Positions 1 to 64,000 of a stretch of DNA of 64,000 nt are shown in pieces. The translations under genes and the position numbers were made by a program. The stretch covers positions 1 through 64,000 of the forward strand of contig CASFJU010000004.1 in the NCBI GenBank assembly GCA_949295115.1. Direction: 5' to 3'. This stretch comes from an uncultured Phascolarctobacterium sp. (GTDB lineage: Bacteria; Bacillota; Negativicutes; Acidaminococcales; Acidaminococcaceae). The first letter of the stretch is position 1. Every line of letters begins with the position of its first letter. A model generated the notes under the pieces. That model ran no database searches. It was not told the DNA's origin and saw only the letters and a program-made list of their open reading frames with translations.

Positions 1-545
1 GCCGGGCAGACGCAGTTAACACGCAGGCGCGGCGCTGTATCCAGCGCCAGGGCGCGGGTAAACGCAACCACCGCCCCTTTGCTGGCGCAGTAAGCAGCAC
101 AGCCGTAATTGCCGCTTATACCGGCGTCCGAAGCGACGTTTACCACCGCGCCCGCTGCCGCAAAATGCGGCAGCAGCGCCTGCGTTAAAAACACCGTGCC
201 TTTTACGTTCACGTTAAAAATTTCATCAAACTGCTGCTCCGTCAGCATTTCCATACTTTGCTCGCTGTAAATGCCTGCGCTGTTTACCAAAAAGTCAACG
301 GCACCGGCTTTTTTTATCTGCGCCGCCGCGCTTTGGCAATCGCTTACCTTACTCACGTCGCAGGCAATAAAATGCACTTTATCCGTGTAAGCGTTCTGCA
401 GTTCAGCCAAAAGCTGCGGCTGCTTGTGCCGTGCCAAAAGCCAAACTTCCGCGCCGTCCTCCAGCAGCGTTTTGGCCGCTGCCAGCCCAATGCCGCTGGT
501 GCCGCCGCTGATTACCGCGCGTTTACCTTCACATCCGTAATTCAT
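1..545 (-). CDS. SDR family oxidoreductase (3' part cut by window edge)
   Basis: Reading the minus strand from the ATG at 543-545 gives a classical short-chain dehydrogenase. A Rossmann nucleotide-binding motif of the TGxxxGIG type (seen as SGGTSGIG) lies near the N-terminus, an NSAG motif follows, and the catalytic YxxxK appears as YCASK with a Ser about 13 residues before it. The C-terminal part runs off the window. The ATG at 543 has an AAAGGA ribosome site 8 bases upstream; a further ATG at 552-554 sits too close to that site. The start overlaps the end of the histidine kinase gene by 17 bp, so the three genes are probably co-transcribed. The substrate cannot be told from this fragment. 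Confidence 0.85.
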   Translation of the reverse strand, partial: MNYGCEGKRAVISGGTSGIGLAAAKTLLEDGAEVWLLARHKQPQLLAELQNAYTDKVHFIACDVSKVSDCQSAAAQIKKAGAVDFLVNSAGIYSEQSMEMLTEQQFDEIFNVNVKGTVFLTQALLPHFAAAGAVVNVASDAGISGNYGCAAYCASKGAVVAFTRALALDTAPRLRVNCVCP

Positions 546-2061
546 CTTCCGCATCCTTTCTTTCCGGCGGCAAAACCATAATTACCGTGGTTTCTTCGTC
601 GGGTATGCTTTCCATACTTACCTTTATGTCGTGGCGCAGGGCAATTTCCCGGGCAATAGCCAGCCCCAGCCCGCTGCCGTTTTTGTTGGTTTCGCCGCGC
701 GTTTTGTAAAAGCGCTCAAACACATAGGGCAAATCCTCCTGCTTAACGCCGCTGCCGTGGTCCGTCACAGTCAGGCGGTCGCCGCGCAGGCACAGCTCAA
801 CCTTGCCGCCTTCGTGGCTGAACTTAATACTGTTGTCCAGAAAAATCATCAGCATCTGGCGCAGGCGTCCGTAGTCGCCCTCAATAAGGTACAGGTTTTT
901 GTCCAGCTGCAAATCAACCTGCACATTCTTTTGCTGCCCAAGGTGCTTGCTGGCGCGGGCAGCGTCCTGCACAACATCGCACAAATTGATGACTTCCTTC
1001 TCAATTGGGAAGTCCGCATTCTGCAAGCGCGAAAGGTCCAGCAAATCGTTAATCAGCCGCTGCAAAAACAGGCTTTCGCTCAGCATTTGCTTGTAATACT
1101 GCTCAACTTCAGCGGGGTCGGTAACAACCTTGTCGTTCAAGGCCTCCAGGCTTCCGCGGATAACCGTTACCGGCGTGCGCAGTTCGTGCGATATGTTGGC
1201 GATAAAGCTACGGCGCAGTTTTTCCAGCTTGCGCCCGGCTTCGTCGGCGTCCAGCAGGCGGTCGCCCAGTTCGTCCAAAGTATCCGCCAAAGCGCCGATT
1301 TCGTCGTTCTGTTTGATGTTGCAGCGCTCGGTGTAATCATGCTCCGCCATTTTGTGCGCCACTGCCTTCATACGGTTCAGCGGCTTGGTAAACTTCCAGC
1401 TGAACAGTACGCTCAGCAGCGATACCAGCAGCAGTGCAATTGCGCAGGACAGCAGCAAAATTTTTACGCCCTCCCACGTGGCGGACTGCAAGCCCTGCAC
1501 GGGGTAGTGCAACAGCACAACGGCGCGAATGCTGCCGCTTTCATCGTACACCGGCGCGGCGGCGCACAGCATAATCTCCTCGCGCACGGGGTTAAAATCT
1601 TCGGATACCGATACCGTGCCTTTAAAAGCCGTTTCCACGCAGTTTTTTGTTACGTCCGGCAGCTCATTAAACTCAATGCTGCGCATGGGCGGTTCCGGCT
1701 TCTGCGGAGGCAGTTCCATACCCTGCTCCAGCATGCGGCGGTGGTGCCCCATGCGGTGATGCATACGCTGCGGCAGTTTCAAGTCGCGGCTTTCATCAAC
1801 CACCCACACGTCTTCCATGGTAATGTTGTTGATGTAGCTGATAAAGCGTGTGTTGGCAATGCCGCCGCGCTCCTCCAGCCAGCGGGCGTTTTCGCTCAGC
1901 ACCTCTGCAATCCGCACGGCGCGCTGCTGCAATTCCGTCCGCTTCATATCAATGGTATGCGCGCGAAAAAAATGCGCAAAGCTGCCGCCCACCACCAGTG
2001 CGAACACCAGCAGCACCGCTGCAAAATATAAAGTCAGCTTTAAAGCTATTTTGTTATGCAT
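529..2061 (-). CDS. Sensor histidine kinase with His/Met-rich periplasmic loop
   Basis: This is a membrane-bound two-component sensor kinase of 510 residues. A first membrane segment spans about residues 9-29, an extracytoplasmic sensor domain runs to about 198, and a second membrane segment spans 200-222. HAMP follows, then HisKA with phospho-acceptor His292 in SHELRTP, then a HATPase domain with N-box (LDNSIKF) and G-boxes (GSGVKQ, GSGLGLA). The sensor domain holds an unusual His/Met/Arg-rich stretch at about residues 99-115, including HHRMGHHRR, which could bind metal (inference). Its start overlaps the end of the response regulator gene by 8 bp, the usual sign of translational coupling. 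The divergent neighbour is a His-rich Spy-like protein, a likely target. Confidence 0.93.
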   Translation of the reverse strand: MHNKIALKLTLYFAAVLLVFALVVGGSFAHFFRAHTIDMKRTELQQRAVRIAEVLSENARWLEERGGIANTRFISYINNITMEDVWVVDESRDLKLPQRMHHRMGHHRRMLEQGMELPPQKPEPPMRSIEFNELPDVTKNCVETAFKGTVSVSEDFNPVREEIMLCAAAPVYDESGSIRAVVLLHYPVQGLQSATWEGVKILLLSCAIALLLVSLLSVLFSWKFTKPLNRMKAVAHKMAEHDYTERCNIKQNDEIGALADTLDELGDRLLDADEAGRKLEKLRRSFIANISHELRTPVTVIRGSLEALNDKVVTDPAEVEQYYKQMLSESLFLQRLINDLLDLSRLQNADFPIEKEVINLCDVVQDAARASKHLGQQKNVQVDLQLDKNLYLIEGDYGRLRQMLMIFLDNSIKFSHEGGKVELCLRGDRLTVTDHGSGVKQEDLPYVFERFYKTRGETNKNGSGLGLAIAREIALRHDIKVSMESIPDEETTVIMVLPPERKDAEDELRM

Positions 2062-2761
2062 TTACTTTCTCCTCAAACCGGTAGCCTACGCCCCAGATGG
2101 TTTTAATCTCCCAGCCGGGGTGTTCAATTTTATCCAGCTTGGCGCGCATGCGCTTAATGTGCGAATCCACCGTGCGGCTGTCGCCGTAGTAATCGTAGCC
2201 CCACAGGCTGTCCAAAAGGTTATCGCGCGAGAACACCTTGCTGCTGTTTTTGGCAAGCGTCCACAAAAGCTCAACCTCTTTTTTGGTCAGCGCCACTTCT
2301 TCGCCGCCCACGGTTACAGCGTACTTGTCCAAATCAATCACTAAATTATCGTAACTGTACGTGTTGCGGTTTACTTCCTCACGCGGCTGCATGCGGCGCA
2401 AAATCGCGCGCACACGCGCCATAACTTCGCCCGCGCTGAAGGGCTTGATAATATAATCGTCCGCACCGATATCAAGGCCCATTATTTTTTCAAAATCTTC
2501 GCCGCGCGCGGTGACCATAATTACCGGCACCAGCGATTTGGCACGCAGCTGGCGGCACACTTCAAAGCCGTCCATTTTGGGCATCATCACATCCAGCAGC
2601 ACCATGGCGATATCGGCTTCGTTGTCGCGGAACAGGCGCAAAGCTTCCTCGCCGTCCAGCGCCACAATCGGCTCAAAGCCCTCTTTGCGCGCATAATTGG
2701 ATAAAATTGAAGTAATTTGTTTATTGTCATCAGCAATCAGCATTTTTGCCACTGCCATCAT
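2054..2761 (-). CDS. OmpR/PhoB-family response regulator
   Basis: A 235-residue regulator with an N-terminal receiver domain and a C-terminal winged-helix DNA-binding domain. The acidic pair DD is at residues 11-12, the phospho-acceptor Asp57 lies in LLDVMMPK, and the conserved Lys lies in IIKPF. The C-terminal half shows the winged-helix features TKKEVELLW and DSHIKRMRAKL. It is first in the operon with the kinase and the SDR gene. A TATAAT box on the minus strand lies in the gap upstream (about 2785-2792). Two ATGs are adjacent at the start; either could be used. The neighbouring divergent gene has a tandem repeat upstream that suits an OmpR-type dimer. Confidence 0.93.
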   Translation of the reverse strand: MMAVAKMLIADDNKQITSILSNYARKEGFEPIVALDGEEALRLFRDNEADIAMVLLDVMMPKMDGFEVCRQLRAKSLVPVIMVTARGEDFEKIMGLDIGADDYIIKPFSAGEVMARVRAILRRMQPREEVNRNTYSYDNLVIDLDKYAVTVGGEEVALTKKEVELLWTLAKNSSKVFSRDNLLDSLWGYDYYGDSRTVDSHIKRMRAKLDKIEHPGWEIKTIWGVGYRFEEKVNA

Positions 2762-2912
2762 CCTTTCACAAAGAGCTATCTATATTATACAACCAAACCC
2801 CTTGTTTTTAAAAGTTTAAGGTGATGCAGATGGTTTGCCGATTATTTTTGCGTTATAATAATAGCAGGCAAATGCAGAAAATTTGTGACAAAACTGCCCG
2901 AAAATAAATTAT

Positions 2913-2948
2913 TTTTGCCATAATTTTGCCATAACCATCCTGTACAAT
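2913..2948 (+). promoter_or_regulatory. Tandem 11-bp operator and -10 box of the Spy-like gene
   Basis: Two perfect head-to-tail copies of TTTTGCCATAA occupy 2913-2923 and 2924-2934. They end 8 bp before a TACAAT -10 box (2943-2948). No good -35 hexamer is seen where one is expected; the repeats cover that place. Known OmpR/PhoB-type regulators bind 11-bp spaced direct repeats that replace or overlap the -35. The inference is that the divergent response regulator activates the downstream gene here. Confidence 0.7.
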
Positions 2949-2999
2949 ACAGATAAGCTAAAAAGTAACCACACAGATAAATTAAAGGAGTGACCAGAT

Positions 3000-3590
3000 A
3001 TGTTGAAAAACAAATTGATGAAATCTTTGGTTGTTGCCGGTTTAATCTGCGCCACCAGCGTACCGGTTTTTGCGGCTGAACAGCCCGAAGCCCCGCAGCC
3101 GACCATGCGCGAAAGAGTAGAACAGATTTTACACGAAAACGATAACAATGTGCGCCGCCCCATTCCGCGCCCCGCACGCCGCGGCCCCCAGCTGACGGAA
3201 GAACAGCGCCAGGCACGCGAAGCAGCACGCATGGCGTGGATGGAAATGACGCCGCAGCAGAAATTTGAACAGCGCCAGCAAATGCGCGAAGACTTTTTGG
3301 CACAGCTGCCGGCCGAAAAACGTGCCGCCATTGAACAGCGTGCCGCCGAAGCCAAAGCTAAATGGGACAGCATGACCGAAGAACAAAAACAGGACGCTAT
3401 GCGCGATATGTTCCGCAGCTTCCGCCACCGCGACGGTTTTAAACTGCACCATGGTTACGGCCCCGGCCACGGACGCGGCTGGCACTGCGACGGACCGCGT
3501 GACCGCGACCGCCACTACGACCGTTACCACCATGACGGACACTGCGACTGGGGCGACCGCTGCCCGTACTACGAGGATGACAAAAACTAA
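3000..3590 (+). CDS. Spy/CpxP-like periplasmic LTxxQ protein with His-rich tail
   Basis: A 196-residue exported protein. A Sec signal peptide (positive N-terminus, hydrophobic core, cleavage after about residue 24 in VPVFAAEQ) is followed by a charged helical region with repeated LTxxQ-like motifs (LTEEQ, MTPQQ, MTEEQ). These mark the Spy/CpxP family of periplasmic chaperones and stress sensors. The last 60 residues are very rich in His, Asp and Arg (for example DRDRHYDRYHHDGH), which suggests metal binding. An AAAGGAG ribosome site lies 9 bases before the ATG. The gene is divergent from a two-component pair whose sensor also has a His/Met-rich loop. Function by family resemblance only. Confidence 0.75.
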   Translation: MLKNKLMKSLVVAGLICATSVPVFAAEQPEAPQPTMRERVEQILHENDNNVRRPIPRPARRGPQLTEEQRQAREAARMAWMEMTPQQKFEQRQQMREDFLAQLPAEKRAAIEQRAAEAKAKWDSMTEEQKQDAMRDMFRSFRHRDGFKLHHGYGPGHGRGWHCDGPRDRDRHYDRYHHDGHCDWGDRCPYYEDDKN

Positions 3591-3692
3591 TCCTCTGTTT
3601 TAAGCCTAACCTTTAACATAACTAATCCAAATCCAACTTTCCCCAAAATTTTAAGCTAAAACTAATCCATAACCTTTCCCCTCCGATAAAAT

Positions 3693-3735
3693 AAAAATCA
3701 CGGTTGATACCAAAAGTATCGGCCGTGATTTTTTT
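3693..3735. terminator. Bidirectional rho-independent terminator
   Basis: AAAAATCACGG (3693-3703) pairs with CCGTGATTTTT (3723-3733), with an inner GATAC/GTATC stem. A-run and T-run flank it on both sides, so it can serve both the Spy-like gene and the convergent TA operon. Confidence 0.85.
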
Positions 3736-3746
3736 ATGTAATTTAT

Positions 3747-4055
3747 TTACAACGACGCCACGCGGATTGTTTTGCCCATGGCATGCAAAATTTTGAAAAT
3801 ATTATTTAAACTGGGATTTATTTTGCCATTTTCAATTTTAGCTATTGTTGATTGGGCAATGCCTGTTTTCTGGCTTAAATCTGTTTGCGTTAAATTATTG
3901 GCTTTTCTCGCTTCAACAATTTGCAGTAAAAAATCTGCCCGGTCTTTAATTATAGCCAGTTCTTCAGGCGTATATATTTCATTAAAAAAGTCGTCAATAT
4001 CTGAACCAACATATTTATCATTCACTTTAAGATCTTTATCAGCCATTTCATTCAC
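3747..4055 (-). CDS. XRE-family antitoxin (HigA-like)
   Basis: A 102-residue protein with a helix-turn-helix of the Xre/HigA type in its C-terminal half (NNLTQTDLSQKTG followed by STIAKIENGK). The N-terminal half is acidic. It is encoded directly downstream of a RelE/HigB-like toxin with an 8-bp overlap, in the toxin-first order typical of higBA modules. Known members neutralise the toxin and repress the operon. Specific subfamily not determined. Confidence 0.85.
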   Translation of the reverse strand: MNEMADKDLKVNDKYVGSDIDDFFNEIYTPEELAIIKDRADFLLQIVEARKANNLTQTDLSQKTGIAQSTIAKIENGKINPSLNNIFKILHAMGKTIRVASL

Positions 4056-4425
4056 TCCTTACGTCAATCTGCCTGTTAATCAAAATCTTATATCTGTTCA
4101 AGGCTTTATCAATCTCTTTTTTAGGAGTTTTCTGCGTAGACTTTTTGAAAATATGCAGTAAGTAAATACTGTTGCCTAAAATACAGCAGTATAAAATTCT
4201 TCTGTTTTTAGGGCGCAACTCCCAAATCGGTCCTTGTAAATGTTTTATGTACGGTTCACCCAAGGCATTACCCTTTGCTTTAAGCATGATTAAAAATTCC
4301 GAGATTGTTTCCAGTGTATCCCGCGTTGTTTTTTCATTGGTTAATGCCATATCTTTTAAATATTCGCGGACAGGCTCACGCCCATTACTTGTTTTAAAAA
4401 ATTTTATTTCAAATTTTGTTTCCAC
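4048..4425 (-). CDS. HigB/RelE-superfamily toxin (phage Gp49-like)
   Basis: A 125-residue basic protein. The middle contains the motif GEPYIKHLQGPIWELR followed by a strand-rich RRILYCC segment and a basic tail, which is the usual pattern of Gp49/HigB-type mRNA interferases. I place the start at GTG 4423-4425 because AAGGAGG lies 5 bases upstream; the frame is open further upstream to 4494 but that part has no ribosome site. It overlaps the antitoxin gene by 8 bp. The pair is expected to be a type II toxin-antitoxin module acting on ribosome-bound mRNA; activity is inferred from family only. Confidence 0.82.
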   Translation of the reverse strand: METKFEIKFFKTSNGREPVREYLKDMALTNEKTTRDTLETISEFLIMLKAKGNALGEPYIKHLQGPIWELRPKNRRILYCCILGNSIYLLHIFKKSTQKTPKKEIDKALNRYKILINRQIDVRSE

Positions 4426-4483
4426 TGATACCTCCTTCCATCCGCTCTTTATTCTCTCCAAGAATATTTTAACATATGCAGAA

Positions 4484-4520
4484 TAAAAAAACAACCTGCC
4501 GTAGTAATACAGCAGGTTGC
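4484..4520 (-). terminator. Terminator of the nifJ gene
   Basis: On the minus strand CAACCTGC pairs with GCAGGTTG (4492-4499 with 4512-4519), followed by a run of seven T. A near-identical hairpin ends the GNAT gene at 11977-12017. Confidence 0.85.
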
Positions 4521-4548
4521 TAATAATTATTTAATTTTTACTTTTAGC

Positions 4549-7500
4549 TTAATCCTGTGCTGCCAGGCGTTTGTAAGTAGCAAGGCGCTCTTTAGCGTCG
4601 TGCTCGGTCTTTTCAAATAATGCTTCTGCCTGGTCGGGGAACTGTTTTAACAATGCGGAGTAACGTACTTCGCCCATCAGGAACTCGCGGAAATCGCCGG
4701 TAGGCTCTTTGCTGTCGAGCGTAAACGGATTTTTACCCTGTTCCTTCAGTTCCGGATTGTAACGGTAGTTAGCCCAGTAACCGCATTCAACCGCACGTTT
4801 TGCTTCCAGCTGGCTGCAGCCCATGCCTACCTTCAAACCGTGGTTAATGCACGGCGCGTAAGCAATAATCAGGGACGGGCCGTCGTAAGCTTCTGCTTCG
4901 GCAATAGCTTTCAGGGTCTGGTTTTTATCTGCGCCCATCGCGATTTGCGCTACATAAACATAGCCGTAGCTCATGGCCATCATGCCAAGGTCTTTTTTGC
5001 GGGTGCGTTTGCCGCTGGCCGCAAATTTGGCGATAGCAGCGGCAGGCGTTGCTTTGGAGGACTGGCCGCCGGTGTTGGAGTAAACTTCGGTATCAAATAC
5101 CATTACGTTTACGTTTTCGCCGCTGGCAAGCACATGGTCCAGACCGCCGTAGCCGATATCGTAAGCCCAGCCGTCGCCGCCGAAAATCCAGTGGCTGCGT
5201 TTTACAAAGTACTGGCCAAGTTCTGCGATTTCCTTCAGCAGCTGGTTATCGCTGTTTTCGGCAGCCAGTGCCGCTTTCAGCGCTTCAGCGCGTTCGCGGG
5301 TGCCGTCGCTTACATTCATGTTATCCAGCCATGCCTGCATTGCCGCTTTCAGGCCTTCGCTTACAGGCAGGTTCAAAGCTTCTTTAACCATTTCAGCAAC
5401 ACGTTCGCGCGTATGTTTAACGCCCAAGCACATGCCAAGACCGTATTCGGCGTTGTCCTCAAACAGGCTGTTTGCCCAGCTCGGGCCGTGGCCTTCTGCG
5501 TTCTTGCAGTACGGCATGCTCGGTGCGCTGGCTCCCCAGATAGAGGAGCATCCCGTTGCGTTGGCAATCATCATGCGGTCGCCAACCAGCTGTGTAATAA
5601 GTTTGGCATACGGGGTTTCGCCGCAGCCTGCGCACGCACCGCTGAACTCAAACAGCGGCTGTTCAAACTGCACGCCTTTAACGGTGTTTTTATTCATCGG
5701 GTTCGCTTTAGGCGCAACCTTCTTCATTGCGTAATCCCAATTTTCGGTTTTGGCAAGCTGGGTTTCCAGCGGTTTCATAACCAAAGCCTTTTCCTTCGCC
5801 GGGCAAACCTGAGCGCAGTTGCCGCAGCCGGTGCAGTCCAGCTGGGATACAACCATGTGGAATTTAAGGCCTTTCGCGCCGATAGCGTCTTTAGACAGCA
5901 TACCGGCAGGAGCGTTAGCCGCTTCTTCTTCCGTCATCAGCACGGGGCGGATGGCTGCATGCGGGCAAACAAAGGCGCACTGGTTGCACTGGATGCATTT
6001 ATCAATCTGCCATTCGGGCACGTTGATGGCGATGCCGCGTTTTTCGTAAGCTGCTGTGCCGCTCGGGAAGGTGCCGTCCTCGTGGTCCTTAAATGCGCTG
6101 ACAGGCAGTTTGTCGCCTTCCAGACGGTTCATCGGCACAAGAATGTTATCAATAAAGTCGTTGCCGGATTTCGCTTCGGTTACAGTATCGGCAGCGTCTT
6201 TCCAGCTTGCGGGCACATCAACCTTAACAATCGCGTTAACGCCCATGTCGATAGCGGCGTTGTTCATGTCAACAACGTCCTTGCCCTTCAGGCCGTAGCT
6301 GTGTTCAACGGCTTCCTTCAAGTATTTAACGGCGTCGTCCAGCGGGATAATATCGGCCAGTTTGAAGAACGCCGACTGCATAATCATGTTAATGCGTCCG
6401 CCCAGACCGATTTGCTGCGCGATTTTTACAGCGTCGATAATATATAAGTTAACATCGTTTTCCGCGATGTAGCGTTTAATCTGCCCCGGCAGATGTTTGT
6501 CAAGTTCGTCCACGCCCCAGTTGCAGTTAAGGAGGAACGTGCCGCCTTTTTTCAGTCCTGCGGTAACGTCGTATTTATCTACATAGCTCTGGTTGTGTAC
6601 GGCGACAAAGTCCGCAGCATTGATGAGATACGGCGCGCGGATAGGCTCTTTACCGAAACGCAGGTGCGAAACGGTGATACCGCCGGATTTTTTGGAATCG
6701 TAGGAGAAATAGCCCTGCGCGTACATATCGGTATGGTCGCCGATAATTTTAATAGCGCTCTTGTTCGCGCCAACGGTACCATCGCTGCCAAGGCCCCAGA
6801 ATTTGCAGCTCTTGGTGTCCGCGCCGGTAACGTCGATATCGCGGCTGGCCGCAAGAGAAGTATTGGTAACATCGTCAACGATGCTGATGGTGAAATTGTT
6901 TTTCGGTTCTGCTGCTTCAAGGTTTTCGTAAACGGCAAGGATGTCGTTCGGAGTCAGATCTTTGCTGCCAAGGCCGTAACGGCCGCCGATAATCATCGGG
7001 TTGCGGTCGCTATCGTAGAATGCGCCGCGCACATCCATGTACAGCGGTTCGCCGAATGCGCCCGGCTCTTTGGTGCGGTCCAGCACGGCAATGCGTTTAA
7101 CCGTCTGAGGGATAGCCGCCATAAAATGCTTAACGCTGAACGGACGGTACAGGTGTACAGCAAGTAAACCAACCTTTTTGCCCTCTGCGTTCAGTTTTTC
7201 AGCCACGGTCTGGATGGTTTCGCACGCGCTGCCCATAGCGATGATGATATTCTCGGCATCGGGCGCGCCGTAGTAATTGAACAGGCCGTAGTTGCGTCCG
7301 GTGATTTTGTTGATTTCGTTCATGTAATTTTCAACAATCTCCGGCAGCGCGGTGTAATAGCTGTTAACAGCCTCGCGGGTCTGGAAGTAAATATCCGGGT
7401 TCTGCGCCGTGCCGCGTATAACCGGGTTATCCGGGTTCAAAGCGCGTTTGCGGAAAGCATTGACAGCGTCCCAGTCCAGAAGTTTGCCAAGCTCATCGTA

Positions 7501-8058
7501 ATCCATAACTTCAATCTTCTGAATTTCGTGGGAAGTACGGAAACCGTCGAAGAAGTTTACAAACGGTACGCGGCCTTTAATGGCGGATAAATGCGCAACA
7601 CCGCCAAGGTCCATAACCTCCTGCACGCTGCCTTCCGCCAGAAGCGCAAAACCGGTCTGGCGGGTTGCCATAACGTCCTGATGGTCGCCGAAAATCGAAA
7701 GGCTGCTGGTTGCCAGCGCGCGCGCCGATACGTGGAACACGGCCGGTAAAAGCTCGCCTGCCATTTTATACATATTAGGAATCATGAGGAGCAGGCCCTG
7801 CGATGCTGTATAAGTGGTAGTGAGGGCACCGCCCTGCAAAGAACCGTGCACAGCGCCGGAAGCGCCTGCTTCGGACTGCATCTCCTGCACCTTTACAGTC
7901 TGGCCGAAAAGGTTCTTCTTGCCCTGGGCAGACCATTCGTCAACAACCTCTGCCATCGGCGAAGACGGAGTAATCGGGTAAATAGCTGCCACGTCGGTAA
8001 ACGCATAGGATATATAAGCCGCAGCGGTATTGCCGTCCATGGTTTTCATTTTTGTCAT
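4549..8058 (-). CDS. nifJ: Pyruvate:ferredoxin (flavodoxin) oxidoreductase
   Basis: A 1169-residue single-chain enzyme that oxidises pyruvate with CoA to acetyl-CoA and CO2 and passes electrons to ferredoxin or flavodoxin. The N-terminal TPP-type pyrimidine-binding domain starts with GNTAAAYISYAFTD and YPITPSSPM. Two 4Fe-4S ferredoxin motifs lie in the middle third (CIQCNQCAFVCP and CTGCGNCAQVCP). The C-terminal TPP/Mg domain has GDGWAYDIGYGG and SNTGGQSSKATP, plus the CxxC pair in CAGCGETPY for the proximal cluster. Length matches the family (about 1170-1200). The gene stands alone between its own promoter and terminator. This is the central pyruvate catabolic enzyme of strict anaerobes and receives pyruvate from the serine dehydratase encoded at 24-26 kb. 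Confidence 0.97.
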   Translation of the reverse strand: MTKMKTMDGNTAAAYISYAFTDVAAIYPITPSSPMAEVVDEWSAQGKKNLFGQTVKVQEMQSEAGASGAVHGSLQGGALTTTYTASQGLLLMIPNMYKMAGELLPAVFHVSARALATSSLSIFGDHQDVMATRQTGFALLAEGSVQEVMDLGGVAHLSAIKGRVPFVNFFDGFRTSHEIQKIEVMDYDELGKLLDWDAVNAFRKRALNPDNPVIRGTAQNPDIYFQTREAVNSYYTALPEIVENYMNEINKITGRNYGLFNYYGAPDAENIIIAMGSACETIQTVAEKLNAEGKKVGLLAVHLYRPFSVKHFMAAIPQTVKRIAVLDRTKEPGAFGEPLYMDVRGAFYDSDRNPMIIGGRYGLGSKDLTPNDILAVYENLEAAEPKNNFTISIVDDVTNTSLAASRDIDVTGADTKSCKFWGLGSDGTVGANKSAIKIIGDHTDMYAQGYFSYDSKKSGGITVSHLRFGKEPIRAPYLINAADFVAVHNQSYVDKYDVTAGLKKGGTFLLNCNWGVDELDKHLPGQIKRYIAENDVNLYIIDAVKIAQQIGLGGRINMIMQSAFFKLADIIPLDDAVKYLKEAVEHSYGLKGKDVVDMNNAAIDMGVNAIVKVDVPASWKDAADTVTEAKSGNDFIDNILVPMNRLEGDKLPVSAFKDHEDGTFPSGTAAYEKRGIAINVPEWQIDKCIQCNQCAFVCPHAAIRPVLMTEEEAANAPAGMLSKDAIGAKGLKFHMVVSQLDCTGCGNCAQVCPAKEKALVMKPLETQLAKTENWDYAMKKVAPKANPMNKNTVKGVQFEQPLFEFSGACAGCGETPYAKLITQLVGDRMMIANATGCSSIWGASAPSMPYCKNAEGHGPSWANSLFEDNAEYGLGMCLGVKHTRERVAEMVKEALNLPVSEGLKAAMQAWLDNMNVSDGTRERAEALKAALAAENSDNQLLKEIAELGQYFVKRSHWIFGGDGWAYDIGYGGLDHVLASGENVNVMVFDTEVYSNTGGQSSKATPAAAIAKFAASGKRTRKKDLGMMAMSYGYVYVAQIAMGADKNQTLKAIAEAEAYDGPSLIIAYAPCINHGLKVGMGCSQLEAKRAVECGYWANYRYNPELKEQGKNPFTLDSKEPTGDFREFLMGEVRYSALLKQFPDQAEALFEKTEHDAKERLATYKRLAAQD

Positions 8059-8123
8059 GTGGTTCCCCTCTTTCCTTTATTAACTGCTGAAAATTAGTTG
8101 TGCGTAAAACTCCGCATATAATT

Positions 8124-8171
8124 AGTATACACTATTTATGAGGGTTTGTAAATTTTATGAAAATGTATACA
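8124..8171 (-). promoter_or_regulatory. nifJ promoter with two TGTATACA-like operators
   Basis: On the minus strand a -35 TTTACA (8147-8152) and a -10 TATACT (8124-8129) are 17 bp apart. A palindrome AGTATACA (8124-8131) overlaps the -10, and a perfect TGTATACA (8164-8171) lies 40 bp away upstream of the -35. The same octamer lies inside the promoter of the next gene upstream (8834-8841). A shared repressor is an inference. Confidence 0.65.
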
Positions 8172-8188
8172 ACAGCGTTTTTACAAGC

Positions 8189-8213
8189 AAAAAGGTACGG
8201 CGCAAACCGTACC
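8189..8213 (-). terminator. Terminator of the gamma carbonic anhydrase gene
   Basis: GGTACGG (8194-8200) pairs with CCGTACC (8207-8213); on the minus strand the stem is followed by a T-run. It lies between this gene and the nifJ promoter. Confidence 0.8.
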
Positions 8214-8238
8214 TTTAATATTGCTGCTTAATTTTTAA

Positions 8239-8790
8239 TTACACAATCTTTTCGCCGTGGTATTCTTCGCCGCCGCCATCGGGAAGCTCGTTGTAACGGC
8301 GCGTCCACAGGTTTTCGTATTTAACTGCCTGAGCGTGGGTAGCGTCGGTGTTTTCCGGCAGCTGTTTGATAACTTTGGCAGGTACGCCGGCAACAAGGCT
8401 GTACGGCGGCACGATGGTGTTTTTGGTTACAACCGCGCCCGCTGCAACGATGGAGCCTTTGCCGATAACAGCGCCGTCCAGAACGGTGGAGTGCATGCCG
8501 ATGAGGCAGTGGTCTTCAACGGTGCAGGCATGCAGAAGCGCGCAGTGCCCAACGGTTACATAATCGCCGACAATGCAGGCATGGCTATCGGAAACATGCA
8601 GCACGCTGTTATCCTGAATATTCGTATATCTGCCGATTTCAATACGGTTTACATCGCCGCGCACGGTTACGTTATACCATACGCTGCTGTATTCTTTCAT
8701 TTCCGCCTTGCCGATGACTACTGCCGTTTCGGCGACAAAAGCCTTCGGGTCAATTTTAGGGGTATTGCCTTCAAATTTTTTAATAAGCAT
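8239..8790 (-). CDS. Gamma carbonic anhydrase-like hexapeptide protein
   Basis: A 183-residue left-handed beta-helix protein with hexapeptide repeats (for example [21 protein letters not shown]). Three His that could bind metal are seen in [14 protein letters not shown] and nearby, as in the gamma carbonic anhydrase family (YrdA, PaaY, CaiE relatives). Such proteins bind Zn or Fe and may hydrate CO2, but many members lack proven activity. It stands alone with its own promoter and terminator, next to nifJ, whose reaction releases CO2. That link is suggestive only. Confidence 0.85.
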
Positions 8791-8824
8791 TGTAAGATTC
8801 CTCCTTTATGCTGCTCACAACTCT

Positions 8825-8852
8825 ATTGTATTCTGTATACAAAATTTGTCAA
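8825..8852 (-). promoter_or_regulatory. Promoter of the gamma carbonic anhydrase gene
   Basis: A perfect -35 TTGACA (8847-8852) and -10 TACAAT (8825-8830), 16 bp apart, on the minus strand. The spacer contains the palindrome TGTATACA (8834-8841), the same octamer seen at the nifJ promoter. Confidence 0.75.
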
Positions 8853-8916
8853 GGAATTGGCGGGGATTTTACCTTAAAAATAAAACCCCTGCCAAAACCG
8901 TTAACTTATTAACACT

Positions 8917-10146
8917 TTATGCCCTCGCCATGCCGCGCACTTTGGTAAGGTAAGTGTAAACACCGGCGCACACCAGAATAAAACCGGTCAGTACAAGTAT
9001 CAGGCGCGTCGGCAAAAAGCCGCCTAAAAAACCGCCCAACAAAGGCCCAACCACGCCGCCGAACTGCTGCGCGCTGGTAACAAGCCCAAACGCCTTGCCG
9101 CGGACGGAAGGGTCGGTAACTTCAACAAGGCGCGCGTTAATGTTAGGCACCGCGCCTGCCAGGAACAAGCCGTAAACAAACGTAACCGCCGCGTACTGCC
9201 AGATGTTGCTGACAAAGAACTGGCACATATTTATTGCGCCCGCGCAGATAAACACCAAAAACAGAGTTTTGGTATAACCGCGCTTTTGCCCGCGGTTGCC
9301 CCAGTACGGACCGGCGATAATACCGGCGATACCCGCCAGCGAGAAGATAACGCCCGCCGTTTTAACAACGTCGTCATTGACAACGCCGCCCAAAAGATAC
9401 GAAACGTACATGGTAATCAGCGGCTGCACAATCATCACACAAACCTGCACCAGAAAGAACATGCTCATAACAAACAACAGGCCTTTGTTTTGCAGCGAAG
9501 CGCGCAAATCCGCCCAAACGTGTATAACTTTGCCTTCGCCCTTTTCGTGCCCAATATCGCGCACCAGCGCAATAACCATAATTGTGGCAATTAAAAGCGC
9601 CACCGCCGCGATATAAAACGACATGCGCATGCCGAACCACGCGCTGACGTAACCGCCGAGCATCGGTCCTAAAATGCTGCCGCTGGCAACCGCCGTCTGC
9701 ATAAGACCCATACCCCAGCCCATTTTAACCGCCGGCAGCGTGGATGAAACGAGCGACAGCGCCGCCGGTACAAAGCCGCTGACAAGGCCTGCCAAAAGAC
9801 GCACGCCAAAAAGCTGTTCCGGCGTCTGGCACATGCCCATCAGCGCATAGCTGATTGCCAGCCCGAAGCCCGCGCGGATTGCCATCAGGCGCTGGCCTAT
9901 TCTGTCCGCGTGAGCGCCCCAGTACGGCGCCATAACCGCCGCCGTAAAAAACGTTACGCTGTAAATAAGCCCCGTCCATTCATTAACATCGCTTTGCGCA
10001 ACGCCTAAATGCTGCAAAAGGTACACAGGCAAAAACGGCACGCACATGGTGTAGCTGGCGCAGCAGAAAAACACGCACACCCATAATACGTACAGGTTCA
10101 GCTTCCAGTGCAGCTTACCGCCGCCCCTGTCCTCAAAAATATTCAT
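8917..10146 (-). CDS. MFS transporter, probable drug efflux
   Basis: A 409-residue membrane protein with about 12 hydrophobic segments in two six-helix halves. The loop after helix 2 has the MFS motif A pattern (PYWGAHADRIGQR), and the central linker is charged (RDIGHEKGEGK). A second motif-like loop (PYWGNRGQKRGYTK) follows in the C-half. This arrangement fits the MdtG/multidrug efflux group of the major facilitator superfamily. The substrate is not known. The gene is divergent from an uncharacterised protein at 10306, with about 160 bp between them. Confidence 0.85.
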   Translation of the reverse strand: MNIFEDRGGGKLHWKLNLYVLWVCVFFCCASYTMCVPFLPVYLLQHLGVAQSDVNEWTGLIYSVTFFTAAVMAPYWGAHADRIGQRLMAIRAGFGLAISYALMGMCQTPEQLFGVRLLAGLVSGFVPAALSLVSSTLPAVKMGWGMGLMQTAVASGSILGPMLGGYVSAWFGMRMSFYIAAVALLIATIMVIALVRDIGHEKGEGKVIHVWADLRASLQNKGLLFVMSMFFLVQVCVMIVQPLITMYVSYLLGGVVNDDVVKTAGVIFSLAGIAGIIAGPYWGNRGQKRGYTKTLFLVFICAGAINMCQFFVSNIWQYAAVTFVYGLFLAGAVPNINARLVEVTDPSVRGKAFGLVTSAQQFGGVVGPLLGGFLGGFLPTRLILVLTGFILVCAGVYTYLTKVRGMARA

Positions 10147-10244
10147 AATATCATCTCCGCACGATAATATCTTATATTAACATTTTATCATACCATAAAT
10201 ATTTAGTGTGACATTTGTGTAAACTCATTGCACAAAAGGGGTTG

Positions 10245-10273
10245 TTGCGGCGCGGCGGCGGATATTGTATAAT
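10245..10273 (+). promoter_or_regulatory. Promoter of the uncharacterised gene and GNAT operon
   Basis: A TTGCGG -35 (10245-10250) and a consensus TATAAT -10 (10268-10273) with 17 bp between them, upstream of the gene at 10306. Confidence 0.6.
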
Positions 10274-10305
10274 AAATTGACTACATTAAATAAGGATGTG
10301 TGACC

Positions 10306-11388
10306 GTGAAAGGATTTAAAAAGCAGGAACTTGAGCAGCAGGGCTTTATGGGTAAGCTGTTTGGCAGCAAGCCCCAGCAGAACGCCTTTGCCGAAATAAA
10401 TAACATTCTGACGGACGCAGCAAGCGCCGCCGAACTGACTAAGGACGCAGCCGCAGATATTTTTAAAAAGTGGGGCTGCAAGTTTAACGACGGCAATATG
10501 GACCAGCGCAGCGCCATTTACCGCAAGGTTGCGGACAACGCCTTTACCTACGCCAAGGACAAGGACGACGCGCTTTTGGCTGACCGCGCCCATATGGCAG
10601 AAATTTTGGAGATACCGGAAAACCTGTGCCGCCTGGCGGATAACGGCGCAAAAAAATCGGCGTATTTTGCACGCTGCCGCAACATCGTCAACGGCGAAGA
10701 AACCTTGGATATTAAAGCCATTAATGAATTGTTCGGCTACGATTATGAGGACGGCTTTGACTTCCGCAAGCAGGTGTTTAACGATTATTTCAATGGTGAA
10801 TTTGACCGCATTGCCGAAGCAAAACGCTTTACGCCGGACGACGAACAGCACCTGCGCGATATGTGCGCCAAGCTGGATATTCCGTATGAATTTAAAGCAA
10901 ATATCGACAACGCGCTGACAAAGTACCGCTATCTGTGGAACGCTGAAAATGCGCCGCTGGGCAATGTTAAAGTTGACTTCCCGCTGGAAGAAGGCGAAAT
11001 CTGCCACGCGGCAGGACAGGCTTATTTGTGCGAGGTTAAAACCGTTGCCAAAGAGGACAACTACTATCAGCTGACCCGCAAGCTGCGTATTGATGAAACT
11101 ATTTCCTTTAAGGGCGAGCATATCGAGCACCCTCAGATTATGGAAGAAACGGCGGTTATCACCGACGCAGGCTACCTGTTTTTGACCAACAGCCGCATTA
11201 TTTATTTAAGCAAAAAAATGGCTAAGGAAATCCGCCTGGACGATTTAAAAACGGCCGACCTTTCTTCTAATATCATTTACGCGCATAAAAACGACGGCGA
11301 GAGCCTTTCCTTTAAAATGCAGGACGACGCTGCCGAAGTTATGTTTGCCATTTTGCGCCGCATTTTAACCGACAGGAACAAAAAATGA
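10306..11388 (+). CDS. Uncharacterised cytoplasmic protein, possible C-terminal PH-like domain
   Basis: A 360-residue soluble protein with no signal peptide or membrane segment. I do not recognise the N-terminal two thirds, which are helical and charged. The last 100 residues look like a bacterial PH-like fold: a strand-rich run (GYLFLTNSRIIYLSKK) ends in a helix (AAEVMFAILRRIL), a pattern seen in small membrane or protein-binding modules. I start it at GTG 10306 because AAGGA lies 9 bases upstream; GTG at 10300 is possible but only 3 bases from that site. Its stop overlaps the ATG of the GNAT gene (ATGA), so the two form an operon. Confidence 0.65.
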   Translation: MKGFKKQELEQQGFMGKLFGSKPQQNAFAEINNILTDAASAAELTKDAAADIFKKWGCKFNDGNMDQRSAIYRKVADNAFTYAKDKDDALLADRAHMAEILEIPENLCRLADNGAKKSAYFARCRNIVNGEETLDIKAINELFGYDYEDGFDFRKQVFNDYFNGEFDRIAEAKRFTPDDEQHLRDMCAKLDIPYEFKANIDNALTKYRYLWNAENAPLGNVKVDFPLEEGEICHAAGQAYLCEVKTVAKEDNYYQLTRKLRIDETISFKGEHIEHPQIMEETAVITDAGYLFLTNSRIIYLSKKMAKEIRLDDLKTADLSSNIIYAHKNDGESLSFKMQDDAAEVMFAILRRILTDRNKK

Positions 11389-11966
11389 AGGACTTAATCC
11401 GTTTTGCAATGCCTGCCGATGCCGTGCGCATTTTGGAAATTTACGCGCCGTATATTACGGATACCGTTATCTCGTTTGAATACGACGTACCGTCGCTTGC
11501 GGATTTTACCGCACGCGTGGAAAGAATCAGCAACAAGTATCCGTACATTGTGTATGAGCACGACGGCGTGGTAGTAGGTTACGCTTACGCGTCGCCGTAT
11601 ATTGAACGCGCGGCGTATGATTACACTGTTGACCTGTCCGTTTATGTGGACGCAGCTTATTGCGGGCAAAGCATCGGCGAATGTTTATATGCAGCGCTGC
11701 TGGATATTCTGGCAAAGCAGGGCTTTTACAACGCTTATGCCTGCATTACCGCCACCAACCGGAACAGCCTTAATTTTCACAAACGCATGGGCTTTACCGA
11801 CGCCGGTACGCATCCGTTAGCCGGTTTTAAACACGGCAAGTGGCTGGACGTTTGCTGGTATTATAAACGCTTACAAGCAGATACCAACCCGCCGCAGCCG
11901 CTGAAACAAATCAGCAGCTTCAATAACGGCGACTTATTGCAGCCTGACGAAACGTATAGAAAATGA
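11385..11966 (+). CDS. GNAT N-acetyltransferase, phosphinothricin acetyltransferase-like
   Basis: A 193-residue acetyltransferase of the GNAT superfamily. The order of motifs matches the Pat/YncA group: an N-terminal IYAPYITDTVISFEY, a VVVGYAYASPY strand, a DLSVYVDAAYCGQSIGECL pyrophosphate-binding region and a C-terminal NRNSLNFHKRMGF. Family members use acetyl-CoA to acetylate amino groups of small compounds such as phosphinothricin or methionine sulfoximine. The last 25 residues extend past the usual end. It is translationally coupled to the upstream gene by a 4-bp overlap. Confidence 0.85.
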   Translation: MKDLIRFAMPADAVRILEIYAPYITDTVISFEYDVPSLADFTARVERISNKYPYIVYEHDGVVVGYAYASPYIERAAYDYTVDLSVYVDAAYCGQSIGECLYAALLDILAKQGFYNAYACITATNRNSLNFHKRMGFTDAGTHPLAGFKHGKWLDVCWYYKRLQADTNPPQPLKQISSFNNGDLLQPDETYRK

Positions 11967-11976
11967 GCTTAATACG

Positions 11977-12017
11977 CAAAACAACCTGCCGCAGCAATGC
12001 AGCAGGTTGTTTTTTAT
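11977..12017 (+). terminator. Terminator after the GNAT gene
   Basis: AACAACCTGC (11980-11989) pairs with GCAGGTTGTT (12002-12011), followed by a T-run. The hairpin is nearly the same as the one behind nifJ. Confidence 0.85.
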
Positions 12018-12060
12018 TTATAACGTCTTGACTAATTTTTACTTTTCAAGCATAATATAA

Positions 12061-12097
12061 AAGCCGTGACTCTTTCCGGTAGGAAGGAGGTGTTTGG
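12061..12097 (+). promoter_or_regulatory. SD-sequestering leader of Fst-type toxin locus 1
   Basis: CTCTTTCC (12070-12077) pairs over eight positions, one of them G-U, with GGAAGGAG (12082-12089), around a GGTA loop. The right arm carries the AAGGAGG ribosome site of the toxin gene, so translation should be blocked in the folded RNA. GCCGTG at 12063-12068 can also pair with CACGGC at 12189-12194, right after the toxin stop. A promoter TTGACT (12028-12033) with CATAAT 17 bp downstream lies ahead. Confidence 0.75.
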
Positions 12098-12187
12098 ATG
12101 ACGACAATAATAATCCCCTTCTTTGTATCTGTCGCAGCAAGTATAGCAGCGTACTATATTTGCAAGTGGCTGGACAGATACTTATAA
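12098..12187 (+). CDS. Fst-family type I toxin, locus 1 (29 aa)
   Basis: A 29-residue hydrophobic peptide: a short polar start, one membrane helix beginning IIIPFFVSVAAS, and a charged end (KWLDRYL). The P-x-FV motif and the WL near the C-terminus match the Fst/par toxin family, which acts at the inner membrane. AAGGAGG lies 7 bases upstream but is held in a hairpin. A copy of the start region (ATGACxACAAT and following) occurs again downstream at 12249-12274, inside a convergent antisense RNA. This is the architecture of the enterococcal par locus. Its paralogue at 20153 shares YYICKWLD. Too short for most gene finders. Confidence 0.8.
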   Translation: MTTIIIPFFVSVAASIAAYYICKWLDRYL

Positions 12188-12202
12188 CCACGGCCAGCAC
12201 AT

Positions 12203-12233
12203 AAAAAACCGGGAGTTGCAGCTCCCGGTTTTT
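12203..12233. terminator. Shared bidirectional terminator of Fst locus 1
   Basis: CCGGGAG (12209-12215) and CTCCCGG (12222-12228) form a perfect stem with A- and T-runs on both sides. It ends both the toxin mRNA and the convergent antisense RNA. Confidence 0.85.
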
Positions 12234-12274
12234 CTTTTGATGTGTCTGAATGACAACAATCAATCCCTCTTTGT
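12205..12274 (-). ncRNA. Antisense antitoxin RNA of Fst locus 1
   Basis: A minus-strand promoter at 12281-12309 should start an RNA near 12274 that ends at the shared terminator, giving about 70 nt. Its 5' part is complementary to the direct repeat copy at 12249-12274 and therefore, with few mismatches, to the start region of the toxin mRNA at 12097-12126. It also overlaps the mRNA 3' end through the terminator. Both contact types are known for RNA II of par loci. Confidence 0.72.
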
Positions 12275-12280
12275 GCTTAC

Positions 12281-12309
12281 ATTATAGCACGGTTCATTAT
12301 AAAAAGCAA
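12281..12309 (-). promoter_or_regulatory. Antisense promoter of Fst locus 1
   Basis: TTGCTT (12304-12309) and TATAAT (12281-12286), 17 bp apart, read on the minus strand just downstream of the thiC stop codon. Confidence 0.75.
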
Positions 12310-12313
12310 AATT

Positions 12314-13618
12314 TTATTTGCGGCAGTTTTTGCACTTATCCAGATATTCGCCGACAATTTTGACTGCGCAGTAATCGCCGCACATGGAGCAGGCTTCTTC
12401 GTCTTCCTTGTTCTTTTTATCTCGGTAGGCCTGCGCTTTAACAGGGTCAATGGCAAGCTCAATCTGCTTTTTCCAGTCCAGTGCCTTGCGTGCCTTCGCC
12501 ATTTCCAAATCCCAGGCAACAGCTTTAGGCAGCCCTTTGGCGATATCGGCCGCGTGGCCTGCAATACGCGCCGCAATTACGCCCTCACGCACATCGTCGA
12601 TATCGGGCAGCCCCAAATGTTCAGCCGGCGTTACATAGCACAAAAAGTCCGCGCCGCTGACAGCCGCCAGCGTACCGCCGATAGCGGAGGTAATATGGTC
12701 GTAGCCCGGCGCAACATCCGTCACTAAAGGTCCCAGCACATAAAACGGCGCGCCGTGGCACACACGTTTTTGCAGCTGCATGTTGGCGGCAATCTGGTTG
12801 TAAGGCACATGGCCCGGCCCTTCCACCATTACCTGCACGCCTTTATCCCACGCACGCTGCGCCAGCTCGCCAAGGTTCAAAAGTTCCTGCAGCTGCGCAC
12901 GGTCGCTGGCATCGGCAAGGCAGCCGGGGCGCAAACCGTCGCCCAAACTAATTGTCACGTCGTATTCGGCGCAGATGTCCAGAATCTCGTCATAATATTC
13001 GTACAGCGGGTTCTCCTTGCCGTTATGCAGCATCCAGCCAGTAATAAAGCTGCCGCCGCGGCTTACCACGTCCATCACGCGCCCTTCGCCGGTCAGCATG
13101 TCCAGCACCTTTTTGTTAATGCCGCAGTGTATCGTCATAAAGTCCGCACCGTCCGCCGCCTGCTGGCGGATAACGTCAAACAAATCCTCTTTCGTCATCT
13201 CCACAACGGCGCCGCGTTTTTTAATCGTTTCCACCGTCACCTGATAAATCGGCACCGTGCCGACCATAACCGTGCTGGCATTAATAATCGCCCTGCGCGA
13301 TGCATCGATGTTGTCGCCCGTGGATAAATCCATCACGCTGTCAGCGCCCGCGTCAATCGCCGCCTGCAATTTTTCAAGTTCCGGCTCCGGGTCGGGAAAG
13401 CTGCTGGACGTGCCGATATTGGCATTGACCTTAACGCTCAGCCCCTGCCCCACGCCGCGCGGCGTTACGTTTTTATGGTTTATGTTAAGCGGTATGGCAA
13501 TCGTGCCTTCGGCCACGCCCTTGCGGATAAATTCTTCCGTCACGCCCTCGTAGGCTGCCACCTGCTTCATCGCTTCGGTAATAATGCCCTGACGGGCAAG
13601 CTGCATTTGTGTTGCCAA
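12314..13618 (-). CDS. thiC: Phosphomethylpyrimidine synthase ThiC
   Basis: A 434-residue radical SAM enzyme that turns aminoimidazole ribotide into hydroxymethylpyrimidine phosphate for thiamine. The family markers are clear: NIGTSSSFPD, STGDNIDASRR, TIHCGI, EGPGHVP and the C-terminal cluster motif CSMCGDYC that binds the 4Fe-4S centre. The start is TTG 13616-13618, with AAGGAAG 7 bases upstream; the next ATG is at 13604-13606. The frame is open further upstream but without a ribosome site. No TPP riboswitch is visible in the 190 bp upstream, which is unusual for thiC. It stands alone, convergent with Fst locus 1. Confidence 0.96.
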   Translation of the reverse strand: MATQMQLARQGIITEAMKQVAAYEGVTEEFIRKGVAEGTIAIPLNINHKNVTPRGVGQGLSVKVNANIGTSSSFPDPEPELEKLQAAIDAGADSVMDLSTGDNIDASRRAIINASTVMVGTVPIYQVTVETIKKRGAVVEMTKEDLFDVIRQQAADGADFMTIHCGINKKVLDMLTGEGRVMDVVSRGGSFITGWMLHNGKENPLYEYYDEILDICAEYDVTISLGDGLRPGCLADASDRAQLQELLNLGELAQRAWDKGVQVMVEGPGHVPYNQIAANMQLQKRVCHGAPFYVLGPLVTDVAPGYDHITSAIGGTLAAVSGADFLCYVTPAEHLGLPDIDDVREGVIAARIAGHAADIAKGLPKAVAWDLEMAKARKALDWKKQIELAIDPVKAQAYRDKKNKEDEEACSMCGDYCAVKIVGEYLDKCKNCRK

Positions 13619-13811
13619 AAAATCACTTCCTTTGCTGTTGATGTTTTTATTATAACCCAAAACCGTGCAACTCTCCACCGCTTTTGCAGATTTTTTAAAA
13701 TTAGTCTTTACGTGTATTTAATAATTATTTTTTATTTTTCACATAAATATCAACATTTACTTACTGATTAGTGCTATAATAAAATCAGCAAAGAAATTAG
13801 GAGGCGATTAT

Positions 13812-14981
13812 ATGTCACGCTTTACTTTACCACGCGATATTTACTACGGGCCGGGCGCCCTTGATGAATTAAAGGTTCTGGCTGGCCATAAAAAAGCCAT
13901 GATTTTAACCGGAGGCAGCTCCATGCGCAAAGGCGGCTTTTTGCAGAAAACCGAAGAAGTTTTGAAAGCCGCAGGCCTTGAAACCGCTCTGTTTGAAGGC
14001 ATTGAGCCTGACCCTTCCATTGAAACCGTTATGAAAGGCGCGCAGGCCATGCGCGAATTTGAACCGGACGTTATCGTCGCTATCGGCGGCGGCTCGCCGA
14101 TTGACGCAGCCAAAGCCATGTGGGTATTTTACGAACACCCCGACAAAACATTCGACGATATTAAAAATCCATTCACTATGCCGAAGCTGCGCAACAAGGC
14201 AATCTTCGTAGCCATTCCGTCCACCAGCGGCACAGCTTCCGAAGTTACCGCCTTTTCTGTTATCACCGATTACAGCACCGGCATCAAATATCCGCTGGCC
14301 GATTTTGAAATTACGCCGGATATCGCCGTTATCGACACCGATATCCCGCTGACGATGCCGCCGAAGCTGACTGCCCACACCGGCATGGACGCTCTGACAC
14401 ACGCCATCGAAGCTTATGTTGCCACTGCGCGCAGCGAATTTTCCGACGCGCTGGCATTAAAAGCCATCGGCGATATTTTTGACAACCTGCTTGACAGCTA
14501 CCACGGCGATAAGGAAGCACGCGGCAAAATGCACATTGCTCAGTGCCTCGCAGGCATGGCGTTCAGCAACGCGCTTCTGGGCATTGCCCACAGCCTGGCG
14601 CACAAAACCGGCGCTATCTTCCACATTCCGCACGGCTGCTGCAACGCAATCCTGCTGCCTGCAGTTATCCAGTACAACAGCCGCGTTGCTATGTCCCGCT
14701 ATGCTGCCATTGCCCGTTACCTCGGCCTGCCCGGCGGCACCGATAAACAACTGACCGATTCGCTGGTTAAAGCTATTATGGAAATGAACAAAGCGCTGAA
14801 CATTGCGCAGACTTATAAAGACAACGGCGTAAGCGAAGAGCTGTTTAAGGAGCACGCCGACGCTATTGCCCACAACGCAGTGCTTGACCCATGCACTTTC
14901 AGCAACCCGCGCCCGATTGACGACGCAGCCATGAAAGAAGTGCTGGCCTGCGCTTACTACGGCAAACCGGTAACTTTCTGA
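13812..14981 (+). CDS. Iron-containing alcohol dehydrogenase
   Basis: A 389-residue group III (iron-type) alcohol dehydrogenase. It shows the NAD(P) loop GGGSPIDAAKAM, the PSTSGTASEVTAFSV region, and the metal ligands in TGMDALTHAIEAY and LAHKTGAIFHIPHGCCN. Relatives are NAD(P)H-dependent butanol or ethanol dehydrogenases that reduce aldehydes in fermenters. The exact substrate cannot be told. An extended AT-rich upstream region has a TATAAT box about 30 bp before the ATG. It is followed at once by its own terminator, so it is monocistronic. Confidence 0.92.
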   Translation: MSRFTLPRDIYYGPGALDELKVLAGHKKAMILTGGSSMRKGGFLQKTEEVLKAAGLETALFEGIEPDPSIETVMKGAQAMREFEPDVIVAIGGGSPIDAAKAMWVFYEHPDKTFDDIKNPFTMPKLRNKAIFVAIPSTSGTASEVTAFSVITDYSTGIKYPLADFEITPDIAVIDTDIPLTMPPKLTAHTGMDALTHAIEAYVATARSEFSDALALKAIGDIFDNLLDSYHGDKEARGKMHIAQCLAGMAFSNALLGIAHSLAHKTGAIFHIPHGCCNAILLPAVIQYNSRVAMSRYAAIARYLGLPGGTDKQLTDSLVKAIMEMNKALNIAQTYKDNGVSEELFKEHADAIAHNAVLDPCTFSNPRPIDDAAMKEVLACAYYGKPVTF

Positions 14982-15017
14982 TTGCCATTTCAATAAAATC
15001 AAAACACTGTAAATTTA

Positions 15018-15048
15018 ATGCCGCTGCCCAAAAAGCAGCGGCATTTTT
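15018..15048 (+). terminator. Terminator after the iron alcohol dehydrogenase
   Basis: ATGCCGCTGC (15018-15027) pairs with GCAGCGGCAT (15035-15044), followed by a T-run. Confidence 0.9.
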
Positions 15049-15268
15049 ATTATTATTTATACACGTTTTTATAAAATCTATTCAGCGCAAACTAAAATTC
15101 CGTCCTAATCATCATGGCATTAATTTTAACTCTTTCAAGCATAAAATGTGTTAAATTAACAATAATTCACACTTTTTACGGCATTTAAGGTTGTTTTTTG
15201 TTGTATTTTGTGCGAAAATATAATAGTAATTGTGTAACTTGTGTTTGGTTAGTTGGGAGTAATTTTAC

Positions 15269-16201
15269 ATGGAACCGGTAAAAAAGCAAAAACGTAAAAT
15301 AAACGATAAATACACTTTAATGCTGATACCGCATAACGGTAAAGAATCAAAAAGCTATAATTTCCGCAGCAGTGTGATTGCCAAAATCGGCATTGTTTTC
15401 TACATTTTATTATTTTTCGGCATTATCGGCGCGTTAAGAACTTCGATAGTAGTTTACGACGCCTACGCCAGCCAGCATGAGCTTGCTGCCTACCGCAGCG
15501 AAAAAGCCGCACAAGAACAGAAACTGGCTGATTTGCAGAAAGAAAACGAAAAAATGCAGCAGGAAATGGCTGAAATTTCCGCACTGGAAAATGAAGTACG
15601 CAAGGAATTGGGCAACAACAAGCAGCCTTCCCGCGGAGGCATTGACCGCAGCCAGTACATGGGCCAGGGCGGCCCGCTACAGGCTGATATAAAAATGATT
15701 GACGTTTATGCTGCACAGACCAAAAACCTGCAGGCAGAAATGCAGCAGAAAAAAGAAAATCTCAACAATCTGCTGGCTCAACTTAAAGAACGCAACGCAC
15801 GCCTTAACGCCACCCCGGACATCTGGCCGACGGCCGGCGGCAGCATTACCTCTTACTTCGGCGGCAGGGCAAACCCGTTCAGCGGTTACGGCTATGATTA
15901 CCATCCCGGCATTGATATCGGCAACGATTACGGCGCACCCATTTACGCCGCTGCAGACGGATATGTTGAATTTGCAGGCTGGTTCGGCGGCTACGGCCGT
16001 TATGTAAAAATCAGCCACGGCTACGGTTACGAAACCGCTTACGGCCATATGTCTTCTATCGCCGTTTCCAGCGGCGACTATGTTAAAAAGGGCGAAGTCA
16101 TCGGTTATGTTGGCAGCAGCGGTTACAGCACCGGCCCGCACCTGCATTACGAAGTTATTATCAACGGGCAGGATTCTGACCCGCTTGAGTTAATACACTA
16201 A
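15269..16201 (+). CDS. Membrane-anchored M23 family peptidase (LytM domain) 1
   Basis: A 310-residue protein with one membrane segment near residues 36-58, an extracytoplasmic coiled coil of Glu/Gln/Lys-rich sequence (about 65-180) and a C-terminal LytM/M23 domain. Zinc ligands fit HPGIDIGNDYG, and the catalytic AYGHM and GPHLHYEV motifs are intact, so it should be an active DD-type endopeptidase or a strong relative acting on peptidoglycan. The layout is that of division or envelope hydrolases. A paralogue with the same architecture is encoded at 53762-54676; both share the sequence YMGQGGP before the peptidase domain. The 287 bp upstream hold an AT-rich promoter region with a TATAAT box and nothing else I can identify. 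Confidence 0.9.
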   Translation: MEPVKKQKRKINDKYTLMLIPHNGKESKSYNFRSSVIAKIGIVFYILLFFGIIGALRTSIVVYDAYASQHELAAYRSEKAAQEQKLADLQKENEKMQQEMAEISALENEVRKELGNNKQPSRGGIDRSQYMGQGGPLQADIKMIDVYAAQTKNLQAEMQQKKENLNNLLAQLKERNARLNATPDIWPTAGGSITSYFGGRANPFSGYGYDYHPGIDIGNDYGAPIYAAADGYVEFAGWFGGYGRYVKISHGYGYETAYGHMSSIAVSSGDYVKKGEVIGYVGSSGYSTGPHLHYEVIINGQDSDPLELIH

Positions 16202-16219
16202 TTTGAAGTTCAATTCATT

Positions 16220-16247
16220 AAACCACGCCTTTAACGGCGTGGTTTTT
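16220..16247 (+). terminator. Terminator after M23 peptidase 1
   Basis: AACCACGCC and GGCGTGGTT form a stem over a TTTAAC loop, followed by six T. Confidence 0.9.
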
Positions 16248-16322
16248 TATTTGCCAAACTGTAAACTCCGTTACAAAATTGCTGCGGCAAAAAGCTATTT
16301 TTCAAAAAATTATCTGCTTTTG

Positions 16323-16350
16323 TTGACAAGCGGCGCAAAACTGCTATAAT
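16323..16350 (+). promoter_or_regulatory. Promoter of the serine operon
   Basis: A perfect TTGACA (16323-16328) and a perfect TATAAT (16345-16350), 16 bp apart, precede the T-box leader. Confidence 0.85.
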
Positions 16351-16356
16351 TACCCT

Positions 16357-16688
16357 ATAAATCAATACAGCCAACACGATGATGGAGAAGCTCTGCGCTA
16401 AACTTGCAGAAAGCCGCCGGTTGATGCGAGGCGGCAGTAAGGCGTAAGTAAGTTCCGCTCCGGAGATGCGAATGACGAATTCGACGGGTACCGCCCGATA
16501 CAGCGTACTAAAGATGGCCGTATGGCAATTTGGGTGGCAACGCGGGTAACTCTCGTCCCATGTGGGATTGAGGGTTTTATTTTTTATCCGCGCAAGCACA
16601 AAGCCGCGGCTGAATTTGGGTGGCACCACGAGATAGAGAAGCTCGTCCCAAGGACGGCTTCTCTATTTTTATTGCAGGAGGTAACAAC
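16357..16688 (+). promoter_or_regulatory. Serine T-box leader with two antiterminator/terminator modules
   Basis: The leader has the usual T-box opening (CGATGATGGAGAAGC) and a distal Stem I loop with GGTTGATGCGAGGC. Candidate serine specifier codons TCC lie at 16454 and 16459. A first T-box core TGGGTGGCAACGCGGG (16531-16546) with CTCGTCCC is followed by a terminator at about 16550-16586. A second core TGGGTGGCACCACG (from 16617) with CTCGTCCC is followed by a very strong terminator (ATAGAGAAGC with GCTTCTCTAT, 16633-16670). Both bulges are TGGC, matching the GCCA end of a tRNA with discriminator G such as tRNA-Ser. Only 57 bp separate the modules, so there is one Stem I for two switches. 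It controls serC. Confidence 0.88.
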
Positions 16689-17762
16689 ATGGAAAGAGTT
16701 TATAATTTTAACGCAGGCCCTTCCGCCATGCCGCTGGAGGTTTTGCAGGAGGCGCAGGCCGAATTTTTAAACTACAAGGGCACTGGCATGGGCATTATTG
16801 AAATGAGCCACCGCAGCCCGGAATACGCCGCCATGCACGCGGAAACCAAAGCGCTTTTGCGCGAGCTGATGAACGTACCTGACGATTACGAAATTTTATT
16901 TATTCAGGGCGGCGGCAGCCTGCAGTTTTTGATGACGGCAGCCAACTTCCACACCAACAAGCGCACAGCTTACGCCAACACCGGCGTATGGGCAAAAAAG
17001 GCGATGGCTGAAGCCAAACGCTTCGGCGAAGTTTACGAAGCAGCATCAAGCGCCGATAAAAACCACAGCTACATCCCCGCCGCGCTTGATATCAAGCCGG
17101 ACACATCTTACCTGCACATCACCGCCAACAACACCATTTACGGCACGGAATGGCAGGACTTCCCCGATGTAGATGTGCCCGTCATCTGCGACATGTCGAG
17201 CGACATTCTTTCCCGCCCGGTGGATGTTACAAAGTTCAACCTTATCTACGCAGGTGCGCAAAAAAATTTAGGACCGGCAGGCGTAGTTATTGTAATAGTT
17301 AAAAAGAACTTTTTAGCAACAGCGCGCAAGGATTTACCGCCGATGCTGAGCTACCAAAACTACGCCGATAACGATTCGCTGTATAACACGCCGCCGGTAT
17401 TTGCCATTTACATGGTCAACAAAACGCTGCACTGGATTAAGGCGCAGGGCGGCATTACCGCTATTGAAGCGCGCAATAAGGAAAAGGCGCAGCTTATTTA
17501 CGATGTTATCGACAACAGCAACGGTTTTTACTGCGGCCACGCGGATAAAGCAAGCCGCAGCCGCATGAACATTACGTTTAATCTGCCCTCGGCGGAAATG
17601 GAAAAGGATTTTATTGCCGAAGGCAAAAAGCGCGGTTTTATCGGCATCGGCGGGCACAGGCTGGTTGGCGGCTGCCGCGTATCAGCCTACAACGCCGTAA
17701 CGGTGGAAGCCTGCAAAGCACTTGCTGATTTTATGAAAGAATACCAAAACCAACACGCATAA
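16689..17762 (+). CDS. serC: Phosphoserine aminotransferase
   Basis: A 357-residue PLP enzyme that transfers an amino group from glutamate to 3-phosphohydroxypyruvate. It opens with [16 protein letters not shown], has QGGGSLQF, and carries the PLP lysine in [13 protein letters not shown]. Late motifs [10 protein letters not shown] and [16 protein letters not shown] fit the family. The ATG at 16689 has a GCAGGAGG site upstream; an in-frame extension to 16620 would run through the T-box terminator and is not real. It is the first gene of the serine operon, 15 bp before serA, and is under T-box control. Confidence 0.96.
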
Positions 17763-17777
17763 ACGGAGGAATGAAAA

Positions 17778-19370
17778 ATGACGATGAGAATTCTTGTAAG
17801 CGACGATGTTAGCGAAAAAGGCGTGGCGCTGCTGCGCGAACATTTTGACGTTGACGTTAAAACCAACCTGCCGACGGAAGAACTTTTGAAAATTATCGGC
17901 GAATACGACGGGCTTGTAACCCGCAGCCAGACGCAGGTGACAAAGGACGTTATTGACGCCGCCAAAAACTTAAAGGTTATCGGCCGCGCGGGTGTAGGCG
18001 TTGACAATATCGACATCCCCGCTGCGACGGCACGCGGCATTGTTGTGCTGAACGCACCGGAGGGCAACACCATTGCCGCCACCGAACACACCATTGCCAT
18101 GATGATGGCGATGACGCGCCACATCCCGCAGGCGCACGCTTCCATTCAGGCAGGCAAATGGGACAGAAAAAGTTTTGACGGCATTCAGGTGCAGGGCAAA
18201 ACGCTGGGCATTATCGGCGTAGGCCGCATTGGCAGCCGCGTAGCCCTGCGCATGCAGGCGATGGAAATGACCACCATCGGCTACGACCCCTACATTACCG
18301 AAGAACGCGCGCATCAGGTAGGCGTGGAACTGGTATCGTTTGACGAACTTTTGGCAAAATCCGACTACATCACCATCCACACCCCGCTGACGAAGGAAAC
18401 GCACAACATCATCGACGCCGCTGCCATCGCCAAAATGAAGGACGGCGTGCGCATTGTCAACTGTGCCCGCGGCGGCTGCGTAGATACCCAGGCGCTTGCC
18501 GATGCCTTAAAGAGCGGTAAGGTCGCAGGCGCTGCCATCGACGTGTACCCCGAAGAACCGCTGACGCCGGACAACAACCCCTTCATCGGCATGCCGCAGG
18601 TTGTGCAGACCCCGCACCTTGGCGCAAGCACCATTGAAGCGCAAATCGGCGTCGCCGTGGACGTTGCTTACGGCGTTATCGACGCGCTTGAAGGCAAACC
18701 GGTTATGACCGCCGTCAACATGGCGCCCATCCCCAAAAGCGTTGCCAGCGTTATCGCACCGTACTTTAAACTGGCGGAACGCATGGGCACCATCGGCATT
18801 TATCTGGCCGAAGGGCCGATTAAGGCTGTGGAAATTGAATACACCGGCGAGCTGGCACAGACGGAAACGCAGGCGCTGACCACCGCCTTTTTGAAAGGGC
18901 TTTTAAACCCGATTCTGCAGGACAGCGTCAACTTTGTCAACGCGCCGGGCATTGCCAAAAAACGCCATTTGCAGGTGCGCGATATAAAATCTCACCGCAC
19001 GGGCTATTTTTCTACCGCAATTAATGTTAAAATAGAGACAGATAAGGGTGAGCATACGCTGACCGGCACATTGTTTGACGGCAAGGAAGCCAAAATCGTG
19101 CAGATTGACCGCTTCCGCCTCGACTTCAAGCCTGAAGGCTATCTGCTGCTTGCCCCGCACATTGATAAGCCTAACATGATCGGGCAGATTGCCACCGTGC
19201 TCGGCAGCGCAGGCATTAACATCAACGGCATGCAGGTGGGCAGCACCGCCATCGAAGGCACCAACTTAATGGCCATCGCCACCGGCGGCGACATTCCCAA
19301 CGACATCATGCTCAAGCTGCGCGGCATCGAAGGCATTATCGATGTAAAACTGATTAACTGTGAGGGATAA
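17778..19370 (+). CDS. serA: D-3-phosphoglycerate dehydrogenase
   Basis: A 530-residue NAD-dependent dehydrogenase, the first step of serine synthesis. The catalytic domains carry the Rossmann motif [13 protein letters not shown], Arg in NCARGGCVD, Glu in YPEEPLT and His in TPHLGAST. An intervening ASB-type domain follows, and the last 80 residues form an ACT domain ([23 protein letters not shown]), the usual place for serine feedback binding. Length is that of the long (type I) form. It lies 15 bp after serC and 2 bp before the phosphatase gene. Confidence 0.97.
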
Positions 19371-19372
19371 AT

Positions 19373-20011
19373 ATGGTACGCATTATTTTAATCCGCCACG
19401 GCGAAACCAACTGGAACATACAGGGTCGCTATCAGGGTCAGGAGGACACCCGCCTGAGCGAACGCGGCTTTGCGCAGGCAGGCATGCTGGCGCAGGGGCT
19501 GAAGGATGTGCACATTGACGCTGCTTTTTCCAGTCCGCTTAAACGCTCGCTGTTAACGTGCAGGGCTTGCGCCGATTTACACAAACTGCCGGTGCGCACC
19601 GATGAGCGCCTGACCGAAATTAACCACGGCGCTTGGGAAGGCGAACTGGCCTGCGACATTGAAGCGCGCTACCCCGAAGAATTTAAGCAGTGGCACACGC
19701 AGCCGCAGCTGGTGCAAATGCCCGGCGGCGAAAACTTGGAGGACGTGCGTAAACGCGCCCGCGCCGCTTTCGACGAATTTGCACAAAAATACGACGGCAA
19801 AACGCTGCTTGTTTCCGCGCACGACGCTGTTAACAAAGCCATCATCTGCGACGTGCTGGGGCTGGATATGAGCCACTTCTGGAACATCAAGCAGGACAAC
19901 GCCTGCATTAACGTGCTGGAATGCAACGAAGGCGTATGGCGTGCCGTGCTTTTAAACAGCACCACCCACCTCGGCTATCTGTTCAGCGGCATCGAACAGG
20001 CAGGTCTGTAA
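19373..20011 (+). CDS. Histidine phosphatase family protein, candidate phosphoserine phosphatase
   Basis: A 212-residue enzyme of the phosphoglycerate mutase-like superfamily. The phospho-acceptor His is in LIRHGETNWN, the partner residues in SSPLKRSLLTC and EINHGAWEG, and the second catalytic His in VSAHDAVNKA. Family members include cofactor-dependent mutases, broad phosphatases and metal-independent phosphoserine phosphatases. It starts 2 bp after serA and ends the operon with a terminator. No HAD-type serB is in this window. The context makes phosphoserine phosphatase the best guess, which would complete the serine pathway in three adjacent genes; alpha-ribazole phosphatase is an alternative. 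Confidence 0.85.
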   Translation: MVRIILIRHGETNWNIQGRYQGQEDTRLSERGFAQAGMLAQGLKDVHIDAAFSSPLKRSLLTCRACADLHKLPVRTDERLTEINHGAWEGELACDIEARYPEEFKQWHTQPQLVQMPGGENLEDVRKRARAAFDEFAQKYDGKTLLVSAHDAVNKAIICDVLGLDMSHFWNIKQDNACINVLECNEGVWRAVLLNSTTHLGYLFSGIEQAGL

Positions 20012-20026
20012 AACATCATAAAGCGC

Positions 20027-20059
20027 AAAAAATCCACGGAAAATTCCGTGGATTTTTAT
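20027..20059 (+). terminator. Terminator of the serine operon
   Basis: AAAATCCACGG and CCGTGGATTTT form an 11-bp stem over an AAAATT loop, followed by a T-rich run. Confidence 0.9.
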
Positions 20060-20104
20060 TTTGCATGGCGTTAAAATTATCTTTTCATGAACATATAAAT
20101 CTGC

Positions 20105-20152
20105 TATAATAATAAACGCTGTGACTCTTTCCAGTAGGAAGGAGGTGAACGC
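20105..20152 (+). promoter_or_regulatory. Promoter box and SD-sequestering leader of Fst-type locus 2
   Basis: A TATAAT (20105-20110) is followed by a leader in which CTCTTTCC (20125-20132) pairs with GGAAGGAG (20137-20144) and hides the ribosome site. GCTGTGA (20118-20124) is exactly complementary to TCACAGC (20245-20251) just after the toxin stop. Compared with locus 1, both arms of this long-range pair changed together, which supports the pairing. Confidence 0.75.
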
Positions 20153-20242
20153 ATGGAGAAACCATTAACTGCTTTTTTGGTAGCCGTCGCGGCAGCTGTA
20201 ACAGCGTATTACATCTGCAAATGGTTGGATGGCTTACTATAA
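20153..20242 (+). CDS. Fst-like type I toxin, locus 2 (29 aa)
   Basis: A 29-residue peptide with one hydrophobic helix (LTAFLVAVAAAVTAYY) ending in ICKWLDGLL. It is the close paralogue of the peptide at 12098: the segment AYYICKWLD is identical. The ribosome site AAGGAGG is sequestered in the leader hairpin. The start region (ATGGAxxACCATxAACTGC) is repeated at 20309-20331 beyond the terminator, inside a convergent antisense RNA. It lacks the exact PFFV motif of the Fst family, so the family call rests on the paralogue and on the RNA layout. Confidence 0.75.
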   Translation: MEKPLTAFLVAVAAAVTAYYICKWLDGLL

Positions 20243-20264
20243 GCTCACAGCCAGCCTAAATTAA

Positions 20265-20295
20265 AAAACCGGGAGTAGCCGCTCCCGGTTTTTTT
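20265..20295. terminator. Shared bidirectional terminator of Fst locus 2
   Basis: CCGGGAG (20269-20275) pairs with CTCCCGG (20282-20288), with an A-run before and a T-run after. The stem sequence is the same as in locus 1. Confidence 0.85.
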
Positions 20296-20333
20296 GTTGC
20301 GTGCCCACATGGAACACCATCAACTGCTTTTGT
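20265..20333 (-). ncRNA. Antisense antitoxin RNA of Fst locus 2
   Basis: Starts near 20333 from a strong minus-strand promoter and ends at the shared terminator, about 70 nt. It covers the repeat copy at 20309-20331 and so is complementary to the toxin start region at 20153-20176, blocking translation as in par RNA II. Its repeat differs from that of loci 1 and 3, so cross-silencing is unlikely. Confidence 0.72.
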
Positions 20334-20339
20334 AAGTAA

Positions 20340-20368
20340 AGCATAACACCATTTTACTAAACCGTCAA
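20340..20368 (-). promoter_or_regulatory. Antisense promoter of Fst locus 2
   Basis: TTGACG (20363-20368) and TATGCT (20340-20345), 17 bp apart, on the minus strand. Confidence 0.75.
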
Positions 20369-20423
20369 GTAAAAGAAAGTTAAAATAATATAACGTGCCT
20401 GCAATCCACATTAACCCCTAATC

Positions 20424-20452
20424 TGTCATACGCCGCAAATTTATGGTATAAT
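20424..20452 (+). promoter_or_regulatory. trpS promoter
   Basis: An extended -10 TGGTATAAT (TATAAT at 20447-20452) with a weak -35 TGTCAT (20424-20429) 17 bp upstream. No T-box motif is visible between it and trpS. Confidence 0.6.
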
Positions 20453-20514
20453 ATAATTTAAGTTAAATCTCCGCTTTGGCGGATTGCACGATATTGATAA
20501 AGCGAGGTAAGAAA

Positions 20515-21570
20515 ATGCAGAAAATTATTTTAACGGGCGACCGCCCGACCGGCAGGCTGCACGTTGGCCATTACGCCGGTTCTTTAAAAGAGCGCGTGGA
20601 GCTGCAAAACAGCGGTGAATACGACAAAGTTTTTATTATGATTGCCGACGCTCAGGCACTGACCGATAACGCCGAGCACCCGGAAAAAGTACGCCAGAAC
20701 GTGCTGGAAGTTGCGCTGGATTATCTGGCCTGCGGCATTGACCCGGAAAAATCCACCATCTTCATTCAGTCCGCCGTGCCGCAGCTGACCGAACTAACCA
20801 GCTACTACATGAATCTTGTTACGGTATCGCGCGTACAGCGCAACCCGACCGTTAAAACCGAAATTAAAATGCGCAATTTTGAAGCCAGCATCCCCGTGGG
20901 CTTTTTCACCTACCCCATCAGCCAGGCTGCCGATATCACCGCCTTCCGCGCGACGGCAGTGCCCGTTGGCGAAGACCAGCTGCCGATGCTGGAACAGTGC
21001 AAGGAAATTGTTGCCAAGTTCAACGCCGTTTACGGCGAAACGCTGACCGAGCCGGAAATCATCCTGCCGGGCAACAAAGCCTGCCTGCGCCTGCCCGGTC
21101 TTGACGGCAAAGCCAAGATGAGCAAGTCGCTGGGCAACTGCATTTACCTTGCCGATGAAGAAGACGTTGTTAAGCAAAAAATTATGTCGATGTACACCGA
21201 CCCGGACCACATCCGCGTGCAGGACCCGGGCAAGGTTGAAGGCAACCCCGTGTTCATCTACCTCGACGCGTTCAGCCGCCCCGAACATTTTGCCGAATTC
21301 CTGCCGGAATACGCAAACCTTGATGAGCTGAAAGCACATTACCAGCGCGGCGGTCTGGGCGACGTAAAAGTTAAAAAATTCCTCAACAGCGTAATGCAGG
21401 CCGAGCTTGCCCCCATCCGCGAACGCCGCAAAATGTGGGAAGCACGCCTTGACGACGTGAAGATGATTTTAAAACGCGGCAGCGAAACCGCCCGCGAAGC
21501 AGCTGCTGCCACCCTGCATGATGTACGTGCCGCCATGCAGATTAACTATTTTGAAAACTGGAACATTTAA
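20515..21570 (+). CDS. trpS: Tryptophanyl-tRNA synthetase
   Basis: A 351-residue class I aminoacyl-tRNA synthetase that charges tRNA-Trp. The HIGH-like motif is [13 protein letters not shown] at residues 11 onwards and the KMSKS motif is AKMSKSLGN. Between them are the tryptophan-pocket segments [11 protein letters not shown] and [11 protein letters not shown]. The ATG at 20515 is chosen for its place directly before the conserved start [11 protein letters not shown] and after a GAGG site; a longer in-frame reading to 20476 is unlikely. Single gene between its promoter and a bidirectional terminator. Confidence 0.96.
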
Positions 21571-21579
21571 TTTAAGCAT

Positions 21580-21609
21580 AAAAAATCCCGCATTAAGCGG
21601 GATTTTTTA
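21580..21609. terminator. Bidirectional terminator between trpS and GldA-like gene
   Basis: AAAAATCCCGC and GCGGGATTTTT form a stem over ATTAA with A- and T-runs on both sides. Confidence 0.9.
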
Positions 21610-21621
21610 TTTTACATGTAA

Positions 21622-22710
21622 TTACAGGGTTTTGCCGTAAGCGTCGGCGTCCAAAATTGCCTGTTTGAATTTTTCACGGGTCATTTCGTACGGAACTTTC
21701 TTCCATTCGAGGATTGCCGGTGCGCGGTCAAGGATTTTTTCAAGGCCGGCTTCGTCAACTTCAATTTCCGCTAAAGTTACAGGCAGGCCAAGTTCTTTGT
21801 TGAATTTAGCCATTTTATCGCGCAGCTCAAACTGTTTATCGCAGGTCAGCAGCACGATAACGCCGAAGGAAACCACTTCGCCGTGCATATGGCGTTCTGC
21901 GCAGGCAAGCCCGGTGTAAGCATTGTAGAAGCAGTGACCGAGCGAAGAATTATAATAATAATCGTTTTCGGTCGTGGTCAGGTTGGAAACAATGCCGGTG
22001 CTCATGATAATGTCCAGCGCAACTTCCTGAATTGCTTCGGAAACCACGTTGTTGCGGCAGTCCTCCAAAGCCTGTTTGCCGTATTCAAACAGCGGGCTGG
22101 TGCAGGCGCCGCTGATAGCACGTCCGAGCAGCGGGGTGTTAAGCAGTTTTTTGCCTTCGGTGGCAATCAAAACTTCGCACTCTTTGCTCAGCGCATCGCC
22201 GATGCCTGCCCACAAAAGTTTTTCCGGCGCTTCGGCGATAATTTTGGTGTTAATAAAGGTATGTTCAGCGCAATGCTGCGGATAGTAATAACCTGCCAGG
22301 CTGCCGTCCAGCTTGTACATTACGCAGATAGCGGTGCAGGCAGCGCAGTTGGAAGCGATGGTCGGGAAAGTGAAAACAGGCTTGCCCATTTTGTCAGCCA
22401 TCGTTTTGCAGCAGTCAACGGCACGGCCGCCGCCAACGGCAAACACCATGTCCGCGTCCTGAACCTCTTTGGTATTCATCAGTTTGTCAACATTTTCGTA
22501 AGTAGCATTGCCGCCGTACCAAAGTACGCCGGTAACATCAAGGTGCCCCTTAACAGCTTCCAAAATAGCGTCCTGCGCCTTACTCAGCGCGGTTTTGCCG
22601 CCGATGAGGACAACCTTTTTGCCATATCTTGCCGTCACAGCCGGGATTTCGTTGTAGCAATCCGAGCCGACGCTGTAATTAGGTAAATAAACACTGTACG
22701 TAGTACTCAT
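21622..22710 (-). CDS. GldA-like iron-containing alcohol dehydrogenase family protein
   Basis: A 362-residue member of the glycerol dehydrogenase branch of the iron/zinc alcohol dehydrogenase superfamily. It has the coenzyme loop GGGRAVDCCKTMAD and the region PTIASNCAACTAICVMY, where glycerol dehydrogenases have PTxASTDAPxS. Metal-binding positions fit IGDALSKECE, GLACAERHMHGEVVSFG. The changes in the substrate region (Cys-rich in place of Ser/Thr/Asp) argue against plain glycerol dehydrogenase; the substrate is open. It has its own consensus promoter. Confidence 0.85.
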   Translation of the reverse strand: MSTTYSVYLPNYSVGSDCYNEIPAVTARYGKKVVLIGGKTALSKAQDAILEAVKGHLDVTGVLWYGGNATYENVDKLMNTKEVQDADMVFAVGGGRAVDCCKTMADKMGKPVFTFPTIASNCAACTAICVMYKLDGSLAGYYYPQHCAEHTFINTKIIAEAPEKLLWAGIGDALSKECEVLIATEGKKLLNTPLLGRAISGACTSPLFEYGKQALEDCRNNVVSEAIQEVALDIIMSTGIVSNLTTTENDYYYNSSLGHCFYNAYTGLACAERHMHGEVVSFGVIVLLTCDKQFELRDKMAKFNKELGLPVTLAEIEVDEAGLEKILDRAPAILEWKKVPYEMTREKFKQAILDADAYGKTL

Positions 22711-22752
22711 TTTAACAACACCTTTCGTCTATTTTACTCTGTCATGATACTA

Positions 22753-22781
22753 ATTATAAACATTTTGCGCCGTTTCGTCAA
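22753..22781 (-). promoter_or_regulatory. Promoter of the GldA-like gene
   Basis: TTGACG (22776-22781) and TATAAT (22753-22758) with a 17-bp spacer on the minus strand. Confidence 0.8.
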
Positions 22782-22818
22782 TATAGTGTAACATTATAAT
22801 GCACTTAAAAAAGTAAAG

Positions 22819-23502
22819 TTACCGTAAAAAACTTACAAGCGTATACCAAACCGGCGGAACCAGAAGCGAAGGCAGCATGTTCAGCGTCTTGCAGTCGCGC
22901 AGCTGCAAAATGCCAACGCCGCTGCTTATTAAAAAAATCCCGCCCAAAAGCGAAATCTCCGTCATCATGCCCGCCGTCAGGTACGGCTGGATGACACCGG
23001 CAAACAGGTAAATGCTGCCCTGCCAGCAAAACAGCACCAGCGCCGCCAGCGCAATGCCAATGCCGTAGGCAGATGAAAGTATCGTCGACGCCACCAGGTC
23101 CATTGTCGCGTTGGTAAACAGGTAAGTATTGTTGCCGTTCAGGCGGCTCTCAATCGGGCCCAGTATCGACAGCGTACCAATACAAAACAAAAGCACTGCC
23201 GTGGATAAACCTTCCGCCAGCTTGCTGCCGCCCTTCGCTTTGGCAAGCAAAGCGTTAAAATGCCCGTAAATATCCAGCCGCGTGCCGATAATCGTGCCGA
23301 TGGCAAGGCTGGCGATAAAAAGCACCGGATATTCGCTTTTGGGCATGTTCTGCACAACGGCGTTAGCGCCAAGCCCGACCGTCGCCAACCCCAGCGCGTC
23401 AAACAGCGCCTTTTTATATTTTTCGCTGATGCCGCGCCCCAAAAAACTGCCGACGCAGCTGCCAGTTAAAATCGTACAGGTATTAACAATCGTCCCTAAC
23501 AT
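22819..23502 (-). CDS. DUF554 family membrane protein
   Basis: A 227-residue integral membrane protein with about six to seven hydrophobic segments. The start LGTIVNTCTILTGSCVGSFLG, the GLATVGLGANAV helix and the C-terminal SGVGILQLRDCKTLNMLPSLL fit the DUF554 (YdfK/YqgA) family. The family has no settled function and is thought to be a transporter. It stands alone between the GldA-like gene and the tRNA operon, with no partner. Confidence 0.85.
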   Translation of the reverse strand: MLGTIVNTCTILTGSCVGSFLGRGISEKYKKALFDALGLATVGLGANAVVQNMPKSEYPVLFIASLAIGTIIGTRLDIYGHFNALLAKAKGGSKLAEGLSTAVLLFCIGTLSILGPIESRLNGNNTYLFTNATMDLVASTILSSAYGIGIALAALVLFCWQGSIYLFAGVIQPYLTAGMMTEISLLGGIFLISSGVGILQLRDCKTLNMLPSLLVPPVWYTLVSFLR

Positions 23503-23578
23503 AAAATCTGCTCCCTCAACTAAAATAAACGGATACTTTTATTATAAAACCGTTACGGTAAAATGTAAAACGCGCAAA

Positions 23579-23606
23579 TAAAAAACACCCCGCAAAATTG
23601 CAGGGT
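23579..23606 (-). terminator. Terminator of the tRNA operon
   Basis: On the minus strand CACCCTGCA and TGCGGGGTG form a stem followed by six T, just after tRNA-Leu. Confidence 0.8.
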
Positions 23607-23616
23607 GCTGCACGCT

Positions 23617-23700
23617 TTGGTGCGGATGACAGGAGTCGAACCTGCACGCCGAAGGCGCCAGATCCTAAGTCTGGTGCGTCTGCCAATTCCGCCACATCCG
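23617..23700 (-). tRNA. tRNA-Leu (anticodon TAG)
   Basis: An 84-nt type II tRNA with acceptor GCGGATG/CATCCGC, anticodon loop CTTAGGA, a long variable arm, T-loop GTTCGAC and encoded CCA. Last gene of a four-tRNA operon. Confidence 0.95.
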
Positions 23701-23719
23701 CATATTCATAGATAAAAAA

Positions 23720-23795
23720 ATGGTGATCCACCCGAGACTCGAACTCGGGACACCCTGATTAAAAGTCAGGTGCTCTACCGACTGAGCTAGTGGAT
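23720..23795 (-). tRNA. tRNA-Lys (anticodon TTT)
   Basis: A 76-nt cloverleaf with acceptor GATCCAC/GTGGATC, D-arm AGCTCAGTCGGTAGAGC, anticodon loop CTTTTAA, GTTCGAG T-loop and encoded ACCA. Third in the operon. Confidence 0.95.
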
Positions 23796-23802
23796 CACAT
23801 CT

Positions 23803-23879
23803 TTGGCTGGGGCGGCTGGACTCGAACCAACGCATGCGGGAGTCAAAGTCCCGTGCCTTACCGACTTGGCTACGCCCCA
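23803..23879 (-). tRNA. tRNA-Gln (anticodon TTG)
   Basis: A 77-nt cloverleaf starting TGGGGCG, as glutamine tRNAs with a U1-A72 pair do, with anticodon loop CTTTGAC, T-loop GTTCGAG and 3' end GCCA encoded. Second in the operon. Confidence 0.95.
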
Positions 23880-23885
23880 AAAATA

Positions 23886-23962
23886 TGGGGTGACTGGTGG
23901 GGATCGAACCCACGCGTAACGGAGCCACAATCCGCCGTGTTAACCGCTTCACCACAGCCACC
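23886..23962 (-). tRNA. tRNA-His (anticodon GTG)
   Basis: A 77-nt cloverleaf with the extra 5' G(-1) facing C73, anticodon loop TTGTGGC, T-loop GTTCGAT and encoded CCA. First in the operon. Confidence 0.95.
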
Positions 23963-23995
23963 ATATTGCTAAGCAAACGCTTGGCGACGAATGTT

Positions 23996-24024
23996 ATTCT
24001 ATCATAGCGCGCTGTTTATGTCAA
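23996..24024 (-). promoter_or_regulatory. Promoter of the tRNA operon
   Basis: A perfect TTGACA (24019-24024) and TAGAAT (23996-24001), 17 bp apart, on the minus strand, about 35 bp before tRNA-His. Confidence 0.85.
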
Positions 24025-24049
24025 TATCTTTTAGCAAAAAACTTAATAT

Positions 24050-24094
24050 AAAAGCGCCAATAATTTTACAAAAGCTGTTTTGGCGTTATTGGCG
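24050..24094 (-). terminator. Terminator of the serine catabolic operon
   Basis: CGCCAATAA and TTATTGGCG (24055-24063 with 24086-24094) form a 9-bp stem overlapping the sdaAA stop codon, followed on the minus strand by a T-rich run. Confidence 0.6.
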
Positions 24095-24979
24095 TTCAAA
24101 ATACGCCTGTGCCCACGCTAACGCGGATGGCGTTTGTGCCAGCCCGCCGCCTGCCGTTTCGCGCAGTGCGCAGGGCATGCTGTCGCCGACCCACTTCATG
24201 GCGTCGATGGCTTCGTCCGCAGGGATAAAACTGCCCACGCCCGCCAGTGCCAGCTGCGCAGCCAGAAGTGCCTGCACCGCCGCGCCGCCGTTGCGTTTAA
24301 TGCAGGGCACTTCAACCAGCCCCGCTACCGGATCACACACAAGGCCCAACATATTTTTGAACACGATGCTGACGGCGTCGCCCACCTGTTTCGGCGTGCC
24401 GCCCAGCGCATCAACAGCCGCGCCTGCCGCCATAGCCGCCGCACTGCCGCATTCTGCCTGGCAGCCGCCCACAGCGCCCGCCAGCGATGCGCGTCCCGCA
24501 ATGACAAGCCCGATATTGCCTGCCACTACCAGCGCCTTTGCCAAAGCGTCCTCACTTAAATTGCAGTGCTTTTTAAGCGCCAGCAGTACCCCCGGCAATA
24601 CACCCGCCGCGCCTGCCGTCGGTGCCGCCACAATACGCCCCATAGCGGCGTTGCATTCGCTTACCGCCAGCGCGTAGGTTACAGCGTCGGTTGCCAAATC
24701 CCCCAGCAGTTTGTTAAATGCAGGCTGCGCCGCCGCTTCTGCCAAAGTTTTAGCACTGCCGCCCGTTAATCCGCTGTGAGAGCGCACACCCGTCAGCCCA
24801 TACGCCGCCGATTCTTCCATTACCTTCAGCATTTCTGCCATCTGGGCAAGCAGTTCTGCTTCCGTAATTTCCAAATCTGCCGCGCTGATAGGCACTAAAA
24901 GCGCGCTTAAACTTATATTTTTGCTTTCCGCTTCGCTCAGCAAAGCGTTTAAAGAAATTTTATCGTTAGCCATAGTCAC
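24086..24979 (-). CDS. sdaAA: L-serine dehydratase, Fe-S subunit alpha
   Basis: The 297-residue catalytic subunit that, with SdaAB, deaminates L-serine to pyruvate and ammonia. The family signatures are present: HSGLTGGSA, NAAMGRIVAAPTAGAAGVLPG, GCQAECGSAAAMAAGA, and CDPVAGLVEVPCIKRN, which hold the Cys that bind the 4Fe-4S cluster. It starts 1 bp after the stop of sdaAB and is the last gene of a four-gene operon with a Na+ symporter and a HutP-like protein. Its pyruvate feeds NifJ. Confidence 0.96.
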   Translation of the reverse strand: MTMANDKISLNALLSEAESKNISLSALLVPISAADLEITEAELLAQMAEMLKVMEESAAYGLTGVRSHSGLTGGSAKTLAEAAAQPAFNKLLGDLATDAVTYALAVSECNAAMGRIVAAPTAGAAGVLPGVLLALKKHCNLSEDALAKALVVAGNIGLVIAGRASLAGAVGGCQAECGSAAAMAAGAAVDALGGTPKQVGDAVSIVFKNMLGLVCDPVAGLVEVPCIKRNGGAAVQALLAAQLALAGVGSFIPADEAIDAMKWVGDSMPCALRETAGGGLAQTPSALAWAQAYFERQ

Positions 24980-24980
24980 C

Positions 24981-25646
24981 TCAAAGTACGCTGTCTACAA
25001 AGCGCACGCTGTCAACCGGCGGCAGCGACGCCAAAAGCTGCACAATCGCAGGCTGCACCTTCTGGTCGCATTCCAGCACCATCGTCGCCAGCCCCCCCTT
25101 ACGCGCACGGAACACGCGCATGGTGGCGATGTTTACCATGGCACTGGCCAGCGCGCTGCTGACAAGCGCAATTACGCCCGGTTTATCCGTATGCGTTACG
25201 AGCAGCGCAGGCAATTTACCGTTAAGCTCAACCTCGTAACCGTCGATAGCAGAAACCTCAACCTGACCGCCGCCGATGGATGAGCCTATAACCTCGCAGC
25301 GGCTGCCGTTTTCTGCTTCCAGCGTAAAGCGCACCGTGTTGGGATGCGTCAAATCGCCCAAATTAACCTTATCAAATTTGTAAGCAAGTCCCGCTTCATC
25401 CGCGTATTTACGCGCCTGCGGGATGCGTGCGTCGTCCGGCAGCCAGCCCATCAGCCCGGCAAGCAAGGCAACGTCCGTGCCGTGCCCGCGGTAGGTCTGC
25501 GCAAAGCTGCCATGCAAATCAATCTGCGCCTTTACGGGCGGCGCGCCCAAAATGCTGGCCGCAAGCAGCCCCAGCCTTACAGCACCGGCCGTATGCGAAC
25601 TGGACGGGCCAATCATAACCGGCCCGATAATATCAATAATATTCAT
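24981..25646 (-). CDS. sdaAB: L-serine dehydratase, Fe-S subunit beta
   Basis: The 221-residue beta subunit. The N-terminal part has IGPVMIGPSSSHTAGAVRLG and GHGTDVALLAGLMG, typical of the SdaAB domain; the C-terminal 75 residues form an ACT domain (LLVTHTDKPGVIALVSSALA, TMRVFRARKGG). The ACT domain is the expected site of serine binding. It lies 9 bp after the HutP-like gene and directly before sdaAA. Confidence 0.96.
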   Translation of the reverse strand: MNIIDIIGPVMIGPSSSHTAGAVRLGLLAASILGAPPVKAQIDLHGSFAQTYRGHGTDVALLAGLMGWLPDDARIPQARKYADEAGLAYKFDKVNLGDLTHPNTVRFTLEAENGSRCEVIGSSIGGGQVEVSAIDGYEVELNGKLPALLVTHTDKPGVIALVSSALASAMVNIATMRVFRARKGGLATMVLECDQKVQPAIVQLLASLPPVDSVRFVDSVL

Positions 25647-25655
25647 AATGCTCCT

Positions 25656-26087
25656 TTATTCCTCACTTGCCAGCGAGCGGTGCCCCAAAGCCACGCACAG
25701 CTCATCAAGGTTCAGAACGCCCACCGCCATGTAAATGGCAACGCACAAATGCTCGCCGCTGCGGGCAATGCCAATTTTGCCGCCCACGTTAAAGCCCGCC
25801 GCCTTGGCAACAAGCTGTTCCAGCGCCGCATGGGCAGCACCGGCAACCGCGCCCGCGCCGACATGCGTTTCCGTAACAATGCCCTGACGCTGCGCCGCCA
25901 CCACGGCACGCTCCACAATTTTAACAATGCTCGGCATAAACTCGCCGCCAAAATCCACCGCCGTACTGCGGATGCCGCTTGCCTCCAGCTGCTCTTTTAC
26001 ACGCTGCTCCTCGGTGCGGTTTTCCGTAACAGCAATGCGCAGCGCCGCGCGGCCGATTTCAATACTCGTCAGCTTCTGCTCTGCCAT
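25656..26087 (-). CDS. HutP-family RNA-binding regulator
   Basis: A 143-residue protein resembling HutP, the histidine-activated, Mg-dependent RNA-binding antiterminator of histidine utilisation in Bacillus. The C-terminal half (FNVGGKIGIARSGEHLCVAIY followed by ALGHRSL) fits the beta-sheet with a conserved Glu-His pair used for ligand and metal binding; the spaced His in ETHVGAGAVAGAAHAALEQL fits the middle part. It lies between a Na+ symporter and serine dehydratase genes, not among hut genes, so its ligand may be serine or another amino acid (inference). The family call is by eye. Confidence 0.62.
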   Translation of the reverse strand: MAEQKLTSIEIGRAALRIAVTENRTEEQRVKEQLEASGIRSTAVDFGGEFMPSIVKIVERAVVAAQRQGIVTETHVGAGAVAGAAHAALEQLVAKAAGFNVGGKIGIARSGEHLCVAIYMAVGVLNLDELCVALGHRSLASEE

Positions 26088-26089
26088 AA

Positions 26090-27499
26090 TCAGTCCTCCT
26101 CAACCATTTCCGGCTGCTTGATAGGCGTTTTGTCAAAAACTGCCACCAACAGGAACACTGCAATGCACAGCAGCCATTCAAAATAAATTACATGCTGCAA
26201 AACGTGCAGCGCCGGTACAAACTCCCATACTACAAGTCCCAACAGCCCAACCAGCGTAGTCCAGAACGCGCTGCTGCGGCGGCACAAGCCCGGCGCAAAC
26301 ACCGTAAACAAAAATACGCAGGTCAGCGCCGTCGTCATCGAAAGCCCTGCCACCATGGTTTTTAAAATACCGGCTGCGTTAAACGCAAACCACAGCGTAA
26401 TAATGCCCACCGCCAAAATCGTCAGGCGGTTAATTTTAACAAAATGGTCGTCTGAAACGGACGGATTAATAAAGCGTTTGTAAATATCCTGGCTGAACAG
26501 CGTGCCAGCACCCAATAAAATCGTGCAGGCAGTCGATACGTCCGCCGCCCACAGCGCCGCCAGCGTCGTGCCGCTGGCAATCGGGTCCAGCGCCATAACA
26601 ACCTTCGGCAGCGCCAGCGTTGCGCTGATATCCGGGAACTGCACTTTGCCGATAATGCCTAAAAGCGCGCATAAAAAGCCGACCGGGAAAATGAGTAAGC
26701 CGCCCAAAATAAAACCGTTGCGCGCAGTTTTCGCGTCACGCGCGCCGCAGGCAATCTGCACAGGGCCCTGCGCCGTAATGGCCTGCGTAATCATAACAAT
26801 AAACCAACCTATAATAACCGCCAGCGGGATACCGGCAAACGGATCAAACCAGTCTAAACCCACAGGCAGCTGCGCTTTAATCGCCTCAATGCCGCCGGTG
26901 TGGTTAACCGCTGCTACGCAGCTGTACAAAATGCCAACGTAAATCAAAACCACGCTGACGATATTGCTGAGCCCGCTCGACCACAAGCCGCCAATCAGCG
27001 TAATGCCGATAAATACCACGGCGCTGACAATCATGCCGCCGTGAAAATCAAAATACTCCGGCAAAAGCGAAGCTAAAATCGCGCCGCCGGCGAGATACTG
27101 CAACGCCGTAATGACGGACATGATGATTACAAGCCCTACCGCGCTGATAACGCGGCCTTTGGTATCATAGTATTTTTCAAAAAATTCCGGGATTGTTGAA
27201 ACCTTCATCGCACGCAGCTTGCCCGCAGCAACAAGGCCCATAATAATCGCGCCCGCGCTCCACGCAGCGTTGTACCAGCCGGCCGCCATGCCAACCTTGT
27301 AAGCGTTTTCCGCAACGCCGACGGTTGAAGCCGCACCGACCGCAAGCCCAGTAATGTTAACGGCAATCAGCACCGGGCCCAGCTTGCGCCCCGCAAACAA
27401 ATACTCGGCAGAGCCTTTATCCGCCCTGCTTTTAACGTAAAAACTTATTGCGAACAGCATCGCAATATACAAAACAACAATAATCAACTGGATATTCAT
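26090..27499 (-). CDS. Sodium:solute symporter family transporter
   Basis: A 469-residue membrane protein with about 13 hydrophobic segments. Features of the SSS family are seen: the first helices with YLFAGRKLGPVLIAVNITG, the GAASTVGVAENAYKVG core, and AAGKLRAMKVSTIPEFFEKYYD in the loop before helix 4. Known members import amino acids, sugars or carboxylates with Na+. Being first in the operon with the serine dehydratase genes makes serine or a related amino acid the likely substrate. It is followed 2 bp later by the HutP-like gene. Confidence 0.88.
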   Translation of the reverse strand: MNIQLIIVVLYIAMLFAISFYVKSRADKGSAEYLFAGRKLGPVLIAVNITGLAVGAASTVGVAENAYKVGMAAGWYNAAWSAGAIIMGLVAAGKLRAMKVSTIPEFFEKYYDTKGRVISAVGLVIIMSVITALQYLAGGAILASLLPEYFDFHGGMIVSAVVFIGITLIGGLWSSGLSNIVSVVLIYVGILYSCVAAVNHTGGIEAIKAQLPVGLDWFDPFAGIPLAVIIGWFIVMITQAITAQGPVQIACGARDAKTARNGFILGGLLIFPVGFLCALLGIIGKVQFPDISATLALPKVVMALDPIASGTTLAALWAADVSTACTILLGAGTLFSQDIYKRFINPSVSDDHFVKINRLTILAVGIITLWFAFNAAGILKTMVAGLSMTTALTCVFLFTVFAPGLCRRSSAFWTTLVGLLGLVVWEFVPALHVLQHVIYFEWLLCIAVFLLVAVFDKTPIKQPEMVEED

Positions 27500-27580
27500 C
27501 CTGCTGCACTACCTTTCTACACAAAATCTTCCGGCCTTCCTGCCAAACTACCCTCCTGCTCTAAAATTATTTATATTATA
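27500..27580 (-). promoter_or_regulatory. Promoter box and NAG-rich leader of the serine catabolic operon
   Basis: A TATAAT (27575-27580 read on minus) places the transcript start near 27568. The 68-nt leader is very rich in TAG and CAG triplets (four of each), in two clusters about 20 nt apart. HutP of Bacillus is known to bind spaced UAG triplets. No clear terminator hairpin lies in the leader, so antitermination is not proven. Confidence 0.4.
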
Positions 27581-27740
27581 CCAACAAATTATATTAAAGA
27601 AAAGTAAAACATCCGCCTAAGCGGATTAAAATTTTGTAAAAAATTTAACTAAACGCGCCTTTTAAAAGGATTTTATGTTTTTACGGCGAATAAAATATAA
27701 GTTACAAAGTGTTTAAGCAAACAGAAGGGAGGGACTGCCA

Positions 27741-28691
27741 ATGTACAAAATTATGAAAAGCACTAACAACGGCATCGACGAACTGGAACTGGACGGCCTT
27801 GAAAAGGGCTGCTGGATTGATATCGTCAGTCCCTCGCCCGAAGAATTGCACGAAATAGCCGATGCCACCGGCATCCAGATGGACTTTTTAAGCGCCGCAC
27901 TGGACGATGAGGAAAAATCCCGTATCGAAACCGAGGACGACCAGATACTGACCCTTATCGACATCCCTGTGCTGCGCAGCAACAAGGATTACGACACGCT
28001 GCCTCTGGGCATTATTTTATCGGCGGATTATATTGTTACCGTTTGCTTGGAGCCCAACGCCGTCATTGCTGATTTTTCGTCCTACAATTATAAACTGTTC
28101 AGCACTTTTAAAAAGACGCGCTTTCTGTTCCAGATACTTTATAAATCCGCAACACTGTACCTGAAATACATCCGTATCATCATCAAACGCACGGACGAAT
28201 TGGAACAGCACCTGCGCAAATCCATGGAAAACAGCGAGCTGTTCAACATGCTGGATTTGCAAAAATCTTTGACATACTTTACCACGTCCCTGCGCAGCAA
28301 CTACATTGTGACGGAAAAACTGCTGCGACTGCGCAGCACCACACAAAGCGCGCACCTCATCAAGCTGTACGAGGAAGACGAGGACTTGCTGGAAGACGTT
28401 ATCATCGAATATAAACAGGCTATCGAAATGGTTGAAATGTACAGCCACATTTTAAACAGCATGATGGAAGTGTTCGCCTCCATCATCAGCAACAACCTGA
28501 ACTTAGTAATGAAGTTTCTGGCATCCGTAACGATTATTCTGGCTATACCGACCACTATCGGCGGCTTGTGGGGCATGAACGTGCCCGTGCCGCTTACAAA
28601 CAGTCCCTACGGCTTTTTGATTATCGGCGGCGGCTCGCTGGTACTGGCTGGCTTTATCGGCTACCTGTTCTGGAAGCGCCGTATGTTTTAA
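27741..28691 (+). CDS. corA: CorA-family divalent cation transporter
   Basis: A 316-residue 2-TM-GxN channel. The long N-terminal cytoplasmic alpha/beta domain runs to about residue 250 and includes the long helix before the first membrane span. The first span ends in the signature IGGLWGMNVP (GMN), followed by a short loop and a second span (YGFLIIGGGSLVLAGFIGYLF) with a basic end (KRRMF). Members carry Mg2+, and some Co2+ or Zn2+. A small gene follows 9 bp downstream. Confidence 0.92.
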   Translation: MYKIMKSTNNGIDELELDGLEKGCWIDIVSPSPEELHEIADATGIQMDFLSAALDDEEKSRIETEDDQILTLIDIPVLRSNKDYDTLPLGIILSADYIVTVCLEPNAVIADFSSYNYKLFSTFKKTRFLFQILYKSATLYLKYIRIIIKRTDELEQHLRKSMENSELFNMLDLQKSLTYFTTSLRSNYIVTEKLLRLRSTTQSAHLIKLYEEDEDLLEDVIIEYKQAIEMVEMYSHILNSMMEVFASIISNNLNLVMKFLASVTIILAIPTTIGGLWGMNVPVPLTNSPYGFLIIGGGSLVLAGFIGYLFWKRRMF

Positions 28692-28700
28692 GGAGCAGTA

Positions 28701-28934
28701 ATGAGCAAAATTTTAGCAGAAGAACTTTTGGCAGGCATCATCCTTGCCGATAACGACAACGAAGAATACATCTACCTGCCCGGCGGCGAAGTTGGCAGCG
28801 ACAACCCGCACTGCGTGTTTGAACGCCACGGCGAACGCTGCGGCGACCTGCCGCTGGAAGAAGCCGTTGAGCTTGCCAAACGCCTGCACCTTGCCCCCGG
28901 CAAACACCCGGTAATGGGCGACAGGTCGTATTGA
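28701..28934 (+). CDS. Small conserved-looking protein of unknown function
   Basis: A 77-residue soluble acidic protein with no signal peptide. It begins SKILAEELLAGIILAD and has a central ExHGERCGDLPLEEA segment with two Cys and two His. I do not recognise the family. It lies 9 bp after corA with a GGAG site and shares its codon use, so it is probably a genuine second gene of the corA operon. A terminator follows. Confidence 0.6.
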   Translation: MSKILAEELLAGIILADNDNEEYIYLPGGEVGSDNPHCVFERHGERCGDLPLEEAVELAKRLHLAPGKHPVMGDRSY

Positions 28935-28952
28935 GGAAGTATACGCATAAAC

Positions 28953-28992
28953 AAAATCAGCACCTATGCATAAGCACAAGTGCTGATTTTTT
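28953..28992. terminator. Bidirectional terminator of corA operon and usp operon
   Basis: AAAATCAGCAC (28953-28963) pairs with GTGCTGATTTT (28980-28990) and is flanked by A- and T-runs; a small palindrome lies in the loop. Confidence 0.85.
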
Positions 28993-29000
28993 ATTTTTCC

Positions 29001-29438
29001 TTATTTAATTACAATTACAGGCACGGAGGCGTTTTCGATAACGGCCTGGCTGACGCTGTTTTTAAACAGCCCTTCAATCGCGCCGAAGCCGCGCGTACCG
29101 AGAACGATAGTGTCGCAGCGCTCCTTAATGCAGCATTTAATAATTTCCGGCGCAGGGCGGCTGCCGATAACCAGCGTGTAGGAGCACGGTATCTGCTGCT
29201 GGTCGATTAAATGCTTGGCCGCGCCCAGAACGTCGTTGCCCACCTGCATGGCAGGTTCGTTTACGTTGCCCGCCAGTTCGCTTTCCAGCGGAAGCTGCGG
29301 CGTATGCGTAAGCCCTTCCTTCGCTACGGTAAGCACCACCATTTCGGCGCCGTTCATTTTGGCAAGCGCCATGGCATATTCCAGCGCGCGCCACGAATAT
29401 TCCGTACCGTCGATAGCAACCAATAATTTTTTCAGCAT
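29001..29438 (-). CDS. Universal stress protein 1
   Basis: A 145-residue UspA-fold protein. It starts KKLLVAIDGTEYSWRALEYA and ends with the ATP-binding pattern LGTRGFGAIEGLFKNSVS then VPVIVIK, so it should be an ATP-binding type. It lies 9 bp after the second usp gene at 29448, forming a two-gene operon of divergent paralogues. Role: stress survival, details unknown. Confidence 0.93.
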   Translation of the reverse strand: MLKKLLVAIDGTEYSWRALEYAMALAKMNGAEMVVLTVAKEGLTHTPQLPLESELAGNVNEPAMQVGNDVLGAAKHLIDQQQIPCSYTLVIGSRPAPEIIKCCIKERCDTIVLGTRGFGAIEGLFKNSVSQAVIENASVPVIVIK

Positions 29439-29447
29439 AGTATCACG

Positions 29448-29885
29448 TTATTTTACAATCAGTACCGGCACCGTTGCATACTGGGAAACCTTGCTGCTGA
29501 CGCTGCCGAGGAAGAATTCAGCAATGCCGGACAAACCGCGCGAGCCGATAACGATAGCATCGGCCTGCACTTTTTTAGCCAGCGCGATAATGCGTTCCGA
29601 AGGATGTCCTACTTCCATATCGTAGCTTACTTCATATGGATAGTCGCCAACAATGTCTTTAGCGTAAGCCAGCACTTTGTCGCCGATGCGTTCCAGTTCG
29701 CTGTTGCCGCGGCTGATAGTGCTGTGGTCCAGCGGCACTGCCAGAAGGGCTGCGTTGTTATACGGCTGGATTACGTTTACTACAACAACTTCACTTTCAA
29801 ACTTTCTGCCAATTTCCAAAGCGTTATTAAGTGCGCGCCACGAAGTTTCAGAACCGTCGACCGGCACCAGAATTTTTTTAAACAT
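29448..29885 (-). CDS. Universal stress protein 2
   Basis: A 145-residue UspA-fold protein starting FKKILVPVDGSETSWRALNNA. The ATP-binding pattern is IGSRGLSGIAEFFLGSVSSKV. The ATG at 29883-29885 has GGGAGG 8 bases upstream. A 7-bp hairpin (GATATGG with CCATATC, 29900-29917) sits directly before that ribosome site and may affect translation. First gene of the usp pair. Confidence 0.92.
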   Translation of the reverse strand: MFKKILVPVDGSETSWRALNNALEIGRKFESEVVVVNVIQPYNNAALLAVPLDHSTISRGNSELERIGDKVLAYAKDIVGDYPYEVSYDMEVGHPSERIIALAKKVQADAIVIGSRGLSGIAEFFLGSVSSKVSQYATVPVLIVK

Positions 29886-29948
29886 ACTAAACACCTCCCG
29901 ATATGGCTTTCCATATCTTCTATGTTCTAAAAAGTTCTACTTTTTTTA

Positions 29949-29978
29949 TAAAAATCCTGCCTTGGCAGATATTTTTAC
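29949..29978 (-). terminator. Terminator of the YufOPQ-like operon
   Basis: On the minus strand ATCTGCC and GGCAGGAT pair around a two-base loop, followed by TTTTTATAAAAAAA. Confidence 0.6.
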
Positions 29979-29979
29979 G

Positions 29980-30921
29980 TCAGCGTTCCTCGCGGTCATA
30001 AGGCAGGCCCAAAGCCTGAGGCGCTGCACTGCGCCCGCCGCGGCGTTTTAACACCAGCACCAGAACCAGCACCGTAAAGATGTAGGGCAACATGTTGAGG
30101 ATAAAGCCCGACACAGGAAGCCCCAGCACCTGCAAATTAAAGCCCAGCGCGTCGATGCCGCCGAACAGGTACGAGCCTGCCATGGCACGCCACGGGTCCC
30201 ACAGGGCGAAGATAACAAGCGCAACGGCAATCCAGCCGCGCCCTGCCGTCATGTTCTCCAGCCAGCTGGGAGCATACGCCAGCGAAAGATACGCACCGGC
30301 AACGCCTGCCAGCGCGCCGCCAACGATAATGTACAGATAGCGCAGACGGAACACGTTAATGCCGGCCGCGTCAACAGCAGCAGGGTTCTCGCCCATCGCA
30401 CGCAGGAACAGCCCGCTGCGGGTTTTGTAAAAATACCACGCCGCCAGCGGCACCAAAAAGTAACTTATGTAAACCAAAGCGTCCTGTTTAAACAGGATGC
30501 TGCCGATAACGGGAATATCGCTTAAAACCGGCAGGGCAATTTTGCCAAACACCGCGCCCGCAGGCTGGCCGACGTAATCCTGACCGAGATAGCCGCTAAG
30601 ACCCGTGCCGAACAATGTTACCGCCAAACCGCTTACAACCTGATTGGCACGCAGCGTTACCGTTAAAAAGGCGTGAATCAGCGCAAGCAAGGCACCTGCA
30701 ACAACCGCCGCCGCAACGCCTGCCCACGGGCTGCCGAAGCTGTTGCCCGCAATAAAGCCCACGCACGCGCCGATAAGCATCATGCCTTCAACGCCAAGGT
30801 TGATAATGCCGCTGCGCTCGCAGATAACTTCGCCCAGCGCGGCGTATAACAGCGGCGTACCCATGGTGATGGCGGCCGCGAGCAGGGAAACGATAAAATC
30901 TTCACTCATTGTCCGCACCAC
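29980..30921 (-). CDS. Nucleoside-type ABC transporter permease (YufQ-like)
   Basis: A 313-residue inner-membrane permease with about eight to ten spans. The signatures GEVICERSGIINLGVEGMMLIGA, FGSPWAG and RSGLFLRAMGENPAAVDAAGI are those of the BMP-linked (YufQ, RnsD, NupC) permeases for nucleosides. It overlaps the preceding permease gene by 20 bp. It is the last gene of the operon. The matching lipoprotein is not here; a candidate is at 56479. Confidence 0.9.
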   Translation of the reverse strand: MVRTMSEDFIVSLLAAAITMGTPLLYAALGEVICERSGIINLGVEGMMLIGACVGFIAGNSFGSPWAGVAAAVVAGALLALIHAFLTVTLRANQVVSGLAVTLFGTGLSGYLGQDYVGQPAGAVFGKIALPVLSDIPVIGSILFKQDALVYISYFLVPLAAWYFYKTRSGLFLRAMGENPAAVDAAGINVFRLRYLYIIVGGALAGVAGAYLSLAYAPSWLENMTAGRGWIAVALVIFALWDPWRAMAGSYLFGGIDALGFNLQVLGLPVSGFILNMLPYIFTVLVLVLVLKRRGGRSAAPQALGLPYDREER

Positions 30922-31972
30922 CTTTCACAATACGCAGCTTGTAGCCCGTAAAAATTTCCGTACCGACGACGAAGAACAACACCGCGCCCTGCAACATTGT
31001 CGCCGCCGCTGCGGAGATGCCCATGGTTTGCAGCATGAAGCCGCCGACGTGGATAACAGCAAACAAAAACGATACCAGAATAATCGCGGGCGGGTTTAAG
31101 CGTGCCAGCCACGCGATGATGATGGCCGTGTAACCGTAGCCCGGGCTGATACCGTGCTGCAGCTTGCCGACAATGCCGCTTACTTCAACCATGCCTGCCA
31201 GACCGCAGACCGCGCCGCTGATGAACATTGCAAGCAAAACATTGCGCGGTATGTTCATGCCCGCATAGCGCGCCGCCACCGGGTTAGAGCCGATGACTTT
31301 GGTTTCGTAGCCCCATTTGGAGCTTTTAAACAGCACCGTAAACACAGCCGCTGCAATAAGCACTACAAAAATACCGGCGTGCACACGCAAATCGCCGAAG
31401 CTAGGCAGCATCGCCGCATCGGGGAACGCCGCCGTCAGCGGGAAGTTCAGCCCGTTCGGGTCGCGCCAGTCGCCGTACACCAAATAATCCACCCACAGGA
31501 TGGCGATATAGTTCATCATCAAAGTGCTGATAAGTTCGTTTACCAGCCAGCGCGTTTTAAACCAGCCGGCAAGTAATCCCCACAGGCCGCCTGCCAGCGC
31601 GCCCAGTACAAACATCGCGGGCAGCATGATAACCGCAGATAAATCCGGAAAGTTAAGCGGCACCCACGTTGCGGCGCACGCACCCATGTAAAACTGCCCC
31701 TCCGCTCCGATGTTCCAAATCTGCATACGGAAGGCAACGGCAATGCCCAAAGCGCACAGCGCCAGCGGAATCATTTTGACGATGGTTTCGGATAAACCGT
31801 AATCGTTGCCCAGCGCACCGCTGAACATGCTGTCATAAACCATCAGCGGGTCCTTACCGGTAAGGGCAAAAAACACGCCGCAGAACACCAGCGCCATCAG
31901 CGCCGAAGCCACAGGCAGGCCAATCTGCGCTTTAACGCTTTCGCCAAGGCGTTTTTCAAGCACTACCTTCAT
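30902..31972 (-). CDS. Nucleoside-type ABC transporter permease (YufP-like)
   Basis: A 356-residue permease partner. It has IWNIGAEGQFYMGACAATW, KTRWLVNELISTLMMNYIA and KVIGSNPVAARYAGMN, family marks of YufP/RnsC. It overlaps the ATPase gene by 4 bp and the second permease by 20 bp, so the three are tightly coupled. Confidence 0.9.
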   Translation of the reverse strand: MKVVLEKRLGESVKAQIGLPVASALMALVFCGVFFALTGKDPLMVYDSMFSGALGNDYGLSETIVKMIPLALCALGIAVAFRMQIWNIGAEGQFYMGACAATWVPLNFPDLSAVIMLPAMFVLGALAGGLWGLLAGWFKTRWLVNELISTLMMNYIAILWVDYLVYGDWRDPNGLNFPLTAAFPDAAMLPSFGDLRVHAGIFVVLIAAAVFTVLFKSSKWGYETKVIGSNPVAARYAGMNIPRNVLLAMFISGAVCGLAGMVEVSGIVGKLQHGISPGYGYTAIIIAWLARLNPPAIILVSFLFAVIHVGGFMLQTMGISAAAATMLQGAVLFFVVGTEIFTGYKLRIVKGGADNE

Positions 31973-33492
31973 TTGCCCTCACCTCCGTCTTCCGTCACGC
32001 CGGCCATCAGCGCACCGATTTTTTCAATGTCCATATCCTGCACGGCAAATTCGCCCATCAGCTTACCGGCAAACATTACGCCCACGCGGTCCGCCAAAGC
32101 GGCAATTTCTTCCAGTTCTTCGGATACCAGAAGTATCGCCGTGTTCTGTTCCTTTAATTTTAAAAGCAGCTTGTGCACGGCTTCAATCGCGCCGATATCC
32201 AGCCCGCGCACGGGGTAAAGCACAACCATCAGCTTGGGTTTGGCGGCAATTTCGCGCCCCAGCAGCAGCTTCTGGATGTTGCCGCCGCTCATCATTTTAA
32301 CGGGCTGGTAAATGCTGCCCTGCTTGATGTCAAACTCCTCAACGGTGTGCTTGGCGGCGCTGACAGCTGCCTGCCATTTAATGCGCCAGCCATCGGCAAA
32401 GCGCCCATTGTATTCCTTTAAAATTATATTGTCCACGCTGCTTAAATTGGGGGCAAGGCCCGTGCCAAGGCGGTCCTCCGGCACATAGCTGATGCCCGCT
32501 TCAATTTTTTCGCGCGGCGTTTTATTGGTAAAATCATCGCCGCAAAAATACATTTTGCCGCCCATCGCCAAGCGCATACCGGCAATAACCTCTGCCAGCT
32601 CGCGCTGACCGTTGCCGCTGACGCCGGCAATGCCGTAAATCTCGCCCGCGCGGATTTCAAAGCTGACGTTATCCAAAGCCAGCGTATGCATATCGCCCAG
32701 GGCGGATATTTTTTCCAGCTTCAGCACAACGTCGCCCGAATGCGACTCTTTGCGGTCGTAATTAGTGTTTAGCTCGCGCCCCACCATCATCTTAATCAGC
32801 GACGCACGGTTGATTTCCTCTTTCGTCATATGACCGCTGACCACGCCGCTGCGCAGTACGGTAATGCGGTCCGCCAGTTCTTCAACCTCGTTCAGCTTGT
32901 GCGAAATAAACACTACCGCGCAGCCGTTATCCGCCATTTTGCGCAGGTTGATAAACAGCTCGCGCGTTTCCTGCGGCGTTAAAACTGCGGTCGGCTCGTC
33001 CAGAATCAGCACCTTGCTTTTGTGGTACAACATGCGCAAAATTTCCACACGCTGCTTTTCGCCCACACCAAGCTGCCACACATGGGCGTGCGGGTCAATT
33101 TTAAGCCCGTAGTAACTGCTTAACTCCGCAATGTCTGCCTCAAGCTGCGCCGTATCCAGCTTAAAGCTGCCGTGCGTATCACTTAAAGCAATGTTTTCCG
33201 CCACGGTGAAGCTTTCAATCAGCTTAAAATGCTGGTGCACCATGCCGATGCCGTTTTTTATCGCGTCCGCCGGTGAAGAAAACTGCGTTTCCTTACCTTC
33301 TACAAGAATTTTGCCCTCGGTAGGCTGGTACAGGCCGGTTAAAATACTCATCAGCGTACTTTTGCCGCTGCCGTTTTCGCCAAGTAAGGCGTGGATTTCA
33401 CCGGGGTAGAGTTCTAAGTTTATTTTGTTGTTGGCTATTACGCCCGGGAAGCGTTTTGTAATCCCGAGCATGCTTATTAACGGTGTTACCAT
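31969..33492 (-). CDS. Nucleoside-type ABC transporter ATPase (YufO-like, two ABC domains)
   Basis: A 507-residue protein with two fused ABC domains. Domain 1 has a full Walker A (GENGSGKST), a non-standard signature (LGVGEKQRVEI) typical of this family, and Walker B VLILDEPTAVLTP. Domain 2 has a degenerate Walker A (GVSGNGQREL), a signature MSGGNIQKL and a weak Walker B region (VVLYPVRGLD). This pattern fits the sugar/nucleoside importers with one active site. It lies 21 bp after the FAD protein gene and may be co-transcribed with it. Confidence 0.92.
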   Translation of the reverse strand: MVTPLISMLGITKRFPGVIANNKINLELYPGEIHALLGENGSGKSTLMSILTGLYQPTEGKILVEGKETQFSSPADAIKNGIGMVHQHFKLIESFTVAENIALSDTHGSFKLDTAQLEADIAELSSYYGLKIDPHAHVWQLGVGEKQRVEILRMLYHKSKVLILDEPTAVLTPQETRELFINLRKMADNGCAVVFISHKLNEVEELADRITVLRSGVVSGHMTKEEINRASLIKMMVGRELNTNYDRKESHSGDVVLKLEKISALGDMHTLALDNVSFEIRAGEIYGIAGVSGNGQRELAEVIAGMRLAMGGKMYFCGDDFTNKTPREKIEAGISYVPEDRLGTGLAPNLSSVDNIILKEYNGRFADGWRIKWQAAVSAAKHTVEEFDIKQGSIYQPVKMMSGGNIQKLLLGREIAAKPKLMVVLYPVRGLDIGAIEAVHKLLLKLKEQNTAILLVSEELEEIAALADRVGVMFAGKLMGEFAVQDMDIEKIGALMAGVTEDGGEGK

Positions 33493-33513
33493 TGTTCCTT
33501 CCCACCCGTTTTG

Positions 33514-34905
33514 TTATTTGCCAAGCTTAGCGCGCTCGCCAATCTGCCTTGCCACATGCACGCCGCTGGCGCTGGCCTGCGAAAGCCCGCGCGTAATGCC
33601 AGCACCGTCGCCGCAGGCAAACAGGTTCGGAATCTTCGTTTCCAGCTTGCCGTCAAGCTCAAGGCGCGCACTGTAAAACTTAACTTCCACGCCGTACAAA
33701 AGCGTATCGGCATTGGCCATGCCCGGCGCAATCTTATCCAGCGCGTAAATCATTTCAATAATATCATCCAACTGGCGCTTGGGCAGAACAAGGCTTAAAT
33801 CGCCCGGCGTTGCATTCAGCGTCGGCTTGGTAAAGCTCTTTTTCAGGCGGCGCTCGTTGGTGCGGCGTCCGTTAATCAAATCGCCGAAGCGCTGCAAAAG
33901 CACGCCCCCGCCCAGCATGTTGCTGAACGAAGCAATGCGCTTGCCGTACTGGTGCGGCTCGGTAAACGGTTCGGTAAAGGTGTTGCTTACAAGCAGCGCA
34001 AAGTTGGTGTTGTTGCTGTGCAGTTTCGGGTCGCGGTAGCTGTGGCCGTTAACCGTTACAATGCCGTCGGTGTTTTCGGCAACAACATAACCGTTCGGGT
34101 TCATGCAGAAGGTGCGCACCAAATCGTTGTAACGCTGCGTGCGGTAAACCAGCTTCGCCTCGTAAACCTCGTCGGTGATGTGCTTAAACACCTGCGCGGG
34201 CACTTCCACACGCACGCCGATATCCACCTGGTTGTTGATGAAGTTCAGCCCCAGCGTTTTGCATTGTTCGGTAAACCATTCCGCACCGGCGCGCCCGGGC
34301 GCAGCAATTAAATATTTGCACTCCACTTCGCCCTTGCCGCGTACCGGCAAAACAAAGCCGTCGCCCTCGCGGATAATGCTTTCCACATGGCTGTTGCATT
34401 CAATGGTAATGCCATGCTCCAGCAGATATTTATAGATGTTTTCCATTATAATCAAGTTGTTTTCGGTGCCCAGATGGCGCACTTTGGCGTTTAACAGGTG
34501 CAGGTCATAGCCCAGCGCCTTCGCGCCGATGGTGCAGTTTTTGGTGCTGAAATATTCGCCCGGCGCACCGTGGCGGCAGTTCAGTTCATCAACGTAGTCG
34601 ATGAGGTCGATAACCTCGTTGTGCGGCAGGTATTCATTCAGCCAGCCGCCGAACTCCGTCGTAAAATTGTACTTGCCGTCCGAGAACGCACCCGCACCGC
34701 CAAAGCCGCGCATAATATCGCATGGCACGCAGCGCAGGCAATGGTCAACTTTTTTCATCGCCAGCGGGCATTTGCGCTGGTCAATCGGGTGGCCTTCCTC
34801 CAAAATAACCACCTTCAGCTCGGGGTATTTCAGCGAAAACTCATAAGCAGCAAAAACGGCGGCAGGTCCGCCGCCGATAATGGCAACATCAAATTTTTCT
34901 CTCAT
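33514..34905 (-). CDS. FAD-dependent oxidoreductase of COG2509 type
   Basis: A 463-residue flavoprotein. The N-terminal dinucleotide-binding site is DVAIIGGGPAAVFAAYEF with the acidic strand end VVILEEG. A Cys-containing segment MKKVDHCLRCVPCDIMRGFGGAGAFSDGKYN follows, and a C-terminal FAD site is FACGDGAGITRGLSQASASG. This matches uncharacterised FAD-dependent dehydrogenases widespread in anaerobes. Physiological substrate unknown. It lies between the DUF190 gene and the YufO-like ATPase on one strand. Confidence 0.85.
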   Translation of the reverse strand: MREKFDVAIIGGGPAAVFAAYEFSLKYPELKVVILEEGHPIDQRKCPLAMKKVDHCLRCVPCDIMRGFGGAGAFSDGKYNFTTEFGGWLNEYLPHNEVIDLIDYVDELNCRHGAPGEYFSTKNCTIGAKALGYDLHLLNAKVRHLGTENNLIIMENIYKYLLEHGITIECNSHVESIIREGDGFVLPVRGKGEVECKYLIAAPGRAGAEWFTEQCKTLGLNFINNQVDIGVRVEVPAQVFKHITDEVYEAKLVYRTQRYNDLVRTFCMNPNGYVVAENTDGIVTVNGHSYRDPKLHSNNTNFALLVSNTFTEPFTEPHQYGKRIASFSNMLGGGVLLQRFGDLINGRRTNERRLKKSFTKPTLNATPGDLSLVLPKRQLDDIIEMIYALDKIAPGMANADTLLYGVEVKFYSARLELDGKLETKIPNLFACGDGAGITRGLSQASASGVHVARQIGERAKLGK

Positions 34906-34928
34906 AAAGTATCTCCTTGGGGATATTT

Positions 34929-35306
34929 TTATTTTTTAGCCTCTTTGGCTTTTTTAGCTTCTTCTTCGCGCATGTAATCAGTTACCAGGCAGTTGCTTTC
35001 TTCAACCAGTACCAGCGCTTTGGTGGCGTGTTTTTCCAGCCACGGCAGGATTTTTTCAATGTTTTCATGCGTATCGACGATTTCCACAACAACGGGCATA
35101 TTGGGCATACCGGTAAAAATCGAACCGATTTTGTGGTCAATGCCGCGTTTGGTGCTGGCATAGCCGCCAATGCCGCGCGATACAGTGCCGCCCGCCAGCT
35201 TCAGGCGCATGGCTTCTTCAATAACCGCTTTATAAAAGGGCTTATCGTCTAAAATCAAATCTTCTCCGGTGTAAACTTTTAAAAAGGTAACTTTTTTGAA
35301 TTCCAT
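34929..35306 (-). CDS. DUF190 family protein (PII-like fold)
   Basis: A 125-residue protein with the DUF190 pattern: an EFKKVTFLKVYTGEDL start, a middle helix with GGTVSRGIGGYA, and PVVVEIVDTHENIEKILPWL. DUF190 proteins have a PII-like ferredoxin fold and are often next to fluoride channels (CrcB), but none is seen here. I start at ATG 35304-35306, with an AAAGG site 10 bases upstream; a longer GTG reading begins within the ribosome site. A minus-strand TATAAT lies at about 35360. The end is Lys/Glu-rich. Confidence 0.85.
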   Translation of the reverse strand: MEFKKVTFLKVYTGEDLILDDKPFYKAVIEEAMRLKLAGGTVSRGIGGYASTKRGIDHKIGSIFTGMPNMPVVVEIVDTHENIEKILPWLEKHATKALVLVEESNCLVTDYMREEEAKKAKEAKK

Positions 35307-35380
35307 AAGATCACTGCCTTTCACAAAACTTCGGCTAGTGCAAAACTACCCTACGTTAATTATACAACAAAATCCTGCAC

Positions 35381-35411
35381 AAAAAAATAAACCCTGCCGT
35401 AAAAGCAGGGT
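35381..35411 (-). terminator. Terminator of the TrpXYZ-like operon and HAD gene
   Basis: ACCCTGC (35391-35397) pairs with GCAGGGT (35405-35411); on the minus strand a long T-run follows. Confidence 0.85.
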
Positions 35412-35417
35412 AATTTT

Positions 35418-36221
35418 TTAAAAATATTTTGCTATGTCGGCTGCATGCGGCAGAATAATATCGGGGTGGATGTTTTCCTTTTCGATATCCTCCAGCGTTG
35501 CTTCGCCGGTCAGCACCAGCACGGACAGGATGCCGTTGTTCAGCCCGAAGGCGATATCGGTGCTCAAACGGTCGCCAACCATGGCGATTTCATCTTTTTT
35601 GTAGCCGGTGCGTTCCATAACAACGTCAACCATATAGTGATAAGGCTTGCCAGTAATTGCCAGCGGCTTTTTGCCGGTCGCCGTTTCAATCAGCTTCAGC
35701 ATTGCGCCGCAGTCCGGTATAAACTCGCCGCCTTCAATCGGGCAGCGTACGTCGGGGTGCGTCGCCACATAGGGCACGCCGCGGTCAATCAAACGGCAGG
35801 CAATGGCAAGTTTGTCATAATCAAGCGACATATCAAAACCGACAACGACGTAATCTGTTTTTTCTTCCAGCAGCGTCGTCAGCTTAAAGCCGCCCTTGAT
35901 AATCGTTTCCTTCAATAAATCCGTGCCCAGCACGTAAAGGCTGGCGCCCGGTTTAAGCTGCTGCATGTAATACACAAAGGCGTCGCTGCTTATCAGCACG
36001 TTTTTGCGGTCTACAATAATGCCCAGACGGCGCATTTTTTCCACATAGTGGCTGTGCCCCTTGGACGAATTGTTTGTTACCAGGTAAAAATCCCTGCCGT
36101 AGGAACGCAGCTTTTTAAAAAAGTCGTCCATGCCGGGGATGAGCGTATTGCCCAAATTGATCGTGCCATCCATATCAAACAGAAAGCATTTTATATCTTT
36201 CAGGCGTTCTAAATCTGCCAT
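35418..36221 (-). CDS. HAD-IIA family sugar phosphatase-like hydrolase
   Basis: A 267-residue haloacid dehalogenase-type hydrolase of the NagD/AraL group. Motif I is FLFDMDGTINLGN, motif II VTNNSS, and motif III/IV lie in KPYHYM and MVGDRLSTDIAFG. A C2-type cap is expected between motifs II and III. Members dephosphorylate sugar phosphates or nucleotides. It starts 11 bp after the ATPase gene of the TrpXYZ-like importer and is likely co-transcribed; no functional link is obvious. Confidence 0.9.
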   Translation of the reverse strand: MADLERLKDIKCFLFDMDGTINLGNTLIPGMDDFFKKLRSYGRDFYLVTNNSSKGHSHYVEKMRRLGIIVDRKNVLISSDAFVYYMQQLKPGASLYVLGTDLLKETIIKGGFKLTTLLEEKTDYVVVGFDMSLDYDKLAIACRLIDRGVPYVATHPDVRCPIEGGEFIPDCGAMLKLIETATGKKPLAITGKPYHYMVDVVMERTGYKKDEIAMVGDRLSTDIAFGLNNGILSVLVLTGEATLEDIEKENIHPDIILPHAADIAKYF

Positions 36222-36231
36222 GCGTTTCTCC

Positions 36232-37026
36232 TCAGCTTAAAAGCAGGCGGTCGCTGTCCAGCGTGTTGCCGGCCGCTTTTTCAAACATTTGCAGCAGGTC
36301 CTGCGTGGTAAGGTTTTTCTTTTCGTCGCCCGCAACGTCAACCAGAATACGGCCGTTGTACATCATAATCAGCCTGTTGCCGTAGCGCAAAGCGTCGCGC
36401 ATGTTATGCGTAATCATCAGCGTCGTCAGCTGGTCGCGGTCAACAATGCGTTCCGTCAGCGCCAGAACTTTGGCTGCGGTTTTCGGGTCAAGCGCCGCCG
36501 TATGTTCGTCCAGAAGCAAAAGCTTCGGTTTTTTAATGGTAGCCATTAAAAGCGTCAAAGCCTGCCTCTGCCCGCCGCTAAGTAAGCCAACACGCGCGGT
36601 CATGCGGTTTTCCAAACCCAAATCCAGCTCTTTCAGCATTTCCACAAACCAATCGTGGTCTTTTTCGTTCAGGCTCCATTTTAATCCCGGCGTTTTGCCG
36701 CGCCTTGCGGCGATAGCCAGGTTTTCTTCAATCATCATGCCGGCAGCGGTGCCCATCATCGGGTCCTGAAATACCCTGCCGATGTATTTGGCGCGTTTGT
36801 GTTCCGGCGTTTTGGTAATATCCGCACCGTCGATAACAATTTTGCCGCTGTCCACCGGGTAAACGCCCGCAATGGAGTTGAGCATGGTGGATTTGCCCGC
36901 GCCGTTGCCGCCGATAACGGTAACAAAATCGCCGGGGGCAAGGTGCAGCGAAAGGTCCTGCAAAGCAACTTTTTCGTTTATAGTACCTGCAAAAAAGGTT
37001 TTATGGATATGTTCAACGTGCAGCAT
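36232..37026 (-). CDS. ABC transporter ATP-binding protein (TrpZ-like)
   Basis: A 264-residue ABC ATPase. Walker A is IGGNGAGKSTM, the signature LLSGGQRQALTLL, Walker B LLLLDEHTAALDP, and the switch His in MITHN. Note His in place of Pro in the usual DEPTAALDP. It overlaps the start codon of the permease gene stop by one base and belongs to an importer with two lipoproteins upstream. Confidence 0.9.
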   Translation of the reverse strand: MLHVEHIHKTFFAGTINEKVALQDLSLHLAPGDFVTVIGGNGAGKSTMLNSIAGVYPVDSGKIVIDGADITKTPEHKRAKYIGRVFQDPMMGTAAGMMIEENLAIAARRGKTPGLKWSLNEKDHDWFVEMLKELDLGLENRMTARVGLLSGGQRQALTLLMATIKKPKLLLLDEHTAALDPKTAAKVLALTERIVDRDQLTTLMITHNMRDALRYGNRLIMMYNGRILVDVAGDEKKNLTTQDLLQMFEKAAGNTLDSDRLLLS

Positions 37027-37910
37027 TATTTCACCGCCTTTCTTGCGCCGACTTTATCTTTAACAAGCGGCAGCGAGAGTGCAAACGCTACGAGAAGCGC
37101 CGTAAACAGTTTCAAATCGTTAGGCGGCATGCCCATTTGCAGTACCGCGGCAATTACAATACGGTAAACAACACTGCCAAGTATTACGCTGACAATGCAG
37201 TTTTTAAAGCTGCGCGTGCCAAACAGCACCTCGCCGATAATTACGGAGGCAAGGCCGATAACGATGGTGCCCGTTCCCATGCCGACATCGGCAAAGCCGT
37301 TGTTCTGTGCAATCAGCGCGCCGCTTAAAGCAACCAGCGCGTTGCTGATTAAGAGGCCCAAAATAATCGTCACGCGGGTATCAACGCCCTGCGCGCGAAT
37401 CATCTGCTGGTTAAAACCGGTCGCGCGGATGGCGGCGCCGATTTCCGTACCGAAGAACCAGTAAATAAACAGGCCGCTTAAAAGGGCGGCAATAGCGCCG
37501 ACGGAAAGCACGGTGTAAACATTATCCAGATTAAACCATGCCTGCATTTCGGTAAAAATTGTATCAATGCGCAGCAGCGACAGGTTGGCTTTGCCCATAA
37601 CGCGCAAGTTTACGGAATACAGCGCAATCATGGTTAAAATGCCTGCCAGCAGTGCCGGTATTTTCAGTTTAGTGTGCAAAAGCCCGGTAGCGACGCCAGC
37701 CAGCATACCGGCAATGGCAGCGCAGATAAAAGCAACGGCTACGGAATACCCCTCCGAAAGCATCGACGCCGCCACGGCAGCGCCTAACGGAAAGCTGCCT
37801 TCAACAGTCAAATCAGCAATATCAAGCACGCGGAACGTAATGTAAACGCCCAGTGCCATAATCGCCCACAACAGCCCCTGCGCTATTGTCGGCATTAAAA
37901 TGTCTATCAT
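37026..37910 (-). CDS. ABC transporter permease (TrpY-like)
   Basis: A 294-residue permease with about nine spans. It has YITFRVLDIADLTVEGSFPLGAA and GTEIGAAIRATGFNQQMIRAQGVD, the marks of the permease linked to ABC_sub_bind lipoproteins. In Firmicutes this system is known as TrpXYZ when under tryptophan control; no trp T-box is seen here, so the substrate is open. Confidence 0.9.
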   Translation of the reverse strand: MIDILMPTIAQGLLWAIMALGVYITFRVLDIADLTVEGSFPLGAAVAASMLSEGYSVAVAFICAAIAGMLAGVATGLLHTKLKIPALLAGILTMIALYSVNLRVMGKANLSLLRIDTIFTEMQAWFNLDNVYTVLSVGAIAALLSGLFIYWFFGTEIGAAIRATGFNQQMIRAQGVDTRVTIILGLLISNALVALSGALIAQNNGFADVGMGTGTIVIGLASVIIGEVLFGTRSFKNCIVSVILGSVVYRIVIAAVLQMGMPPNDLKLFTALLVAFALSLPLVKDKVGARKAVK

Positions 37911-37973
37911 CTAATCTCCTCCAAAAGTAGCAGTAAAAGCGGGCTCCCGCGCAGGAAGCCCGCAATGAACCTT

Positions 37974-38969
37974 TTATTTTGCTTCCGCTTCTTTTAAAAC
38001 TTCTTCCGGAATGGTGTAACCGAGGCGGTCAGCAACAGCCTTGTTGATGGTAACTTTAAACTGTTTCTGGGTTTCAACCGCCATGTCAGCCGGTTTGGCT
38101 TCGCCTTTCAGAATTTTGGCTGCCATTTCGCCGGTCTGCTTGCCAAGTTCATAATAATCAATGCCGATAACAGCCACGCTGCCTTCGGTATCCGGCCAAC
38201 CGCAGGTCATAACCAGTTTGGCAGGCTCGGTAACGCTTATTAAAGTCGGCACCGCCGATGCCATTACATTATCGGTAGGCAGGTACAGGCAGTCGATATC
38301 GCCGATAATGCTCTGCGCCGCCTGCTGGATATCGTTTACGCTGGAAACGGTCGCTTCCTTAATTTCCACGCCGCGTTCCGCAGCATATTTTTTCAGCAAA
38401 TCCACCTGCATCTGGCTGTTAACCTCGCTGGAGGAATAAATCGTGCCGACTACTTTGGCATCGGGCACAAGCTTCAGCAGCAAATCAAGCTGTTCTTTAA
38501 TCGGGTTCATGTCGCTGGTGCCGGTTACATTGCCGCCCGGTTTATCATTTTTTGCCACCAGCTTGGCAGCTTCGTAATCGGTAACGGCCGTTGCCACAAT
38601 GGGGATATCCTTCGTGGCGTTGGCACAGGTCTGCGCCGCCGGTGTGGCAATAGCGCAAATCAAATCAACTTTATTGCTTACAAAACGGTGGGCAATGTTC
38701 TGCAAATTGCTCTGGTCCGCCTGAGCGTTGTGTTTATCAAAGGTAATGTTCTCGCCTTCTTTAAAACCGTTCGCCGCAAGGCCGTCCACAAAGCCTTTGT
38801 TGGCAGCGTCCAGCGACGCATGTTCAACCAGTTGCACAATACCTACATTTGCAGTTTTCTTTGCTGCCGTTTCTTCTTTTTTATCGCCGCCGCAGCCGCC
38901 AAGTACGCCCGCAGCCATAGTCAAAGCCAATGCCGCAGCCAGGGCACGCATTTTTTTGGATAACATCAT
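37974..38969 (-). CDS. ABC transporter substrate-binding lipoprotein (ABC_sub_bind) 1
   Basis: A 331-residue lipoprotein. The signal peptide ends in a lipobox LGGC, followed by a short linker. The body has NVGIVQLVEHASLDAANKGF, FDKHNAQADQSNLQNIA, GTIYSSSEVNSQ and LPTDNVMASAVP, typical of the ABC_sub_bind (TrpX-like) family of periplasmic binding proteins for amino-acid-like ligands. It is a tandem paralogue of the gene at 39016, with most motifs kept. Confidence 0.92.
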   Translation of the reverse strand: MMLSKKMRALAAALALTMAAGVLGGCGGDKKEETAAKKTANVGIVQLVEHASLDAANKGFVDGLAANGFKEGENITFDKHNAQADQSNLQNIAHRFVSNKVDLICAIATPAAQTCANATKDIPIVATAVTDYEAAKLVAKNDKPGGNVTGTSDMNPIKEQLDLLLKLVPDAKVVGTIYSSSEVNSQMQVDLLKKYAAERGVEIKEATVSSVNDIQQAAQSIIGDIDCLYLPTDNVMASAVPTLISVTEPAKLVMTCGWPDTEGSVAVIGIDYYELGKQTGEMAAKILKGEAKPADMAVETQKQFKVTINKAVADRLGYTIPEEVLKEAEAK

Positions 38970-39015
38970 TATCAGTTCAGTCCTTCCCTATGGTAAACTT
39001 TTGCATTTAATGCGG

Positions 39016-40014
39016 TTATTTTACAACTTCCGCATTTTGCAGCACGTCCTGCGGGATGGTTATGCCAAGGCGTTTTGCGCCTGCTTCGTTAACGACGGTT
39101 TTAAACTGCTTCTGAGTCTGAATTGCCATCTCTGCCGGTTTGGCTTCGCCTTTTAAAATTTGGGCTGCCATCTCGCCGGTTTCCTTACCCAGCTGGTAGT
39201 AATCAATGCCCAGCGCTGCAAGACCGCCCGCCTTTACCTGGCCTTCTTCGCCGCAGATAACAGCAAGCCCTGCGTTATCCGTAACGGAAACCAAAGTCGG
39301 AATAGAAGATGCAAGAACATTGTCAGTAGGCACGTAAACCACGTCAACCTTCCCTACAAGGCTCTGCGCTGCCTGCTGAATATCGTTTACCGTAGAAACC
39401 GTTGCTTCCACAACATTGACGCCCCGTTCAGCAGCCGCTTTTTTCATAATTTCAACCTGCATTTGAGAATTTACTTCGCTGGAGCAATAAATAGTACCGA
39501 TGGTTTTAGCGTCAGGCACAATTTTAAGCAGCAAATCAACCTGTTCCTTAATCGGGTTCATGTCGCTGGTGCCGGTAACGTTAGCGCCCGGTTTTTCGTT
39601 GCTTACAACAAGTTTGGCCGCTTCATAATCCGTAACAGCGGTTGCCACAATGGGGATATCCTTCGTGGCGTTGGCCATAACCTGCGCTGCCGGTGTCGCG
39701 ATAGCGCAAATCAGGTCCACCTTGTTGTTGACAAAACGGTGGGCAATGTTCTGTAAATTGCTTTGGTCTGCCTGCGCGTTCTGTCTGTCGAAAGCAATAT
39801 TCTCATTTTCTTTGAAGCCTTTGTCCGCCAGGCCGTCTACAAAGCCTTTGTTGGCGGCGTCAAGCGCACTGTGTTCTACCAGTTGTACAATGCCTACGTT
39901 TAACTGCGCTTTACTTCCTGCTTCCTGTTTTTCGCCGCCGCAACCCGCCAGAAGCCCCAATGCCAAAAGCAAGGCTGCGCCTGCAGCAAATTTTTTCAAA
40001 CTTCTTTTTTTCAT
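39016..40014 (-). CDS. ABC transporter substrate-binding lipoprotein (ABC_sub_bind) 2
   Basis: A 332-residue lipoprotein and first gene of the importer operon. Lipobox LAGC. It repeats the motifs of its downstream neighbour with differences in the ligand region (CGEEGQVKAGG where the paralogue has CGWPDTEGSV). I start at ATG 40012-40014; GGAAGG lies 9 bases upstream and overlaps an earlier ATG at 40023. The pair arose by tandem duplication and may widen the substrate range of one transporter. Confidence 0.92.
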   Translation of the reverse strand: MKKRSLKKFAAGAALLLALGLLAGCGGEKQEAGSKAQLNVGIVQLVEHSALDAANKGFVDGLADKGFKENENIAFDRQNAQADQSNLQNIAHRFVNNKVDLICAIATPAAQVMANATKDIPIVATAVTDYEAAKLVVSNEKPGANVTGTSDMNPIKEQVDLLLKIVPDAKTIGTIYCSSEVNSQMQVEIMKKAAAERGVNVVEATVSTVNDIQQAAQSLVGKVDVVYVPTDNVLASSIPTLVSVTDNAGLAVICGEEGQVKAGGLAALGIDYYQLGKETGEMAAQILKGEAKPAEMAIQTQKQFKTVVNEAGAKRLGITIPQDVLQNAEVVK

Positions 40015-40201
40015 AATATCCATCCTTCCATTCTGCAAAATACCCCTCAACAAAAAACAATACTACTATTTTATCATCTATTTTACCATTTATCCGCGTA
40101 AAAAACAAACTCCATTAAACAAAATTTTAAATTTTTCTGCCAATTAGTGGGCGATTGTATACGTTTTGAGGACAAAATTAAAAATTTATCGGTTAAAATA
40201 C

Positions 40202-40229
40202 AAAACAGGGAGCATCAGCTCCCTGTTTT
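40202..40229. terminator. Terminator of the DhaLK/LsrF-like operon
   Basis: AAAACAGGGAGC (40202-40213) and GCTCCCTGTTTT (40218-40229) form a perfect 12-bp stem over ATCA, overlapping the regulator stop codon; it has T-runs in both directions. Confidence 0.85.
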
Positions 40230-41140
40230 CATCCCTGCAATACTTTGCGGGCTATGTCTTCGGTTACGATGAGATGCGTTACAAGGCCGGTGCGCAGTGC
40301 GCCAAGCACTGCTTTGCTTCCCGCCGTCAGCCCGATGGCTATTACTTTAGGCGTCTGCCCCAGCGTTTTCAGCGGTATGCGAACGGCAAAATCGCCTGCG
40401 CCGCTGATAAATTCGCCGCGTACATTAAAATAGTACGAAAGTAAACTGCCAACTGCCTGCTGGCGTTCCAGCGCGTCCTCAAAACGCAGCGCCGTTGCTT
40501 CATCCGGCACGCTCGGGTAAGCGCGTATTTCTGCCAGTGCCGCCGTCGCTGTCTGCCACAGCTGCGCCGCCTGCTTAAAGTTTTCCGTGCTTTCAACGGC
40601 GTCGCGTGCCTCGCTGCTGTCGGGGAATGCTTCCGCATCCAGCCAGAAGGCTTCGCGTCCGCTGCCCGCTAAAAGCTGCGACAGTTCGTTAACGCGGTAA
40701 CCACGGTTTGGTATCGCCGTTTTGCCGATAAGCGGAAAGATTTTGCCGGTTCCTTTCATGCCGCCGTCCAGCGCCATTTTGGCAGCCACTTCGCCAAGCG
40801 TGTAGCCCCAGCCAAGCCCGACGGCTTTTTCGCCGCGCAGCACATCTTCCAGATACACGGCGCTGTGGCGCAAAAGTTCATCACGCGGGGCGTTGGGCAG
40901 AACAATGCCGCCCTTAATGCCAAAACGCTGCCCCAAAAGTTTTAACAGTTCTGCATCGCCTGCAGCCGGTGGACGGATTTCGATATGGACAATGCCTGCT
41001 TCGCGCGCGTGCGCCAGCATTTTGCTGACCTGCGGGCGCGATACACCGATTTTTGCCGCCACTTGTGCCTGCGTCAGCCCGTCTTCGTAATAAAGGCGCG
41101 CCACCTGCACCAGCGCGGCAAGTTCTTTATCGGTCAGCAA
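40229..41140 (-). CDS. SorC/LsrR-family sugar-binding transcriptional regulator
   Basis: A 303-residue regulator. The N-terminal helix-turn-helix is LTQAQVAAKIGVSRPQVSKML; the rest is a sugar-phosphate-binding domain of the SorC/DeoR-like type (GLGWGYTLGEVA, FPLIGK, SELSQL-like, ending GLTAGSKAVLGALRTGLVTHLIV and a late EDIARKVL). LsrR, CggR and SorC belong here; ligands are phosphorylated sugars or phospho-AI-2. It starts with TTG directly after the VOC gene stop and is the last gene of the operon, so it probably controls it by feedback. Confidence 0.9.
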   Translation of the reverse strand: MLTDKELAALVQVARLYYEDGLTQAQVAAKIGVSRPQVSKMLAHAREAGIVHIEIRPPAAGDAELLKLLGQRFGIKGGIVLPNAPRDELLRHSAVYLEDVLRGEKAVGLGWGYTLGEVAAKMALDGGMKGTGKIFPLIGKTAIPNRGYRVNELSQLLAGSGREAFWLDAEAFPDSSEARDAVESTENFKQAAQLWQTATAALAEIRAYPSVPDEATALRFEDALERQQAVGSLLSYYFNVRGEFISGAGDFAVRIPLKTLGQTPKVIAIGLTAGSKAVLGALRTGLVTHLIVTEDIARKVLQG

Positions 41141-41458
41141 TTATTTTACTTCTTCCATTAATTCCATCAAAATGCCGTCCTTCATGATAAAGGCGATGCG
41201 GGTATGTTCGTCTGCCATCCACGGTTCTACAACCACGCGATTGGCTTTCAGCTGCTCGTCCATGTCGTCTACCATAAAGGCAACGTGCACCATGGTTTGC
41301 AGTTCCTGCGGCAGCGGGGTATCTTTTTCAAAACGCAGGTATTCAATGCCGAACTCATTGGTTTCGGGCGGTACGATGTGCGTTTTAATGCCTTCGGCGT
41401 AAATGCTGCCTTCCATTACTTTATCGGTCGGTACACCAACGTGTACATATTTTTTCAT
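41141..41458 (-). CDS. VOC-like (glyoxalase fold) small enzyme
   Basis: A 105-residue protein with a vicinal-oxygen-chelate pattern: KYVHVGVPTDK at the start, IEYLRFEKDTPLP, VHVAFMVDDMDEQL, and a late IAFIMKDGILMELME. One VOC module is about this size (two are needed for a full site, so a dimer is expected). The metal ligands would be His6, His in VHVAF and the last Glu. It sits between an LsrF-like aldolase and the regulator; it may isomerise or cleave the pathway's keto sugar, but this is a guess. Confidence 0.7.
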   Translation of the reverse strand: MKKYVHVGVPTDKVMEGSIYAEGIKTHIVPPETNEFGIEYLRFEKDTPLPQELQTMVHVAFMVDDMDEQLKANRVVVEPWMADEHTRIAFIMKDGILMELMEEVK

Positions 41459-41461
41459 CCG

Positions 41462-42337
41462 TCAGTCCTCCTTCATCAGCTGGTAAGCTTTATAGGCTTC
41501 TTCCGGTTTGGCACCTTCGTGGATAACCATGCGGATAGCCTTCAGCATGGCAACCGGGCTTTCGGCCTGCAGTACGTTGCGGCCCATGTCTACGCCGGCA
41601 GCGCCCTCGCTGATGGCACGGTAAGCCATTTGCAGCGCGTCAAGCTCCGGCACTTTTTTGCCGCCCGCGATAACGATAGGTACCGGGCAGGCTGCGGTAA
41701 TCTGCTCAAAGTTTTCGCAGTAGTAGGTTTTAATAATATGCGCGCCGAGCTCTGAAAGCAGGCGGGTTGCCAGTGCAAAATAGCGCGTAGTGCGTTCCAT
41801 TTCCTTGCCGACGGCAACAACGCCCAGTACGGGGATGCCGTAACGCTCGCCCGCGTCGACGGTGCGCACTAAATTGTTCAGCGAACCAAGCTCGCCGTCC
41901 GCACCGACAAAGCACTGCACTGCCATGCAGGAAGCGTTCATGCGGATAGCGTCTTCAATACCGACGCCGATAACGCCGTGGCTCATGTCGTCTTTCAGCA
42001 CGGAATTATCCGCCGTGCAGCGCAGGGCAATCGCCTTGCGGCAGTCGGGCGGTACGCAGGCACGCAGCGCGCCGCGCGTCGCCATCAGGCAGTCCGCATA
42101 TTTCATCAGCTGCGGAATCACCAGGTCAAGGCGTTCCAATCCGGCGGTGCTGCCCATAATATAGCCGTGGTCAAACGCCAGCATAATGGTGCGGCCGTCA
42201 GCGGCAAAAATCTGCGACAGCCTTGTTTTCATACCCCATTCGGCGTGGCCCATGCCCTTAACGTGAAAGGTCTGCGCGGGCGGCTTAATGCCGATGCCGT
42301 AGTCCTTTGCGATAATGTTTCCTTCTTTATCTGCCAT
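41462..42337 (-). CDS. LsrF/DhnA-type class I aldolase (thiolase)
   Basis: A 291-residue TIM-barrel class I aldolase. It matches LsrF strongly along its length: WGMKTRLSQIF, IMLAFDHGYIMGSTAGLERLD, CLMATRGALRACVPP, the Schiff-base lysine region AHIIKTYYCENFEQI, PVPIVIAGGKKVPE and GASGVDMGRN-like GAAGVDMGRNVLQAESPVAMLKA. LsrF transfers an acetyl group from 3-hydroxy-5-phosphonooxypentane-2,4-dione to CoA in AI-2 breakdown; other relatives cleave fructose bisphosphate or deoxy sugar phosphates. It lies between dhaK and the VOC gene. No LsrK, LsrG or LsrACDB is nearby. Confidence 0.9.
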   Translation of the reverse strand: MADKEGNIIAKDYGIGIKPPAQTFHVKGMGHAEWGMKTRLSQIFAADGRTIMLAFDHGYIMGSTAGLERLDLVIPQLMKYADCLMATRGALRACVPPDCRKAIALRCTADNSVLKDDMSHGVIGVGIEDAIRMNASCMAVQCFVGADGELGSLNNLVRTVDAGERYGIPVLGVVAVGKEMERTTRYFALATRLLSELGAHIIKTYYCENFEQITAACPVPIVIAGGKKVPELDALQMAYRAISEGAAGVDMGRNVLQAESPVAMLKAIRMVIHEGAKPEEAYKAYQLMKED

Positions 42338-42348
42338 AGCGCTTCACC

Positions 42349-43341
42349 TTAGTTTCTGTAATACGGGGTGCGGCACGGAGCGTTCCACAGTTCGGTCAGT
42401 TCGTCGTCCATGCGCGCAATAAACATCTGGAAGCCTGCGGTTTCCTGAACGGTCAGCAGTTCACCGACGTGGCTTGCAACAACTTCAATGCCTTTTTCCG
42501 CAAGGTATTTGTGGCATTTGCGGTAAACAATCAGCTGTTCCATCAAAGTGGTTGCACCGCTGCCGTTAATGATAACCATCAGTTTTTCGCCGCTCTTAAC
42601 GTCAAGGTCTTTCAAAAGCGCGTCCATCATAATAACGGCGGTTTCGTCCGCGGATTTCATCGGCATGCTACCGCCGCCGCCTTCACCGTGCTGTCCCATG
42701 CCTACTTCCATCATGCCGTCTTCAATATGAGCAATTTCCATGCCGGTTGCCGGATGGGTTGCACCTACGCACGCAACGGCGATGGTTGCCATGTTATCAG
42801 CAAAACGCTGTGCGATAGCGGCAACTTCTTCAAGGGATTTGCCCTGAGCAGCTGCTGCACCGGCGATTTTGTACAGAGGAATGCAGCCTACCAGACCGCG
42901 GCGGTCATCGGCATTGGAGCGCGGCGCGTTGGCAACGTCTTCCTGCGTAACAACTTTGGCAACATTGATGCCCAGTTTTTTAACCTGTTTCATCGTCAGG
43001 TTGCCGGTCAGCATATCGCCGGCGTGGTTCAACACAACAAACAGTACGCCGTGGCCTTTGTCCGCCATTTTAATAGCTTCCACGCAGGACTGTGGGCCAG
43101 GCGCAGCAAAAATATTGCCCGCAACGGAAATATCAATCATGCCCTCACCGACAAAGCCGCTGATAGCAGGCTCATGTCCGGTGCCGCCAAGGGTTACGAT
43201 GGTAACGCGGTCAGCATCTTTTAATTTTTTGTTCACAACAAGGTTGCCGTCTTCCAGAGAAACAATGTCGGAATTGCTCAGCGCAAGGCCTTCCAGAAGC
43301 TCCGCGGTTAAATTTTCAGGGTCATTGATAAATTTTTTCAT
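42349..43341 (-). CDS. dhaK: DhaK-like dihydroxyacetone/ketose kinase subunit
   Basis: A 330-residue DhaK-domain protein. It has the substrate site TLGGTGHEPAISGFVG (GSGHEP-type), NHAGDMLTGNLTMK and DDRRGLVGCIPLYKIAGAAAAQG, and the His that holds the ketone in GMGQHGEGGGGS. In DhaK of E. coli this His-containing region reads GMGIHGEPG; the change points to a different substrate, perhaps a four- or five-carbon ketose. It pairs with DhaL, 42 bp upstream. No DhaM is present, so the phosphate donor may be ATP held by DhaL or a PTS protein elsewhere. Confidence 0.9.
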   Translation of the reverse strand: MKKFINDPENLTAELLEGLALSNSDIVSLEDGNLVVNKKLKDADRVTIVTLGGTGHEPAISGFVGEGMIDISVAGNIFAAPGPQSCVEAIKMADKGHGVLFVVLNHAGDMLTGNLTMKQVKKLGINVAKVVTQEDVANAPRSNADDRRGLVGCIPLYKIAGAAAAQGKSLEEVAAIAQRFADNMATIAVACVGATHPATGMEIAHIEDGMMEVGMGQHGEGGGGSMPMKSADETAVIMMDALLKDLDVKSGEKLMVIINGSGATTLMEQLIVYRKCHKYLAEKGIEVVASHVGELLTVQETAGFQMFIARMDDELTELWNAPCRTPYYRN

Positions 43342-43383
43342 TCTTACAACCTCCGTTAAAATATTTTTGCAAACTTTCGTTGA

Positions 43384-44010
43384 TTATTCCTTAATGCCTT
43401 TGGCAAGCCCTGCGAAGAAAATCGCCATGGAAACAGCGCCCGGGTCCTTATGGCCGAGGCTGCGCTCGCCTACGTTTTTAGCGCGCCCGAATTTTGCCAC
43501 CATATCGGCGGTAGCGTCGGCACCTTTTTGTGCTGCTTCGGCAGCTGCTGCCAGAATCGTTTCAAGGCTGCCTTCCGTTTCGGCAATCGCCGCCACGGCG
43601 GGATAGAAAGCGTCAACCAGAGTTTTGTCGCCTTCTTTAGCCTTGCTTACGTCCATAAAATCTTCCTTGGCCTGCGCAAACATACGCTTAAATTCAATAT
43701 CGGTCAGCTCCTGCTGGTCGTCGATGCCGTCAGCCATACCAGCAAAAATAGTGCCCCACAGGGGACCGCTGCTGCCTGCGTTAACAGCCATGCACGCGTC
43801 GCCGATGCCTTCCAGAAGCAGGTTCATCGTAGCAACGGTAATATCGTCGGCGTGCGTTCTTAAAATATCGGCAATATGCCCAATGGCAATGCCGTGGTCG
43901 CCATCACCGGCAACGCCGTCCAGCTCGCACAGGTACTGCACGTTGTCTTTCAGGTCAATCGCTGCGGTGTGCAGCATTTTACGTAATACGGGTAAAGTTA
44001 AAACGTACAT
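43384..44010 (-). CDS. dhaL: DhaL-like kinase nucleotide-binding subunit
   Basis: A 208-residue all-helical DhaL-domain protein that binds the phosphoryl-carrying nucleotide. The Asp-rich Mg site is GVAGDGDHGIAIG, and the later motifs GSSGPLWGTIFAGMAD and GDKTLVDAFYPAV, RSLGHKDPGAVSM are intact. It is the first gene of a five-gene operon dhaL-dhaK-lsrF-like-VOC-sorC. Alone it cannot show whether ATP or phospho-DhaM is the donor. Confidence 0.93.
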   Translation of the reverse strand: MYVLTLPVLRKMLHTAAIDLKDNVQYLCELDGVAGDGDHGIAIGHIADILRTHADDITVATMNLLLEGIGDACMAVNAGSSGPLWGTIFAGMADGIDDQQELTDIEFKRMFAQAKEDFMDVSKAKEGDKTLVDAFYPAVAAIAETEGSLETILAAAAEAAQKGADATADMVAKFGRAKNVGERSLGHKDPGAVSMAIFFAGLAKGIKE

Positions 44011-44111
44011 TCTTTCACCTCATTATATTAATATTGATAGTTCCATTTTAACACCTGCCGGAACATTTGTAAATTAATTTTCAGATAATTTAAATGGGAT
44101 TTTACTTTTCC

Positions 44112-44146
44112 AAAAAATCAAGGGCACAGCTTTACGCCATGCCCTT
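44112..44146 (-). terminator. Terminator of the DUF1847 gene
   Basis: AAGGGCA (44120-44126) pairs with TGCCCTT (44140-44146); on the minus strand a six-T run follows. Confidence 0.8.
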
Positions 44147-44163
44147 CTGTTAATTGTTTTTAT

Positions 44164-44760
44164 TCACACCGTTCCATCCTCTAAAATGCCGAGTTTGAGC
44201 CGCCAATAGCGGGAGTAAACCGCACCGGCAGGGTTGTTTGCCAGCACGCGGTCTTTGGTGATGATGCTGGACACCGGCGCTTTGCTTGCCATGGTAAACA
44301 GCATGTCGTGACCGACGCACAAACCAACAATGAAGTTCAGTTCCGTACCGGCGTCGTTTAAAAGGCGTGCCTGCGTTTTGGGGTTGCACATCGCTTCGCG
44401 CTGCCCCGGTTTAATTTTTTCCAGTTCCAGCAGGTCTTTATCAACAGAGCAAACCTTACAGCAGACGGATTCCACCGCAAAGCCCTGATTTTTAAAATAC
44501 TGCGCGCAAAAATGTGCTTCGTTGGCAAGGCCGATGCAAAAGGCTATGCCGATTTTCTTCACGCCGAGTTCTTTAGCAAAAAAGGCGCTCTCCTCAAGGC
44601 GCGTCATCTTCATGTAGTTGCGGCTTTCGGTCGCCGACGACGCGCGCATCATTCTGCGGTCGTCCTCCGAATAAAATTCACACACCTCGTCATGCGTAAA
44701 GCGCGTGCAGTTCTGTCCCTCCGTGTAGCATTTGTGATGCGGGCAAAAAGCACAATTCAT
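44164..44760 (-). CDS. DUF1847 Cys-rich protein
   Basis: A 198-residue protein with many Cys, fitting DUF1847. The start MNCAFCPHHKCYTEGQNC gives a likely metal site; further conserved-looking segments are KIGIAFCIGLANEA, VCCKVCSVDK, REAMCNPKTQARLLN and GLCVGHDMLF. The family occurs in strict anaerobes and its role is unknown; the Cys pattern suggests Fe-S or Zn binding. It is a single gene, divergent from the tetrapyrrole operon. Confidence 0.88.
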   Translation of the reverse strand: MNCAFCPHHKCYTEGQNCTRFTHDEVCEFYSEDDRRMMRASSATESRNYMKMTRLEESAFFAKELGVKKIGIAFCIGLANEAHFCAQYFKNQGFAVESVCCKVCSVDKDLLELEKIKPGQREAMCNPKTQARLLNDAGTELNFIVGLCVGHDMLFTMASKAPVSSIITKDRVLANNPAGAVYSRYWRLKLGILEDGTV

Positions 44761-44956
44761 AGCAAATCCCTCCTCTGCTGCCTGCGCTTTTAGTATTCGC
44801 CGCGCCCGCGTTAAATCCCTTTTATCTTAAATGATACTTTTTCACGCATTTTTGTAGGTCTGCAACAGCTTTTTAACTGGAAATACTTCCTATTTTATGG
44901 TATCATTGTAGTTGTATCTTTATGTAATTTTTTATGTCAGTATAAGGCAGGTTATT

Positions 44957-45601
44957 ATGGAAGAAAACCTTTTCCGTTATCCCGCAATGCTAAATTTAAA
45001 CGGCAAACGCTGCGCCGTTATCGGCGGCGGCAAGGTAGCTTTGCGCAAAACGCGCACGCTTGTGGCTGCCGGGGCAGATGTAACCGTTATCGCGCCTGCG
45101 GCGGATGAAAACTTAACCGCGCTTGCGGCGGACGGCAAAATTAAACTTGAGCTGCGCGGCTATGAAAGCAGCGACGTAAGCGATTGCTTTTTGGTTGTTG
45201 CCGCAACCGACAGCGCCGCACTGAACCGCCAAATTGCAGCGGAAGCGCCCTGCCTTGTAAATGTAGTGACCGAACCGGAGCTTGGCAATTTCAGCGTACC
45301 GGCGCAAAGCATGCGCGGCAGATTGAGCTTTACCGCGTTTGGCGGCGGGCTGCCTGCTTACACGGCGCTGTTAGCGCGCGACATTGCCAGAATCTACGGC
45401 GATGATTTTGCTGAGTTTGCGGAATTTCTGCACAAAGCACGCACACGTTTGCAGCAGCTTGACCTAACGCCGAAAGAACGCACCGCCTTCTGGCGAGAGC
45501 AACTGACAGAAGAAGCTATCGGCCTTTTGCACGAGGGCCGCTTAAATACATTAAAGGAGCGCATTAACAATGCAATTGATAGTTTTAGGGCTGAACCATA
45601 A
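44957..45601 (+). CDS. Precorrin-2 dehydrogenase/sirohydrochlorin ferrochelatase-like (CysG N-terminal type)
   Basis: A 214-residue enzyme with the N-terminal Rossmann fold of Met8p/CysG/SirC: FRYPAMLNLNGKRCAVIGGGKVALRKTRTLVAAGADV, VVAATDSAALN and CLVNVVTEPELGNFSVPA. It oxidises precorrin-2 with NAD to sirohydrochlorin, and some members also insert metal. The ATG at 44957 lies after an AAGGCAGG site; the frame is open for 15 codons before it without one. Its end overlaps hemA by 32 bp. With CobA next door it points to siroheme or cobalamin synthesis. Confidence 0.92.
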   Translation: MEENLFRYPAMLNLNGKRCAVIGGGKVALRKTRTLVAAGADVTVIAPAADENLTALAADGKIKLELRGYESSDVSDCFLVVAATDSAALNRQIAAEAPCLVNVVTEPELGNFSVPAQSMRGRLSFTAFGGGLPAYTALLARDIARIYGDDFAEFAEFLHKARTRLQQLDLTPKERTAFWREQLTEEAIGLLHEGRLNTLKERINNAIDSFRAEP

Positions 45602-46877
45602 AACAGCGCCGGTTGAAGTGCGCGAGGGCTTTAACTTCAGCGCCGACCGCATTGCCCGCATTCTGCGCCGCCTGCGCAATTACGATAACCTTGATGAAGC
45701 AGTGCTGCTCAGTACCTGCAACCGCACCGAATTTTACATGGTGCTGGAGGAACCCGTCAGCGGCATGAAGTTTATCCAGACTTTGGTTAAGCACATTGCA
45801 GGCACGGCTTATAAAAACGAATATTTTTATAACCTCAGCGGCGTCAACTGCGTGCGCCATCTGTTTAAGGTTGCGTCCAGCCTTGATTCGCTGGTTATCG
45901 GCGAGGGCCAGATTTTAAGCCAGATTAAGAACGCTTACCAGATTGCCCGCGAAAACGGCATGACGGGCACTGTTTTTAACACGATTTTTAACCGCGCCAT
46001 TGCCACCGGCAAGCGTGTGCGCACGGAAACCAAAATTGCGTACAGCTCGGTGTCGGTATCCAGTGCCGCCGTTGATTTAGCAATGGATGTGCTGGGCAGC
46101 ATTGAGGACGCCAACATTTTAGTGCTGGGCGCGGGCCGCATGAGCGAGCTGACTGCACGCCACCTGATTGACAAGGGCGCAAAGACGATTTTCGTCAGCA
46201 ACCGCAACTACGACCACGCCAAAGAGCTGGCCGACAAGTTTAACGGCACGGCGATTGCCTACAATAAATATCTGGAACAGGCCGAAACTTCGGACATCAT
46301 CATTACCAGCACCGGCGCGCCGCATTACGTTATCCGCGAGCGCGACATGCGCGAAGTAACGGCAAAACGCAGCGGCAGGCCGCTGATTTTAATCGATATC
46401 GCGGTACCGCGCGACGTTGAACCGAGCGTTGCCGACCTGCCGGGCATTACACTGTACAATATCGACGACCTGGAAGGCGTTGTTGACACCAACAAACACT
46501 TCCGCACGCACGAGGCGCAGATGGCAGAGGCAATTATTGAAGAAGAAATTGCCGAGCTGAAAGAACGCCTGCGTTACCTGACGATGCGCCCGGTAATGGT
46601 GCAGCTGCACGAAAAAATGAACTTTCTGCGCGAGAAGGTGCTGAAACGCGCCTTTGCCAAAATGCCGGAACTGAACGAGCACGAACGCCGCATTATCGAC
46701 ATTATGACGCAGCGCCTTGAACATAAATTTTTGCGCGAGCCGATGACGGCAATGAACGCCGCTGCCGGTACGCCGGACGAGGAACGCCTGCGCAAGATGA
46801 TTTGCGAGCTGTTTTTGCTGAACGATAAAGGAGAGGACTACATCGGCGATGAAAACAAATTTGATTATTGGGACTAG
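45570..46877 (+). CDS. hemA: Glutamyl-tRNA reductase
   Basis: A 435-residue enzyme that reduces Glu-tRNA to glutamate-1-semialdehyde with NADPH, the first step of the C5 route to ALA. The nucleophilic Cys is in LSTCNRTEFY, the tRNA/substrate region in LVIGEGQILSQIKNAY, the NADPH site in ILVLGAGRMSELTARHL, and a C-terminal dimerisation helix follows. It overlaps the genes on both sides, which shows tight coupling in the operon. Confidence 0.97.
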   Translation: MQLIVLGLNHKTAPVEVREGFNFSADRIARILRRLRNYDNLDEAVLLSTCNRTEFYMVLEEPVSGMKFIQTLVKHIAGTAYKNEYFYNLSGVNCVRHLFKVASSLDSLVIGEGQILSQIKNAYQIARENGMTGTVFNTIFNRAIATGKRVRTETKIAYSSVSVSSAAVDLAMDVLGSIEDANILVLGAGRMSELTARHLIDKGAKTIFVSNRNYDHAKELADKFNGTAIAYNKYLEQAETSDIIITSTGAPHYVIRERDMREVTAKRSGRPLILIDIAVPRDVEPSVADLPGITLYNIDDLEGVVDTNKHFRTHEAQMAEAIIEEEIAELKERLRYLTMRPVMVQLHEKMNFLREKVLKRAFAKMPELNEHERRIIDIMTQRLEHKFLREPMTAMNAAAGTPDEERLRKMICELFLLNDKGEDYIGDENKFDYWD

Positions 46878-47769
46878 GCAGAGCCTTTTAGCCCTGTGGC
46901 AGAGCAACTACATTGCCGGACGCCTGCGTGAGGAATATCCCGGCTGCGAGGTAACGCTTAAAAAAATCGTTACCAAGGGCGACCGCATTTTGGATGTGCC
47001 GCTGGCAAAAATCGGCGATAAAGGCCTGTTTACCAAAGAAATAGAACAGGAGCTTTTGGACGGCACGATTGATTTGGCCGTACACAGTTTGAAGGACATG
47101 CCAACCGTACTGCCGCAGGGGCTGTGCCTTACGGCGATTACCGAGCGCGCCAACGCCGGCGACGCTTTTGTAAGCAACAAATACAACAGCATCGAAGAAA
47201 TGCCGGAAGGCAGCGTACTGGGCACCAGCAGCCTGCGCCGCCGCGCGCAGTTTTTGGCAAAACGCCCGGATTTAAAAATTGTTGACCTGCGCGGCAATGT
47301 CGATACCCGCCTGAAAAAGCTGGACGAAGGACAGATGGACGCCATTATTCTGGCAGCAGCCGGGCTGACCCGCCTTGGGCATGAAGACAGAATCAAACAA
47401 ATCATCCCGCAGGATTACTGCCTGCCCGCTGTCGGACAGGGCGCGCTTGCCATTGAATGCCGCAGCGATAATTTTCAGGTCCGCCAGATGCTGGACTTTT
47501 TAAACGACACGCCCACCAAACAGGCGACCGATGCCGAACGTGCCTTTCTGGGGCTTTTAGAAGGCGGCTGCCAAGTTCCTATCGGCGTGCACGCCGAAGT
47601 TAAAGACGGCCATTTAAACATGACGGCTGTAATTGCCTCGCTGGACGGCAGCACGCTGCTGCGCGATACGGCAGAAGGCGAAGCAACCGACGCTGTAGCT
47701 ATCGGCCGTGCTTTGGGACAAAAAATGCTTGATAACGGCGGTAAGGAAATTCTTGCCGCTATCCTGTAA
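46849..47769 (+). CDS. hemC: Hydroxymethylbilane synthase (porphobilinogen deaminase)
   Basis: A 306-residue enzyme that joins four porphobilinogens. It has IGTRQSLLALWQS, AVHSLKDMPT with the catalytic Asp region, SSLRRRAQFLA, RGNVDTRLKKL and the dipyrromethane-binding Cys in EGGCQVPIG. Starts 29 bp inside hemA and ends 12 bp before the fused cobA-hemD gene. Confidence 0.97.
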   Translation: MKTNLIIGTRQSLLALWQSNYIAGRLREEYPGCEVTLKKIVTKGDRILDVPLAKIGDKGLFTKEIEQELLDGTIDLAVHSLKDMPTVLPQGLCLTAITERANAGDAFVSNKYNSIEEMPEGSVLGTSSLRRRAQFLAKRPDLKIVDLRGNVDTRLKKLDEGQMDAIILAAAGLTRLGHEDRIKQIIPQDYCLPAVGQGALAIECRSDNFQVRQMLDFLNDTPTKQATDAERAFLGLLEGGCQVPIGVHAEVKDGHLNMTAVIASLDGSTLLRDTAEGEATDAVAIGRALGQKMLDNGGKEILAAIL

Positions 47770-47781
47770 GGAGAGGAATAT

Positions 47782-49302
47782 ATGACAAAACAAGGAAAAG
47801 TTTACCTTATCGGCGCAGGCCCCGGCGACCCCGGTCTGCTTTCCATCAAAGCCATGGAGTGCTTAAAGGCGGCGGACGCCGTTGTGTATGACCGTTTGGC
47901 TGACCCGCGCATTTTAAGCTACGCCCGCCCCGATGCAGAAATGGTTTATGTTGGCAAAGCCAGCGCCAACCACACTATGCGCCAGCCGGATATCAACAAA
48001 CTGCTGGTTAAGCTGGCAGCCGAAGGCAAAACCGTGGCACGCCTTAAGGGCGGCGACCCGTTTGTATTCGGGCGCGGCGGCGAAGAAGCGATTGAACTTT
48101 TAGAAGCAGGCCTGCCCTTTGAATTTGTACCGGGCGTAACCAGCGCCATTGCCGTTGCCGAATACGCCGGCATCCCCGTAACGCACAGGCATGTGGCAAC
48201 CAGCTTTGCCGTTATCACCGGGCACGAAGACCCCACCAAAGGCGAAAGCACCATCAACTGGTCCGGCCTTGCCACCGGCGTTGATACGCTGGTATTTTTA
48301 ATGGGCGTGGAAAACATCCCCAAAATTACGCAAAAGCTGATTGAAAACGGACGCGCCGCCGATACACCGGCAGCAGTTATCCGCTGGGGCACGCACCCCG
48401 AACAGCAGACCCTTGTTACCACCGTTGGCAGCGCCGCTGCCGATGTTGCAGCCGCAGGGCTGAAACCGCCCGCCATTTTTATTGTGGGCAACGTGGTAAA
48501 ACTGCGCAACCAGCTGCGCTGGTACGACAACAAGCCGCTGTTCGGCAAAACCATTGTTGTTACCCGCGCACGCGCGCAGGCCAGCGAACTGACTAAACAG
48601 CTGGAAGCGGAAGGCGCAAAAGTTATTGAAGCGCCGGCCATTAAAATTGTGCCGCCTGCCGATTATGCGCCGCTTGATGAAGCAATCAGCAAAATTGATA
48701 CCTATAAATGGCTGGTACTTACCAGCGCCAACGGCGTTAAAGCCTTTTTTGCACGCTTAACCGCGGCAAGCAAGGACGCACGCGCACTGGCAGGCATTAA
48801 AATCGCCGCTATCGGCTGCGGCACTGCCAAAGCACTGGCAAACTGCGGCTTAACCGCCGATTTGGTACCCGCAACCTACAAAGCCGAAGAACTGGCAGAA
48901 GCCATGAGCGCAGAACTTGCCAAAGGCGACAAAGTGCTGCTGCCCCGCGCCAAAGAAGCGCGCGAGGTACTGCCGGAAACGCTGCGCAAACTGGGCGCAG
49001 AAGTAGACGTTATTACCGCCTACGAAACCGTCGCAGTTTGCGATAACGCCGACGAACTCATCGCCGCGCTGCAAAATAAAGAGGTGGACATGGTTACCTT
49101 CACCAGCTCCAGCACCGTTACCAACTTCCTTAAAGTGCTGGGCGGCAAAAAAGAGCTGCTTGAAGGCGTTGCCTGCGCAGCCATCGGCCCCGTAACCGCC
49201 GCCACCTGCAACAAAAACGGTATAACACCCGCCGTAACCGCCGGTACATTTACCATCGCCGGTTTAACGGATGCCATAAAAAGCTATTACACTAAGGAGT
49301 GA
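47782..49302 (+). CDS. cobA-hemD: Fused uroporphyrinogen-III methyltransferase / uroporphyrinogen-III synthase
   Basis: A 506-residue fusion. Residues 1 to about 245 are a CobA/SUMT domain (LIGAGPGDPGLLSIKAMECL, GGDPFVFGRGGEE, PGVTSAIAVAEYAGIPVTHR) that methylates uroporphyrinogen-III to precorrin-2. From about 255 on is HemD (VVTRARAQASELTKQLEAEGAKV, VLTSANGVKAFFARL, DMVTFTSSSTVTNF), which closes hydroxymethylbilane to uroporphyrinogen-III. This fusion is common in Firmicutes. It places precorrin-2 synthesis, and thus siroheme or B12, in the same operon as the common heme steps. Confidence 0.95.
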   Translation: MTKQGKVYLIGAGPGDPGLLSIKAMECLKAADAVVYDRLADPRILSYARPDAEMVYVGKASANHTMRQPDINKLLVKLAAEGKTVARLKGGDPFVFGRGGEEAIELLEAGLPFEFVPGVTSAIAVAEYAGIPVTHRHVATSFAVITGHEDPTKGESTINWSGLATGVDTLVFLMGVENIPKITQKLIENGRAADTPAAVIRWGTHPEQQTLVTTVGSAAADVAAAGLKPPAIFIVGNVVKLRNQLRWYDNKPLFGKTIVVTRARAQASELTKQLEAEGAKVIEAPAIKIVPPADYAPLDEAISKIDTYKWLVLTSANGVKAFFARLTAASKDARALAGIKIAAIGCGTAKALANCGLTADLVPATYKAEELAEAMSAELAKGDKVLLPRAKEAREVLPETLRKLGAEVDVITAYETVAVCDNADELIAALQNKEVDMVTFTSSSTVTNFLKVLGGKKELLEGVACAAIGPVTAATCNKNGITPAVTAGTFTIAGLTDAIKSYYTKE

Positions 49303-49307
49303 TTAAG

Positions 49308-50288
49308 ATGGGCTTCCCCATTTACCGTCCGCGCCGCACGCGCGCAACCGCGAACCTGCGCAGCATGATCCGCGAAAACAAACTTTCCGTTGAGGATTTG
49401 ATTTATCCGCTCTTTGTCGTTCCCGGCAAAAATGTTAAAAACGAAATTGAATCCCTGCCCGGCAACTACCACTGGTCGCTTGACCGCCTGCCGGAAGTGC
49501 TGGACGAAATCGTTGACCTGAAAATCCCTGCCGTTATTTTATTCGGCATCCCTTCTTATAAAAACGCTACCGGCAGCAGCGCCTGGGATATGGAAGAACC
49601 AGTACAGCAGGCCTGCCGCCTGATTAAGGAAAAATACCCCGACCTTGTAATTGTTACCGACGTATGCCTGTGCGAATACACCGAGCACGGCCACTGCGGC
49701 GTTTTGGAAAACGGCTGCACCGTCAACAACGACGCTACCCTGCCGCTGCTCGCCAAAGTTGCCGTATCCCACGCCAAGGCAGGCGCCGATATCATCGCCC
49801 CTTCCAACATGATGGACGGTTATGTTCAGGCTATCCGCGCTGCGCTGGATGAAAACGGCTTCAGCCATGTTTCCATTATGGCTTATTCAGCTAAATACGC
49901 ATCTTCTTACTACGGCCCGTTCCGCGCCGCTGCCGATTCCGCTCCGAGCGCAGGCGACCGCAAAGGCTACCAGATGGACCCCGCCAACAGCGACGAAGCA
50001 CTGCGCGAAGTTGAACTGGACATTGAAGAAGGCGCAGATATCGTTATGGTTAAACCGGCGCTGGCATTTATGGATATCATCCGCCGCGTAAAGGACACCT
50101 TTAACCGCCCGCTGTGCGTTTACAATGTCAGCGGCGAATACGCCATGGTTAAAGCCGCAGCCCAGAAAGGCTGGATTGACGAAAAACGCATTGTTATGGA
50201 AACGCTGACCGGTTTTAAACGCGCCGGCGCGAAAATGATTATTACCTACCACGCTCTTGACGCAGCACGCTGGCTGCGCGAAGAATAA
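49308..50288 (+). CDS. hemB: Delta-aminolevulinic acid dehydratase (porphobilinogen synthase)
   Basis: A 326-residue TIM-barrel enzyme that condenses two ALA. The zinc site is intact ([18 protein letters not shown]), and the two Schiff-base lysines are in [16 protein letters not shown] and [17 protein letters not shown] at 49308 follows AAGGAG by 8 bases. It sits after cobA-hemD with a few bp between and before hemL. Confidence 0.96.
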
Positions 50289-50298
50289 GGAGGCAGCC

Positions 50299-51597
50299 AT
50301 GCAGCACGCAAAATCCGAAGCGGCTTTTGAAGAAGCCAAACAATATATCCCCGGCGGCGTTAACAGCCCCGTGCGTTCGTTCCGCAGCGTCGGCGGCATT
50401 CCGCCGATTATCGCAGGCGGCTGCGGCAGCAAGCTGACCGACATCGACGGCAACGAATACATTGATTACGTTTTAAGCTACGGCCCGCTGCTTTTGGGTC
50501 ACGCTCATCCGGTTGTTACCGAAGCCATCAAAAAGGCTGCCGAAAAAGGCTCGTCCTACGGCGCACCGACGCTGGCTGAAACCGAGCTTGCCAAACTTGT
50601 TTGCCGTTTAGTGCCTTCCATGGATATGGTACGCATGGTAAACAGCGGCACCGAAGCAACCATGAGCGCACTGCGTCTGGCACGCGCTTACACCGGACGC
50701 GACAACATTGTTAAATTCATCGGCTGCTACCACGGCCATCACGACAGTCTGCTTGTAAAAGCAGGCAGCGGTGCAGCAACGCTCGGCGTACCCGACAGTC
50801 CGGGCGTGCCGAAAAATGTTGCTGCCAACACCATTACCATTCCGTTCAACGACGAAGCGGCACTGGAAGAAGTTTTCCGCACGCAGGGTGAAACCATTGC
50901 CGCCGTTATTATGGAACCGACGCCCGGCAATATGGGTTTAGTTCTGCCGAAGGACGGCTACCTTGCCAAAATCCGCGCCATTACCAAAGAATATGGCGCG
51001 CTCCTCATCTGCGATGAAGTTATGAGCGGCTTCCGTTCCTGTCAGGGCGGCTCGCAGGCACTGTACGGCATCGACCCCGATATCACCTGCCTGGGTAAAG
51101 TTATCGGCGGCGGCCTGCCGGTAGCTGCTTATGGCGGCAAACGTGAGATTATGGAAAAGGTTGCGCCGGTCGGCCCGATGTACCAGGCCGGTACTTTAAG
51201 CGGCAACCCGCTGGCTATGGCAGCAGGCATTGCCAACCTTACTTATATGGAAGAACATAATGTGTGCGCCACGCTGGAAAGCCATGCAGCAATCCTCGTC
51301 GGCGGGTTGGAACGTGCGGCAGCCAAAGCAGGCGTGCCCGTTCAGTGCCACCGTTTAGGCTCGATGTTTACCGTTTTCTTCAGCGATAAACCCGTTACCG
51401 ATTACGCATCGGCCTGCGCCAGTGATTTGGACGCTTTCCGCATTTACTTCCACAGCATGCTGGAACAGGGCATTTACCTGCCGCCCTCCCAGTTTGAAAC
51501 CAACTTCATCTCGCTGGCACATACGCCGGACGACATTGCCAAAACCATTGCCGCCGCTGAAAAAGCATTTGCAGATGTAGCCACAAGCAAAAAATAA
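50299..51597 (+). CDS. hemL: Glutamate-1-semialdehyde 2,1-aminomutase
   Basis: A 432-residue PLP enzyme that makes ALA. It opens [20 protein letters not shown], has [31 protein letters not shown] and the PLP lysine in [21 protein letters not shown] at 50299 follows AAGGAGG; an upstream reading to 50257 would overlap hemB and is unlikely. It ends the operon with a strong terminator. Confidence 0.97.
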
Positions 51598-51610
51598 AAC
51601 CCAAAAATTA

Positions 51611-51653
51611 AACGCCATCAGGATTAGCCAAAATTATTCCTGATGGCGTTTTT
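51611..51653 (+). terminator. Terminator of the tetrapyrrole operon
   Basis: AACGCCATCAGGA (51611-51623) and TCCTGATGGCGTT (51638-51650) form a 13-bp perfect stem followed by a T-run. Confidence 0.92.
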
Positions 51654-51679
51654 ATCTTTTCTTTTATATATAAATATGC

Positions 51680-51721
51680 TATAATTATGAACGCCTCCCA
51701 TTTAGAAAGGAGGTGTTACCA
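51680..51721 (+). promoter_or_regulatory. Promoter box and SD-sequestering leader of Fst locus 3
   Basis: TATAAT at 51680-51685. ACGCCTCC (51691-51698) pairs over eight positions, one G-U, with GGAGGTGT (51709-51716), which contains the ribosome site of the toxin gene. The stem differs in sequence from loci 1 and 2 but hides the same element. Confidence 0.72.
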
Positions 51722-51823
51722 TTGGAGGTATTTAATCGTATCGCAGAGCATCTGCTTGCTCCGTTGTTTGTTGGGATAGCAGTCGCCTACTTTTCATGGT
51801 GGCTGAATAATCACAAACACTAA
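51722..51823 (+). CDS. Fst-family type I toxin, locus 3 (33 aa)
   Basis: A 33-residue peptide with TTG start, GGAGG 8 bases upstream. It has a short amphipathic start, a membrane helix LLAPLFVGIAVAYFSWWL and a charged tail (NNHKH). The AP-x-FVG segment and the WL near the end match the enterococcal Fst toxin (which has IAPIFVG) more closely than the other two loci. The start region (GTTACCATTGGxGGTATTTAA) recurs at 51908-51934 beyond the terminator within a convergent antisense RNA. Expected to act at the inner membrane when the antisense RNA is lost. Confidence 0.82.
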   Translation: MEVFNRIAEHLLAPLFVGIAVAYFSWWLNNHKH

Positions 51824-51835
51824 AAAGCAGAACAA

Positions 51836-51869
51836 GCCGTGTAGTTGCAGCTGCACGGCTTTATTTTAT
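51836..51869 (+). terminator. Terminator of the Fst locus 3 toxin mRNA
   Basis: GCCGTG (51836-51841) pairs with CACGGC (51854-51859), followed by a T-rich run. Confidence 0.75.
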
Positions 51870-51874
51870 TTATG

Positions 51875-51936
51875 AAAAAAGGACGTGTTGCAGCACGCCC
51901 TAATTTCGTTACCCATTGGGGTATTTAACCGTTTGT
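51875..51936 (-). ncRNA. Antisense antitoxin RNA of Fst locus 3
   Basis: Starts near 51936 and ends at its own terminator (GGGCGTG with CACGTCC, then six T, 51875-51900 on minus), about 60 nt. It carries the complement of the repeat at 51908-51934 and therefore of the toxin start region. In contrast to loci 1 and 2 it does not share the toxin terminator. Confidence 0.7.
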
Positions 51937-51942
51937 ATAATT

Positions 51943-51971
51943 ATAATAAATCTAATACTGTTTTTTGTCAA
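51943..51971 (-). promoter_or_regulatory. Antisense promoter of Fst locus 3
   Basis: A perfect TTGACA (51966-51971) and TATTAT (51943-51948), 17 bp apart, on the minus strand, directly next to the 3' end of the HD-domain gene. Confidence 0.75.
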
Positions 51972-51979
51972 GCGATAGC

Positions 51980-53116
51980 TTATTTAACAACTACATTTTT
52001 AACAGCCTGACGGATTTTATCCATGCCGTTTTTGGTGGAAGCAAGGCTGTCGATGTACATCATAGAGTACTGCGCGCCGATGTAGTTGCGGAAGCGGTTG
52101 AAATGTTCGCCTTCCAGACCTGCCTTGCTCATGCCGTAATCTTTGGCAGCAATTTCTTTAAGGATTGCCACGGATTTCTGGCAGGCCGGGCCGCTGAGTA
52201 CGAAGTCATGGTCGCCGAGGCTGGTGATATAGCCCTCCTGCTTATGCGGAGTCGGAATGGTGTCTTTGGAAGTAACAAGGCCGAGTTTTTCGGCGTCCTT
52301 ACCGGCAATTACAGCGGCTGCTTTCAGGTAACCGGCAACAATCTGCTCGTCCTTGCCGCTGGGAATGGTATGCGCACAAGCCTGTGCAACAATTTCTTCA
52401 ACCGGGAAGCCGCGGTAAATAACTTCGGCGATGCTGAAAATGTGGTGCGCACCGGTGCCTGCAATCTGATATTCGGTCAGCGAGGACTGGTCTTTCTGCC
52501 ACTGGAACACCAGCGGTTTTGCCAGATCGTGCAGTGCCTGTGCGGCTATTACAATGTCATGGCTGAGGGCACTGTTGAACAGGCCGGTATAGGTGTTGTA
52601 AATGCCTTCGGAAATTTGCAGGTTGGCTGCAGTATGCGTTGCAAGCCCGCCCGGATAAGCGTGGTGGCTGGCGTAACCACTGCCCGGCGCAGAATAAAAC
52701 GGCTGCGGCAGGCCGCCGTTATACGGAGGCATAAAGTTTTCCAGCGAGGTTTTGCTGCTGTCAAGGAGTCCCGCTGCTACCAGCTTATTATAAACGGTGC
52801 GTTTGCTGCCCGGCAGCTGGTAATTGTTCATAAATGTCGGCACGGGGTTGTTGATGATGTCCATCGTCATGCGTGCCAACGAACGGTCCTGAATAGTTTT
52901 AACAGCGTCTTTAATCTTCTGGTAAGAAAGCTGCACCAGTTCGGAATTGGCTGCCAGCGTAACAGCGTCCGGCAAATTGTTGTAAGCGGCTGCCTTGACT
53001 TTAGCGCCTGCCGCAAAGCTCATGCCCGGCATGTTCAGCATGGCTGCGCCGATAGCGGCACCGGCAGTCATCTGCAAAAATTTTCTGCGCGACATTTTGT
53101 CGTTTAAATTCGTCAT
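51980..53116 (-). CDS. Tat-exported HD-domain protein
   Basis: A 378-residue protein with a twin-arginine signal peptide (SRRKFLQM at residues 9-16, then a hydrophobic Ala/Gly stretch, cleavage near residue 36). The middle resembles an HD-type metal phosphohydrolase: HHAYPGGLATHT (151-162), ALHDLAKPL with the HD pair at 196-197, AHH at 223-225, and His249. The order fits the HxxGGLxxHT...HD pattern of cytoplasmic HD enzymes such as YhaM-like nucleases. Export through Tat suggests folding with metal in the cytoplasm and work in the periplasm. Substrate unknown. It stands alone, with its own terminator not seen before the Fst antisense promoter. Confidence 0.75.
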   Translation of the reverse strand: MTNLNDKMSRRKFLQMTAGAAIGAAMLNMPGMSFAAGAKVKAAAYNNLPDAVTLAANSELVQLSYQKIKDAVKTIQDRSLARMTMDIINNPVPTFMNNYQLPGSKRTVYNKLVAAGLLDSSKTSLENFMPPYNGGLPQPFYSAPGSGYASHHAYPGGLATHTAANLQISEGIYNTYTGLFNSALSHDIVIAAQALHDLAKPLVFQWQKDQSSLTEYQIAGTGAHHIFSIAEVIYRGFPVEEIVAQACAHTIPSGKDEQIVAGYLKAAAVIAGKDAEKLGLVTSKDTIPTPHKQEGYITSLGDHDFVLSGPACQKSVAILKEIAAKDYGMSKAGLEGEHFNRFRNYIGAQYSMMYIDSLASTKNGMDKIRQAVKNVVVK

Positions 53117-53240
53117 TTTAACTCCTCCAATTTCAAGAGTATTCTAAACTATTTTGATTATAACGAATGATTATTTAAACGCCATTAAGCCGGTGTAAAA
53201 CTTTAAGTGCCCCAACAGCCGTTTACGTAAAATTGTGCAA

Positions 53241-53280
53241 AAAAATAAGGCACACGCCATAGCGCATGCCGTAAATTTTT
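53241..53280 (-). terminator. Terminator after the secreted protein gene
   Basis: An imperfect stem built on GGCA/TGCC with GCGC pairing, followed on the minus strand by a seven-T run. Confidence 0.55.
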
Positions 53281-53284
53281 TATT

Positions 53285-53716
53285 TTACTCTGCGTTTTCC
53301 TGTTCTTCTACCTGAAGCGCTGCCAGGCTGAACTCAGTAATTTTTGCGTTTTTATCCAGCGTGAACACGATGCTTACGGCCGGTTCGCGGTTGAAGGACG
53401 CAATATAGGTCAGGCGGTCGGCTTTGTCAAAGCGCTCAAAAGCGAAGAATTTGGTTTCCTTATGGTTGCCGAATTTTTCCTTAACCTGACGCTGCATAGC
53501 GATAAAGGTGTTGACGTTCATGTTTTTGGCAAGGTCGGCGCTCATGGCTTTTTCAGCGTCCTTATAGCCCAGCGTGTCACTGGCAACCAGCGCCGTAATA
53601 ACTTTCTGCGCCGAATTTTCCGCGCTGTTCAGGGCGCTGCTGTTTTCGGTTGCAAAGCAGCTTGCCGCAAAAGCCAGCGTTAAAAGCGTAGTCAACAAAA
53701 CAATAAATTTTTTCAT
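53285..53716 (-). CDS. Small exported protein of unknown function
   Basis: A 143-residue protein with a Sec signal peptide (KKFIVLLTTLLTLAFAASCFA, cleavage about residue 22). The mature part is alternately helical and strand-rich, with KMSADLAKNMN-like and YIASFNREPAVSIVFTLDKNAKI segments that recall small NTF2-like/DUF3887 periplasmic proteins. I do not recognise it with certainty. It follows the M23 peptidase gene by 45 bp on the same strand, so it may be co-transcribed with the envelope genes. Confidence 0.65.
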   Translation of the reverse strand: MKKFIVLLTTLLTLAFAASCFATENSSALNSAENSAQKVITALVASDTLGYKDAEKAMSADLAKNMNVNTFIAMQRQVKEKFGNHKETKFFAFERFDKADRLTYIASFNREPAVSIVFTLDKNAKITEFSLAALQVEEQENAE

Positions 53717-53761
53717 AAAATCGCCTCCGGTTTAATTTTAATATTTAACCGCTTGCGCGGA

Positions 53762-54676
53762 TTATTTGCTGCTTAACATATACATCGGGTCAACATACTC
53801 GCCGTCAACCAGCACTTCAAAATGGACATGCGGACCGGTGCTGTAACCGCTGCTACCTGCAAAGCCGATGAAATCACCCTTGCGCACAACCTGCCCTTCT
53901 TCAACGGCAATGCCGCTCATGTGCCCGTAGGCGGTTTCGTAACCGTTGCCGTGGTCAAGCTTAACGTAACGCCCGTAGCCGCCGCCGTTCCAGCAGGCCA
54001 TTTCCACTGTGCCTGCCGCCGCTGCATACACCGGCGCGCCAAAATCAACGGCAATGTCGATGCCGGGATGCCAGTCGTAACCGCCGCCAATCGGCGCCAT
54101 GCGCCCGCCGTAATCCGAACTGATTACGCCGCCTTCCGTCGGCCATAAATCAGGAAAAGCGTTCAGCGAGTTGCTGCGTTTTTCCATCGCTGCTAAAAGC
54201 TCTTTCATCGAAGCTTTTTTATCGTCAATCTGCTGTTTAATGTTTTTGTTCTGCACTTCCAGAACGCCAAGCCGCTCCGGCATGTTCATCCCGGCGGGGC
54301 CGCCCTGACCCATGTATTCCGGCTTTACCGCCGTGCTTTCGTCCTGCGCTGCCGTGCACAGCTGCAATCCTGCTTCCGGGTCGCGTATCAGCGCGCGGCG
54401 CAGACGGCTTTCCAGCGTTGCCATTTCGTTCATGTCGCGCAGCATTTTTTCGTTGTCGTCCAAAAGGCTCTGCATGCGCTCCTCGTATTCCGCCTTATGC
54501 GCGCGGTAATCGGCAAATTCCTGCTGCAAGCCGTGGTAACGCATAAACGCATACGCCGCGTAAACGCCAAAGCCCACTGCCGCCACAGCCAGCACCACCG
54601 CTGCCTTAAACGCCAGCGCCGGTATTTTGCGCGTTTTGCCTTCCGGCGATGTAAATGTATAAAACTTATCGCTCAT
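53762..54676 (-). CDS. Membrane-anchored M23 family peptidase (LytM domain) 2
   Basis: A 304-residue paralogue of the peptidase at 15269. It has a single N-terminal membrane span (about 24-45), a charged coiled coil (50-165) and a C-terminal LytM domain with intact HPGIDIAVDFG, AYGHM and GPHVHFEV. The pre-domain motif YMGQGGP is shared with the paralogue. It starts 12 bp after the flippase gene, which suggests linked roles in envelope or peptidoglycan assembly. Confidence 0.9.
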   Translation of the reverse strand: MSDKFYTFTSPEGKTRKIPALAFKAAVVLAVAAVGFGVYAAYAFMRYHGLQQEFADYRAHKAEYEERMQSLLDDNEKMLRDMNEMATLESRLRRALIRDPEAGLQLCTAAQDESTAVKPEYMGQGGPAGMNMPERLGVLEVQNKNIKQQIDDKKASMKELLAAMEKRSNSLNAFPDLWPTEGGVISSDYGGRMAPIGGGYDWHPGIDIAVDFGAPVYAAAAGTVEMACWNGGGYGRYVKLDHGNGYETAYGHMSGIAVEEGQVVRKGDFIGFAGSSGYSTGPHVHFEVLVDGEYVDPMYMLSSK

Positions 54677-54688
54677 TATTGTTCCCTC

Positions 54689-56302
54689 TTATTTAAAATA
54701 ACCAACACGCTGACCCAACGCCAGCACCCTGCGCCCGATGAACGGAATATCCTCAAGGTCGTCCTTGTTCAAACCGCCGACGCCCGCCAGCGCAACTGCA
54801 TACACCGGCACGGCAACAGCCATCGCCGCAAGGATTGACCATGCGCCCCAGCCCGCGCCGATAAGCAGCACGCCGTACACCGCCGCGCCCATTGCCGCCG
54901 ATGCCAGCGCCGGTTTAATAATGCCGCCGATGCTTAACGAATAATGCGCGTGCTTGTAAATAAACAGCATGTTCAGCACCGCCGCAATGCCAAAATCGGC
55001 CAGCGTCGCTATGGAAGCGCCGTTAATGCCAAGTTCCGGTTGCGCCGTCAGCACCCAGCTTAAGCAAACCTTAACCGCCGCCGCAAAAATCATGGCGATA
55101 ACCGGCAGCGCTGTTTTGCCAAGACCCTGCAAAATGCCGGTGCTTATCTGGTGCAAACCCAAAAGGAAAATGCCAAAACTCATGGTACGAATCGCGCCCG
55201 CCGCGCCCGGCGCGTTGTAAATCAGCGCCGCCACGTCGCCCGCCAGCAAATACAAGCCGACGGAACACGGCAGGGTAATAATCATCGCCACGCGGAAGGC
55301 CGTGCTGATTTTTGCCTTAATGCCCGCCGCATCTTTCAGCGTGCGCGATTCGGAAATCGCAGGCACAAGGTTTATCGTCATTGCCGCCGTAAAAATGGTG
55401 GCAAGGTTTACCAAAGGCACCGCCATGCCGGTCAGGTAGCCAAACAGCTCCGTCGATTCGCCGACGGAAAAGCCCGCCGCTTCCAACCGCTGCGGCACAA
55501 TAAGTAAATCCAGATTGGCAACCACCGGCAGCATCAGGCTTGACATTGATACCGGCAGCGCCAGTTTTAACAATCTTGTAATAATCTTGCGGGCACTTTC
55601 CGGCTCTTTCGTCATCGCCGCGCCCTGCATTTTATCTTTCAGGCTGCGTTTAAGGCGCGCGTAAAACCACATCAGCACCAACAACGCACAGAACGCGCCC
55701 ACGCCTGCACCCATACTTGCGCCGCCCGCCGCGTATTCCAGCCCGTACGGCATAAACATGTAGGCAAAAACAATCATCGTCACAACGCGCATCAGCTGCT
55801 CCACCACTTCGGAAGCCGCTGTCGGCGTCATAATCTGCCAGCCCTGCAAATATCCGCGGAAGCTGGCAAGGAAGGTTACAAAAAATACCGCCGGTGCCAG
55901 CGCGATGATGGAATAATAAGCGCGCGCGTCGCGAATCCAGTGGTTCTCAATCAGCCAGCCCGCGCCAAACCATAGCGCCGAGCTGAATACCAGGCCGCTT
56001 AAAAACAGCAGCCGCAGCGATACGTTGAACACCCTTTTCGCGCCGAAGAAATCATTCTCCGCCACTTTTTCCGCCGTAATGATGGAAATTGCCACCGGTA
56101 TGCCCGCCGACGAAACCGTTATCGCCATCAGGTAAATCGGAAAGCCCATCTGATACAGCCCGATGCCCTCGCCGCCGAGGATGCGCGAAAGGATAATCCA
56201 GTTCAGCGAGCCGATGATTTTAACAACCATGCTGGACGCCGTAAGGATTAACGTGCCCTTCAAAAATTTTTTGTTGCCTGTGCTGCCATTATTTTCTGAC
56301 AT
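54689..56302 (-). CDS. SpoVB/MurJ-like lipid flippase
   Basis: A 537-residue membrane protein with about 14 spans, of the MOP (MATE-like) superfamily. Signs are KGTLILTASSMVVKIIGSLNWIILSRILGGEGIGLYQM at the start, an internal loop with KRSLKDKMQ and a repeat of the six-span unit. Members include SpoVB and YtgP/MurJ, which flip lipid II or polysaccharide lipids. The neighbour is a peptidoglycan peptidase. Which lipid it moves is not known. Confidence 0.88.
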   Translation of the reverse strand: MSENNGSTGNKKFLKGTLILTASSMVVKIIGSLNWIILSRILGGEGIGLYQMGFPIYLMAITVSSAGIPVAISIITAEKVAENDFFGAKRVFNVSLRLLFLSGLVFSSALWFGAGWLIENHWIRDARAYYSIIALAPAVFFVTFLASFRGYLQGWQIMTPTAASEVVEQLMRVVTMIVFAYMFMPYGLEYAAGGASMGAGVGAFCALLVLMWFYARLKRSLKDKMQGAAMTKEPESARKIITRLLKLALPVSMSSLMLPVVANLDLLIVPQRLEAAGFSVGESTELFGYLTGMAVPLVNLATIFTAAMTINLVPAISESRTLKDAAGIKAKISTAFRVAMIITLPCSVGLYLLAGDVAALIYNAPGAAGAIRTMSFGIFLLGLHQISTGILQGLGKTALPVIAMIFAAAVKVCLSWVLTAQPELGINGASIATLADFGIAAVLNMLFIYKHAHYSLSIGGIIKPALASAAMGAAVYGVLLIGAGWGAWSILAAMAVAVPVYAVALAGVGGLNKDDLEDIPFIGRRVLALGQRVGYFK

Positions 56303-56417
56303 ACGCGCCGTCCTGTTCTACAAATAAATACTCATTATAATTATCTCTTTAAAAACGTATTTTGACAAGTCTTTTGCAATTCTTTTCACAAATTCTTCCG
56401 CTTTGGCGGATAGCTTA

Positions 56418-56446
56418 TTGCACTTTGGCCGTTAAATTGCTACAAT
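56418..56446 (+). promoter_or_regulatory. Promoter of the BMP lipoprotein gene
   Basis: TTGCAC (56418-56423) and TACAAT (56441-56446), 17 bp apart, 33 bp before the ATG. Confidence 0.75.
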
Positions 56447-56478
56447 TAAATATATAAATTACGGACGGAGGTTAAACG

Positions 56479-57573
56479 ATGAAAAAATTACTTGCTTGTT
56501 CCCTCATCGCCATGCTGGCCTGCGGCGCACTTTTAACAGGCTGCGGCGGCGATAAAAAAGACGAAGCGGCTGCCGGTAAAACCAAAGCTGCTTTTGTTTA
56601 TGTAAGCTCGGCTAAAGACGGCGGCTATTCCATGGCGCACGAACTGGGCCGCCAGTACGTTGCCAAAAATATGCCGGAAGTACAGACTTCCTTTATGGAA
56701 TCCGTACCGGAAGGCGCTGACAGCGAGCGCGTTATCAACCAGCTTGCCGCGCAGGGCAACAAAATCATTTTCACCACCAGCTTCGGCTATATGGACCCGA
56801 CGATTAACGTCGCCAAAAAATTCCCGGATATTACTTTCCTGCACTGCTCCGGCTTTAAAACCGCAGAAAACGTCGGCACTTACTTTGGCCGCATGTACGA
56901 AGCGCGCTATGTAACCGGCATCGTTGCAGGCAAAACCACCAAAACCAATACCATCGGCTTTGTTGCCGCTTTCCCGATTCCGGAAGTTATCCGCGCCATC
57001 AACGCCTTTACCCTTGGCGTACAGAGCGTGAACCCGGACGCAACCGTTAAAGTTTTGTGGACCAACACCTGGTACAACCCGACCACCGAAAAACAGGCTG
57101 CGCTTACGCTGATTGACGCCGGTGCGGACGTTATCGCCCAGCACCAGAACACCCCCGGACCGCAGCAGGCTGCTGAAGAACGCGGCGTGTACGGCATCGG
57201 CTACAACGTAGATATGTCTGCCAACGCACCGAAGGCTTCCCTGACTTCCGCCGTTTGGAACTGGGGACCGTTCTATGAAAAGACCATCAAAGAAGTTGAA
57301 GCAGGCACCTGGAAATCCTCCGCTTACTGGGGCGGCATGAAAGACAAAGTTGTCGATATCGCTCCTTACGGCCCGGCCGTATCGGACGAAACCAAACAGC
57401 TGGCTGACGCTGCCAAACAGAACATCATCGACGGCAAGCTCGTTGTATTCGCAGGCCCGCTGTATGACCAGACCGGCACAGAACGCGTACCGGCAGGCCA
57501 GGCTCTCAGCGATAAGGACCTTCTTTCCATCGACTGGTTCGTTAAAGGCGTAGACGGACAGATTAACAAATAA
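56479..57573 (+). CDS. BMP-family ABC transporter substrate-binding lipoprotein
   Basis: A 364-residue lipoprotein with lipobox LTGC and a Gly/Lys/Asp linker. The body fits the Bmp/PnrA (Med) family of nucleoside-binding proteins: AFVYVSSAKDGGYSMAHELG, ITFLHCSGFKT, YVTGIVAGKTTKTNTIGFVA and DVIAQHQNTPGPQQAAEERG, GIGYNVDMS. It is monocistronic, with its own promoter and terminator. The only matching permease/ATPase set in the window is the YufOPQ-like operon 23 kb away at 30-33.5 kb, which has no binding protein of its own. Confidence 0.93.
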   Translation: MKKLLACSLIAMLACGALLTGCGGDKKDEAAAGKTKAAFVYVSSAKDGGYSMAHELGRQYVAKNMPEVQTSFMESVPEGADSERVINQLAAQGNKIIFTTSFGYMDPTINVAKKFPDITFLHCSGFKTAENVGTYFGRMYEARYVTGIVAGKTTKTNTIGFVAAFPIPEVIRAINAFTLGVQSVNPDATVKVLWTNTWYNPTTEKQAALTLIDAGADVIAQHQNTPGPQQAAEERGVYGIGYNVDMSANAPKASLTSAVWNWGPFYEKTIKEVEAGTWKSSAYWGGMKDKVVDIAPYGPAVSDETKQLADAAKQNIIDGKLVVFAGPLYDQTGTERVPAGQALSDKDLLSIDWFVKGVDGQINK

Positions 57574-57584
57574 TTTTATTTGCA

Positions 57585-57617
57585 GGCGGCTCATGGCAAT
57601 CCATGTGCCGCTTTTGC
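57585..57617 (+). terminator. Terminator after the BMP lipoprotein gene
   Basis: GCGGC..ATGG pairs with CCAT..GCCGC around CAAT, followed by a T-rich run; it precedes the uvrA2 ATG. Confidence 0.7.
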
Positions 57618-57634
57618 TTTAAGAGGAACTTACC

Positions 57635-60112
57635 ATGGTTGATAAAATTAAAATCCGCGGCGCGCGCGTACACAATTTAAAAAACGTCAACGTAGATGTG
57701 CCGCTGAACAAAATCGTCGGCATTGCGGGCGTATCCGGCAGCGGCAAATCGTCGCTGGCTTTGGGCGTACTGTATGCCGAAGGCTCGCGTCGTTATCTGG
57801 AAGCGCTCAGCACCTACACACGCCGCCGCATGACGCAGGCCACCAAAGCGCAGGTGGACGAAGTGCTGTACGTACCGGCGGCGCTTGCACTGCATCAGCG
57901 CCCCGGCGTACCCGGCATACGCAGCACCTTCGGCACGGGCACGGAACTGTTAAACAGCCTGCGCCTGATGTTCTCGCGCCTTGCCAGCCACCGCTGCCCC
58001 AACGGGCATTATGTGCCGCCGACGCTTGCCGTCGCTGCCGAGCAGCAGTTAACCTGCCCCACCTGCGGCGCCAAATTCTGGCCGCCCGGTGCGGAAGAAC
58101 TGGCGTTCAACAGTCAGGGTGCGTGCCGCACCTGCGACGGTACGGGCATGGTGCGCACCGTTGACCGCAGCACGCTGGTGCCGGACGAAAGCCTAAGCAT
58201 CGACGAAGGCGCAGTTGCCCCGTGGAACTCGCTGATGTGGTCGCTGATGACGGACGTGTGCCGCGCTATGGGCGTGCGCACCGACGTACCCTTCTGCGAT
58301 TTGACGGATAAGGAAAAGGACATTGTTTACAACGGGCCAGCCGAAAAAAAGCACATTTTTTATAAAGCCAAAAGCAGCAACCAGGCAGGCGAGCTTGATT
58401 TTACCTATTACAACGCAGTTTACACCGTGGAAAACGCGCTGGCCAAAGTTAAGGACGAAAAAGGCATGAAGCGCGTGGAAAAATTTTTGAAGCAAGATGT
58501 TTGCCCCGACTGCCACGGCACACGCTTAAGCGACGCCGCACGCGCGCCTAAACTGCGCGGTATCGGGCTTGACGAAGCCTGCCAAATGACGCTGACGGAA
58601 CTCATCAAATGGGTGGACGGCGTACCGCAAACACTGCCCGAACCCATGCGCCCCATGGCAAAAAGCATTTGCGAATCCTTCCAGAGCGTTGCCAAAAGGC
58701 TGATGGATTTGGGGCTGGGCTATTTAACGCTCGACCGCGCCAGCAGCACGCTCTCCACCGGCGAACGCCAGCGCATGCAGCTTGCCCGCGCCGTGCGCAA
58801 CCGCACAACCGGCGTGCTGTACGTTCTGGACGAACCCTCCATCGGGCTGCACCCCTCCAACATCGTCGGGCTTACCGGCGTTATGCACGATTTAATCGCC
58901 GACGGCAACTCCGTCCTGCTCGTCGACCACGACACGCAAATTTTAAAAGCGGCGGACTGGCTGATTGAAATGGGGCCGGAAGCAGGCGCAAACGGCGGCC
59001 GCGTCATCGCCGAAGGAACTATCAGTAACATTGCCGCCGACAAAAATTCCAGAATCGGCCCGTTTTTATCCGCCGGGGCGGATTTACACGTGCACCCGCA
59101 GACACCGGCAGAGGAAATGTTCAGCGAAGGGCGCATCCACCTTGCCACCGGCGCCATCCACACCGTTAAACCGCTGGAGGTTGACATACCCAAAGGCAGG
59201 CTGACGGTTGTAACCGGCGTCAGCGGCAGCGGCAAAACCACGCTGATTTTGGAAAGCCTTGTGCCGGGCCTGACCGCCGCCATAAACGGTGCTAAACTGC
59301 CGGAACACGTGCTGGCTGCCGAAGCGGACGGCATTAAAAACGTAAAACTGATTGACGCCACGCCGATTGGCATTAACGTGCGCTCCACTGTTGCCACCTA
59401 CGCCAACGTACACGACGAGCTGCGCAAAATTTTTGCCCGCACCGCCGCTGCCAAAGCGCTTGGCTTTAAAGCAGGCGACTTTTCGTACAACACCGGCAAA
59501 CTGCGCTGCCCCACCTGCGACGGCACCGGCGTAATTAACCTTGACGTGCAGTTTCTGCCGGACGTGCAAATACCCTGCCCGGACTGCCGCGGCAGCCGCT
59601 ACGGCAAGGACGCGGGCAAAGTTGCCTACACCAACAACGCAGGCAAAGCGTACACCCTGCCCGATTTGATGGACATGGACATTACCACTGCCCTTACCGC
59701 CTGCGCAGATTTAAAACTGGTACGCCAGCGTTTGCAGGTGTTGCAGGATTTGGGGCTGGGTTATTTAACACTGGGCGAAGAAACGCCGAGCCTTTCCGGC
59801 GGCGAAGCGCAGCGACTGAAACTTGCCAGCGAAATGGGCAAAACGCAGAGCGACGCCGTCTTTATCTTCGACGAACCGACCATCGGCCTGCACCCGCTTG
59901 ACGTGCGCACACTGCTCGGCGTATTCCAGACGCTGATTAACAGCGGCGCAACGGTTATCGTCATCGAACATGACCTTGACGTTATCCGCAATGCCGATTA
60001 CATTATCGACATGGGCCCGGGCGGCGGCGAAGAAGGCGGGCGCATTGTTGCCACCGGCACGCCGCAGCAAATAAAAACCACACCCGCCAGCATCACCGGC
60101 AGGTTTATTTAA
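57635..60112 (+). CDS. UvrA2-like ABC ATPase lacking the UvrB-binding domain
   Basis: An 825-residue UvrA paralogue (UvrA is about 940). The first Walker A is GVSGSGKSS (32-40), but the first zinc finger already follows at residues 141-167 (C141, C144, C164, C167). In UvrA about 115 more residues, the UvrB-binding domain, lie between; here they are missing. A second finger (CPDCHGTRL), ABC signature STGERQRMQLA, a second Walker A (GVSGSGKTT), zinc module CPTCDGTG to CPDCRGSRYG and LSGGEAQRLKLA are present. Such UvrA2 proteins are linked to drug or DNA-damage tolerance, not classic repair. A 2.6-kb island begins right behind its stop codon. Confidence 0.92.
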   Translation: MVDKIKIRGARVHNLKNVNVDVPLNKIVGIAGVSGSGKSSLALGVLYAEGSRRYLEALSTYTRRRMTQATKAQVDEVLYVPAALALHQRPGVPGIRSTFGTGTELLNSLRLMFSRLASHRCPNGHYVPPTLAVAAEQQLTCPTCGAKFWPPGAEELAFNSQGACRTCDGTGMVRTVDRSTLVPDESLSIDEGAVAPWNSLMWSLMTDVCRAMGVRTDVPFCDLTDKEKDIVYNGPAEKKHIFYKAKSSNQAGELDFTYYNAVYTVENALAKVKDEKGMKRVEKFLKQDVCPDCHGTRLSDAARAPKLRGIGLDEACQMTLTELIKWVDGVPQTLPEPMRPMAKSICESFQSVAKRLMDLGLGYLTLDRASSTLSTGERQRMQLARAVRNRTTGVLYVLDEPSIGLHPSNIVGLTGVMHDLIADGNSVLLVDHDTQILKAADWLIEMGPEAGANGGRVIAEGTISNIAADKNSRIGPFLSAGADLHVHPQTPAEEMFSEGRIHLATGAIHTVKPLEVDIPKGRLTVVTGVSGSGKTTLILESLVPGLTAAINGAKLPEHVLAAEADGIKNVKLIDATPIGINVRSTVATYANVHDELRKIFARTAAAKALGFKAGDFSYNTGKLRCPTCDGTGVINLDVQFLPDVQIPCPDCRGSRYGKDAGKVAYTNNAGKAYTLPDLMDMDITTALTACADLKLVRQRLQVLQDLGLGYLTLGEETPSLSGGEAQRLKLASEMGKTQSDAVFIFDEPTIGLHPLDVRTLLGVFQTLINSGATVIVIEHDLDVIRNADYIIDMGPGGGEEGGRIVATGTPQQIKTTPASITGRFI

Positions 60113-60114
60113 AA
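60095..60114 (+). repeat. Left 20-bp direct repeat (att-like) at the uvrA2 3' end
   Basis: ACCGGCAGGTTTATTTAAAA, covering the last codons and stop of uvrA2. An identical copy is at 62678-62697. The two bound a foreign-looking segment. Confidence 0.85.
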
Positions 60115-60279
60115 TAACAGTTTTTATGCTATAATGAAGAAAATAAACTTTCTACCGGCACGATTACTTATGGAGATATTAAGAACGAAGCGGAATATGA
60201 AGCAGGCAGCACCGGCGTAAATGTAAATATTGATAACGGCGCAGATTATAACGAAAAAGGCGTAACGCCTAATATTGGC

Positions 60280-61329
60280 ATGCCTGCCGAAGATGAAGCC
60301 GAAAGCACAACCAAGGCAACGGTTTCTGAAGGCGAAATTGAAATCCGCGATAAAGAAAACCAGAAACAAGACCTTGCAGGCCTGAACCGCGATACGCAGA
60401 ACTCCCTTAACAAACTCGGTGAAATTTTTGATAAGGACAGCATTGAAGAACGACAGGAACTGGCAGGACTGTTTGGAGAGCTTGTTTATAATGAAATACA
60501 TAAATTATCAGTAAATAAAGAAATTGAATTAACACTGGAACTTATTGAAGCTGAGAAAACAGGAGATATAGAAAGAATTAATTCTTTAAATAAAGAGATT
60601 GATTCGTGGAAAGATGGCGGCACAAATAAAATTCTACTTCATGCGATTACTGGTGGCATTATGTCTGAAATTACTTCTGGAGATTTTTTAAGTGGAGCAA
60701 CAGGCAGCGGGTTTAACGAAGCAGTAATGGATTTAATTAAGAAATCTTCTGCTGACCCAGCTACACAACAGTTTATCAGTGCAATTTTAGGTGGTGCGGC
60801 CTCTGAAATTATAACTGGTAATTATCAAAGTGGTGCATCTTCAGCTGTTAGTGGAACAAAGAATAATGCAATGTTTGCAATAGCAATTCCTTTAGGTTCT
60901 GAAGTTTTAGCAGCTTTGGGGTTAGGTGGAAGTTTGTATTTAACAACAGAAAATGGTCAAAAATTAATTCAAGATACAACAGGTAAAATAATAGCTGCTT
61001 GTGATGAGGCTGGTAATTGGATTGCTGAAACAAGCAATGATGCGAAAGAGTATATTGGTAATAGTATTAGTGATGTTATGATTTACTTTTCGGAACGAAA
61101 TAAAATCAATAGCATTCCTAATAAAATAAAGAGTGCTTCAGATAAAATTAATTTAAATTTGTTTAAGAGAAATAATGGTGTTCCGCCAAAATGGCAAGGA
61201 CCTTTAGGTTGGTACATTGAAAAAGATAGAAGTCCTAATGGTCATGGTGGTAGTGTTTGGAAACTGTTTAATCGTGCTGGTGAAAGGATTGCAACTATTG
61301 CAGAGGATGGTAAAATTTTAAGAAAATAA
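60280..61329 (+). CDS. Orphan CdiA/filamentous hemagglutinin C-terminal toxin fragment
   Basis: A 349-residue fragment; the same frame is open back to 60118, just inside the left repeat, and that part also looks CdiA-like, so the gene is 5'-truncated. Residues 30-60 (LNRDTQNSLNKLGEIFDK) and the alternating Gly-Ser segment with SAILGGAASEIITGNYQSGASSAVSGTKNN are typical of CdiA proteins just before the toxin domain. The toxin tail ends WYIEKDRSPNGHGGSVWKLF and ATIAEDGKILRK, a pattern of small nuclease toxins, but I cannot name it. The ATG lacks a ribosome site; composition shifts from 50 to 30-35% G+C at about 60.48 kb. A TATAAT at 60130 with TTTAAA in the repeat could drive it. Confidence 0.7.
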   Translation: MPAEDEAESTTKATVSEGEIEIRDKENQKQDLAGLNRDTQNSLNKLGEIFDKDSIEERQELAGLFGELVYNEIHKLSVNKEIELTLELIEAEKTGDIERINSLNKEIDSWKDGGTNKILLHAITGGIMSEITSGDFLSGATGSGFNEAVMDLIKKSSADPATQQFISAILGGAASEIITGNYQSGASSAVSGTKNNAMFAIAIPLGSEVLAALGLGGSLYLTTENGQKLIQDTTGKIIAACDEAGNWIAETSNDAKEYIGNSISDVMIYFSERNKINSIPNKIKSASDKINLNLFKRNNGVPPKWQGPLGWYIEKDRSPNGHGGSVWKLFNRAGERIATIAEDGKILRK

Positions 61330-61353
61330 TAATTTAGAAAGAAGGCAATTCTT

Positions 61354-61932
61354 GTGTTTATAGTTAATGAAATTATAGAAAAATGGGGTATAAAAGCTCC
61401 CTGTTTAAATCATTATGAATATTTTTTGGATTATTTCTATATAACAATGCCATCTAAAATATATAACATAGAAATGTATCCAGAGGTAATTAAAGATAAT
61501 GACAAGCTAAAACAAATTGAAATATATTATGATAAAGCAAAACGAAACAAAAAATTAAAGGAATATTATATTCTTGAAGAAAAATATATTAGCGTATTAA
61601 AATATTTATGGGTATATAATGATACTGAAATTATTTTAGGAAAATTTTTAGATAAAAAATTTTTAAATATTAGTTTTTCTGAAAAAGAAATAAGAAAGAT
61701 TAATCAAATAAAAGATAAAACATATAAAATAAATAAGTTTAGTATATTACAAAAATTTGCAAAATTAGGATTACGTGAAAAAGCGACTATTCATTTAGTT
61801 TTTAAAAATTTTCAAATTATAGTAATTATTACTGGATTATTAATTATAATAGTAGATTGCGGAAATCATAAAAGTTTAATTTGTAAAATAATAAAATATA
61901 ATAACTTGTATTTTAATGAAAACCAAAAATAA
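61354..61932 (+). CDS. Candidate immunity protein for the orphan CdiA toxin
   Basis: A 192-residue Lys/Ile/Tyr-rich protein of very low G+C (about 22%). GTG start with AAAGAAGG 8 bases upstream, 24 bp after the toxin stop. No recognised family. A hydrophobic stretch near the C-terminus (QIIVIITGLLIIIVDC) could span a membrane. In Cdi-type systems an unrelated small gene directly after the toxin tail encodes its immunity protein; the place is the only support. Followed by a terminator. Confidence 0.6.
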   Translation: MFIVNEIIEKWGIKAPCLNHYEYFLDYFYITMPSKIYNIEMYPEVIKDNDKLKQIEIYYDKAKRNKKLKEYYILEEKYISVLKYLWVYNDTEIILGKFLDKKFLNISFSEKEIRKINQIKDKTYKINKFSILQKFAKLGLREKATIHLVFKNFQIIVIITGLLIIIVDCGNHKSLICKIIKYNNLYFNENQK

Positions 61933-62000
61933 ATTTATAATTGAAAATATTGTGTTAATTAATACAGAAATAAGGCTGGTTATAAAATTTGTATGGTGAT

Positions 62001-62029
62001 AAAAGGCTGTTTTACAGCCTTTTATTTTT
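62001..62029 (+). terminator. Terminator of the orphan toxin/immunity pair
   Basis: AAAAGGCTGT and ACAGCCTTTT (62001-62010 with 62014-62023) form a 10-bp stem followed by a T-run. Confidence 0.85.
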
Positions 62030-62110
62030 TTGACATTTAACTAAGTATAATGTAAAATATGCACAGTTAAAAAATAAGATGGCGCTTTGGTTTTGCGCCA
62101 TCTTATTTTT
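62030..62110 (+). ncRNA. Possible short RNA: consensus promoter directly followed by a terminator hairpin
   Basis: TTGACA (62030-62035) and TAAAAT (62053-62058) with 17 bp between them are followed at once by AAATAAGATGGCGC (62072-62085) pairing with GCGCCATCTTATTT (62095-62108) and a T-run. Transcription would give an RNA of about 50 nt. The same hairpin also ends the small minus-strand gene, so the promoter could be coincidence in AT-rich DNA. Confidence 0.4.
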
Positions 62111-62237
62111 TATTTGCCTGAATTTTTATATTTTCTAAATTAAACAACTTGCCCTGCCCATAACGCTCCAGCGTTGCCTCAAAACTTTCGTTCCTGGCAG
62201 GTTTTATTTTTATCTTCTTTTCTTTATTTGTGTTCAA
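62103..62237 (-). CDS. Small basic protein downstream of the recombinase (44 aa)
   Basis: A TTG start at 62235-62237 has GCAGGAG 7 bases upstream and overlaps the recombinase end by 14 bp. The peptide begins NTNKEKKIKIKPARNESFEA and ends KIQANKK; it is strongly basic at both ends. It stops inside a 14-bp hairpin that works as a terminator. I do not recognise a family. The ribosome site and overlap suggest real translation with the recombinase. Confidence 0.45.
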   Translation of the reverse strand: MNTNKEKKIKIKPARNESFEATLERYGQGKLFNLENIKIQANKK

Positions 62238-62679
62238 TATTATGCTCCTGCTCCCATTTCTTTACATTGCTGTAAAAGGTTGTGCAGCCCATCCCGTATT
62301 TCTTGTAAAGCGATACAGCCGTTACCTTTCCAGCTTTCCAGGCTTTATAATCATCTGACCAGCTTTCCGGAAAAGTTTTTGCGGGGCGGCCGAACTTTAC
62401 TCCGCGGCGTGCTGCTGCATCAATGCCCTCACGCTGCCGTTTCAAAATACTGTCGCGCTCATTTTCGGCAAAGGTGGCCATTACTTCTATCATGATGTTG
62501 TTAATCATTTCCAGCATCATTTTTTGCATCTTGCTGTCATAGGCGCTGAAATCAATCATCGTTGTTGGTATATTTAAAATTCTGATGATAACGCCTTTGG
62601 CTTTAAACTCACGCAGGTTATCTAAAATTTCCTGTTTATTACGGCCAAGGCGTTCCATTTCATGCACGTATATAGTAAC
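62224..62679 (-). pseudogene. Serine recombinase (resolvase/invertase type), 5'-truncated
   Basis: About 150 residues of a small serine recombinase. The catalytic domain's late part is present (TIYVHEMERLGRNKQEILDNL, where resolvases have DRLxRN, then MLEMINNIMIEVMATFAENERDSILKRQREGI) and a helix-turn-helix region (VSLYKKYGMGCTTFYSNVKKW). The first 55 or so residues, with the catalytic serine, are missing: similarity stops at the Val codon 62677-62679, which is the edge of the right 20-bp repeat, and a stop codon follows inside the repeat. It cannot be active. GTG 62665-62667 could start a shorter reading. Confidence 0.85.
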
Positions 62680-62697
62680 CGGCAGGTTTATTTAAAA
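62678..62697 (+). repeat. Right 20-bp direct repeat (att-like)
   Basis: Identical to 60095-60114; the flanks differ by one base and then agree again for AACA. The truncated recombinase ends at this repeat on one side and the uvrA2/panD terminator begins 17 bp beyond it on the other. Confidence 0.85.
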
Positions 62698-62713
62698 CAA
62701 CATAAACGCATAC

Positions 62714-62756
62714 AAAAACTGCTGTCTGAGCTTTAACACTCAGACAGCAGTTTTTT
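62714..62756. terminator. Strong bidirectional terminator between the uvrA2/island side and panD
   Basis: AAAAACTGCTGTCTGAG and CTCAGACAGCAGTTTTT form a perfect 17-bp stem over an eight-base loop with A- and T-runs on both sides. Confidence 0.92.
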
Positions 62757-62760
62757 AATT

Positions 62761-63090
62761 TCAGCCTATTTCTCTTTCCAGTTCCGTGCCGCGCACCTTC
62801 ATGGGTTTGTTGTTTTCGTCAACCATTACAACCTTTGGCACAAGGCTCAGCGCTTCAAGGCGTGCCGCCGCACCGTTAAGGCAAATTACGCCACTGCCCG
62901 GCGCGCCCGCAATGGTGTAAGTTTCAAGGCGCGAGCCGCTGTTATTGTCAACAATCTGCACGCGCTCGCCCTGCAAAATGCCTGCCAGCTGCATTAAATC
63001 GCTGTCGATAGTAACGCTGCCCATATATTCAAGGTTGGCTTCCGTAACGGTAGCGCGGTGGATTTTGCCGTGCATCATTGTGTAAAGCAT
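62761..63090 (-). CDS. panD: Aspartate 1-decarboxylase, with an internal shortening
   Basis: A 109-residue pyruvoyl enzyme precursor that makes beta-alanine for pantothenate. Lys9, Tyr22, the self-cleavage Gly-Ser (YMGSVTID, Ser25), Tyr58 (LETYTIAG) and CLNGAAARL are present. After that the usual GDKVIIISY strand and the linker before VVFVDE are missing: the sequence goes from [10 protein letters not shown] directly to [12 protein letters not shown]. The family has about 127 residues, so about 18 are absent with the frame kept. The start is one base after panC on the same strand, giving operon panB-panC-panD. Confidence 0.9.
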
Positions 63091-63948
63091 TTATTTTACC
63101 TCCAAAATTACGTTGTCAATCAGGCGGGTACTGCCAAATTTTACGGCAACCGCCAAAAGATACTGCCCGGTTGTTAAAACTTCCGGCACCGGTTTCAGCC
63201 CCGGCAGGGCATACATTTCCACATAATCAATATCGGCCATCGGCTCATCGCCGATAAGCTTTTTAACACCTTCCACCAGCTTTTTGCTGTCGCGTTCGCC
63301 TGCGCCGAATAAAGTTTGTGCGGTTTCAAGGCTGCTGCTTAAAACAACTGCCGCCGCACGCTCCGCCTTGCTTAAATAAGTGTTGCGCGATGATTTTGCC
63401 AACCCGTCTGCTTCGCGCACAATCGGCATAATGCGCAGCTGCACGTTAAAGAACAAATCCTTAACCATGCGTTTAATAACCTCTGCCTGCTGCGCGTCCT
63501 TCTGCCCAAAGTAGGCGTGGTCCGGCTGCGCCAGATTAAACAGCTTGCTTACCACGGTTGTTACGCCACGGAAGTGGATGGGGCGGGTGCGCCCGCATAA
63601 CACTTTGGTAATATCGCCGGTAACTTCAACCCATGTCATGTCCTTACTGGGGTACATTTCCGCCGGGCTCGGCGCAAAAACAATGTCAGCGCCCATACTT
63701 TCCGCCAGCTTGCAGTCTGCTTCCAACGTGCGGGGGTAAGCGTCCAAATCCTCATTAGGGCCAAACTGCGTGGGGTTTACAAACACGCTTACCACTACCA
63801 GTTCGTTTTCCATTGCCGCCGCTTTAATAAGCGAAGCATGACCCTCGTGCAGCGCGCCCATAGTCGGCACAAGGCCGATAGTTTTGCCGGCAGCTTTAGC
63901 CAGCGCAATTTCTTCGCGGAGTTCCGCCACAGTTTTGCAAAGTTTCAT
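63091..63948 (-). CDS. panC: Pantothenate synthetase (pantoate-beta-alanine ligase)
   Basis: A 285-residue enzyme of the cytidylyltransferase-like superfamily that joins pantoate and beta-alanine with ATP. The ATP motif is VPTMGALHEGHASLI, followed by VSVFVNPTQFGPNEDL, the pantoate region FGQKDAQQAEVIKRMV, and SSRNTYLSKAER (KMSKS-like). The stop abuts panD. A GGAGAATAAA site lies before the ATG. Confidence 0.97.
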   Translation of the reverse strand: MKLCKTVAELREEIALAKAAGKTIGLVPTMGALHEGHASLIKAAAMENELVVVSVFVNPTQFGPNEDLDAYPRTLEADCKLAESMGADIVFAPSPAEMYPSKDMTWVEVTGDITKVLCGRTRPIHFRGVTTVVSKLFNLAQPDHAYFGQKDAQQAEVIKRMVKDLFFNVQLRIMPIVREADGLAKSSRNTYLSKAERAAAVVLSSSLETAQTLFGAGERDSKKLVEGVKKLIGDEPMADIDYVEMYALPGLKPVPEVLTTGQYLLAVAVKFGSTRLIDNVILEVK

Positions 63949-63963
63949 TTTTATTCTCCTTTA

Positions 63964-64000
63964 TCAGTACAGTTTATCCAACACGTCGTCGTCAATTTTA
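63964..64000 (-). CDS. panB: C-terminal end of probable PanB
   Basis: Only the last 11 codons and TGA of a minus-strand gene are in the window, ending KIDDDVLDKLY. This fits the tail of Firmicute ketopantoate hydroxymethyltransferases (which end like xxEVLEKLY), and the order panB-panC-panD is common. It stops 15 bp before panC. Confidence 0.6.
   Translation of the reverse strand, partial: KIDDDVLDKLY

Follow-up and report, generated by a model that had tools for sequence, protein, structure and literature searches.

Organisation of the three loci

Three compact loci were identified in the window (the whole stretch of DNA analysed, 64,000 nucleotides of a contig from an uncultured Phascolarctobacterium sp.), at about positions 12028-12309 (locus 1), 20082-20368 (locus 2) and 51657-51971 (locus 3). 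Each contains a plus-strand promoter, a leader hairpin over the ribosome site, a short open reading frame (ORF), a terminator, a second copy of the start region and a convergent promoter on the minus strand, which is the layout of a par/Fst type I toxin-antitoxin system. This layout had been proposed in a first-pass annotation, and all of its parts were found at all three loci, at coordinates that were exact or off by a few bases. The ORFs, predicted to be of 29-33 residues, encode 29 amino acids at loci 1 and 2 and 33 at locus 3.

At locus 1 the toxin-mRNA promoter (TTGACT, 17 bp, CATAAT; 12028-12056, plus strand) is identified by consensus match only, with a predicted start at approximately 12063. 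The expected mRNA 5' end (12063-12068) is the 5' arm of an upstream helix with 12189-12194, and a leader hairpin (CTCTTTCC/GGAAGGAG; 12070-12089) covers the Shine-Dalgarno sequence. The proximal direct repeat (12090-12126), which is the toxin start region, and a putative toxin ORF of the CKWLD type (12098-12187; ATG start) follow, all on the plus strand. Within the ORF, 12125-12133 forms a hairpin with 12173-12181 that also has inner pairs, and GCTG in the Trp-Leu codons (12169-12172) forms a 4-bp helix, termed helix X, with CAGC (12195-12198) immediately 3' of the upstream-helix 3' arm. A bidirectional terminator (12203-12233) serves both strands; on the minus strand lie the distal repeat (12242-12274), in the 5' part of the expected antisense RNA, and the antisense promoter (TATAAT, 17 bp, TTGCTT; 12281-12309), the -35 of which (TTGCTT) is poor.

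Locus 2 is arranged in the same order, with a toxin-mRNA promoter consisting of a weak -35 and TATAAT (20082-20110), an upstream-helix 5' arm (20118-20124, pairing with 20245-20251), a leader hairpin (20125-20144), a proximal direct repeat (20145-20176) and a putative CKWLD-type toxin ORF (20153-20242; ATG start) on the plus strand. Here helix X joins GGTTG (20223-20227) to CAGCC (20252-20256) in 5 bp, one of them G-T. A bidirectional terminator for both strands (20263-20295) is followed by the minus-strand distal repeat within the expected antisense RNA (20301-20331) and the antisense promoter (TATGCT, 17 bp, TTGACG; 20340-20368).

Locus 3 has a weak -35 with TATAAT (51657-51685), a leader hairpin (CCTCC/GGAGG; 51694-51713) covering the Shine-Dalgarno sequence, a proximal direct repeat (51716-51739) and an ORF with a TTG start and a PXXXG motif, PLFVG (51722-51823), all on the plus strand. 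Whereas loci 1 and 2 share one bidirectional terminator between the two RNAs, locus 3 has separate terminators for the toxin mRNA (51834-51867, plus strand) and the antisense RNA (51875-51901, minus strand), with the loop letters GTTGCAGC common to both. The distal repeat within the expected antisense RNA (51909-51932) and the antisense promoter (51940-51971) are on the minus strand. A 17-bp spacer, reported for all three antisense promoters, can be drawn at each locus; at locus 3 it requires pairing TTGACA with TATTAT, the spacer to the exact TATAAT being 20 bp.

By description, the pAD1 par locus of Enterococcus faecalis (RNA I/RNA II, Fst) likewise has convergent promoters, direct repeats and a 5' stem-loop over the Shine-Dalgarno sequence and, like loci 1 and 2, an upstream helix at the 5' end and a shared terminator (as described in PMC7472228). 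It is carried on a plasmid, whereas the present loci are chromosomal, and it differs from locus 3 in the split terminators of the latter. In the proposed mechanism the plus-strand mRNA would encode a membrane-helix peptide of 29-33 residues, with its ribosome site masked by the leader hairpin. The convergent minus-strand RNA would bear the distal repeat of the toxin start region and should therefore be able to pair with, and close, the start of its own mRNA; at loci 1 and 2 the terminator hairpin would be common to both RNAs. Predicted sense starts lie near 12063, 20118 and about 51692, and predicted antisense starts near 12274, 20333 and 51936.

Peptide families and distribution

The three loci had been described as a paralogous set of three, which holds only in part: of the three, only loci 1 and 2 are closely paralogous, locus 3 belongs to a different toxin clade, and the genome carries six loci, five CKWLD and one Fst, with three of the CKWLD copies lying outside the window. 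The suggested check against PF13955 was passed by none of the three peptides, the sole match being locus 3 (14.4 bits; cut-off 36). The locus 3 peptide did score above the Fst model NF033608 (29.9 bits; cut-off 26) and, among solved structures, matched PepA1 of the SprA1/SprA1AS system (E 0.00025); judged by its sequence, locus 3 is an Fst toxin proper, of a clade other than that of loci 1 and 2.

The peptides of loci 1 and 2 had no match listed to NF033608, PF13955 or NF047374 and were below, or without a match to, every protein family cut-off tried. No relative of the CKWLD peptides was found among solved structures at E up to 10, PADLOC gave no match for three peptides, and the PHROGs matches of five peptides were to families without an assigned function and, weakly, to holins. 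Direct comparison of the CKWLD and Fst profiles was weak (hhalign probability 2.8%, E 0.016). The Fst/Ldr superfamily is described as having a Trp between the transmembrane helix and the charged C-terminus and, in most members, a P/D/S/TXXXG motif (PMC7472228). The Trp is present in all three peptides; the motif reads PLFVG in locus 3 and SVAAS and AVAAA, with no G, in loci 1 and 2, some paralogs of which carry SVMAG or SVTAG. Unlike pAD1 Fst, the CKWLD peptides are without the proline of PXXXG. Codon-level conservation, on which the first-pass annotation had made its proposal depend, was found, with a pN/pS of 0.28 over codons 8-26 of the CKWLD ORFs (26 sequences, 325 pairs; five divergent loci, G004, G041, G055, G016:C36 and G017:C39, and three loci failing the motif filter excluded), and the proposal therefore stands on this point.

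A link to a known toxin mRNA was provided by the RNA family RF02442 (SpF66_sRNA), whose pneumococcal member F66/srn502/spd_sr109 is described as the toxin mRNA of a par-homologous pair, with Srf-27. Its consensus contains UGC AAA UGG CUA GAC, which encodes C-K-W-L-D, and it aligns to CKWLD relatives over its full length. The gathering score was passed by 3 of the 14 relatives tested (L057, L055 and L061), while no match was listed in 4 of them. Copies in the window genome scored below the gathering score of 42 (best 24.2, locus 2 18.9 and locus 3 17.2 bits), and at the same E limit sub-cut-off matches also occurred in 2 of 14 control genomes.

Loci 1 and 2 could instead be of the Clostridioides difficile type I toxin kind (NF047374), whose members are described as small membrane peptides, each opposed by a convergent antisense RNA (PMC6563280), as is predicted here, and 10 of 28 CKWLD peptides did match that model within an E limit of 1, the best at 6.1e-5. 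The best score listed among the CKWLD relatives was, however, 21 bits, far under the cut-off of 60, while the CKWLD-bearing relatives L175 and L176 passed the Fst model and RF02442 matched in CKWLD relatives; the C. difficile family was rejected for the CKWLD peptides, and we consider this assignment improbable. Only slightly less improbable is that the ORFs are ordinary small membrane proteins with a plain antisense regulator and form no toxin-antitoxin pair, as could be argued from the lack of any match of loci 1 and 2 above a curated toxin cut-off and from a toxicity that is predicted only. Against this reading stand the NF033608 and PepA1 (E 0.00025) matches of locus 3, the presence of the par parts in the par layout, and the tie made by RF02442 between the CKWLD RNAs and a pneumococcal RNA described as a par-homologous toxin mRNA.

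The occurrence of a set of three such loci in a probable Negativicute chromosome had been regarded as notable. CKWLD peptides were found in 159 of the 380 Negativicutes genomes searched (at the peptide level) and also in Bacillota beyond the Negativicutes, so the host is not unusual, and a Megamonas funiformis plasmid record is already annotated 'Fst family toxin'. In the one open-access library searched nothing was found joining Fst, type I toxin-antitoxin and Negativicutes, nor any relevant mention of the CKWLD motif, while type I toxin-antitoxin papers were found for Lachnospiraceae (4) and Veillonella (2); Ldr/Fst-like sequences are reported in C. bolteae (in PMC6563280), and CKWLD members may already be among them. 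The kind of system is already known, and two of the three loci belong to a large par-type branch that the usual curated peptide models mostly miss.

Start regions, distal repeats and antisense promoters

Candidate loci (132 in total) comprised 40 loci, a further 12 from plasmids or phages and the best 80 of 441 confirmed stretches; removal of five without the motif or truncated and one at a contig edge left 126, of which 99 were non-redundant. The start region matched its own distal repeat with a mean score of 18.7, compared to 9.5 for the repeats of other loci and 9.5 for the reverse-complement control, and the largest of 5000 permuted means was 10.35 (the permutations, here and below, ignore phylogeny); the match is more than chance. 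With L108 left out, because a second toxin appears to lie in the stretch taken for it, the own repeat ranked first in 76 of 98 loci, among the first three in 88 and lower in 10; with L108 included, 49 of 99 ranked it first and 89 of 99 among the first three.

Direct repeats often arise from duplication, and neighbouring toxin copies are listed for relatives, so the distal repeat might be a mere remnant of a tandem duplication at the toxin start, serving no antisense role. This is very improbable in our judgement, since the distal repeat changes along with the toxin start of the same locus (the two repeats were altered together at two syntenic sites) and minus-strand promoter-like sequence lies beyond it: the best antisense promoter had a mean of 2.04 mismatches out of 12, compared to 3.80 in shuffled sequence (80 loci). 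For the best sense promoter the corresponding means were 2.59 and 4.14 (80 loci).

Among the five CKWLD loci of the window genome, start regions scored 17-21 against their own repeats and 7-13 against those of the other loci, and computed duplex energies for all six modules were lowest for the own pair in 6/6 rows and 6/6 columns. Because each distal repeat follows the toxin start of its own locus, the six modules appear to be insulated from one another; the variable start region would serve as an address, and the modules should therefore not cross-silence. Six insulated-looking modules in one 1.7-Mb genome would constitute a natural test of antisense specificity.

A probable conserved fold in the CKWLD mRNA

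An alignment (A3) of 29 distinct mRNAs from 32 loci, with the same exclusions as for pN/pS, supported a common fold in which 96.7% of 1352 cells pair and both partners vary in 20 of the 47 pairs. Neither value was reached by any of 500 shuffles, and structures slid along the alignment paired at most 46.1%; the count of pair types was reached by 69 of the 500 shuffles. In simpler tests on 97 loci, the 5-bp helix X was formed with the locus's own sequence in 85 (permuted maximum 61); a search begun at the stop codon, which misses long-tailed loci, gave 77/96 (permuted maximum 58). An upstream helix of at least 6 bp adjoined helix X in 67 of 85 loci, compared to a permuted maximum of 31 and to 10-18 for displaced segments. 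Ranking the upstream helix alone discriminated little, since the leaders resemble one another: the own pairing had a median rank of 21 of 97 and a mean of 17.3, against 16.44 for the largest permuted mean. In PXXXG-type Fst loci a 5-bp helix X was found in 5 of 13, not above chance, and at locus 3 no upstream helix was recognised by eye, although the stem-loop is there.

These data support a single CKWLD mRNA fold in which the 5'-end helix lies beside the helix between the Trp-Leu codons and the bases after the gene, as an H-type pseudoknot. In the proposed mechanism the mRNA 5' end would pair with post-gene bases and, adjoining, the Trp-Leu codons with the next bases; such a knot would shield the 5' end and keep the mRNA untranslated until it opens. 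We suggest, tentatively and with rather more doubt than confidence, that a branch-wide pseudoknot (mRNA 5' end stacked on the Trp-Leu-codon helix, with the in-gene hairpin) acts as a timer for the translatability of the unprocessed toxin mRNA. As the knot uses the toxin's own Trp-Leu codons, part of the peptide motif would, in this pseudoknot reading, be conserved for RNA reasons. Taken as a whole, with antisense, knot and address, loci 1-3 are very probably chromosomal par-type type I toxin-antitoxin modules.

What the analysis adds is the covariation support for a conserved knot in the toxin mRNA (29 aligned mRNAs, and 97-98 loci in the simpler tests). A commentary (PMC11295053) remarks that the fst primary transcript is not known to be cleaved, and speculates that a conformational switch is the activator; the covarying helices supply exact base pairs to mutate. 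SprA1 RNA is reported to contain two pseudoknots by probing (PMC8383071). The RF02442 consensus contains helix X as a nested stem, while its structure line, unlike the CKWLD fold, shows no upstream-helix pseudoknot. In the single S. epidermidis Fst locus examined, an 8-bp upstream helix and an 8-bp helix X lie one base apart.

Layout of the three loci

Three par/Fst-like type I toxin-antitoxin modules with the same parts had been claimed by the first-pass annotation, and this layout was borne out by reading of the sequence at approximately 12028-12309, 20082-20368 and 51657-51971 (loci 1, 2 and 3), each of which has a promoter, a leader hairpin, an ORF, a terminator, a second copy of the toxin start region and a minus-strand promoter. 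Locus 1 encodes the peptide MTTIIIPFFVSVAASIAAYYICKWLDRYL and locus 2 the peptide MEKPLTAFLVAVAAAVTAYYICKWLDGLL, both of a type designated CKWLD; the locus 3 peptide, an Fst toxin, has 33 residues and a TTG start codon and contains PLFVG and WWL. Unlike loci 1 and 2, locus 3 has separate hairpins that would terminate its two RNAs; as the loop letters of both hairpins are identical, the loops would remain complementary.

Locus 1 precedes thiC, locus 2 precedes trpS and locus 3 follows hemL (all three above their NCBIfam cut-offs), while none of the remaining three neighbours was above an NCBIfam cut-off. That the chromosomal sites are conserved and lie beside housekeeping genes argues against simple plasmid upkeep. 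A minus-strand cluster of four tRNA genes (Leu, Lys, Gln, His) was observed at 23618-23961.

The start-region repeat as a proposed address

Every toxin start region was aligned against the downstream region of each locus in a set of 99 non-redundant loci. The mean score was 18.7 for a locus's own downstream region vs 9.5 for other loci; permuted means reached at most 10.35, and the reverse-complement control gave 9.5. With one related locus (L108) left out, the own distal copy was top-ranked in 76 of 98 loci and among the best three in 88, leaving 10 in which it ranked lower.

A search with the locus 1 peptide gave five CKWLD loci in the window's genome, two within the window and three on other contigs, with one further weak match (E 0.16); with the locus 3 peptide as query, the sole match was the peptide itself. 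The five-by-five CKWLD matrix had diagonal scores of 17-21 and off-diagonal scores of 7-13, and computed duplex energies, with Fst included, favoured the own pair in 6/6 rows and 6/6 columns, the narrowest margins being 2.9 kcal/mol (C2 column) and 4.0 kcal/mol (Fst row).

The sites of loci 1 and 2 are present in relatives, where the flanks match at 84.6-98.4% identity; two of these comparisons had little or no match on one flank. Where the start region had changed between syntenic sites (locus 1 against genome G015, locus 2 against genome G014), the distal copy had changed too, and own repeats scored 15-19 vs 7-10 when crossed. Codons 2-7, the putative address, are under little protein-level constraint (pN 0.53, pS 0.71), and pN/pS is 0.28 for codons 8-26. 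Constraint on the ORF, the layout, tracking of the repeat and covarying helices are established at sequence level; convergent RNAs and an antisense block of initiation are likely, and the peptide is presumed to be toxic.

A proposed common mRNA fold with a pseudoknot

The mRNA alignment comprised 29 distinct sequences drawn from three genera within the same family. RNAalifold, which is unable to show pseudoknots, returned an upstream helix formed by the mRNA 5' end, the leader hairpin in a different register, a long in-gene hairpin and the terminator, with 16 of 38 pairs changed on both sides. The proposed structure, which includes helix X, a pairing of the Trp-Leu codons with bases after the gene, has 96.7% of cells paired and both-side changes in 20 of 47 pairs; none of 500 shuffles reached either value and slid versions paired at most 46.1% of cells, while 69 of 500 shuffles reached its count of pair types. 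Helix X alone has 92.4% of cells paired and both-side changes in 1 of 5 pairs, and its outermost pair fails in 10 of the 29 mRNAs.

In the wider set, by permutation statistics that ignore phylogeny, the in-gene hairpin was kept (98 loci; 7.74 of 9, with permutations reaching no more than 6.59), and helix X was found at 5 bp in 85 of 97 loci (permuted maximum 61) and at 6 bp in 57 (permuted maximum 32). The base at the Leu wobble position is matched by a pairing partner downstream, as A-T in 16/17, C-G in 7/9, G-C in 29/42 (plus 7 G-T) and T-A in 17/25 (plus 2 T-G). In 67 of the 85 helix-X loci, helix X is abutted by an upstream helix 6 bp or longer; swapping of leaders gave no more than 31 such loci in 60 permutations, and displacement of the segments gave 10-18. 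No base separates the two helices in 54 of 74 cases. Among 60 loci with a recognised -10 box, the upstream helix begins 6 or 7 bases downstream of it in 40, at about the expected transcription start. As the two helices cross, they would form an H-type pseudoknot, placing the mRNA 5' end next to helix X; this knot may guard that end and delay translation.

The par parts and the upstream helix are already known, as is the finding that pAD1 and a chromosomal paralog do not cross-protect (passages of PMC7472228). Pseudoknots in such mRNAs are not new, since two were reported for SprA1 RNA (in part of PMC8383071); no statement of this pair of helices was found in the literature passages covered, which did not extend to the original structure work on par and SprA1. 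The present work adds the extent of the CKWLD branch, the RF02442 link and comparative support for one common fold.

Placement in par/Fst and distribution

The locus 3 peptide passes NF033608 and matches PepA1; those of loci 1 and 2 were above no protein family cut-off among those tried. Three lines of sequence evidence tie loci 1 and 2 to par/Fst. Firstly, CKWLD is present in two relatives from the class (Negativicutes), L175 and L176, that are above the NF033608 cut-off, and the L176 peptide is 97.1% identical to an Fst-family-annotated peptide of a Megamonas plasmid. Secondly, with an E limit of 1, RF02442, whose consensus contains a C-K-W-L-D reading frame, has matches in 10 of the 14 CKWLD sources, and those in L057 (49 bits), L055 (46) and L061 (42.6) are above gathering (42); the best match in the window's genome, 24.2, is below it, and below-cut-off matches also occurred in 2 of 14 control genomes. 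Thirdly, the one annotated S. epidermidis Fst locus examined has both helices, one base apart. Against this placement count a weak hhalign comparison of CKWLD with Fst and a chance-level frequency of 5-bp helix X in PXXXG-type Fst loci (5/13).

Rfam types RF02442 (pneumococcal F66) as an sRNA, but the CKWLD frame in its consensus suggests that the family represents a toxin mRNA. In the source passages available, the pneumococcal F66 is srn502/spd_sr109, spd_sr109 is described in PMC9812572 as the toxin mRNA in a pair with Srf-27 that is homologous to par, Srf-27 is listed by similarity as an Fst-family antitoxin and was undetected in that study (PMC6212727), and F66 mutants had lower fitness in nasopharyngeal colonization (PMC3395615).

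At peptide level, which does not count layouts, a profile from the five CKWLD peptides matched 14 of the 63 genomes searched from the order and a wider profile 159 of 380 class genomes (31 of 102 genera); NF033608 matched 23 of 379 class genomes, above cut-off in 12. Among the best 80 of at least 441 confirmed matches in the named collection, the closest relatives were Phascolarctobacterium, with further hosts including Veillonella, Selenomonas, Lachnospiraceae and Oscillospiraceae. With an E limit of 1, CKWLD matches were present in 64 of 72,556 plasmid records (best E 1e-3; Enterococcus 40) and in 7 of 50,697 phage records (best E 1e-2). Among the 60 plasmid rows listed, the gene table, which is incomplete, places no annotated feature under any match. 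In all 12 plasmid or phage places retrieved, the own repeat was within the top three.

In several class genomes (e.g. G156:C78 and G180:C188), CKWLD matches occur as pairs within a few hundred bases of each other. L044 (G016:C36) and L043 (G017:C39) form an HYIIKWIDG subfamily with an extra stretch from stop codon to terminator, and L045 (G035:C19, approximately 16739), a match without recognisable start region or leader, looks decayed. In L050, a relative's Fst locus (G018:C12, approximately 84064), there seems to be a second, tandem terminator-plus-antisense unit downstream of the first, suggestive of a duplication of the antitoxin half.

Follow-up and report, generated by a model that had tools for sequence, protein, structure and literature searches.

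A serC-serA leader of Phascolarctobacterium with one T-box sensor, two switch modules and a predicted second 3' strand for Stem III

Fully tandem T-boxes are documented (PMC12452182, PMC9413887), with examples in the trp, ilv/leu and thrS operons of Bacillota (PMC12452182), and a 2020 review also names partially tandem T-boxes, giving their modes of action as unknown (PMC7583486). The serC leader of Phascolarctobacterium appears to be a partially tandem T-box, with extra T-box parts behind one sensor; the passage of that review consulted gives no anatomy for this group, and here the repeated unit is defined and evidence is given for a shared Stem III 5' strand. Like the fully tandem T-boxes, the serC leader has two serial terminators and the same tRNA, but the former possess two complete and independent sensors (PMC12452182), whereas the serC leader has a single one and lacks a Stem I for each switch. 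The serA serine T-box of Paenibacillus polymyxa (PMC8002221) resembles it in its serine Stem I specifier, T-box bulge, antiterminator/terminator pair and serine-biosynthesis target; however, it carries AGC and UGGU (PMC8002221), in contrast to the UCC, the UGGC and the second module without a Stem I of the Phascolarctobacterium leader. The pseudo-cooperative tandem riboswitches, such as those for TPP and glycine, likewise decide on termination twice in succession for a single ligand, with a steeper response expected (PMC9481103), but these have one aptamer per expression platform where the serC leader has a single Stem I, and the passages of that survey consulted contained no case of several repeated platforms behind one aptamer. 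The c-di-GMP riboswitch Bc1 has, like the serC leader, one aptamer followed by two terminators, but its second terminator is reported to be ligand-insensitive (PMC11218506), whereas module 2 of the serC leader carries its own ligand-reading bulge.

The window, i.e. the whole 64-kb stretch of Phascolarctobacterium DNA that was analysed, contains the serC-serA leader with its T-box at positions 16357-16688. The organism, a gut bacterium, belongs to Phascolarctobacterium (Negativicutes) as judged from its nearest named relatives. The start of the leader RNA (about 16357) was placed from a consensus promoter, and the leader is followed by two genes of serine biosynthesis:

16323..16350, plus strand: sigma-70 promoter TTGACA-16-TATAAT (-35 at 16323-16328, -10 at 16345-16350; 12/12 consensus matches)
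16676..16681, plus strand: Shine-Dalgarno AGGAGG of serC, from the sequence
16689..17762, plus strand: serC, phosphoserine transaminase (TIGR01364, 479.7 bits, over the cut-off)
17778..19370, plus strand: serA, phosphoglycerate dehydrogenase (TIGR01327, 660.7 bits, over the cut-off)

Among the 11 T-boxes of the genome, the one in this leader is the only doubled one. A histidine-phosphatase-like gene (19373-20011) lies immediately 3' of serA and, judging from its position and sequence only, its product could be a metal-independent phosphoserine phosphatase that finishes the serine pathway.

The leader contains a single sensor. The covariance model RF00230 matched positions 16370-16563 over its whole length (model 1-219) with 80.1 bits and an E value of 9.5e-18, below the Rfam gathering score of 93, and a search at the gathering threshold returned no match. 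The parts of the sensor are the following:

16370..16466, plus strand: Stem I, the sole one in the leader (RF00230 alignment; AGA and UUCC invariant across 30 aligned leaders)
16454..16456, plus strand: specifier UCC (Ser), reader tRNA-Ser(GGA) (UUCC invariant in 30 double leaders)
16467..16505, plus strand: Stem II hairpin (CGAAU gacga AUUCG) and Stem IIA/B region (RF00230 alignment)
16512..16528, plus strand: Stem III with 5' purine motif (AGAUG-GCC GUAU GGC-AA) (RF00230 alignment)

Stem III fits the RRRxG-Stem III-AA motif of T-boxes as given in PMC7583486, and the changes in Stem II stay complementary among relatives in the alignment, read by eye. A specifier UCG/UUC at 16479-16484 was considered and dropped, since the alignment showed a covarying Stem II hairpin at that place and the invariant UCC at 16454-16456. 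The genome, whose tRNA genes were called by RF00005 and ARAGORN, encodes tRNA-Ser with GGA, TGA, CGA and GCT anticodons, and the gene of tRNA-Ser(GGA) ends in ...CTCTCTCCGCCA, i.e. GCCA, which complements the UGGC of both cores. The specifier thus fits the pathway, with UCC in the leader, a tRNA-Ser(GGA) gene in the genome and serC-serA downstream. A reading made earlier from the DNA letters alone (hereafter the sequence-only reading) had proposed a serine-specific leader with one sensing region and with TGGC in both cores matching the 3' end of tRNA-Ser, and these three points are borne out by the data above and by the finding of one Stem I and one RF00230 match.

Behind this sensor lie two cores, GGGTGGCAACGCGGGTAACTCTCGTCCC at 16532-16559 and GGGTGGCACCACGAGATAGAGAAGCTCGTCCC at 16618-16649, 86 nt apart. 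The core pattern occurs twice in the 64 kb, and was absent from 100 shuffles. Each core belongs to a module in which antiterminator and terminator are mutually exclusive and a U-run follows the terminator:

16531..16560, plus strand: antiterminator 1, with A1 UGGG/CCCA, bulge UGGCAAC (16535-16541) and A2 GCGGG/CUCGU
16548..16585, plus strand: terminator 1 hairpin, U-run 16575-16585 (-15.1 kcal/mol, z -2.6)
16616..16651, plus strand: antiterminator 2, with A1 UUGGG/CCCAA, bulge UGGCACC (16621-16627) and A2 ACGAG/CUCGU
16630..16673, plus strand: terminator 2 hairpin, U-run 16666-16673 (-25.5 kcal/mol, z -6.5)

Pattern search and folding therefore recovered both of the complete switch modules that the sequence-only reading had placed 86 nt apart, and the two U-runs lie near the RNA ends that it had predicted (about 16586 and 16670). 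Terminator 1 was present in 30/30 double leaders. The switch modules outnumber the sensors, with two cores and one Stem I; a second Stem I is absent, as only 58 nt separate the cores, and no second RF00230 match was found in the leader. The gap had rightly been called too short for another Stem I, its length having been put at 57 instead of the measured 58 nt. Because the RF00230 alignment stops at core 1, core 1 represents the usual antiterminator of a T-box, to which core 2 has been added; the model thus does not place core 1 inside Stem II/III as a spurious match, an outcome that had been contemplated in advance.

The sequence-only reading had also regarded a duplication of the switch part alone as rare, and this is wrong for the lineage in view of the counts in the family and the class. 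By protein homology serC was found in 55/59 genomes of the family, and the serC leaders were collected from these homologues, the core pattern not being used; 20 of the 30 closest leaders had a T-box, which was double in 15 and single in 5. When Negativicutes were searched with a pattern of two cores 60-100 nt apart, it was found in 114/380 genomes and in 52/102 genera, a few of the matches being repeats unrelated to T-boxes, whereas the same pattern in a phylum-wide draw was found in 23/398 genomes, most of those matches not being T-boxes. The T-boxes among two-core loci outside Negativicutes number about ten. Within the class, matches upstream of serC or serA carry UCC and those upstream of trpD carry UGG; further matches precede genes for DAHP synthase (aroF), prephenate dehydratase (pheA), a sodium symporter and TrpX-like binding proteins, with a specifier that is mostly UUC by eye.

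In the class-wide set the search pattern demanded the motif, and the conservation of the core is there by construction. In every family serC leader with a T-box, core 2 was either whole or absent, and the UGGN bulge and antiterminator 2 were intact in every double leader of the pattern-free set. There is hardly any variation in UGGN and the entire 5' half of core 2. Across families, core 2 is conserved and the spacer is not, and two-sided base changes preserve the terminator stems of both modules among relatives. Among the single leaders, L020 and L028 retain a switch of the module-1 type. The sole switch of L032, compared with its congener L031, is identical at 64/68 positions to module 2 and at 48/70 to module 1, and Stem I-III is conserved between the two (154/170). 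L032 has apparently arisen by a deletion between the repeated cores that would have joined Stem III directly to module 2, and the occurrence of the module-2 type alone in L032 and of the module-1 type in L020 and L028 suggests that both modules may work as building blocks.

A separate Stem III hairpin within the spacer before core 2 was not supported (mean z of 0.01 over 30 loci), and the lack of such a hairpin led to the idea of a shared Stem III. The segment immediately ahead of core 2 instead shows complementarity to the leader's one Stem III 5' strand, which lies upstream of core 1:

16515..16521, plus strand: common Stem III 5' strand plus two loop nucleotides, UGGCCGU, predicted to pair with module 1 or 2
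16606..16612, plus strand: alternative Stem III 3' strand GCGGCUG, 5 nt upstream of T-box 2 (predicted from complementarity)

The pairs of Stem III 5' strand and alternative 3' strand in other leaders include GCCGUAC/GUACGGC (L159), GCUAC/GUAGC (L022), GAUUUAUCCUG/CAGGAUAAAUC (L146), GGUUGUAAAACGAA/UUUGUUUUACAACC (L139) and AGGCCCACCG/CGGUGGGCCU (L134), to be set beside UGGCCGU/GCGGCUG in the window. Minimum-energy folding alone misplaced Stem III in many loci, and run-based, positional and partition-function tests were used instead. The pairing of the segment with the Stem III 5' region of its own leader was 16.1, as against 12.2 +/- 0.38 with that of other leaders, in 47 non-redundant loci (0/20000 permutations), and 17.2 against 13.6 +/- 0.63 in 21 held-out loci fetched afterwards (0/20000), values to be read with the qualification that the shuffles and permutations leave some relatedness among loci. 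The mean pairing along the 200-nt leader peaks at Stem III with a z of about 14, and the pairing segment lies 5 nt from T-box 2 in 25/47 loci. Part of this complementarity could be inherited from a duplicated Stem III 3' strand; nevertheless, at least 2 nt of the Stem III loop are paired in 57% of the loci, whereas shuffling the rest of the segment gives an expectation of 22%, and this reach into the loop is not explained by a mere copy of the 3' strand. In partition functions, 27/30 serine leaders reached an expected number of 4 or more alternative Stem III pairs, against 8.7 for shuffled segments. A permutation of serine leaders alone has little power, since there is almost no variation in their Stem III 5' strand; its support was modest with the test limited to Stem III (161/20000) and disappeared otherwise (9653/20000). 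In L016, L019, L156, L158 and L182 the pairing was weak or lay elsewhere in one test or another.

In the window itself, with terminator 1 and antiterminator 2 held, the six inner alternative pairs (16516-16521 with 16606-16611) had probabilities of 0.79-0.998, the outermost alternative pair one of 0.15 and the first Stem III one of 0.002. With the named helices only, the alternative Stem III gave -27.3 kcal/mol and the first Stem III -26.1 kcal/mol, a gain of 1.2 kcal/mol for a stem that contains three G-U pairs and closes a loop of about 84 nt. The computations thus show the anatomy of the leader, that this anatomy is conserved, and that the second Stem III strand is complementary to the 5' strand. 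We conclude that antiterminator and terminator are repeated together with a Stem III 3' strand as one unit, the sensor and the Stem III 5' strand being common to the modules. The proposal of the sequence-only reading that one tRNA could act on either module gains in this second 3' strand before core 2 a predicted structural basis.

We therefore favor, with a probability of roughly 0.6, the view that the leader is a partially tandem transcriptional serine T-box in which one tethered tRNA serves both switches serially via strand exchange in Stem III. Under serine starvation, uncharged tRNA-Ser would bind Stem I, Stem III would form with its first 3' strand, and the GCCA end of the tRNA would stabilise antiterminator 1, so that RNA polymerase would read past terminator 1. 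Once transcribed, the second Stem III 3' strand would pair with the same 5' strand, using the Stem III loop as a toehold, and this exchange would loop out module 1, whose terminator might then fold without harm, and rebuild the acceptor-end sensing domain around T-box 2. The same tethered tRNA would then hold antiterminator 2 and allow transcription beyond terminator 2 into serC-serA. With charged tRNA, any polymerase leaking past terminator 1 would encounter the stronger terminator 2, so that a tighter off state and a steeper response would be expected. We infer that one tRNA is used and not two, that it is handed over between the modules, and that the response would be tighter or steeper. 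Such a hand-over would explain how partially tandem T-boxes could work. Since the repeated unit is defined and common in one class, and since the interaction of 16515-16521 with 16606-16612 (and its equivalents elsewhere) is specific and can be mutated, the question of their mode of action becomes directly testable. In a more general form, for which we see about even odds, Stem III would be an exchangeable clamp whose 5' strand is common to two or three modules, each with its own 3' strand and a loop toehold, passing one tethered tRNA between terminator checkpoints in the partially tandem T-boxes of Negativicutes and some other Bacillota. We claim no priority for the bare architecture of one sensor and two switches; what is new here is the Stem III 3' strand that each extra module brings, and none of the literature searched contained the shared-Stem III model, older comparative T-box work lying outside that search. 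If the hand-over is true, one RNA-bound ligand would be checked twice by the same sensor in a manner resembling proof-reading, and to our knowledge no such double check by one sensor has been described for riboswitches.

The near invariance of UGGN and of the whole 5' half of core 2 indicates that an NCCA end is probably read there, which would also suit two tRNAs acting in series, the first remaining fixed to Stem I and antiterminator 1 while another, uncharged tRNA-Ser occupies antiterminator 2 through its acceptor end only, with a steep response. In agreement with such an arrangement, PMC7583486 describes a bound tRNA as no longer exchangeable after completion of the complex; however, the same review reports that an antiterminator without Stem III does not bind tRNA appreciably, the second tRNA would have to do without any Stem I, and the strand of module 2 complementary to the upstream Stem III would be left unexplained, so that we consider two tRNAs unlikely. 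The greater strength of terminator 2 in the window (-25.5 against -15.1 kcal/mol) could instead mean that module 2 is a passive safety terminator, the tRNA being sensed by module 1 only, with leak reduced in exchange for a constant loss of maximal expression; in a similar way, the second terminator of the riboswitch Bc1 hides the response of its first one (PMC11218506). We give this possibility a low probability, because a passive terminator could do without a T-box, and yet all pattern-free double leaders have an intact UGGN bulge and antiterminator 2, and L032 has a module-2 type as its sole switch.

The 5' half of core 1 (UGGG, GCGGG) can, by its sequence, pair with CUCGUCCCA of core 2, and the tRNA might stay in the bulge of core 1 while this half re-pairs with CUCGUCCC of core 2, the hybrid blocking terminator 2; such an exchange of antiterminator strands would have no need for the 5' half of core 2, its bulge or the second Stem III strand, all of which are conserved, and its chances appear slim. 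That core 2 is a non-functional relic of a duplication might be argued from the 5/20 family leaders that are single, which indicate that one module can be lost, but core 2 is conserved across families where the spacer is not, it is always whole or absent, and its terminator pairing has been kept through two-sided changes, all of which makes a relic highly improbable. Strand exchange in Stem III around one tethered tRNA remains the preferred reading.

Several further observations were made on individual leaders. The base of A2 in core 2 (16628-16632 with 16642-16646) is A-U in this genus, and core 1 retains G-U; PMC7583486 describes a G-U wobble at this base as the element that senses the amino acid sterically. 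At the T-box base that pairs with the discriminator, core 2 has U (UGGU) in L018, L021, L022, L025, L027, L029, L154, L158-L161 and L182, core 1 having mostly C; with G in the tRNA at that place the pair would be G-U, and the second switch might be weaker. Triple cores behind one Stem I were seen in L166 (G064:C132:30900-31038), G065:C1:56406-56544 and G066:C1:1736883-1737021; the triple T-box of L166 lies upstream of a DAHP synthase gene, and its cores 2 and 3 each follow a strand (AGCC and AGCAGCC, respectively) complementary to GGCUGUU of Stem III. The two-core T-boxes of the phylum-wide draw outside Negativicutes (L132, L144, L133, L134, L136-L139, L145 and L146) precede, by eye, oligopeptide-binding, anthranilate-synthase-like, DAHP synthase, aminotransferase-like and symporter-like genes, and alternative Stem III pairings reach their greatest length, 10-14 bp, in several of the loci from this draw, L134, L139 and L146 among them. 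Finally, in L180, L092, L113, L177, L184 and others, which are leaders of symporter, pheA and amino-acid ABC genes, terminator 1 pairs the T-box strand, GGGUGGUACC with GGUACCACCC, and spares the 3' half of the antiterminator, with the result that the two structures are rivals for the 5' strand, and the usual terminator is found in module 2 of these leaders.
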